Part shown: positions 1-23,129 of the stretch, piece by piece
Layout: the number at the start of each line of letters is the position of its first letter
Position numbering within the stretch: position 1 is the stretch's first letter
Source of the DNA: a virus
Virus record (IMG/VR): IMGVR_UViG_3300047558_000117
Location: 1 to 23,129 of that record
Length of the DNA: 23,129 nt
Strand: one strand, 5' to 3'
Position numbers and translations under genes: made by a program
The notes under the pieces: model-generated
The model's database searches: none
Told to the model about the DNA's origin: nothing
The model's input: only the letters and a program-made list of their open reading frames with translations

Positions 1-309
1 GAAAGCAATAGAAACTGTGCAATCAATGTGCCAGTTAGTTACATGGAAGATTCATTCACTTCTTTCTACGAGCCACTTGAGCCCATAAACTCAGAATTCA
101 TTCCATTCAAAGTATATCACGAAGTCAAAACTAAAGTCAAGAAAGTCTTCTCATATACTATGACACACCCTGTATTAATCAATAATACGCTACCTCATGA
201 TGTTGTAGGTGGTCCACTAAAAGATAGAACTATTCTAAGTTGGAGCATTAGTCCTAAATTTAGATTCGAAGAGATAAAGGAAATCTTAAAAGATGCGATC
301 CGACAGTGA
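1..309 (+). CDS. 2OG-Fe(II) oxygenase-like protein, 5'-truncated by window edge
   Basis: The frame is open from base 1 (E-S-N-R-N-C-A-I-N-V-P-V...) to TGA at 307-309, so this is the last 102 residues of a longer gene. A GTG at 28 is not needed as a start. The fragment aligns along its length with the 185-aa product at 1004: 'CAINVPVSY' matches 'ASFNIPIKY', 'TSFYEPLEP' matches 'TSFYKMRED', 'YTMTHPVLINNTLPHDV' matches 'FTMTRPTIINTKIIHGV', and 'RTILSWSI' matches 'RTTISWNV'. That pattern fits a double-stranded beta-helix oxygenase with a distal metal His (H66) and a co-substrate Arg (R76). The HxD half should lie just left of the window. It is the first gene of a plus-strand group of three oxygenase-like genes, and its end overlaps the next gene by 17 bp. 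The substrate is unknown. The family assignment is by motif pattern only. Confidence 0.75.
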   Translation, partial: ESNRNCAINVPVSYMEDSFTSFYEPLEPINSEFIPFKVYHEVKTKVKKVFSYTMTHPVLINNTLPHDVVGGPLKDRTILSWSISPKFRFEEIKEILKDAIRQ

Positions 310-1003
310 TAAGAAAATCATCGAGAGTTACATAAGTGATCCGTATCAGGTTGCTAACTTCATCACTGATGATGAAAGACTAGCATTGATCGATTTCTTC
401 AACAACAGTGAAAGGCATGTTCATAAGCATACTGGTCCTATTACCATTGACGTAACTCAAGATGAATTAAATGCGGAGCCATTCAAATCAATACTAGAAC
501 GCCTTCGTACAGTGATTGGTGACTTTCGTGTATGGACTTCTCTTTATTTTAAGACTGATAGACCGCACATTATTCACAACGATGATGCGTTCAACTACCC
601 ACTATGCTACAAGGGTATAAATATACCACTTGACTTTGAGACCGAAGAGAAGGATACTATAGCTTATCCAGAGTTGTGCTTCTTTGACCAATACTACCTA
701 GAGGGTCCTAGTAAGTTCTTCAAGGGCAGTAGTGATATCAAAGCGTACTACAATTTATCAGTGTATGATTATAGTGATGTGCGCAACTTATCCACTGAGC
801 CATTTCCCGAAGATATCAAGCAACGATATTTTCCTACTATGAAGGACAGTTGGTTAGAAGGACTGAGTTTCAATTCTGCCTTCACTCAGGCTTATGGTAG
901 CATTACTGTATTTGATACTGTTAGATTACATTGTGCTAGTGACTTCAGATTGAAGGGCATTACTTCTAAGTTAGGGCTTAGCATATTCACGGAGAAGATT
1001 TAA
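293..1003 (+). CDS. Putative 2OG-Fe(II) oxygenase, PHxIHND family
   Basis: This is a 236-aa protein. It has 'RPHIIHNDDAF' at residues 90-100, giving a candidate H95-x-D97 metal pair, followed by 'YKGINIPLDFE'. An insertion at 126-145 contains 'FFDQYYLEGPSKFFKG'. A C-terminal 'RLHCASDFRLKG' (211-222) supplies a candidate distal His (H213) and Arg, followed by 'KLGLSIF'. This H-x-D ... H ... R/K order is that of 2-oxoglutarate/Fe(II) dioxygenases, which hydroxylate or otherwise oxidise small molecules, sugars or side chains. The ATG lies inside the end of the preceding gene, behind an AAAGGAAA stretch about 10 nt upstream. The following gene starts directly on its stop (TAA-ATG). No signal peptide or membrane segment is visible. 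It could also be a non-catalytic cupin-like relative; the substrate is unknown. Confidence 0.7.
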   Translation: MRSDSDKKIIESYISDPYQVANFITDDERLALIDFFNNSERHVHKHTGPITIDVTQDELNAEPFKSILERLRTVIGDFRVWTSLYFKTDRPHIIHNDDAFNYPLCYKGINIPLDFETEEKDTIAYPELCFFDQYYLEGPSKFFKGSSDIKAYYNLSVYDYSDVRNLSTEPFPEDIKQRYFPTMKDSWLEGLSFNSAFTQAYGSITVFDTVRLHCASDFRLKGITSKLGLSIFTEKI

Positions 1004-1561
1004 ATGTTGCCATACATTTATTGCCCAGAAATCAAATTAGATTATATTGAATTAATCAACATAGTTCAACGCAGGCGCTTTGAACGCATTGATACGTTTC
1101 ATACTCATCATAGATTGGTCAAAGACGAACCATATCTGATGTATCTACAAGAAAATTATCCTTTTCTAGCAGACGTTTATAACATTTACAATTTGCGAGA
1201 TGAATTAGAGCCACATATTGATAGAGATAGACAGGCTTCATTCAACATACCAATCAAGTATACAGAAACCACAACAACTTCATTCTATAAAATGCGTGAA
1301 GATTATGAATATGAAGTTAATGAAAAAAATATCTATGATAATTATGAAATGAATTCATTAACAGAAATTTTTAGTTTCACGATGACTAGGCCAACGATCA
1401 TCAACACAAAGATAATTCATGGTGTTAAGTTCAACGAGAATCATAACAGATCGTTGACTACTAGACGGACTACAATCAGCTGGAATGTACTGCCTGAATA
1501 TTCATTTGCTGATGTGGTTGCGCACTTCAATGTGGGTGCTGTAAGTGTGCCAACACTTTAG
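1004..1561 (+). CDS. 2OG-Fe(II) oxygenase-like protein, paralog of the truncated gene at position 1
   Basis: This 185-aa product contains 'ELEPHIDRDRQASFNIPI' (residues 67-84; H71-x-D73), 'TRPTIINTKIIHGV' (128-141; H139) and 'RRTTISWNV' (154-162; candidate co-substrate Arg). These give a full H-x-D ... H ... R set in a short oxygenase core. It starts immediately after the stop of the upstream gene, with GGAG about 8 nt ahead of the ATG. Together with the partial gene at 1-309 it forms a paralogous pair flanking the 236-aa oxygenase-like gene. Its last 35 bases overlap, antiparallel, the end of the minus-strand oxygenase gene. The codons are A/T-rich compared with the tail block. The substrate is unknown. 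Confidence 0.7.
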   Translation: MLPYIYCPEIKLDYIELINIVQRRRFERIDTFHTHHRLVKDEPYLMYLQENYPFLADVYNIYNLRDELEPHIDRDRQASFNIPIKYTETTTTSFYKMREDYEYEVNEKNIYDNYEMNSLTEIFSFTMTRPTIINTKIIHGVKFNENHNRSLTTRRTTISWNVLPEYSFADVVAHFNVGAVSVPTL

Positions 1562-2228
1562 CTACGTTGTCATTAGTCATGGGCACGTTTAAGATTAGAT
1601 GCTGACTATCATTGATCCAACTGATTGTGCGGTGTGTCTTACGTGTGTTGACGTAATACACTCTGCCTTCTTCAATCTGTAACTTTCTATCAGTGTCAAT
1701 CAACCAGTCGTATTCGAGTGGAGCGCAGTTGCGTAAGAAGCATACAAGTCTGAATGACTCACGTGGCATCGATGGGTGGTCACGATGTGGCACGAAATAG
1801 CCGCCGATGTTTGACTGAATGATGAATGAACGGCCGAGTGGTGCGAACTCGTCGAGTAGTGGGTGTAGACTTGTACAGGCATCATACAGCGGTGTACGGT
1901 ACGAGAACTCTAACTCGCTTAGTCTACGACCAGCGGCATAACTACACTCTGCTAAACTAGGCGCTTCATTATGCTTACGACCTTCTAAGTGTGTAAGCAC
2001 CATTGCTTTACGATTGTTGGCTCTGTCTGTGCGCGGTAGATATTCTACCCAGTCGTTCTCAAAAGGTTGTAGTTCTTGATTGTATCGATTGATATCAATC
2101 TTGATATTGAGTGGCTCAAAGTCGCCTAAGTTGAGTAGGGCTAATTCATTTGCGATAGTTTCTATCGTAACGTTGGCTGTGTCGTAGACGGGTGGGCGGC
2201 CTGATACGCCTGGTGGTACTGCTGTCAT
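1527..2228 (-). CDS. Aspartyl/asparaginyl beta-hydroxylase-like 2OG oxygenase
   Basis: The start is ATG at 2228, which overlaps the stop of the upstream PP-loop gene as ATGA and has AAGGA 7 nt ahead. An ATG at 2270 in the same frame would overlap the neighbour by 46 bp and has no Shine-Dalgarno. The resulting 233-aa protein shows 'IGGYFVPHRDHP' (141-152), the GG-x-PHxD pattern of the AspH-type fold with H148 and D150. 'RVYYVNTRKTHRTISW' (189-204) places the distal His at H199. Where the family usually has an Arg before the last strand (R..L.), this protein reads 'DSQHLILNV', so the 2OG-anchoring residue may be unusual. It is the last gene of a three-gene minus cassette: glycosyltransferase-like, PP-loop, oxygenase. 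The substrate is unknown; amino-acid or sugar hydroxylation is typical of the fold. Confidence 0.8.
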   Translation of the reverse strand: MTAVPPGVSGRPPVYDTANVTIETIANELALLNLGDFEPLNIKIDINRYNQELQPFENDWVEYLPRTDRANNRKAMVLTHLEGRKHNEAPSLAECSYAAGRRLSELEFSYRTPLYDACTSLHPLLDEFAPLGRSFIIQSNIGGYFVPHRDHPSMPRESFRLVCFLRNCAPLEYDWLIDTDRKLQIEEGRVYYVNTRKTHRTISWINDSQHLILNVPMTNDNVAKVLAHLQHPH

Positions 2229-2842
2229 ATTGTTCCTTGATCTTCTTTTAGTAGTTGCGTAAATGCCCATGCCCGTTCACCACACTGCCAACATTCATTA
2301 CATCTACTGTCTGGTCGCTCTGTACAACTATGAGTGATGGGCATGATTGCTTCTAAGCCGTACTCATACATAAAGTCAACAATGTGTGTCTTGTATAAGT
2401 CTACGAATGGGAAACGATACTTCTCATTAGGTTCTTTACGATCACGTTGTGGCTCACGACCGTCTGCTAAATCAGGATGAACTTGATTGAGGGCATTGTA
2501 TAAGATATCACATTTATCTCTGTGTTTAGTAAAGATATCTTCTACTGCGGTCTTACTCATTAGTCTATGAAACACCGTCGGGTCACCAACTAAGATAGTT
2601 TGAGGTAACTTCATATCGTATGCCTGATTGAAGTAGTTGATAACATTAGTAGCATGAACATGGCTACCGTCTGCTTTAGGTATAGTAAACGTGGTTAGTC
2701 TACCATCGTATCCATTCTCGTGTAAGAAGTATAAGAGTACCGCACTATCAAAGCCGCCGCTAAGCATGATAGCATACTTCTTATCGTCTTGAGGTGGGTT
2801 GATGGTAACTTGGGCGCCATCTAGTCTGCTTGTATAGATCAT
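2225..2842 (-). CDS. QueC-like PP-loop ATPase (7-cyano-7-deazaguanine synthase family)
   Basis: This 205-aa protein has the PP-loop signature 'AIMLSGGFDSAVLL' (residues 24-37), which binds ATP and adenylates a substrate. Near the C-terminus is 'HSCTERPDSRCNECWQCGER' (171-190), a C-x7-C-x2-C-x2-C zinc site followed by an Arg, as in QueC. QueC converts 7-carboxy-7-deazaguanine and ammonia into preQ0, the precursor of queuosine and of 7-deazaguanine DNA modifications in several phages. No QueD, QueE, FolE or DNA-transglycosylase gene is in the window. The neighbours are a glycosyltransferase homologue (ATGA overlap upstream) and an oxygenase (ATGA overlap downstream), so a related amide- or nitrile-forming reaction on another substrate is possible. 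Membership of the QueC-like family is clear; the exact substrate is not. Confidence 0.82.
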   Translation of the reverse strand: MIYTSRLDGAQVTINPPQDDKKYAIMLSGGFDSAVLLYFLHENGYDGRLTTFTIPKADGSHVHATNVINYFNQAYDMKLPQTILVGDPTVFHRLMSKTAVEDIFTKHRDKCDILYNALNQVHPDLADGREPQRDRKEPNEKYRFPFVDLYKTHIVDFMYEYGLEAIMPITHSCTERPDSRCNECWQCGERAWAFTQLLKEDQGTI

Positions 2843-3519
2843 GGTGTTGATAGTTGATAGTAATAGTTATCGAGCCAGTCATAATCGTTGATTTTATTCA
2901 ACTCGGCCATATTGTCGTCGTGTTGCTTGACGTACTCGATTGCGTCTAAGTAGCCTTGATATGCCCACTCTGCGTGTGGTTGGGTAGAGTGCTCGGCTTT
3001 GCGCCAGCGTTCGAGATACATCTCTCTGTTCTGCTGACTGCGCTCACGTAGTATCACGCTTAGTAGTTTGACACAGTGACGGAATGCGGCCCGCCATGCT
3101 TCGAACTCGCTTGCGTTGTATTGCGATATGCTCAACACTCTGTCGCTCATTGTTTTTGTCTTGACTGCGTTGAGGGTGAAATCACCCTTGCTCATGTCTG
3201 TATTGATGAAGCTGTCTTTGCGCCATAGTTTGACTGCGCCTAGACTTGACGCATCACCTATTACGATTGGGTCGTATGCTCTGAACATAATAAGGTCAGT
3301 TGTGATTGCTTCGTTATAGTCCAAGTTCTCTACTACCAGATTGTCGCCGTCTACTGTCCAAAAGAATGGGGTAGTTGATAATGAGTTACAGGCTAGGTGT
3401 ATGCGGTCGATGCCAGTGATACCATGAATACGCTTAGCATTTGGATGACGGCGCTTGAGGGCTTGCCAGTTATATTCGGCATTTGTCTCGCGGTAGCTAA
3501 TAAAAAAGATATCGTACAT
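2839..3519 (-). CDS. GT-A-like glycosyltransferase homologue with WRxxFR motif
   Basis: This 226-aa protein opens with a Rossmann-like strand 'YDIFFISYRE' and has 'FFWTVDGDNLVV' (52-63), a DxD-type sugar-nucleotide/metal motif in D57-G-D59. A second block, 'AWRAAFRHCVKL' (141-152), and 'PHAEWAYQGYLDAIEY' (181-196) are also found in the gene at 11881 ('AWRAGFREGVKL') and in the repeat-bearing gene at 4895 ('TWRTAFREVIKL', 'QHAEWSIIGAQDGINYY'). The three form one family within the window. The likely role is transfer of a sugar from a nucleotide donor. It is the promoter-proximal gene of a three-gene cassette and is separated by only 20 bp from the divergent gene at 3540. No strong Shine-Dalgarno precedes its ATG. 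The acceptor is unknown. Confidence 0.72.
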   Translation of the reverse strand: MYDIFFISYRETNAEYNWQALKRRHPNAKRIHGITGIDRIHLACNSLSTTPFFWTVDGDNLVVENLDYNEAITTDLIMFRAYDPIVIGDASSLGAVKLWRKDSFINTDMSKGDFTLNAVKTKTMSDRVLSISQYNASEFEAWRAAFRHCVKLLSVILRERSQQNREMYLERWRKAEHSTQPHAEWAYQGYLDAIEYVKQHDDNMAELNKINDYDWLDNYYYQLSTP

Positions 3520-3539
3520 GGTGAAGTAAATAGAGTGTC

Positions 3540-4469
3540 ATGCTATTTACAAGATTTAAAGAGACCGCTGAAAAATACTACAACAGACCTGCTCTGAATG
3601 GTGTTTTATATTACGAGCTACTTGAAATTGTAGAAGAAGGCACGTACAACCCAGTAGCAGATTGTGGCACAGCACGAACCATTATTGATATCTTGATTGC
3701 TAGTCGGCACGGCAAGCCCATCGTTGTGCCGCCACTGGTCAAACAGAACTGGGCTGAGGCCGAGACAGAAGATGGATTCGGGCTGTATCTATACACCAGC
3801 GGTACTACAGGCGGCGTTCGTAGGGCAGTCAAACTAACTGATGCTATGATTGTAGCAAATGCCCACAACAGCATTGCCTTACATAATATGACGCCGTACG
3901 ATATTGTGTATACGGTGTGTAGTATGAGGCACACTGGCGGTATCAATGCTCAGACTATTGCGGCTCTACTATGCGGTGCTCATGTGATAGTTGAAGCGTT
4001 CAACCCGTATCGTTTCTACGAGCGTTGTAGCGATATCGGTGCTACTATCAGCCATCTAACACCTCGTATGATTGATGCGCTTGCTGGTGTCAAGAGTAAG
4101 CAAGCGACTAGACTCGAAGTTGTGACTTGTGGTAGCGATTGCGTCTACCGTCGTCACGTTGAACACTTTATAGAACAAGACATTGACTTTATCATAAACT
4201 ATGGCCTGACGCAAGCTGGGCCTATCTTAATCAATCACCGCTTTAGTAAGGGCAGTGACTTGTCGGTGTTTGATAAGGCAGGCGTACCGCTAGGAACTAT
4301 TGCCTGGTGTGAGATAATGTTTATCGGCGCTAATATGTGGGTCAAGGGCGATAGCGTTAGCAGTGATACTTGGCTAGCTACCGATGATGGTGTTTATCAG
4401 GCGGGCGAATGGTATATGTACAGAGGAAGGCTGGTCGATGGAACTTGTCAAATTATCCCCAAAGCATGA
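3540..4469 (+). CDS. Adenylate-forming (ANL superfamily) enzyme lacking the C-terminal lid
   Basis: This 309-aa protein carries ANL core motifs in order: 'LYLYTSGTTGGVRRAVKLT' (82-100, the A3 phosphate loop), 'ISHLTPRMID' (170-179), 'INYGLTQAG' (219-227, A5), 'ATDDGVYQAGEW' (280-291, A7 region) and 'YRGRLVDGT' (294-302, A8 hinge). It stops a few residues after the hinge. The usual ~100-residue C-terminal domain with the A10 lysine is absent, and the N-terminal part is also short (typical enzymes exceed 480 aa). The Pro-Lys normally closing A3 is replaced by Val-Arg-Arg. ANL enzymes activate a carboxylate as acyl-AMP; without the lid, later thiolation is doubtful. The next gene, a GNAT-like protein, starts inside its 3' end, suggesting the two act together. 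No carrier protein is seen. The substrate is unknown. Confidence 0.78.
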   Translation: MLFTRFKETAEKYYNRPALNGVLYYELLEIVEEGTYNPVADCGTARTIIDILIASRHGKPIVVPPLVKQNWAEAETEDGFGLYLYTSGTTGGVRRAVKLTDAMIVANAHNSIALHNMTPYDIVYTVCSMRHTGGINAQTIAALLCGAHVIVEAFNPYRFYERCSDIGATISHLTPRMIDALAGVKSKQATRLEVVTCGSDCVYRRHVEHFIEQDIDFIINYGLTQAGPILINHRFSKGSDLSVFDKAGVPLGTIAWCEIMFIGANMWVKGDSVSSDTWLATDDGVYQAGEWYMYRGRLVDGTCQIIPKA

Positions 4470-5013
4470 TGCGTTATTAGACCAGTTCTGCCAGGAATGT
4501 GAGATAGCAGGCTATACTAATAATACTAGTCGTGAGGCAATGAAACTGATTGATGGTCATGACCTGCCTACCGACCCACAATATTGGGGTTTGATTGTCG
4601 ATGGTGAGTTGGCTAGTATTAGTGGGTGCCACGGCTATGACAGTGGTGGCAGAATCCTACGTTGTTTATTTCGCAGTGCTACCTTGCCAAAATATCAGCA
4701 TATTATTCCTGGCACAAGCAAGACTCATATGAACAGCGCACCGTTTAGTTTATTACTGCCATATCAAATAGACTGGGGCATCGAGAATGGCTACCACGAA
4801 TTCTATATTACCACTAGTCATGGCTCACATGATGCTAGTGGTAAAATGAACAGAACTCACCGAGCCCTGCAATTATTAGCCAAGCAAGGTATTGTTAATT
4901 ATGTGGGAGAAGAGGAATATTATTGGACTCCTCAGACAATATGGGCTCTTGATAAGGCAAAGTATCTTCAAGCTCTGGCATCTTTTCGAACTGCTCACGG
5001 TATTGCTCATTAA
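4438..5013 (+). CDS. GNAT-like N-acyltransferase
   Basis: The start chosen is ATG at 4438, preceded by GAGGAAGG about 8 nt upstream; an in-frame ATG at 4384 lies deep in the preceding gene. The 191-aa product begins with a typical short N-terminal strand ('ELVKLSPKHDALLDQF'). It then has 'YWGLIVDGELASISGCHGY' (a substrate-contact strand pair), 'ILRCLFRSATLP', and a helix-strand region 'IDWGIENGYHEFYITTS' followed by 'THRALQLLAKQG', as in GNAT folds. The classic acyl-CoA loop (R/Q-x-x-G-x-G/A) is not obvious, so the assignment is moderate. It overlaps the lid-less ANL gene by 32 bp, suggesting an activate-then-transfer pair acting on an amine such as an amino sugar. The last 119 bp overlap, antisense, the end of the gene on the other strand. 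Confidence 0.55.
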   Translation: MELVKLSPKHDALLDQFCQECEIAGYTNNTSREAMKLIDGHDLPTDPQYWGLIVDGELASISGCHGYDSGGRILRCLFRSATLPKYQHIIPGTSKTHMNSAPFSLLLPYQIDWGIENGYHEFYITTSHGSHDASGKMNRTHRALQLLAKQGIVNYVGEEEYYWTPQTIWALDKAKYLQALASFRTAHGIAH

Positions 5014-6259
5014 AATAGAATTTTAGCCACGACCATTTAAATGTTTTCATTAGTTGCTGGTGATCGCCGCCCACTTTATCGTAATAATTAATACCGTCTT
5101 GAGCGCCAATAATACTCCACTCTGCGTGTTGACCACGAGCATAAGTTAACCACACCTGTAGTCGTTCTAGACTTTCATCGCTACCGTCAGCCCGTAATTT
5201 AATTACTTCACGGAACGCGGTGCGCCAGGTCATGGTAATATCACTATTATATTGGGCGATGCCACAGGAAATAGGCACAATATCGTGTAATTTACTCATG
5301 GTAAAATCTAGACCATATTCTGTGGTTTCTAGCACTAGATTTCGATTATAGCATACAGCCGCCTGATGTCCATATTCCAGTCCATTTAGCGGGTTAGTAG
5401 AATAAAAAATATAATGCTTAGGCTCATACGAACGGTTTGGTTGAAAATTGTAATCAAAGGTGTCACTTGCCCAGATTTTAGCAGGGAATAAGATGAACCA
5501 ATTTGTATTACTAATTTCAGCCGCATGACGAATAGCATTTTCACGGCCATCGATGCCACGAACCCAGCGGACTTCTCGACCAGCTACCTGACATAATCTG
5601 TCATAACGCTCCTGCTCACCAGTCTCACCATTACTTAAAAATATAATATCTAGTGGCTTAATTGTAATATCTGCCACAATATCAGTCATATGCTTAATTT
5701 GTAAGCCAGGACCTTGAGAATAAATGATGGCAGAATCATTAAATGAATAATTGTACATTAAATCAGTAGCATCAGGGTGCCAGCTAAAATCAAAACTATT
5801 TACAATCACATCTCGATCAATCCGCCATTTTTCCATATTAACAATAGCAACCGCCTTTTGTGTATCAATATATCTAATTCGTCTGGCACCTTGTTGAATA
5901 TATCTGGGACCACCTGTCTTTTGATGCTGGGTGCCAAACTGATAGATATAAGGTCGTTCAGTTCTAGGTGGGTGCCAACTAAAATCAAAATCATCGCAAT
6001 TAATATTAGGTGGTATTTCCCATACAGACATATCATTAGCATATGCTTTGCCTACCTGATCGGTTTCATATTTTACTTGGGTAGCGCCATAAACAACTAA
6101 TCTAGGTCCACCGTCGGGCTGATGCTGACTAGGAAATTGATGTATCCATGGCTCCTCAAACATATTAGGACGCCATGTTAAATCAAAATCTGTAATATCA
6201 ATATTATTGGGAATTTCCCAATAATCTACCTGTTCATCTAGTGGTGGCTGCTCGTTCAT
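4895..6259 (-). CDS. Repeat-bearing glycosyltransferase homologue without DxD
   Basis: This 454-aa protein has two parts. Residues 14-190 hold three copies of a ~50-aa repeat: W-x-I-P at 14-17 and 80-83, W-R-I at 145, then 'DFDLTWRP', 'DFDFSWHP' and 'SFDFSWHP', then an aromatic Y/W-I-Y/H-Q-F segment, 'GGP' and a 'GA..(K/R)Y' end. Residues about 203-420 match the WRxxFR glycosyltransferase family: 'DIIFLSNGETGEQERYDRL', 'TWRTAFREVIKL' (344-355) and 'QHAEWSIIGAQDGINYY'. The metal motif, VDGDN or IDGDN in the two homologues, is replaced by 'LFPAKIW' (257-263), followed by a fourth, degenerate repeat 'TFDYNFQPNRSYEP'. It may therefore bind rather than transfer a sugar, or use another metal-free mechanism. 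The C-terminal 39 codons are antisense to the GNAT-like gene. Confidence 0.7.
   Translation of the reverse strand: MNEQPPLDEQVDYWEIPNNIDITDFDLTWRPNMFEEPWIHQFPSQHQPDGGPRLVVYGATQVKYETDQVGKAYANDMSVWEIPPNINCDDFDFSWHPPRTERPYIYQFGTQHQKTGGPRYIQQGARRIRYIDTQKAVAIVNMEKWRIDRDVIVNSFDFSWHPDATDLMYNYSFNDSAIIYSQGPGLQIKHMTDIVADITIKPLDIIFLSNGETGEQERYDRLCQVAGREVRWVRGIDGRENAIRHAAEISNTNWFILFPAKIWASDTFDYNFQPNRSYEPKHYIFYSTNPLNGLEYGHQAAVCYNRNLVLETTEYGLDFTMSKLHDIVPISCGIAQYNSDITMTWRTAFREVIKLRADGSDESLERLQVWLTYARGQHAEWSIIGAQDGINYYDKVGGDHQQLMKTFKWSWLKFYFNEQYREQFEKMPELEDTLPYQEPILSEESNNIPLLPHN
5690..6220 (-). repeat. Three protein-level repeats (FDFSWHP repeats) in the 454-aa gene
   Basis: The copies occupy about 6220-6062, 6022-5867 and 5827-5690 on the minus strand. 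Each contains W-x-I, F-D-(F/L)-(S/T)-W-(H/R)-P and a Y-rich strand; the first two also share Q-F-x-(S/T)-Q-H-Q, G-G-P-R and G-A-x-(Q/R)-(V/I)-(K/R)-Y. Copies 1 and 2 are closest and copy 3 is shorter. A diverged fourth copy lies inside the glycosyltransferase-like part near 5473-5360 (F-D-Y-N-F-Q-P). I know of no named domain that fits. Short beta-rich carbohydrate- or protein-binding modules are a plausible reading. Confidence 0.7.
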
Positions 6260-6304
6260 AAGCTATATTTACTCCTGCTATTATAACACAATAAATAAGG
6301 CATA

Positions 6305-6955
6305 ATGAGTCCGTACGAATTTAAAATTAGCAATCTAGACTTAGCCGATTGGGGCACCGCCCTGCGTAATTTACCTACCCACGAGGAACGAACCCGTGCC
6401 CTTGATGCGCTATGGTGGGGACAATTAGCATCTAAAGGCTGGCTAGTAAATGAATTACAGCGATATTCAATGCCAGGTGCGCCAGAAAATGTTTATATAT
6501 TTGGCGGATGGATTGGCACCCTTGCCTCCATGCTATTTAATTCCACAATCAATATTCATAAATGTCGGTCAATCGATCTAGACCCTTGGTGTGAATCCGT
6601 AGCTGACACACTCAACAAAACCCATGAAATGAATGGCTGGCGTTTTAAAGCCATAACCGCAGATATGGCCGACTACGAATATCAATGGGATATCAGACCT
6701 ACTATCGTAATTAATACCTCGGCCGAGCATGTTACTCAAGAGGTATATGACAGGTGGTACAATCGTATTCCACAAAATACGCTAGTAGCAGTTCAGAGTA
6801 ATAATTTCTCCAACCTATCCACAGGTGAGCACGTTCGGTGTTCCCACGGCCTCGAAGAATTTAAACTAATGAACCGCGTCACCGACGAATATTATTGCGG
6901 CGAATTACCCACAAATGAATATGTCAGATATATGGCAATATGGAGAAAACAATAA
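6305..6955 (+). CDS. Class I SAM-dependent methyltransferase
   Basis: This 216-aa protein has 'NVYIFGGWIGTLASMLF' (62-78), which fits motif I with GGWIGT in place of GxGxG. It then has 'CRSIDLDPWCESVADTLN' (87-104), whose acidic D91/D93 end of beta-2 would bind the SAM ribose. 'AITADMADY' (116-124) is next, followed by 'PTIVINTSAEHV' (132-143), the motif-IV strand with catalytic-region residues. These indicate a Rossmann-fold methyltransferase, most likely acting on a small molecule, sugar or peptide; no DNA-methylase (N/D)PP(Y/F) motif is present. The ATG has AAGG 4 nt upstream, within an A/T-rich 45-bp divergent gap. It is followed one base after its stop by a 2OG-oxygenase gene, forming a methylate-plus-hydroxylate cassette. 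The coding strand is relatively C-rich. Confidence 0.75.
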   Translation: MSPYEFKISNLDLADWGTALRNLPTHEERTRALDALWWGQLASKGWLVNELQRYSMPGAPENVYIFGGWIGTLASMLFNSTINIHKCRSIDLDPWCESVADTLNKTHEMNGWRFKAITADMADYEYQWDIRPTIVINTSAEHVTQEVYDRWYNRIPQNTLVAVQSNNFSNLSTGEHVRCSHGLEEFKLMNRVTDEYYCGELPTNEYVRYMAIWRKQ

Positions 6956-6956
6956 A

Positions 6957-7526
6957 ATGTTTATTGAACAATTACCACTAACCAGCAACAGCACCGAAAT
7001 ATTAGCTGCCGCCCAAGAATTAACCACCCAGCACCACGGAATCTGGGAGAAAATGCACCAGTTATGCTTAACTCACAAATCAGACTCCAAAGATATTTGG
7101 CTAGATGGCACCGGCTCCTTAGTTGACCGAGCTACAATGACACGCAGAGCGGAAGAGTGGGATTTTAATCTATGGAATATTGACTCCACCAATCCAATTC
7201 GCCAACAAATCGAAATATTATCCACACACCTCGATAATATTAAATTCGGTCGTATTCGTATTATGAGACTGCTACCTAAAACTGGCCTATCAGTACACAA
7301 GGATAAAGAGCTCCGATATCATCTAGTGCTCAAAACTAATCCACGTGCTTATATTGCCCATGAAACCGCAGACCTGGATCCCGCCAGATCAACCTTACCT
7401 ACCACCGCAGCCTGCTATCACCTGCCTAATAATAATCACTGGTTCAGAATAGATACTCGTGAAACTCACTGGGTCTATAATGGTGGCAACGAAGAGCGTA
7501 TTCACTTGGTAGTCTGCGGTATATAA
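6957..7526 (+). CDS. Aspartyl/asparaginyl beta-hydroxylase-like 2OG oxygenase (second type)
   Basis: The start at 6957 follows the methyltransferase stop by one base and has GGAG about 11 nt upstream; an ATG at 6915 would lie within the neighbour. The 189-aa protein shows 'IRIMRLLPKTGLSVHKDKEL' (100-119) with H114-x-D116, then 'RYHLVLKTNP', then 'WFRIDTRETHWVYNGG' with distal H171. 'ERIHLVV' (180-186) places R181 at the 2OG-binding position. This is the complete H-x-D ... H ... R set of the AspH-like dioxygenase fold. It is only distantly similar to the minus-strand AspH-like gene at 1527. Its last 25 bp overlap the carbamoyltransferase gene end to end. The substrate is unknown; cooperation with the coupled methyltransferase is inferred from position. 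Confidence 0.8.
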   Translation: MFIEQLPLTSNSTEILAAAQELTTQHHGIWEKMHQLCLTHKSDSKDIWLDGTGSLVDRATMTRRAEEWDFNLWNIDSTNPIRQQIEILSTHLDNIKFGRIRIMRLLPKTGLSVHKDKELRYHLVLKTNPRAYIAHETADLDPARSTLPTTAACYHLPNNNHWFRIDTRETHWVYNGGNEERIHLVVCGI

Positions 7527-8422
7527 ACCAGCCCGCCATAACCCAACGCCGCGCAACCTAGGCTTGAGCCACCATCACCTGGGTTCCGCAAACGATATAC
7601 CGCATCAAATAAACCCTCGACCCGTCTATTTGCCAACTCATTAAATGCTACGCCACCATCATAGACTAGATTACCACTAATCGCCCTTGCCCGCGTCATA
7701 ATCCGCATAATAGCATCTTCAGCAACAGCTTGAGTCGAAGCTGCCAAATCTTCAACCCTAGCTCCAGGTAATATATCGCCCACACCACGATGTAAATTTA
7801 ACCCAGCAATCTGCCGTAATTCATCAACCCATTTAGCCTCACCTCGCTCAGATAACCTCATTAATTCGCCCTCACCGCCTAACGCCTTGAAGCCACACCT
7901 AACCGTCATAGCCGAATAAAATAAACCTATACTCCTAGGGTACCATTGACGCCATACTAACTTATATTTCGCCACACCATCAACCCACCAACACTGCCAT
8001 ATAGTAGCAGTATCCCATTCACCAATAGCGTCAATAACAACACCAACAGCCTCCTCAAATCCGCTAGTCTGAAACGCACCACCACAATGAGATAGGTGAT
8101 GATTATAAGTATGAATCCCAACACCATCCGGATTTAATAGTCGCATATTATCCGCACCAATAATATCAACTACTCTATTACCACGCCAACGCCAACCTTC
8201 ACCCGACCACAAACAACGTAAATTCTTTAGCCATGGTCGCTCATAATAATGTATGGAATAACTGCCATCTACCCAACCTCTAGCTTCCGCGATCAACTCC
8301 GCATCTATATTACTCAAGCCACGACCACCCGACCATACGACCACACCGCCTCTAATAACAGTAATAGTCGAGTCATGATGCCCACACGATACGCCAATAT
8401 AAGCGTGATTATCTTTATTCAT
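7502..8422 (-). CDS. Short carbamoyltransferase (NodU/TobZ Kae1-like domain only)
   Basis: This 306-aa protein has the carbamoyltransferase N-domain landmarks: 'IGVSCGHHDSTITVI' (9-23), 'YNHHLSHCGGAF' (106-117, the metal-binding HHxxH), and 'VVIDAIGEWDTATIW' (128-142). 'RSIGLFYSAMTVRCGFKALG' (163-182) is followed by 'GEGELMRLSERG', and then come 'LVYDGGVAFNELANRRV' (252-268) and 'NPGDGGSSLGCAALGYG' (280-296). In NodU and TobZ this Kae1-like half transfers carbamoyl from carbamoyl-adenylate to a hydroxyl on a sugar or antibiotic. The C-terminal YrdC-like half that makes the adenylate (full length about 550-600 aa) is absent. The protein is rich in Trp and Gly, and its coding strand is strongly G-rich, unlike every other gene here. 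A candidate 24-aa ORF ends 2 nt upstream. Confidence 0.85.
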   Translation of the reverse strand: MNKDNHAYIGVSCGHHDSTITVIRGGVVVWSGGRGLSNIDAELIAEARGWVDGSYSIHYYERPWLKNLRCLWSGEGWRWRGNRVVDIIGADNMRLLNPDGVGIHTYNHHLSHCGGAFQTSGFEEAVGVVIDAIGEWDTATIWQCWWVDGVAKYKLVWRQWYPRSIGLFYSAMTVRCGFKALGGEGELMRLSERGEAKWVDELRQIAGLNLHRGVGDILPGARVEDLAASTQAVAEDAIMRIMTRARAISGNLVYDGGVAFNELANRRVEGLFDAVYRLRNPGDGGSSLGCAALGYGGLVYIPQTTK

Positions 8423-8424
8423 AA

Positions 8425-8499
8425 TTAATATGCCTCAGCCATACATGCTAATGCGTCTATAACGCCATATTTCCATAATAAATTAATAATTAATTCCAT
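8425..8499 (-). CDS. Candidate 24-aa leader/small protein ahead of carbamoyltransferase
   Basis: ATG at 8499 opens 24 codons ending TAA at 8425, two bases before the carbamoyltransferase ATG. The product is MELIINLLWKYG followed by VIDALACMAEAY, an amphipathic or hydrophobic helix-like peptide. GGAG lies 8 nt before the ATG. The frame stays open upstream into the 3' end of the preceding gene, giving 'RVIIVSGAAG' directly before the Met, so a longer product from a GTG is also possible. The position suggests translational coupling to the carbamoyltransferase, whose own ribosome site is weak. The evidence is position, ribosome site and composition only; it could be chance. Confidence 0.35.
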   Translation of the reverse strand: MELIINLLWKYGVIDALACMAEAY

Positions 8500-8533
8500 T
8501 CCTGCCGCTCCGCTTACTATTATTACTCTAAGC

Positions 8534-9358
8534 CTAAGAGCCGCTAGGCTCCATCCTGCCACACCACTCCGCCCAGTCCATAGTCCATATAGCATCCATG
8601 GTAGCCTTCACTCTATCTCTACCATGGACATCATCGGGAGGCAGCATGATCATCCTATTAGCTAAAATAATTAAAAATAAATTAGTATGAAAATAATTAT
8701 TTTTTAAAGTGCAAAACGCCTTGTGGACCCGTGTGGAGAAAAAATTTTGCGAGTGAGGAGCGACGGTGCCTGCTTGGCCAGTGTCTACCAGCGTGGTTTC
8801 CACTATGGACAGCATAAGTTCAACGAGGTCAAAGTGGGCAGAGGCAAGAAAATTCTCCCTAGCGTAACAAAAATAATACTGGCGACCGTAGGAGTCCCAT
8901 CTAATATTCTCTAAGCGAAGCGCACCATGGTATTGTGTGCGTGGTAGCACGGTAGGCACACCTTCTAAACAATCCGTCACTGAGCATGGTAGATATGTGG
9001 TCTGTGACAGGATGCTTTCATACAGTGGTAGCCAGTTGAAGGCCACATCCCTAACCCACTCTTCACCTAGCGTAGTAAGCATACGTGTGGTCTGGCGTAG
9101 GAAACGATTGAGGCCACCTTGATCTACTATATGCTCTATAGCAGTGGGTCCAGGGATTCCACAAGGATGCTGGATTATAATGCCACCATAGTCACTATCA
9201 TCGTCGTCAAACGCTATTAAGAGTGGTTGATTGACTATATCTGCTAGTTGATACATACGTGCGGGCATAAGATTAGTGCCTGGACCAGTAATCATCTCTA
9301 GAGGGTTACGATCCTCGTCTGCTATTAGCTGGTGGATGGTAGGTTCAAAGTATTGCAT
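8534..9358 (-). CDS. Aminoglycoside-phosphotransferase-like protein, probably catalytically dead
   Basis: This 274-aa protein contains 'YHGALRLENIRWDSYGRQYY' (143-162), then 'FCYARENF', then 'AHFDLVELMLS' (174-184). That is the spacing of an APH/choline-kinase catalytic loop (HGDxxxxNI...G...hID...) followed by (F)DL. If the match is right, the catalytic Asp of HGD is Ala145 and the metal-binding Asp of the ID motif is also missing, leaving N151 as the only retained polar residue. The N-terminal 'YGGIIIQHPCGIPG' and a helix ending 'LTTLGEE' would fit the hinge and the alanine-histidine helix. The start ATG has no clear Shine-Dalgarno; a later start (M23) is possible. Base composition changes inside the gene: the last ~120 bases (8534-8650) are C-rich on the plus strand and 8655-8710 is very A/T-rich. 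I am sure it is coding and only moderately sure of the fold. Confidence 0.45.
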   Translation of the reverse strand: MQYFEPTIHQLIADEDRNPLEMITGPGTNLMPARMYQLADIVNQPLLIAFDDDDSDYGGIIIQHPCGIPGPTAIEHIVDQGGLNRFLRQTTRMLTTLGEEWVRDVAFNWLPLYESILSQTTYLPCSVTDCLEGVPTVLPRTQYHGALRLENIRWDSYGRQYYFCYARENFLASAHFDLVELMLSIVETTLVDTGQAGTVAPHSQNFFSTRVHKAFCTLKNNYFHTNLFLIILANRMIMLPPDDVHGRDRVKATMDAIWTMDWAEWCGRMEPSGS

Positions 9359-9518
9359 GCAAGAAGGTTGACTATAGATTCTATTAGTTATTTGTGATAG
9401 GTGTTGCGTGGAAACAACTGGTATCTAAAAATAGGTTGAATAGGGTGTTTGGTTTGGTATATAATCTAGCCTATGTTAGATAGCCCATCGTAGTTACCTA
9501 GCATGGTTAGACAGTTCT
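9359..9518. other. Intergenic region (160 bp) without a convincing gene
   Basis: This is the longest gap in the window. On the minus strand the longest ATG-initiated reading I find is 12 codons. It contains a plus-strand -35/-10-like pair and a weak GTTG/CAAC hairpin near 9404-9420 with a further GATA/TATC pair outside it. It separates the radical SAM/glycosyltransferase operon from the kinase-like gene, so a terminator or promoter is expected, but I see no clear hairpin plus T-tract on the minus strand. Confidence 0.6.
9436..9465 (+). promoter_or_regulatory. Sigma70-like promoter candidate pointing antisense
   Basis: TTGAAT (9436-9441), an 18-bp spacer, and TATAAT (9460-9465) match the host-type consensus in ten of twelve positions. 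It would transcribe rightwards, antisense to the 33-aa and SGNH genes, with no plus-strand gene downstream. Antisense control or chance are both possible. Confidence 0.25.
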
Positions 9519-9620
9519 TTAATAAATGAAGGGATCATTCTTGCGTAGGGCATCTAGGCGTTTCTGACGTTTTCTACGTTCTAGCCATTGCTTGATAAGG
9601 GTGACGGGGTTGAAGGTCAT
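9519..9620 (-). CDS. Small basic protein, 33 aa, ending DPFIY
   Basis: ATG at 9620 overlaps the stop of the SGNH hydrolase gene as ATGA and has a perfect AAGGAG 8 nt upstream. The product starts MTFNPVTLIKQWLERRKRQK and ends RLDALRKNDPFIY. It has a hydrophobic N-terminal stretch, a strongly basic helix (about 9 Arg/Lys in the central 20 residues) and a 'DPFIY' end. Small basic ORFs with this ending are familiar to me from marine T4-like phages, but no function is known. It is the last gene of the eight-gene operon. The basic face suggests nucleic-acid or membrane binding; this is inference. Confidence 0.8.
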   Translation of the reverse strand: MTFNPVTLIKQWLERRKRQKRLDALRKNDPFIY

Positions 9621-10480
9621 AGTTGTATCTCCTTGGTCGAGGCTTCTACTACCTTATCTTGGTGGTAGATACCAGGGTGGGCATGAACACGATTGCCAAA
9701 TTGTGGTTGTACGAATAAGTCACGAGCGTGTAGACTATTGAGGGCCTCCATAGTATTAGTCTGGTGGTTGTCCAGGTCTTCACGGCCAGTTGATATTTGG
9801 GCTATGTTAGTGTACTGAGCAAAGAAGTTCTGGTATTGGCCGCGGTCGTGATGTGGTCCAGTTGACATTTGAAAGATAGGGATTCCATGGGCCTTAGCTA
9901 GTAGTCCTACTGTGTCTAGATAGTGTCTGAAAATGTTGTGTACGTGGCTGTCCTCTAGGATGGTGGTTTCATATGCAGAGCGCCAGTATTGTGTATGTTC
10001 ATTATCTGTTAGGTAGTCAGGTTGTAGATTAACTAGCTGATGATTGCGCCAGTAAGTTTCTCTGTATAGTGGCGGCCAGTTAATGTGAATCGCCCTGGGT
10101 TTAGCTGGCGCGGTGGCCAATAGTTTTACTAAGTTGAGCATCACGAATTTAGGTGTGCCGCCGTTCATGGCAGCATTGATATAGTCACAGCCGTAGTGTT
10201 CGGCGATACGGTAGGCGTAGGTTTCTTCGAGTGGTAAGCCAGTGCCATAAGCATACGAGCAGCCAAGGAATAGGATATAGTTACTCCAGTGGGTATCATG
10301 TAGCTCATGATTCATTCTGTAACCATGGCTATTAAGCCTATAGGTGAAGGGATTATCATAGAAGCGCCAGCGAGGTCCCCACTGTGCCTTATTCTGGGCA
10401 TGACGGTGCTCGTCATCTGAAGGGATGTATGGGTAAACATTGCCTCTATGTACGGTGGGCACAGGGTAGAGGCAGTCCAT
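9617..10480 (-). CDS. SGNH/GDSL-type hydrolase or acyltransferase
   Basis: The start chosen is ATG at 10480, which overlaps the radical SAM stop (TGATG) and has GGAAG 8 nt upstream; an in-frame ATG at 10495 has no ribosome site. The 287-aa protein has 'NYILFLGCSYAYGTGLP' (block I, nucleophile S75), 'DYINAAMNGGTP' (block II), 'RAIHINWPP' (block III) and 'NRVHAHPGIYHQD' near the end (block V, catalytic His in the HxHPG segment). SGNH enzymes cleave or move O-acyl groups on glycans and lipids. No signal peptide is visible, so it acts in the cytoplasm or on the virion. It lies between the radical SAM gene and a 33-aa gene, both coupled to it, in the glycan-type operon. The substrate is unknown. 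Confidence 0.78.
   Translation of the reverse strand: MDCLYPVPTVHRGNVYPYIPSDDEHRHAQNKAQWGPRWRFYDNPFTYRLNSHGYRMNHELHDTHWSNYILFLGCSYAYGTGLPLEETYAYRIAEHYGCDYINAAMNGGTPKFVMLNLVKLLATAPAKPRAIHINWPPLYRETYWRNHQLVNLQPDYLTDNEHTQYWRSAYETTILEDSHVHNIFRHYLDTVGLLAKAHGIPIFQMSTGPHHDRGQYQNFFAQYTNIAQISTGREDLDNHQTNTMEALNSLHARDLFVQPQFGNRVHAHPGIYHQDKVVEASTKEIQL
9629..9634 (-). promoter_or_regulatory. Strong Shine-Dalgarno AAGGAG for the 33-aa gene
   Basis: AAGGAG on the minus strand lies 8 nt before the ATG at 9620, within the 3' end of the SGNH gene. It is the best ribosome site in this operon and is the main evidence that the 33-aa reading frame is translated. Confidence 0.8.
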
Positions 10481-11880
10481 CAATACTGCTTCCATTGGTG
10501 ATATGCTGGCGCTAGGAGGGGGAATGTCTCCAAGAAGTTGGTGCCACGGCGTCGGTCATGCTCGTCTACGAATCGGCAAAAGTCCAGTCTATTACGTATT
10601 TTATCACTATCCACACGCTTTGTCAACTCTCCTTCCAACATTTCTTTGATACGAACTAAATCATTAACTTCGTGTAGATAGAAGCCTTGATGCTGTAGTA
10701 GTTGTTTTTCTGGTGACTCAGTGTTGGCGGTCATGTATTCAACTGCTTCTGTGACCCAGTGGAGGTGATCGGTCTCTAAGATAAACGCAGTCTGATGAGT
10801 AGGGTTGCGCAGGAAGGGAATACTTAGTATCACTGGGCTTTGATTAGTACCAGGCTTAAAGTATCTAAGTTTAAAGTCTAAGACATCCTCTAAGAAACGC
10901 TTGTATGTAGGCATGCTTAGGAAATTATAGGTGCTCATAATGATTACTTGTACGCTAGGTAGGGCAGTAAGTGTCTTGTTCATATTAGCTAACCACCCGT
11001 CATAGTCCATGCCATTACGAATGTATTCAGCGTTCGTGCCATGGGCCTCGGCAGAGGTATAGATTTCAAACTTCTTTACCATGCCACCATCAACAATCTG
11101 CTTGACAAGCTCTAAGAACCGGTCGTATAATTGATCTGGCGGGTTCATGTTGGTGTTAACTGCTACAGTTAAGCGTGGGTTAGGGTTGGCAATAATATAC
11201 TCTAGGACCTTAAACGTATCTTTACTCAAGATAGGCTCGCCGCCAGTAATGCGGAAGTGCTCTAAGGTGTCATAAATTTGAGGCCACCACTGCCAGAACG
11301 CTTCCACATAAGGGTTCTCTTGATTGTTAGGGATAGGCATCTGCCCAGCGTTCTGGAAGTGATAGAGGCCATTGAACTGAGTAGTTGTCGGGTAGTGACC
11401 ATGGCGTTGAATCTCCTCCATCCACTGGCTAGATATGTTAGGACTACAATAGGAGCACTTAAAGTTACACACATTAGAGAATGATACTTCTAAGTATGAA
11501 GGAGATACGTTGTCGTCCCATGGCTTGCTCACGATGGTGTCCAGATGTGGACGGGCCCATGCTTCACTAGACTTAGTAATACGATCACTGTATTGATTAG
11601 AGTTGTCCTCTACCTTCCAGCAGTATCCACACTCATGCGGACGCACTCCTTCTAGCATTAGTCGGCGCTGTTCCTTCTTGAAGTTAGTATTGTGTAAGGC
11701 GGAGACGTTAATCTTGATCTCTTCGAGTGGTACTTTGTGGGTGCCAGGGTGATGGCATGAGTGGGTATGTCCATTCTGTAGGTGAATCGTCACCTGCTTC
11801 CACTTAGCTACACACATTGAGGGTGAAATCCTATCTAGTGCTTGTTTAGCTTCCTGGTGTATTTGTGTTATCTTGTTCAT
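10480..11880 (-). CDS. Radical SAM enzyme with N-terminal twitch-type cysteine domain
   Basis: This 466-aa protein has the canonical radical SAM triad in 'SNVCNFKCSYCSPN' (C138, C142, C145) and the SAM-binding 'RITGGEPILS' (210-219). Ahead of it is a second cysteine set: C23, C42 in 'HSCHHPGTHKVPLEEI' and C84/C87 in 'GVRPHECGYCWKVED'. These could hold an auxiliary iron-sulfur cluster, as in twitch or SPASM radical SAM enzymes. Such enzymes do epimerisations, cross-links or deoxygenations on peptides and sugars. The layout matches the N-terminal-twitch radical SAM proteins I know from marine phage genomes. The ATG abuts the stop of the glycosyltransferase gene (TAA-ATG), and the stop overlaps the SGNH start. 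No precursor-peptide gene is obvious nearby. The substrate is unknown; a sugar intermediate fits the operon. Confidence 0.88.
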   Translation of the reverse strand: MNKITQIHQEAKQALDRISPSMCVAKWKQVTIHLQNGHTHSCHHPGTHKVPLEEIKINVSALHNTNFKKEQRRLMLEGVRPHECGYCWKVEDNSNQYSDRITKSSEAWARPHLDTIVSKPWDDNVSPSYLEVSFSNVCNFKCSYCSPNISSQWMEEIQRHGHYPTTTQFNGLYHFQNAGQMPIPNNQENPYVEAFWQWWPQIYDTLEHFRITGGEPILSKDTFKVLEYIIANPNPRLTVAVNTNMNPPDQLYDRFLELVKQIVDGGMVKKFEIYTSAEAHGTNAEYIRNGMDYDGWLANMNKTLTALPSVQVIIMSTYNFLSMPTYKRFLEDVLDFKLRYFKPGTNQSPVILSIPFLRNPTHQTAFILETDHLHWVTEAVEYMTANTESPEKQLLQHQGFYLHEVNDLVRIKEMLEGELTKRVDSDKIRNRLDFCRFVDEHDRRRGTNFLETFPLLAPAYHQWKQY

Positions 11881-12813
11881 TTAATAAGTCTCTCTGTCCA
11901 TAATGTTGGTGTTTTTCCAGCCTGCTACAATGTATTGTTTAAATACCTCGGATTGTGGGGCTTCTATCTCTACGATGTTAAGTCCTAAAGCCCTGTTTAG
12001 TTCCTGGGCTATCCCGCGTGAGTGTTCGTCTGTATCTGCTTTATGTTGTTCCCATAGCGCATCTAGGGCGTCAAAGTCTTGGACGTCACGATGATCCCAG
12101 TCTCGTAGCATTAGATAGTGTGTGCCTAGTCGTGCGCCATACATAGCCCACCAGCCATACTCCACGTCACGACCTAGGCTCCACCAGTGCCATAAGTTGC
12201 GCATACAGGTAGGCCATACCCACTGTTTAAAAGATTGTCTAGATTGTGGCATCTCACCACTACGTCCACATAGCTTTACACCTTCACGAAAGCCAGCCCG
12301 CCATGCTTGTTTAGCACTGTAGTTAGGGTATGTCGTACTATACCAGTTGTGCATTGGCCAATATAGTGGGTCATAGCAGAACTCAATGTTAGTATGTGGG
12401 TTAAGAGGGTCAGCCGCCTCATGAGTACGCATGTTATTGATAAATGTCTTGGTCCAGCATGAAACGCCACCATTGCCATAGTACAAGCCATTGACATGAT
12501 TTAGGGAGCGCCAGCGAAACTGAGCATCCTTGTTCGCATCAGTGATAGTTAATACCTCATCTAAGAAGTCATCATTGATCATATTGTCGCCATCGATTAA
12601 GATGAAGCGTTCAGTATTAGATGCAGCTGCCGCGGCTTTGTGTGCCGCATCCGAACCCTTGACACCATCTACACGCTGTGCCCATGGTATCATGTTCTTG
12701 ATCTTGACCCAGAACTCCTCCTTCTGTGGCTCATCGTAGGTAAGGTAGATTACATCTAGGTCTTCTAGATAGATTTGTTGGAGGACAGTTTCTGGGTTAT
12801 TTGACGATTTCAT
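11881..12813 (-). CDS. GT-A-like glycosyltransferase, WRxxFR family
   Basis: This 310-aa protein has 'DLDVIYLTYDEPQKEEFW' (18-35), 'WAQRVDGVKGSDAAHKAA' (44-61), then 'RFILIDGDNMINDDFL' (69-84) with the D74-G-D76 metal/sugar-nucleotide motif. 'QAWRAGFREGVKLCG' (169-183) follows. It aligns with the gene at 2839 and with the C-terminal part of the gene at 4895. A Trp-rich stretch (196-225) and a C-terminal tail ('FKQYIVAGWKNTN') are its own. It likely transfers a sugar from a nucleotide donor in the cytoplasm. It overlaps the 133-aa gene by 17 bp and touches the radical SAM gene. The ribosome site is weak, suggesting dependence on coupling. The acceptor is unknown; virion fibre proteins encoded upstream are candidates. 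Confidence 0.75.
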   Translation of the reverse strand: MKSSNNPETVLQQIYLEDLDVIYLTYDEPQKEEFWVKIKNMIPWAQRVDGVKGSDAAHKAAAAASNTERFILIDGDNMINDDFLDEVLTITDANKDAQFRWRSLNHVNGLYYGNGGVSCWTKTFINNMRTHEAADPLNPHTNIEFCYDPLYWPMHNWYSTTYPNYSAKQAWRAGFREGVKLCGRSGEMPQSRQSFKQWVWPTCMRNLWHWWSLGRDVEYGWWAMYGARLGTHYLMLRDWDHRDVQDFDALDALWEQHKADTDEHSRGIAQELNRALGLNIVEIEAPQSEVFKQYIVAGWKNTNIMDRETY

Positions 12814-13198
12814 ATACTCGGGTAGTTAATAGATTGTGCTCCTCACCATCGCTGGCAGGGATACAGACATCATATTTACTAACCTTGTAGCCATCTGTTG
12901 AATTTCTCTCTAGCTTGAACACTTGATGCTTACGATGCGTGAATACTAGCTGACCATCTAGCACCTTGGCATCATGTCGACCTTGAGCATACTGATCAGC
13001 GGTGATAGTGATATAATCGCCAGGGATCGCCTGCATAGTGTATGTAATGATGCTACCATCTGGGTTATAGTATACACGATACTCCGTGGGTGGAGGAGGC
13101 GTGGCCTCTGATAAGGTTGACATTAGAGACTCTAAGAGTGCGGCTTGCTGGTCGGGTGGCAGGGCTTCTAGCTCCTGGAGTAGTTGGTCATTGTTCAT
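12797..13198 (-). CDS. Conserved-looking 133-aa phage protein of unknown function
   Basis: An N-terminal helix rich in Leu and Gln ('DQLLQELEALPPDQQAALLE', 4-23) is followed by a Pro linker (PPPP at 34-37). A beta-rich domain then begins 'EYRVYYNPDGSIITYTM' (39-55) and continues through 'GDYITITADQYAQGRHDAKV' to 'DGQLV'. I do not recognise a named family, although YYNxDGxIxxYT-type proteins are familiar from marine phages. The ATG lies 11 bp inside the preceding glycosyltransferase gene, with GGGAG 8 nt ahead. Placement between glycosyltransferases suggests an accessory, scaffold or target protein; this is inference. It has no cysteine-rich site, membrane segment or signal peptide. Confidence 0.75.
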   Translation of the reverse strand: MNNDQLLQELEALPPDQQAALLESLMSTLSEATPPPPTEYRVYYNPDGSIITYTMQAIPGDYITITADQYAQGRHDAKVLDGQLVFTHRKHQVFKLERNSTDGYKVSKYDVCIPASDGEEHNLLTTRVYEIVK

Positions 13199-13979
13199 TG
13201 CCTAGCTCCCTGTTAATGATTGTAGCAAAGTCTTTGTTATAGTAGTGTACGGGATACCACTGGTGGTGTGACTGAATACGTAGCGCATGAGGCAGGACCT
13301 CGTATACTAACTCGTTGTGCCATACTTCTGTTTGTAGATTCTGAATCCACCGTTTCATATGGACCATAGAGAAGTCTGCGAGGCTAGGCATAGTACAATT
13401 CTCTACGCCATGTAGTAGAGTGGCAATACCATAGACTACATCTGTGGTAGCGTTTTCCTCTGATGAGTGCTTGAGAGTAGCCTTAACCTCTGGCCAGTTT
13501 TCAAAAATGTCTTTTACTGTGGCATAGAATCCTTCTGCTAGGGTGCTCTTTTTAAAGTATGTCATAGCATTATACACGGAAGGTAAGCCACTGTCAATAA
13601 ATGTTTGTCTATAAGCTGGTGAGGTGGATATGGCGCCACGATAGTCTCTGATTGTAGTACAGATATTGAGGTCACGATCCTTATGTGCGTCCCACCACCA
13701 GTCTACAGCACGTGGTAGATATAGGTCGGACTCTAACTTAATAGTCTCCTGGTATGGCGATAGATTGTATACTTGATAGTCATCAGCCAGACGCCATGGG
13801 TCCTTAGACACTGAAGTAGTCTTGATAATGTGGTCATAGCGACTATCACTGATATCGTGGTCAGTGATTAAGCTAACTTTAGCCTGTGGCATAGTACGAT
13901 GTATGCTATCAGTTAGGGTGTTGGCGCATACCAGGTATTGTTGGTCGCCAGTAGCAACAATAACGAATCCTCTGCTCAT
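13188..13979 (-). CDS. GT-A-like glycosyltransferase paralog (ESD motif)
   Basis: This 263-aa protein has a Rossmann start 'RGFVIVATGDQQYLVCA' (3-19), 'KVSLITDHDI' (34-43), 'YNLSPYQETIKLESDLYLP' (71-89) and 'ATTDVVYGIA' (177-186). It is a paralog of the next gene upstream, which has 'YDLTPYDETLVLDTDYVV' at the matching place. Here the first Asp of DxD is Glu (E83-S-D85), which some families tolerate. A C-terminal 'HHQWYPVHYYNKDF' (238-251) replaces the His-rich end of the paralog. It is coupled by ATGA to the upstream gene and has GGAGAG 6 nt before its start. It is a likely sugar transferase, perhaps with altered donor use or reduced activity. Confidence 0.7.
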   Translation of the reverse strand: MSRGFVIVATGDQQYLVCANTLTDSIHRTMPQAKVSLITDHDISDSRYDHIIKTTSVSKDPWRLADDYQVYNLSPYQETIKLESDLYLPRAVDWWWDAHKDRDLNICTTIRDYRGAISTSPAYRQTFIDSGLPSVYNAMTYFKKSTLAEGFYATVKDIFENWPEVKATLKHSSEENATTDVVYGIATLLHGVENCTMPSLADFSMVHMKRWIQNLQTEVWHNELVYEVLPHALRIQSHHQWYPVHYYNKDFATIINRELGNEQ

Positions 13980-14803
13980 TTGTTTCTCTCCTCGTCCGCC
14001 GCAATCATATTCATAAACTCAGGCTTGCCCAACATATGAAAGTCATGGTCAACTATCTCAATATAGGCTGGACGCTGTCGCCCACGAATGTCTACATCGT
14101 GGGTCAGCTTGAATCTGTTGTAGTCTAGCATTTCTATGGTACCACTAGCGTCTAGGTGCTGTAATTGACCAGGGATACTATCTTCGGGTAGCTCTAACTG
14201 GCCATTGACTGTGCGCATGGCAATAGTTAGGGCATAGTCGTTTCTGAATGTGTTAGATAGGAACTTGTACAATTCGCCATAGTAGTCATAGTTCTCTTGG
14301 ATAGTAGTCATCATGTGGAAGATATCGTGGGCACGTTGTGACTTGCGGAAGCGTATGACTGTTGCCCAGTATGTACCTTGGAATACATCTGAGATTAGCT
14401 CATTGGGTTCGTCGGCAAAGATATACTTGGCTGAAGTATAGCATACAAAGTCACTGGGCAGATTAAATGTCTTGAGTAGTTCCCTGCTGTTTACTACATA
14501 GTCAGTATCTAGGACCAAGGTTTCATCGTATGGAGTTAAGTCGTATACTAGGTGGCGAGACTTATTGAACCATGACATTTTGTGCATCTTATTAGTACGA
14601 TCAGGGTCGATTAGAATAGTGCGGTCGAACTGATATGAGCCAGTGATGGATGGTCTGGTCGCAGTAGTATCTAGGGTATTCTTGTCAGTAATGATTGTAA
14701 CAGGCAGACCTAGAAAGTGGTTGATACGCTTGGCAGCCCAGCATGCCATGCGATAGTAGTCATTGTTGTTATTGTGGGCAATTAGGACGGCACCTCTAGT
14801 CAT
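13976..14803 (-). CDS. GT-A-like glycosyltransferase (DTD motif)
   Basis: This 275-aa protein has 'RGAVLIAHNNNNDYYRMACW' (3-22), 'LPVTIITDKNTL' (33-44), 'YDLTPYDETLVLDTDYVV' (87-104) with the D99-T-D101 metal/donor motif, and 'FRNDYALTIAM' (186-196). A C-terminal 'DHDFHMLGKPEF' (252-263) recalls the HxxGxxK end of GT8-like enzymes. It probably transfers a sugar from a nucleotide donor. It starts one base after the stop of the 105-aa gene and overlaps the next gene as ATGA. With the 13188 gene it forms a tandem duplicate pair whose second copy has an altered DxD. The target is unknown; position next to the tail-fibre genes and a late-type promoter favours virion-associated work. Confidence 0.78.
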   Translation of the reverse strand: MTRGAVLIAHNNNNDYYRMACWAAKRINHFLGLPVTIITDKNTLDTTATRPSITGSYQFDRTILIDPDRTNKMHKMSWFNKSRHLVYDLTPYDETLVLDTDYVVNSRELLKTFNLPSDFVCYTSAKYIFADEPNELISDVFQGTYWATVIRFRKSQRAHDIFHMMTTIQENYDYYGELYKFLSNTFRNDYALTIAMRTVNGQLELPEDSIPGQLQHLDASGTIEMLDYNRFKLTHDVDIRGRQRPAYIEIVDHDFHMLGKPEFMNMIAADEERNK

Positions 14804-14804
14804 A

Positions 14805-15122
14805 TTATCGCTTAGTAGATAAGGCTTGTAATTCGGCGTTCCACTCTAGCATAACTGTGGTATATACTTCTTCTGCGGCGTATAGGAGGTCTTTTACTCG
14901 CACTGAGATAGGGTTGCTATAGTCGTCTAGGAGGACAGCTTTATCTGTAGGCGTGGTGCGTAGATAGGCTAGTAATTCGGTGGTCACTGTAAACTTGCCA
15001 CCATTGTGTAAGGTCGTTAATCGTGGTAGATACTTCTCTTTAAGGTATACTTTGGATTCCTGGAAGTGGAAGCGTTCTTTGATGTTGTCAACTAAGACTC
15101 TGGTAGTTTGAATATCTGACAT
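14805..15122 (-). CDS. 105-aa conserved-looking phage protein heading the glycosyltransferase operon
   Basis: This 105-aa product is charged and has no signal or membrane segment. 'VLVDNIKERFHFQESKVYLK' (9-28) looks helical; 'RLTTLHNGGKFTVTTELLAY' (34-53), 'KAVLLDDYSNPISV' (61-74) and a closing helix 'VYTTVMLEWNAELQAL' follow. I recall similar small hypothetical proteins near tail genes in marine myoviruses but no function. TAGGAG lies about 7 nt before the ATG, and a T4-late-like octamer lies 19 nt before it, so this gene probably begins the transcript that carries the glycosyltransferases, radical SAM and SGNH genes. It could be an adaptor or a small virion component; this is inference. Confidence 0.8.
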   Translation of the reverse strand: MSDIQTTRVLVDNIKERFHFQESKVYLKEKYLPRLTTLHNGGKFTVTTELLAYLRTTPTDKAVLLDDYSNPISVRVKDLLYAAEEVYTTVMLEWNAELQALSTKR

Positions 15123-15141
15123 TGTTTTCTCCTAGATAGGA

Positions 15142-15149
15142 TATTTACA
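15142..15149 (-). promoter_or_regulatory. T4-late-promoter-like octamer TGTAAATA
   Basis: On the minus strand TGTAAATA differs from the T4 late consensus TATAAATA at one position and lies 19 nt before the ATG at 15122. Start of transcription about 6 nt downstream would leave a short leader containing the TAGGAG ribosome site. It sits in a 51-bp gap, the right place to drive the eight-gene operon late in infection. Confidence 0.5.
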
Positions 15150-15173
15150 ATGATTTGCTGTGCTCTAGATATT

Positions 15174-16217
15174 TTATTGGGCGGATACTACTTGAGTAAC
15201 TGCGGGATTTGCCCAGTTTGAGGTGTTCTGTAGATAGGTAGCGGCGGGTTGCTTCACTACTAGACTAATCTTTGTGCCAGCATTAACAGTAGCGTTTTCA
15301 GGATTTTCGTCTAGGACTATGGTAAATATGAATCGGCCTGCTTTATTATACTTGACACGCAGTGATAGGGCTGTGCCAGTAGTGTAACCTTGACCAGCGC
15401 CATAGTTCTTATAATTTATTTCGCCATACTGGGTAAATAGGGTTAGGTCAGTATCTGCTGTGTATGAGCCACTAGCGAGATGGTGGAAGCCATAAGAGGT
15501 ACTAGCGATACTACTACGTGGAGCTATACCAGCGCCGCCTACTTTAGTGAATCCAGTATAAGCAATATTGCCAATAGCGGTAGTATCACTAGAGATAACC
15601 AAGGTGCCGGCATCACTGGCAATATCAGCAATTAGGTTGTTAATAGTATTATTAACTGTGCCACTATGGGCGGCTGAGAACTTGAATTGTCCACCACTGT
15701 TAAAGAAGTATCTGGCTAGGTCATGGTTAGAGAATGTAACTGTAAATGTCACAGTTAGCTTGTCCCGCCATGATTGTGCGGATGTTGCTGTGTAGGCTAT
15801 ATCTGAGCCTTGGGTGGCTGCACGTAGTCTATAGTCTGTGATTAGCTTTAGGTTATTAGCTATGGCTGAGGTAGCTGAATCAGAGATAGTACGAATACGC
15901 TTAGTGTTGCCAGGGTTGCCATTCTCATCTGAGAATGTCATTGGCTGTAGATAATCTTGCATGCCCTGGTGGGTGGCTGCTTGACTAATATACTTGACTA
16001 ACTGTGCCCAGTGCGTAAACTTGATAGGGTCACTGATAGCTACTAGTGGGAAACTTTGATAGACAGGGTAACCGGCGCCTTCGTTTAACTGAGTAGTAAG
16101 ACCATAGCCATAGCTGCCATCACCCGTACTCCAGATTCTGTTTAAGTTGTACTGGTTATTGGTAATGTAGCCATTGATATCTGGCGCTATGATCTTGTTT
16201 GAGGCGGAGTAGGTCAT
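15174..16217 (-). CDS. Phage structural protein, third of three tandem paralogs
   Basis: This 347-aa protein shares a layout with the two genes upstream. An N-terminal 'IIAPDINGYITNNQYNLNRIW' type segment (quoted in part: D-I-N-G, Y-N-L-N-R-I-W) is followed by 'GSYGYGL', then T-H-Q-G. A central 'WRDKLTVTFTVTF' precedes 'ARYFFNSGGQFKFSAAHS', then 'NTINNLIADIASDAGTLVIS' and a glycine-rich 'YGAGQGY'. The Thr/Ser/Asn/Gly richness, beta-strand periodicity and location after the fibre genes suggest a virion tail or fibre component, perhaps receptor-binding. No catalytic motif is visible. A weak purine-rich ribosome site (AAGAATAAGAA) precedes the ATG. The exact virion position cannot be told. Confidence 0.75.
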   Translation of the reverse strand: MTYSASNKIIAPDINGYITNNQYNLNRIWSTGDGSYGYGLTTQLNEGAGYPVYQSFPLVAISDPIKFTHWAQLVKYISQAATHQGMQDYLQPMTFSDENGNPGNTKRIRTISDSATSAIANNLKLITDYRLRAATQGSDIAYTATSAQSWRDKLTVTFTVTFSNHDLARYFFNSGGQFKFSAAHSGTVNNTINNLIADIASDAGTLVISSDTTAIGNIAYTGFTKVGGAGIAPRSSIASTSYGFHHLASGSYTADTDLTLFTQYGEINYKNYGAGQGYTTGTALSLRVKYNKAGRFIFTIVLDENPENATVNAGTKISLVVKQPAATYLQNTSNWANPAVTQVVSAQ

Positions 16218-16229
16218 ATATTCTTATTC

Positions 16230-17375
16230 TTATGATGATAGCGAAGTATCCGCAGTGATGGTAGGCGTTATCCAGTTGTCTAGTACGCCATAGTTATTAG
16301 CTGGTTGTCTGAGTGTTAGGGTAGTGTAGGTGCCTGCTTGAACGGCTAGGTTGTTAGGTACTTCGTCTACTGTAACTGTAATAGTCATAGTGCCTGCTTT
16401 ATCATATGAGGCATCTACTGAATAATTGGTAGCGGCGCCACTGTAGCCACCACCTGCGCCGTATCTTCTGCCACCAGGGTTAGTTGTATAGCCCATGTCA
16501 CTGTATTGAGTATGTAGTCTAACTGTAGTATTAGCTGAGTATGCGCTACTGTAGAAGTAATAGAAGCCATAGTTAGCATCTGCTAGGACGCTTCTAGGCG
16601 CAGTACCGGAGCCACCGACTTTAACTAAGCCTGTGTAATTGATGCCAGAGATTCTAACTACGCCGGAGTTAGGTGAGGTAGAGGTAGGACTAGAGATAAT
16701 TAAGGTACCAGCATCGCCACATAAGTCGTTGATTAGGTTGTTGATAGTGTTGGCAATAGTAGTACCATGGCCACTGTTGATAGCGATTTGACCACCGTTG
16801 TTGAAAAAGTATCTGGCATGTGCTGTTGGATCAGCAGGAGTGGAGCCATCAGCGGCTCTACCTGGACCAAAATATATAGTAAACTTAGCTACAAACTTGT
16901 CTGACCATGTGGTCGATAGACTAGCCGTACTAGTAATGTTGTATGGAGACTGGAAGGCCGCGTTTAGTCTGTTAGTGTATAGCTCTTGGATGTTAGCATC
17001 AATCTTAGCAGGTACAGAAGCAAAGTCTGCAGCACCTACTTTATAGTCTTCTTGTGGCACTTCACCAGCTGACTTGGTGTTGTCTAGGCCGAATCTAAGT
17101 GTGGATAGTGGGTGCGGTAAGGTAGTGCCTTGATGTAGTGCGATAACAGGGATTTGAGATGGAACAAACGCCCAGTGTACTTTACGAATCTTATCGCCAG
17201 GTGCGACGGTTGGGAAGTTAGCGTAGGCAGTTTCACCGTCGGCCAGAATCATCTTTAGGCCATAGCCATAGTCGTCAGCTCCGCTACCCCATAGTTTGTC
17301 TAGGTTGTAGGAGTTAGTACTACCATAACTATTGATATCACCAACGGAGATTGTTTTGCCTACTTCGTATGCCAT
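16230..17375 (-). CDS. Phage structural protein, second of three tandem paralogs
   Basis: This 381-aa protein is the longest of the trio. The shared blocks are 'ISVGDINSYGSTNSYNLDKL', 'DDYGYGLKM', 'ALHQGTTL', 'WSDKFVAKFTIYF', then 'ARYFFNNGGQIAINSGH', 'NTINNLINDLCGDAGTLII' and 'INYTGLVKVGGSGTAPRS'. The extra length comes from an insertion after the HQG block (a 'DYKVGAADFASVPAKI' segment) and from a Pro/Ala/Gly-rich loop ahead of ARYFFN. It ends with a 'DKAGTMTITVTVDEVPNNL' strand pair also seen in the 347-aa paralog. It is likely a tail or fibre component. The ATG is preceded by CGGAAA. Closer similarity to the 347-aa gene than to the 328-aa gene suggests two successive duplications. Confidence 0.75.
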   Translation of the reverse strand: MAYEVGKTISVGDINSYGSTNSYNLDKLWGSGADDYGYGLKMILADGETAYANFPTVAPGDKIRKVHWAFVPSQIPVIALHQGTTLPHPLSTLRFGLDNTKSAGEVPQEDYKVGAADFASVPAKIDANIQELYTNRLNAAFQSPYNITSTASLSTTWSDKFVAKFTIYFGPGRAADGSTPADPTAHARYFFNNGGQIAINSGHGTTIANTINNLINDLCGDAGTLIISSPTSTSPNSGVVRISGINYTGLVKVGGSGTAPRSVLADANYGFYYFYSSAYSANTTVRLHTQYSDMGYTTNPGGRRYGAGGGYSGAATNYSVDASYDKAGTMTITVTVDEVPNNLAVQAGTYTTLTLRQPANNYGVLDNWITPTITADTSLSS

Positions 17376-17389
17376 TTTCCGTGTGCTTC

Positions 17390-18376
17390 TTATATGTTAG
17401 GTACTGAAACTGTAGGTGTGCCCCAAGAGTTAGTAAGGTTTGTAGTTTCTGGTGGGTTAACAGTACAAGTACAGGTTGTGCCTGCGTTTACTTTATTGCC
17501 ACCAATGTCTGAACTTACGTCAACACGGGCAGTAAGGGTAATAGTACCACTGCCGTTATAAGCTGCAGTTACGTAAATTCTAGAGTTAGTAGTATAGTTA
17601 GTTGTATGAGCGGCAGCTCCGTTAACGCCACCAGCGCCGCCGCCCAGATATGTTACGTCTGACGCTTGTGTATGAACTGTTTGGGCACCACTAGTTAAAC
17701 TGTAGAAGCCTAAGCCCGTGTTAGTACTAGTGCCGGATGGTGCCGAGCCGCCAATTTGAGTTATGCCCGTGTATGTTGTGCCAGCAATAGTACAGCCGCC
17801 AGATGATAGCACGATTGTGCCAAGGTCACTACATAAGTCACTTACAAGAGTGTTAATGGTACTTGCTTGGGTAGAGTGTGCCATTGATAGTCTGATTTGA
17901 CCACCGCAGTTAAAGAAGTAGCGTGCCGCGTTATTACTAGAGAATGATACGGTGGCTGTAAACGTAATCTCGGTGCCCCAAGCGGAGCCTCTAGAACCGG
18001 TAGCACTAGAAGAACTGCCCTGTGAGGCGGCATTCATTCTGTTATTTTCTAAGGAGGTTAGGTTAGCATTTAGGTTAGTTAGGAACTGGATCAATCCGCC
18101 AACTGCTGGCGCTGGTGTTAGGGATACTGTAGTACCTTGGTGGGCACCAGCAGTTACCATTGACGCTACTAAGGTTTGCCATGGGTTGACGTTAACAGGG
18201 TTATTAACAACTGCTACGTTTGCGACAGATAGCTGGTTAGTGGTTGTGTTTTGACCATAGCCAAAGTTACCAGTGCCGGTTGTGTCGCCCCAGATTCTGT
18301 TAAAGTTAGTAGTGTTGTTACGAATAAATCCGTTAACATCTGCTGCCTGAATTAATCCACCTTGTGAGTATGCCAT
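17390..18376 (-). CDS. Phage structural protein, first of three tandem paralogs
   Basis: This 328-aa protein has 'LIQAADVNGFIRNNTTNFNR' (8-27), 'GNFGYGQNT', 'AGAHQGTTVSL', 'WGTEITFTATVSF', 'ARYFFNCGGQIRLSMAHS', 'STINTLVSDLCSDLGTIVLS', 'TYTGITQIGGS' and a glycine-rich 'YLGGGAGGVNG'. The same blocks occur in the two following genes, so this is one protein family in triplicate. It has several Cys residues that the paralogs lack ('CTCTV' near the end, 'NCGGQ', 'SGGCTI'). Composition (Thr, Ser, Asn, Gly) and location after two fibre-like genes suggest a tail or fibre protein. AGGATAAG lies directly upstream of the ATG, in the gap after the 641-aa gene. Confidence 0.75.
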   Translation of the reverse strand: MAYSQGGLIQAADVNGFIRNNTTNFNRIWGDTTGTGNFGYGQNTTTNQLSVANVAVVNNPVNVNPWQTLVASMVTAGAHQGTTVSLTPAPAVGGLIQFLTNLNANLTSLENNRMNAASQGSSSSATGSRGSAWGTEITFTATVSFSSNNAARYFFNCGGQIRLSMAHSTQASTINTLVSDLCSDLGTIVLSSGGCTIAGTTYTGITQIGGSAPSGTSTNTGLGFYSLTSGAQTVHTQASDVTYLGGGAGGVNGAAAHTTNYTTNSRIYVTAAYNGSGTITLTARVDVSSDIGGNKVNAGTTCTCTVNPPETTNLTNSWGTPTVSVPNI

Positions 18377-18385
18377 TTCTTATCC

Positions 18386-20311
18386 TTACTTAATGATACA
18401 GAGAACTAGCTTCTCACCAGGATCATCATTAGACTCTATTGCCCAGCCGAATGGGTTAGCCATGCTTGAAACTGCTACGCCATCTTTGAATGGCGATACA
18501 CGGTCATGCTTGTTGACTGGCCCTACGATTCTGACTGGTACACGACCACAGTAAGCTACTGCTGGGTGAGTTTCTTGTGGACCCGCTCCACCGTTCATTA
18601 GATATGCCCAAGCGTCACTTACTACGCCTAGTACAGCGTCACCGTTTTGTGCGCTGGTAATTTCTTCACTACCACCAACTGTCATTACTGTACCTGTTGG
18701 ATAGTTGGCATCAGCATGGTGACGCTCTGCCAAGTCTGCTGAGTATGTAGCTTCTAAGGTTGAATCTGTAGTTAGTTTCCACTTACCTGTAATTGTGCCT
18801 TCTGTACTTGGCGCACCTGTAGAAATATTACGTGTGCGTAGTTCTGCTACACCACTGACTGTTAAGCCTGTAGTAGCAATAACTGTTGTGTTAGCTGTCA
18901 AACTACCAACTGTGGCTGCGGTGTTACATAGTAGAACGTTAGTCTTGGTAGTGTTTGTAACGTTGATGTTAGTAAAGTTGCCAGTAGGAGCAGTAATAGC
19001 ACTTGACAAGGTTACTGATGTGCCTACCATTGTTGTAATGTTGGCTAGAGTAATATTAGACTGGGCTGATTTTAAGTATTCTAGGTTTGCTGGCTCGGCT
19101 GAGGTTGATACTGCGGCTAGCTTACCAAAGATAGTGCCACCAACTCGTAAGTTAGCGCCAATGTTTACGCCGCCAGTAGGAATGTCTAGGGCGCCGTATG
19201 CTGTAGTTGCGCTTGTAGGTGTGTTAGCACCGTTGATTGTGATTGAGTTTGTACTAGGCGTTACGTTTGTTGTGCCACCAGTTGTTGCGGCTAGAATACC
19301 ATTGAACGCTGGTGAAGTTACAGAAGATACAGCGATAATATTGCCAGTCTTAACTGTGCCCCAAGTATTTACAGTGTTAACTTGAGAAGAAGCGATAGTA
19401 ACATCGTCGGCAATAATATATGTTCCCTTAGGACCGATATTAGTACTATCATTGCCACGATATTGACCACTGAATGCAACTTTTGCTGAGCCTGAGAAAT
19501 AATGATGTTTAACACCTACTGAGTAGGTGGTATCACCAGTTAGCGGTGTCCCAGATTCTTGTAGATCAATCATTGGATTAGAAACAGTCAATGATGTGGT
19601 ACTAGTAGATGATTGTGGTCCAGTAACAACGAATGTGCCTCGCACAGTCACTGTGTCCGCCGCATCGGTTCCTAATGTTACGCTGCCATCAGCATAAAGA
19701 TTGCCGGTTATTTGAGTATTGCCAGTAATGTTGGCATTAAGTGCGGTTAGTTGATTTGTAGCACTAATGTTGGCGGCACTTAGATTGCCACTTAAGGTTA
19801 GGTTAGGAGCGTTTAGAGCGCCAGAAATTGTAGCACTGCCAGCAACAGTTAGATTAGCACCTAGAGCCACGTTACCTGTCAATGTTGAAGTGTTGCTTAC
19901 TGTTAGATTGTTTGATTGTAGATTACCTAAGCCAGTCAAGTGTTTTGGGTTAGTAGAAAGACCACTAGTTGTTGCTACATATTCAGTATCAAAGGTAACA
20001 ATTTGTGACCAAGAAGGTAAACTAGAATCTTCGTTGTTACTCTTTACTTTGAGGCCTGCCCATGAGTTAGCAACAGCGTTGGTCTGTCTGGTATCATACC
20101 ACATCTGACCTTGGATAGCGTATTGAGGGCCGTTGGCACCGTTAGCACTAGCAAAGTTCTCAGCTAAGAGCATGAAGTTCTGGTCAACTGGGCTGCCGTA
20201 GCCACTAAAATTTCTGCCAGGGAATGTTAAGTTAGCAACTGTTCCTGACTGTCCATCCTGAACTGTTAGTGAGTTTGTGCTATTCTTGCCGTAATTTAAC
20301 GTATATGCCAT
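18386..20311 (-). CDS. Large tail-fibre-like protein with C-terminal 'ADLAE' domain
   Basis: This 641-aa protein has three parts. The N-terminal module 'FPGRNFSGYGSPVDQNFMLL' (30-49) and 'GQMWYDTRQTN' (68-78) resembles virion-attachment ends of marine-myovirus fibre proteins and is shared in part with the 647-aa neighbour. A long central region (about 130-510) repeats short strands such as 'LTVSNTSTLTGNVAL', 'NLTVAGSATISGAL' and 'NITGNTQITGNLYADGSVTL', typical of a trimeric beta-fibre. The C-terminal domain starts 'YSADLAERHHADANYPTGTV' (523-542) and continues through 'VLGVVSDAWAYLMN' and 'CGRVPVRIVGPV' (588-599), as in the neighbour. It probably forms part of the tail fibre and contacts the host. 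A late-promoter-like octamer and AGAGG precede the ATG. Confidence 0.82.
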   Translation of the reverse strand: MAYTLNYGKNSTNSLTVQDGQSGTVANLTFPGRNFSGYGSPVDQNFMLLAENFASANGANGPQYAIQGQMWYDTRQTNAVANSWAGLKVKSNNEDSSLPSWSQIVTFDTEYVATTSGLSTNPKHLTGLGNLQSNNLTVSNTSTLTGNVALGANLTVAGSATISGALNAPNLTLSGNLSAANISATNQLTALNANITGNTQITGNLYADGSVTLGTDAADTVTVRGTFVVTGPQSSTSTTSLTVSNPMIDLQESGTPLTGDTTYSVGVKHHYFSGSAKVAFSGQYRGNDSTNIGPKGTYIIADDVTIASSQVNTVNTWGTVKTGNIIAVSSVTSPAFNGILAATTGGTTNVTPSTNSITINGANTPTSATTAYGALDIPTGGVNIGANLRVGGTIFGKLAAVSTSAEPANLEYLKSAQSNITLANITTMVGTSVTLSSAITAPTGNFTNINVTNTTKTNVLLCNTAATVGSLTANTTVIATTGLTVSGVAELRTRNISTGAPSTEGTITGKWKLTTDSTLEATYSADLAERHHADANYPTGTVMTVGGSEEITSAQNGDAVLGVVSDAWAYLMNGGAGPQETHPAVAYCGRVPVRIVGPVNKHDRVSPFKDGVAVSSMANPFGWAIESNDDPGEKLVLCIIK

Positions 20312-20333
20312 TTGGTTTAACCTCTTATTCTTT

Positions 20334-20341
20334 TATTTATT
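20334..20341 (-). promoter_or_regulatory. T4-late-promoter-like octamer AATAAATA
   Basis: On the minus strand AATAAATA differs from TATAAATA at one position and lies in the 34-bp gap before the 641-aa fibre gene, 22 nt from its ATG. A start 6 nt downstream would give a leader of about 16 nt with the AGAGG ribosome site. Spacing and context fit a late promoter read by a gp55-type sigma factor. Confidence 0.5.
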
Positions 20342-20345
20342 CTGT

Positions 20346-22289
20346 TTACAGACGACCCACAACGACTTCAATGACGCCTTTGCCTGTGGTTGTCTTTGTT
20401 TCTAATGCTTTGCCGATAACTTGGCCAACCGTTGGGTTAGCTTCTGCTTTAGCATATCCGCCACCTGCCGCAATCATCATGTCGCCCTTCACGCAGGTGC
20501 CTACAACTTTACAAGGAACACGACCGACTAGCGCCACTAATGTTCTAATCTCTGAGTTGTTTGTCTTCTCGTTCATAACAAACGCTGGGTCAGTAGATAC
20601 AACGCCCGCTACTCGTCTTGAGCCTGGAGTATCAGCACGAGTAACTTCGGCGGTGCCGCCAAAGTCAAGCACTGTGCCTGGTTCATACTGGTCGTCACTG
20701 ACATAGTATTCGGCCAAGTCAGCGTAGGTAGCGTTCAGCGTAGAGCCGGAACTTAGTGTCCAAGTGCCAGTGATTGTACCAGTAGTAGCCGCCGCGCCAG
20801 TAGTCATAGTACTTGTTTGTACTGTGGTTGACTGTACTGTAGTTGAGTACACGTTTGTAATGTTGGCAGATGGTGACTCAACTGTTGTTGAGAATGTGCC
20901 AGTAGGAGCAGTTACTTCTGTTGTGAATGTGCCTTGTGGTGCTGTGACTTCTGTTGTAAATGACGCATTACCGCCAGATACTGTAGAGGTAGCATTACCA
21001 GCAACCGTGCCGGAGATTGTGCCTGTTACAGTGATATCTGTAAATGTCACAGTACCCATTGATGTAATATCAGGCTGAGAGGCAGTCTTGATTGTGCCAT
21101 AGATGCCAGTACCGCCTACAGTTAGACCAGTTAGTGTGCCAAGTGATGTGACGTTTGGTTGTGCGGCGGTAACTAATGAGCCAGAGATAGTGTTACTTGT
21201 GATACGATTAGCAGTTACGTTACCGTTACCGTCACGAACAACAACTGTATTAGCAATAGCGGCAACGGCTGAATCACGACCGTCTAGTAAGTCTGCGTTC
21301 AAGTTAGCAACTAAGGTTGTTGATGAAATGTTTAGCCAAGCAGTGCCATCGGCAACAGTACTTGTGATTCTTCCAGTAGCTGATAAGGTTGCTACATCTG
21401 CCGCGCCAGCAGATAGCGATGTAGTGGCAACTAGTTCGTCGGTAGTTGTTGTGCCTGAAACATCTAAACTTGTTAGAGTACCTAAAGATGTTACGTTAGG
21501 CTGAGCCGCTGTTACTAGTGTTCCTTCTAGTAAAACTGCTTTGACTGTTGCGTTTGCTTCAATGTTCTGAGCGAGTAGCTTGGTTGTTAGGTTAGCATTA
21601 GCGCCAGCAAAGTTGACCGCAGTAATGTTAGCGTTAGCTACGATTCTGTCGGTTGTTAGTAAGCCGGTGGTAGATGTAGTTTTGACATATGATAAGTCAC
21701 TGCCGATTTCAAACTTGATGTTGCCACTATTGCCTTGGTTATTACCACCGTCAGCACTTGAGATAACAACTACGTTAGGTGTGCCGTTGATGCCAATTAC
21801 TAAGTTGCCACCACCGCTAACGATTGCGGCATTACTTGTGACTGTCTTGGTATTGGCAGCATCATAGCGACTATCAGCGATACTTGTTGGCGGGTTAGCG
21901 TTACTTAGAATCTGAACTTTAGATGAGGTAGCCCATGTGCCGTTCTTTGTAATCATGAATAGCAAGTTACCCTTGCCGAATGTAACGTCAGATACGCCTT
22001 GGAATACTAATTGACCTGTAGTAAACTCTGGGTAAACTGTTGTGTTAGCAAAACCTGACTCGTTGTTAGCAAAGTTCTCAGTCAAGTTCATGAAGTTCTG
22101 ATTCATGGCTTTACCGTAACCTTCTTGTGTGTTAGCACTTGTGTAGTTACGACCTACGAATACTGTTGTCTTAGGCAGAGAAATGTTGCCAGATGATGGG
22201 AAACCTAGGGCCGAGGCATTGCCAATGTCTAGCTGTAGAGATGAACTACCTGTATTGCCGTAGTATGATAAACTGTATGATGCTGGCAT
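20346..22289 (-). CDS. Large tail-fibre-like protein with repeats and C-terminal 'YADLAE' domain
   Basis: This 647-aa protein has an N-terminal 'VFVGRNYTSANTQEGYGKAM' and 'NQNFMNLTENFANN' (43-76), related to the 641-aa neighbour. Two copies of 'LVTAAQPNVTSLGTLT' lie at 258-273 and 372-387, with a diverged third at 'IKTASQPDITSMGTVT'. 'NLNADLLDGRDS' (329-340) is a motif common in phage fibres, and 'SFTTEVTAPQGTFTTEVTAP' (443-462) is an internal duplication. 'YADLAEYYVSDDQYEPGTVL' (522-541) begins the C-terminal domain, which continues to 'ALVGRVPCKVVG' and the last strand. This is a tail-fibre or adhesin design: attachment end, repetitive beta-shaft, tip. The tip domain recurs in the neighbour, so the pair may form one fibre or two alternative fibres. 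The start has GGATAAG just upstream. Confidence 0.83.
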   Translation of the reverse strand: MPASYSLSYYGNTGSSSLQLDIGNASALGFPSSGNISLPKTTVFVGRNYTSANTQEGYGKAMNQNFMNLTENFANNESGFANTTVYPEFTTGQLVFQGVSDVTFGKGNLLFMITKNGTWATSSKVQILSNANPPTSIADSRYDAANTKTVTSNAAIVSGGGNLVIGINGTPNVVVISSADGGNNQGNSGNIKFEIGSDLSYVKTTSTTGLLTTDRIVANANITAVNFAGANANLTTKLLAQNIEANATVKAVLLEGTLVTAAQPNVTSLGTLTSLDVSGTTTTDELVATTSLSAGAADVATLSATGRITSTVADGTAWLNISSTTLVANLNADLLDGRDSAVAAIANTVVVRDGNGNVTANRITSNTISGSLVTAAQPNVTSLGTLTGLTVGGTGIYGTIKTASQPDITSMGTVTFTDITVTGTISGTVAGNATSTVSGGNASFTTEVTAPQGTFTTEVTAPTGTFSTTVESPSANITNVYSTTVQSTTVQTSTMTTGAAATTGTITGTWTLSSGSTLNATYADLAEYYVSDDQYEPGTVLDFGGTAEVTRADTPGSRRVAGVVSTDPAFVMNEKTNNSEIRTLVALVGRVPCKVVGTCVKGDMMIAAGGGYAKAEANPTVGQVIGKALETKTTTGKGVIEVVVGRL

Positions 22290-22298
22290 TTCTTATCC

Positions 22299-22916
22299 TT
22301 ATAGTGTCACTAGGTTAGTAATTGCTTGAACACGAATAGTGTAGTCAATTTGAATCTGTCTGTTTAGTGACTTCTGAACTGGGTGGAATACTACGTGACT
22401 GATTAGACGAGTAATGATGTTGTCGTTACCGTCACTACCGTAGTTGGCCATCAAGCCTAGTTCGTCAAATACGAATTCACTATCGCTGTTGGTTGCGTTA
22501 TCAAACGCATATTGTCCTGAAGGCTCGCCGTAGTCCAGCAAGCAAGTAATCAAGATATCACTGTAGGTCTTGCCGCTAGTGTGGCTAACAGTCATCTTGT
22601 TGCGAGTAGGGTCTTGGTTAGAGATTAGGTTATCGTTGACAATCTTTGCGTAGGTTTGTTTGTACAGGTCAGCATTGACGTTTGTAACGTTAGGCGGTAG
22701 ATAGGTAATCAAGCCCGTACTATCAACTGAGGCACCGCCGTTGCCAAATACCATCTGATAGATTGTGCCTACACCACGATCACTGAGAGAGTTAGCAATC
22801 GCTAAGGAGATGTTCTCATAGTTGATAGCATTATCCTTGTCAACGAGAACTTCTCCGCTGACTGGATCGTGAATTTTGATATGTCCCTTGACGCTGACTG
22901 TTGTTAGTTGTTCCAC
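22299..22916 (-). CDS. Virion-structural-type protein, 205 aa, GTG start
   Basis: The start is GTG at 22916, with AAGGAA 6 nt upstream and no better ATG. The 205-aa product begins 'VSVKGHIKIHDPVSGEVLVD' (8-27), a segment echoed in the small protein just upstream. 'QMVFGNGGASVDSTGLITYL' (49-68), 'FVFDELGLMANYG' (147-159) and 'HVVFHPVQKSLNRQIQIDYT' (173-192) follow. This resembles a hypothetical structural protein I know from marine T4-like genomes, encoded just ahead of the fibre genes. A baseplate or fibre-connector role is plausible but not shown. It is compact, with no signal peptide or membrane segment. It lies between the 51-aa gene (12-bp gap) and the 647-aa fibre gene (9-bp gap), so it is very likely co-transcribed with both. 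Confidence 0.78.
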   Translation of the reverse strand: MEQLTTVSVKGHIKIHDPVSGEVLVDKDNAINYENISLAIANSLSDRGVGTIYQMVFGNGGASVDSTGLITYLPPNVTNVNADLYKQTYAKIVNDNLISNQDPTRNKMTVSHTSGKTYSDILITCLLDYGEPSGQYAFDNATNSDSEFVFDELGLMANYGSDGNDNIITRLISHVVFHPVQKSLNRQIQIDYTIRVQAITNLVTL

Positions 22917-22922
22917 TTGATG

Positions 22923-22928
22923 TTCCTT
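22923..22928 (-). promoter_or_regulatory. Shine-Dalgarno AAGGAA supporting a GTG start
   Basis: AAGGAA on the minus strand ends 6 nt before the GTG at 22916 and just after the TAA of the 51-aa gene. It is the evidence for taking the rare GTG as the start of the 205-aa gene. Confidence 0.7.
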
Positions 22929-23084
22929 TTAGTCTGCCCTAGTCTGAACTAGGACCTTTCCTGTTTGAGGGTCAGTAATCTTTAAGAAGCTGGAGAACAC
23001 AAACCCAGCATTTTCGTTGGGTTTGCGCTCAGTCTGCTGTGCCACAGGCGTAGATTCTGACTTATTTTCTTGCTGCATTGTCAT
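22929..23084 (-). CDS. Small protein, 51 aa, sharing a segment with the next gene
   Basis: ATG at 23084 to TAA at 22929 encodes 51 residues: a polar, disordered-looking N-terminus rich in Gln, Glu, Ser and Pro (MTMQQENKSESTPVAQQTER), then 'NAGFVFSSFLKITDPQTGKV' and 'LVQTRAD'. The part 'LKITDPQTGKVLV' lines up with 'IKIHDPVSGEVLV' in the 205-aa protein downstream (K-I-x-D-P-x-x-G-x-V-L-V), so the two share a short module. An in-frame ATG two codons later is the alternative start. AAGAGA precedes the first ATG. Similar small proteins are familiar to me beside structural genes of marine T4-like phages, without known function. It might be a small virion or assembly protein that binds the same partner as its neighbour. 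Confidence 0.8.
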   Translation of the reverse strand: MTMQQENKSESTPVAQQTERKPNENAGFVFSSFLKITDPQTGKVLVQTRAD

Positions 23085-23093
23085 ATTTATCTC

Positions 23094-23129
23094 TTATCTA
23101 ATCTGCTGGTTTAGGAATTCCGCTACGCC
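23094..23129 (-). CDS. 3' end of an upstream gene, cut by window edge
   Basis: The last 36 bases read on the minus strand as G-V-A-E-F-L-N-Q-Q-I-R and TAA, ending 9 bp before the 51-aa gene. The frame is open to the window edge and the peptide looks like a normal helical C-terminus. The short spacing fits the same operon, probably another structural gene. Nothing more can be said from eleven residues. Confidence 0.5.
   Translation of the reverse strand, partial: GVAEFLNQQIR

What the first reader, a model, noticed from the sequence alone, without database searches (positions are those of the whole stretch)
1..15122. A decoration island: transferases plus five kinds of tailoring chemistry beside tail-fibre genes
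Between 1 and 15.1 kb I see four GT-A-like genes (one lacking its metal motif), a radical SAM enzyme, an SGNH hydrolase, a carbamoyltransferase, a GNAT-like and an adenylate-forming enzyme, a SAM methyltransferase, a QueC-like PP-loop enzyme and five 2OG-oxygenase-like proteins, with almost no replication or virion genes. The right-hand operon lies just after fibre genes behind a late-like promoter. The whole resembles a sugar or small-molecule biosynthesis and tailoring pathway carried by a phage. My hypothesis is that it builds a modified glycan on the phage's own fibre or structural proteins, or remodels the host surface late in infection. The individual families are known; the combination acting as one pathway is inference.
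Basis: partly seen in the sequence, partly recalled or inferred. Interest (0 to 1): 0.75.

Follow-up and report, generated by a model that had tools for sequence, protein, structure and literature searches.

The report
Late fibre–glycan operon in aquatic phages
This stretch of an uncultured T4-like water phage carries a gene set, switched on together with its tail-fibre genes, that very probably builds and chemically trims a sugar chain; the same core recurs behind fibre genes in about 80 other phage contigs, while the rest of the cluster is a changing patchwork.

Summary
There are five GT-A-like genes, not four. The carbamoyltransferase is only its N-terminal half. The 'GNAT' matches no profile. 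The QueC-like enzyme lacks the canonical QueC substrate motifs.

The island is two things. (1) The right half is one late operon: fibre genes, g20, two GT8-fold transferases, g17, a DGD-bearing GT-A protein, a twitch radical SAM enzyme and an SGNH protein. A T4-type late motif lies about 30 nt before the fibre gene in 75 of 78 loci. In 80 GT8 loci the order breaks only at contig ends. (2) The left half is a mosaic of small cassettes found only in the window's close relatives.

In Bdellovibrionota chromosomes the GT-A protein and the radical SAM enzyme are again neighbours (9 of 10 loci), and one such locus sits inside a glycosyltransferase/aminosugar cluster. That supports a glycan role independently of phages. 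Late co-expression favours a glycan on the fibre or virion; host-surface remodelling, the published reading of similar pelagimyophage islands, is not excluded. DNA hypermodification is unlikely. No GenBank phage record searched carries the core.

The parts
20334..20341 (-). T4-type late promoter motif (AATAAATA), 30 nt before g24
   Evidence: the same motif type precedes the homologous fibre gene in 75 of 78 loci, background 0.01
20346..22289 (-). g25 fibre/structural protein
   Evidence: phrog_6427, phrog_697, phrog_19602 tail fiber
18386..20311 (-). g24 fibre protein, first gene after the late motif
   Evidence: PF11962 Peptidase_G2 25.1 bits; paralogue of g25
17390..18376 (-). g23 FIB family, putative fibre protein
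   Evidence: three paralogues g21-g23; FIB present in 79 of 80 GT8 loci, the other starts inside the operon
16230..17375 (-). g22 FIB family
15174..16217 (-). g21 FIB family
14805..15122 (-). g20 small conserved core protein
   Evidence: 82 loci
13976..14803 (-). g19 GT8-type glycosyltransferase (DTD motif)
   Evidence: model pLDDT 91; glycogenin Z 16.4, LgtC Z 14.7
13188..13979 (-). g18 paralogue of g19 with degenerate DxD (ESD)
12797..13198 (-). g17 small conserved core protein
   Evidence: 83 loci
11881..12813 (-). g16 GT-A-like core enzyme with DGDN motif
   Evidence: 34-sequence alignment 69% mean identity with DGD invariant; homologue of the GT-A domain of g09
10480..11880 (-). g15 twitch-domain radical SAM enzyme
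   Evidence: NF033640 320.9 bits; C138/C142/C145 and C23/C42/C84/C87 invariant
9617..10495 (-). g14 SGNH-like protein
   Evidence: motif pattern only; G78-C79-S80 conserved
8534..9358 (-). g13 unknown protein of the window clade
   Evidence: 5 loci
7502..8422 (-). g12 carbamoyltransferase, N-terminal domain only
   Evidence: PF02543; no PF16861 in the window clade versus 22 of 27 relatives; alignment
6915..7526 (+). g11 Asp/Arg beta-hydroxylase-like 2OG oxygenase
   Evidence: PF05118
6305..6955 (+). g10 methyltransferase-like; AATAAATA at 6290
   Evidence: motif pattern; late-type motif 13-15 nt upstream in 5 of 7 loci
4895..6259 (-). g09 GT-A-like domain without DxD plus three WHPD repeats
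4384..5013 (+). g08 'GNAT-like', unsupported by profiles
3540..4469 (+). g07 short adenylate-forming enzyme
   Evidence: PF00501; A3 and A5 motifs
2839..3519 (-). g06 GT-A-like, DGDN motif
2225..2842 (-). g05 QueC-superfamily PP-loop enzyme, not canonical QueC
   Evidence: motifs from PMC13329287
1527..2270 (-). g04 2OG-like (HRD ... H213)
   Evidence: related to Mosig Asp_Arg_Hydrox protein
1004..1561 (+). g03 2OG-like
   Evidence: HID motif; paralogue of g01
293..1003 (+). g02 2OG-like (HND ... H213)
1..309 (+). g01 2OG-like, 5' end cut by the window

Best explanation
This is the host-recognition (fibre) region of an uncultured T4-like aquatic phage. Its right half is a single late operon that makes the tail-fibre proteins together with a glycan-building and glycan-tailoring module: two GT8-fold transferases (g19, g18), a DGD-bearing GT-A enzyme (g16), a twitch radical SAM enzyme (g15) and an SGNH-like protein (g14). 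I infer that the GTs assemble a sugar chain and the radical SAM and SGNH proteins modify its sugars. I infer that the acceptor is most likely the phage's own fibre or another virion protein, because the enzymes are made late and are always co-transcribed with fibre genes. The left half is a clade-specific mosaic of tailoring cassettes (2OG oxygenases, methyltransferase, adenylate-forming and QueC-superfamily enzymes). Some of these may decorate the same product; they are not shown to be one pathway. Shown: gene content, synteny, promoter motif, two folds, cellular linkage. Inferred: glycan chemistry, order of steps, acceptor.
For: Late motif NATAAATA near -30 before the fibre gene in 75 of 78 loci, rare or absent before g20/GT8/g17/FISYD, whose ORFs overlap (median gaps -4 to -17). 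In 80 GT8 loci every copy sits in this operon, with breaks only at contig ends. 18 of 18 large contigs (174-352 kb) carry one g16 orthologue. T4 kinship by gp23. GT8 fold Z 16.4 and GT-A fold Z 10-12. Radical SAM cysteines invariant. Cellular FISYD (g16-like) genes lie beside twitch rSAM genes in 9 of 10 Bdellovibrionota loci; 5 of 10 have two or more GTs versus 2 of 43 rSAM-only loci (Fisher 0.0015, or 0.006 without the query locus L213). L213 is flanked by GT2 genes, an amine oxidase and a DegT aminotransferase. No TET/JBP above cut-off.
Against: No acceptor, donor sugar or product is known. The published reading of similar islands is host O-chain modification (PMC7029224). The fibre link could reflect packing of adaptive genes rather than acceptor identity. 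The late motif shows timing only by analogy with T4. Of the cellular contexts inspected by Pfam only L213 is a full glycan cluster; L236 is not one. The loci are related, so counts are not independent.
Confidence: 0.5

Rival explanations
1. The same enzymes remodel the host's surface polysaccharide late in infection (superinfection exclusion or progeny release), as proposed for pelagimyophage host-recognition clusters.
For: Published interpretation of GT8 and radical SAM cassettes next to fibre genes (PMC7029224). Cellular homologues of the g16-g15 pair lie in or near chromosomal glycan genes. LgtC, an LPS GT8 enzyme, is among the structural matches.
Against: Transcription only with late fibre genes is late for excluding other phages. 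The core never separates from the fibre genes, which host-surface enzymes would not require.
Confidence: 0.3
2. Only the core is a functional unit. The left-half genes are unrelated cargo (defence, small-molecule or protein modification) that accumulated in a hypervariable fibre region. This can hold alongside either reading of the core.
For: Left genes occur in 4-7 loci only; L004 lacks g02 and g05; L005 and L006 have extra radical SAM genes inserted between g08 and g07; divergence varies gene by gene.
Against: They are kept under purifying selection and share chemistry types with islands of isolated marine phages (S-SSM7, Mosig).
Confidence: 0.35
3. DNA hypermodification: 2OG enzymes oxidise bases and GT/carbamoyl enzymes decorate them, as in TET-associated phage clusters.
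For: 2OG oxygenases, GTs and a carbamoyltransferase co-occur, as I recall for TET-associated phage clusters (memory, not tested).
Against: No Tet_JBP domain in the window genes scanned or above cut-off in 16 related contigs. 2OG genes are not conserved with the GT core. Expression appears late with fibres.
Confidence: 0.04

Closest known systems
Pelagimyophage/cyanomyophage host recognition cluster (PMC7029224)
   Same: Fibre genes plus GT8-type glycosyltransferases and radical SAM cassettes in a hypervariable island of T4-like phages
   Different: Here an invariant core (g20-GT8-GT8-g17-g16) lies in one late fibre operon. No sequence match to Mosig VrlC. g16 and g15 not found in 50,697 GenBank phage records
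S-SSM7 and Mosig EXVC030M fibre-adjacent clusters
   Same: Nol-like carbamoyltransferase, 2OG oxygenases, methyltransferase and sugar enzymes beside fibre/structural genes
   Different: The carbamoyltransferases aligned there cover both domains; no g16 core found by tblastn
Mycobacteriophage virion glycosylation (Freeman 2023, cited in PMC12619734)
   Same: Phage-encoded glycosyltransferases decorating virion proteins
   Different: Mycobacterium phages; capsid and tail-tube acceptors reported; no radical SAM tailoring known to me
T4-like environmental genome with 12 radical SAM genes (PMC5332604)
   Same: Multiple radical SAM genes in an uncultured T4-like phage
   Different: Interpreted there as Fe-S metabolism; no link to a fibre operon in the passage read
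Bdellovibrionota chromosomal FISYD-rSAM pairs (L213 and others)
   Same: Same two families side by side, DGD motif kept in L213, GT genes nearby in half of the loci
   Different: No fibre genes, no GT8 pair

Membership tests
Phage host recognition cluster (PMC7029224) | Fibre genes together with GTs and radical SAM genes in a variable T4-like region | tested here: met
Phage host recognition cluster (PMC7029224) | Located between VrlC and the neck gene gp14 | tested here: inconclusive
   Upstream protein is a phrog_10938 virion protein with no BLASTP match to Mosig VrlC; the gp14 family rang nowhere, controls included
GT8 glycosyltransferases | GT8/GT-A fold over the whole chain with DxD | tested here: met
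   g19: Z 16.4 to glycogenin over 207 residues, DTD at 99
GT8 glycosyltransferases | Sequence-profile membership | tested here: not met
   No Pfam or NCBIfam GT match for g18/g19 and no credible PDB sequence match; called 'GT8-fold', not GT8 members
N_Twi_rSAM (NF033640) | Score over curated cut-off, CxxxCxxC and auxiliary-cluster cysteines | tested here: met
   320.9 vs 170 bits; cysteines invariant
NodU/TobZ O-carbamoyltransferases | N-terminal Kae1-like domain | tested here: met
   PF02543 78 bits; H16, H108/H109/H112, D283 invariant
NodU/TobZ O-carbamoyltransferases | C-terminal YrdC-like domain (PF16861) | tested here: not met
   Absent in g12 and L003-L006; present in 22 of 27 relatives
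Canonical QueC | SGGxDS and cysteine zinc motif | tested here: met
   SGGFDS at 28; C(x)7CxxCxxC at 173 (spacing 7, not 8)
Canonical QueC | YxQxHxxE, VPxRN and YPDC substrate motifs (PMC13329287) | tested here: not met
   None found
TET/JBP DNA hypermodification clusters | Tet_JBP oxygenase | tested here: not met
   No match in the window genes scanned; none over cut-off in 16 contigs
Aspartyl/asparaginyl beta-hydroxylases (PF05118) | Profile match over cut-off | tested here: met
   g11 30.2 vs 22.6 bits; other 2OG-like genes did not match
GNAT acetyltransferases | Profile match | tested here: not met
   g08 no match

The most novel reading that the evidence does not exclude
A widespread but uncultured lineage of large T4-like phages carries a dedicated late operon that glycosylates its own tail fibres and then edits the sugars with batteries of twitch radical SAM enzymes (up to 8 per locus). 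Its GT-A/radical SAM pair is exchanged with predatory bacteria (Bdellovibrionota), and giant pseudo-glycosyltransferases made of 3-27 repeated GT-A segments act as non-catalytic partners.
Probability: 0.3. Interest if true: 0.78.

Novelty: new variant of a known kind. Interest (0 to 1): 0.52.

Why it matters
If right, receptor-binding fibres of a large group of uncultured phages are glycoproteins with unusual, rapidly exchanged sugar chemistry. That would bear on host range, immunity to host defences and superinfection. It also gives the first functional context I know of for two unassigned families: the DGD GT-A family and the twitch radical SAM family NF033640, which are linked in phages and in Bdellovibrionota chromosomes.

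Tried and rejected
DNA hypermodification: no Tet_JBP above cut-off. preQ0/queuosine pathway: no QueD family in six related contigs (fragments, so weak) and canonical QueC motifs missing. Placement by gp14: search rang nowhere, uninformative. VrlC identity of the upstream giant gene: no BLASTP match. PDB sequence searches with g16 and g19 profiles found nothing credible. GenBank phage searches found no relatives for the whole window, g15, g09, g10, g08 or g16. Viral scans with g07 and g05 returned only the nearest relatives. A4 was too diverse for a genome scan. Sigma-70 and terminator scans gave no excess over shuffles. N-terminal repeats of g09 were not matched by fold searches; they were not folded alone, so no claim of a new fold is made.
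Full report
What is there. The window is a 23,129-base linear IMG/VR fragment with 26 packed genes and no tRNA. It has no close match among 50,697 GenBank phage records. Profile scans support a twitch radical SAM enzyme, the N-terminal domain of a carbamoyltransferase, a QueC-superfamily PP-loop protein, an adenylate-forming protein and an Asp/Arg hydroxylase. The other assignments rest on motifs, paralogy or fold: five GT-A-like proteins in two families, three further 2OG-like proteins with HxD and a later His plus one truncated at the window edge, a methyltransferase-like and an SGNH-like protein. The 'GNAT' is not supported. dN/dS against close relatives L003 and L004 is 0.02-0.25, apart from 0.49 for the short g17 against L004.

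Two halves with different histories. A scan with g12 gave four close relatives (87-91%) and 23 distant ones; a scan with g16 gave 80 loci and with the GT8 alignment 80 more, partly the same contigs. In these the order fibre (g24-like), FIB, g20, GT8, GT8, g17, g16-like is nearly invariant and is followed by one to several twitch radical SAM genes (368 ORFs in 95 loci, median 4, maximum 8). In the 80 GT8 loci, all lie in this order and the only breaks fall at contig ends (a few loci lack a detectable g17 or g26). Eighteen large contigs each hold one g16 orthologue. In about 20 distant contigs a full-length carbamoyltransferase is followed by a giant g09-like protein. The left half of the window is found only in its nearest relatives (4-7 loci), and even there genes are missing, inserted or replaced.

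Timing. NATAAATA, the T4-type late promoter core, lies about 30 nt before the fibre gene in 75 of 78 loci, against a background of 0.01 per stretch. It is absent before GT8 and g17, and rare before FIB (1 of 90), g20 (3 of 81) and the g16 family (1 of 123). The window site is AATAAATA at 20334-20341 on the minus strand. Core genes overlap by 4-17 bases at the median. This is strong sequence evidence for one late transcript of fibre and transferase genes; the timing itself is by analogy with T4. Large relatives carry the T4 gp23 capsid family.

Chemistry. g19 was modelled at pLDDT 91 and matches glycogenin (Z 16.4, 207 residues) and LgtC (Z 14.7) over its whole length. g09 was modelled at pLDDT 84; residues 200-343 are a GT-A fold (Z 10-12). 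g16 is its homologue and keeps an invariant DGD, which g09 and nearly all the giant relatives lack. Some of the ~60-residue WHPD repeats of g09 and the giants (3-27 copies) match positions 28-106 of the 187-position GT-A profile, so the giants look like arrays of a partial GT-A segment and are probably non-catalytic. g12 keeps the conserved His/Asp residues of its domain but has lost the C-terminal domain in all five contigs of the clade. It is nonetheless under selection (dN/dS about 0.2), so it either uses a partner or has a new role. g05 keeps the P-loop, the zinc motif and PF(x)4K, but none of YxQxHxxE, VPxRN or YPDC, which the QueC survey ties to preQ0 synthesis (PMC13329287).

Independent evidence from cells. 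A genome scan with the radical SAM alignment returned 50 loci, mostly Bdellovibrionota. In L213 a g16-like gene (DGD kept) precedes a radical SAM gene, inside a cluster with four GT2 genes, a weak PMT_2 match, an amine oxidase and a DegT aminotransferase. Of 192 genomes of that phylum, 12 have a g16 homologue. After setting aside phage-like L275, 9 of 10 cellular loci have a twitch radical SAM gene close by, and 5 of 10 have at least two GTs versus 2 of 43 radical-SAM-only loci (Fisher 0.0015, 0.006 without L213). The GT labels came from L213, L229 and L238 queries, so this comparison is biased in detail. On a quick tree, phage and cellular radical SAM genes interleave (12 changes, at least 6 forced by supported branches), with the window gene in a clade of phage and Bdellovibrionota sequences. 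This supports a glycan role and repeated exchange; it does not prove a host.

Best reading and rivals. I hold it likely (about 0.8) that the core makes and edits a glycan. I hold it more likely than any alternative, but not strongly, that the acceptor is a fibre or virion protein (0.5), because the core is late and never leaves the fibre genes. Host-surface remodelling is the published view of comparable pelagimyophage islands (PMC7029224) and stays open (0.3). DNA modification is unlikely (0.04).

Known or new. Fibre-adjacent islands with GTs and radical SAM genes, and T4-like genomes with many radical SAM genes, are described, and carbamoyltransferase/2OG/sugar clusters beside fibres exist in isolates. 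Not found described in the papers read here: the invariant core, its late fibre operon, the pseudo-GT repeat giants, the loss of the carbamoyltransferase C-domain, and the cellular GT-A/radical SAM pair. It is a new variant of a known kind.

Noticed in passing
window 7502-8422; L003-L006: Carbamoyltransferase reduced to its N-terminal domain in the whole clade but under purifying selection; two conserved stretches (SERY and EYILMGMAAYG region) are also altered.
   Followed up: partly
L014:11524-15807, L025:11474-19627, L026:11474-18415: Giant proteins (up to 2717 aa) with 3-27 WHPD repeats that resemble a segment of the GT-A domain, ending in DxD-less GT-A domains; the one scanned (L014) has no Pfam match.
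   Followed up: partly
L213:7135-9362; L276-L284: g16-like plus twitch radical SAM gene pairs on Bdellovibrionota chromosomes, sometimes tandem g16-like genes, near GTs in half of the loci.
   Followed up: yes
L198-L247 versus phage loci: Phage and Bdellovibrionota twitch radical SAM genes interleave on a tree, hinting at repeated exchange or at Bdellovibrionota hosts.
   Followed up: partly
L212, L214, L243, L247, L275: Contigs with the phage fibre operon are binned into bacterial MAGs of unrelated phyla (Neomarinimicrobiota, Verrucomicrobia, Rhodobacteraceae, Bdellovibrionota), so either contamination or host hints.
   Followed up: no
window 2225-2842; L005:7337-8041: QueC-superfamily protein without the canonical substrate motifs; L005 has two copies. 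QueC relatives are known to modify proteins (deazaguanylation), so a protein-modifying role is possible.
   Followed up: partly
window 6290-6297: Late-type motif AATAAATA before the methyltransferase/AspH gene pair on the opposite strand, conserved in 5 of 7 loci.
   Followed up: no
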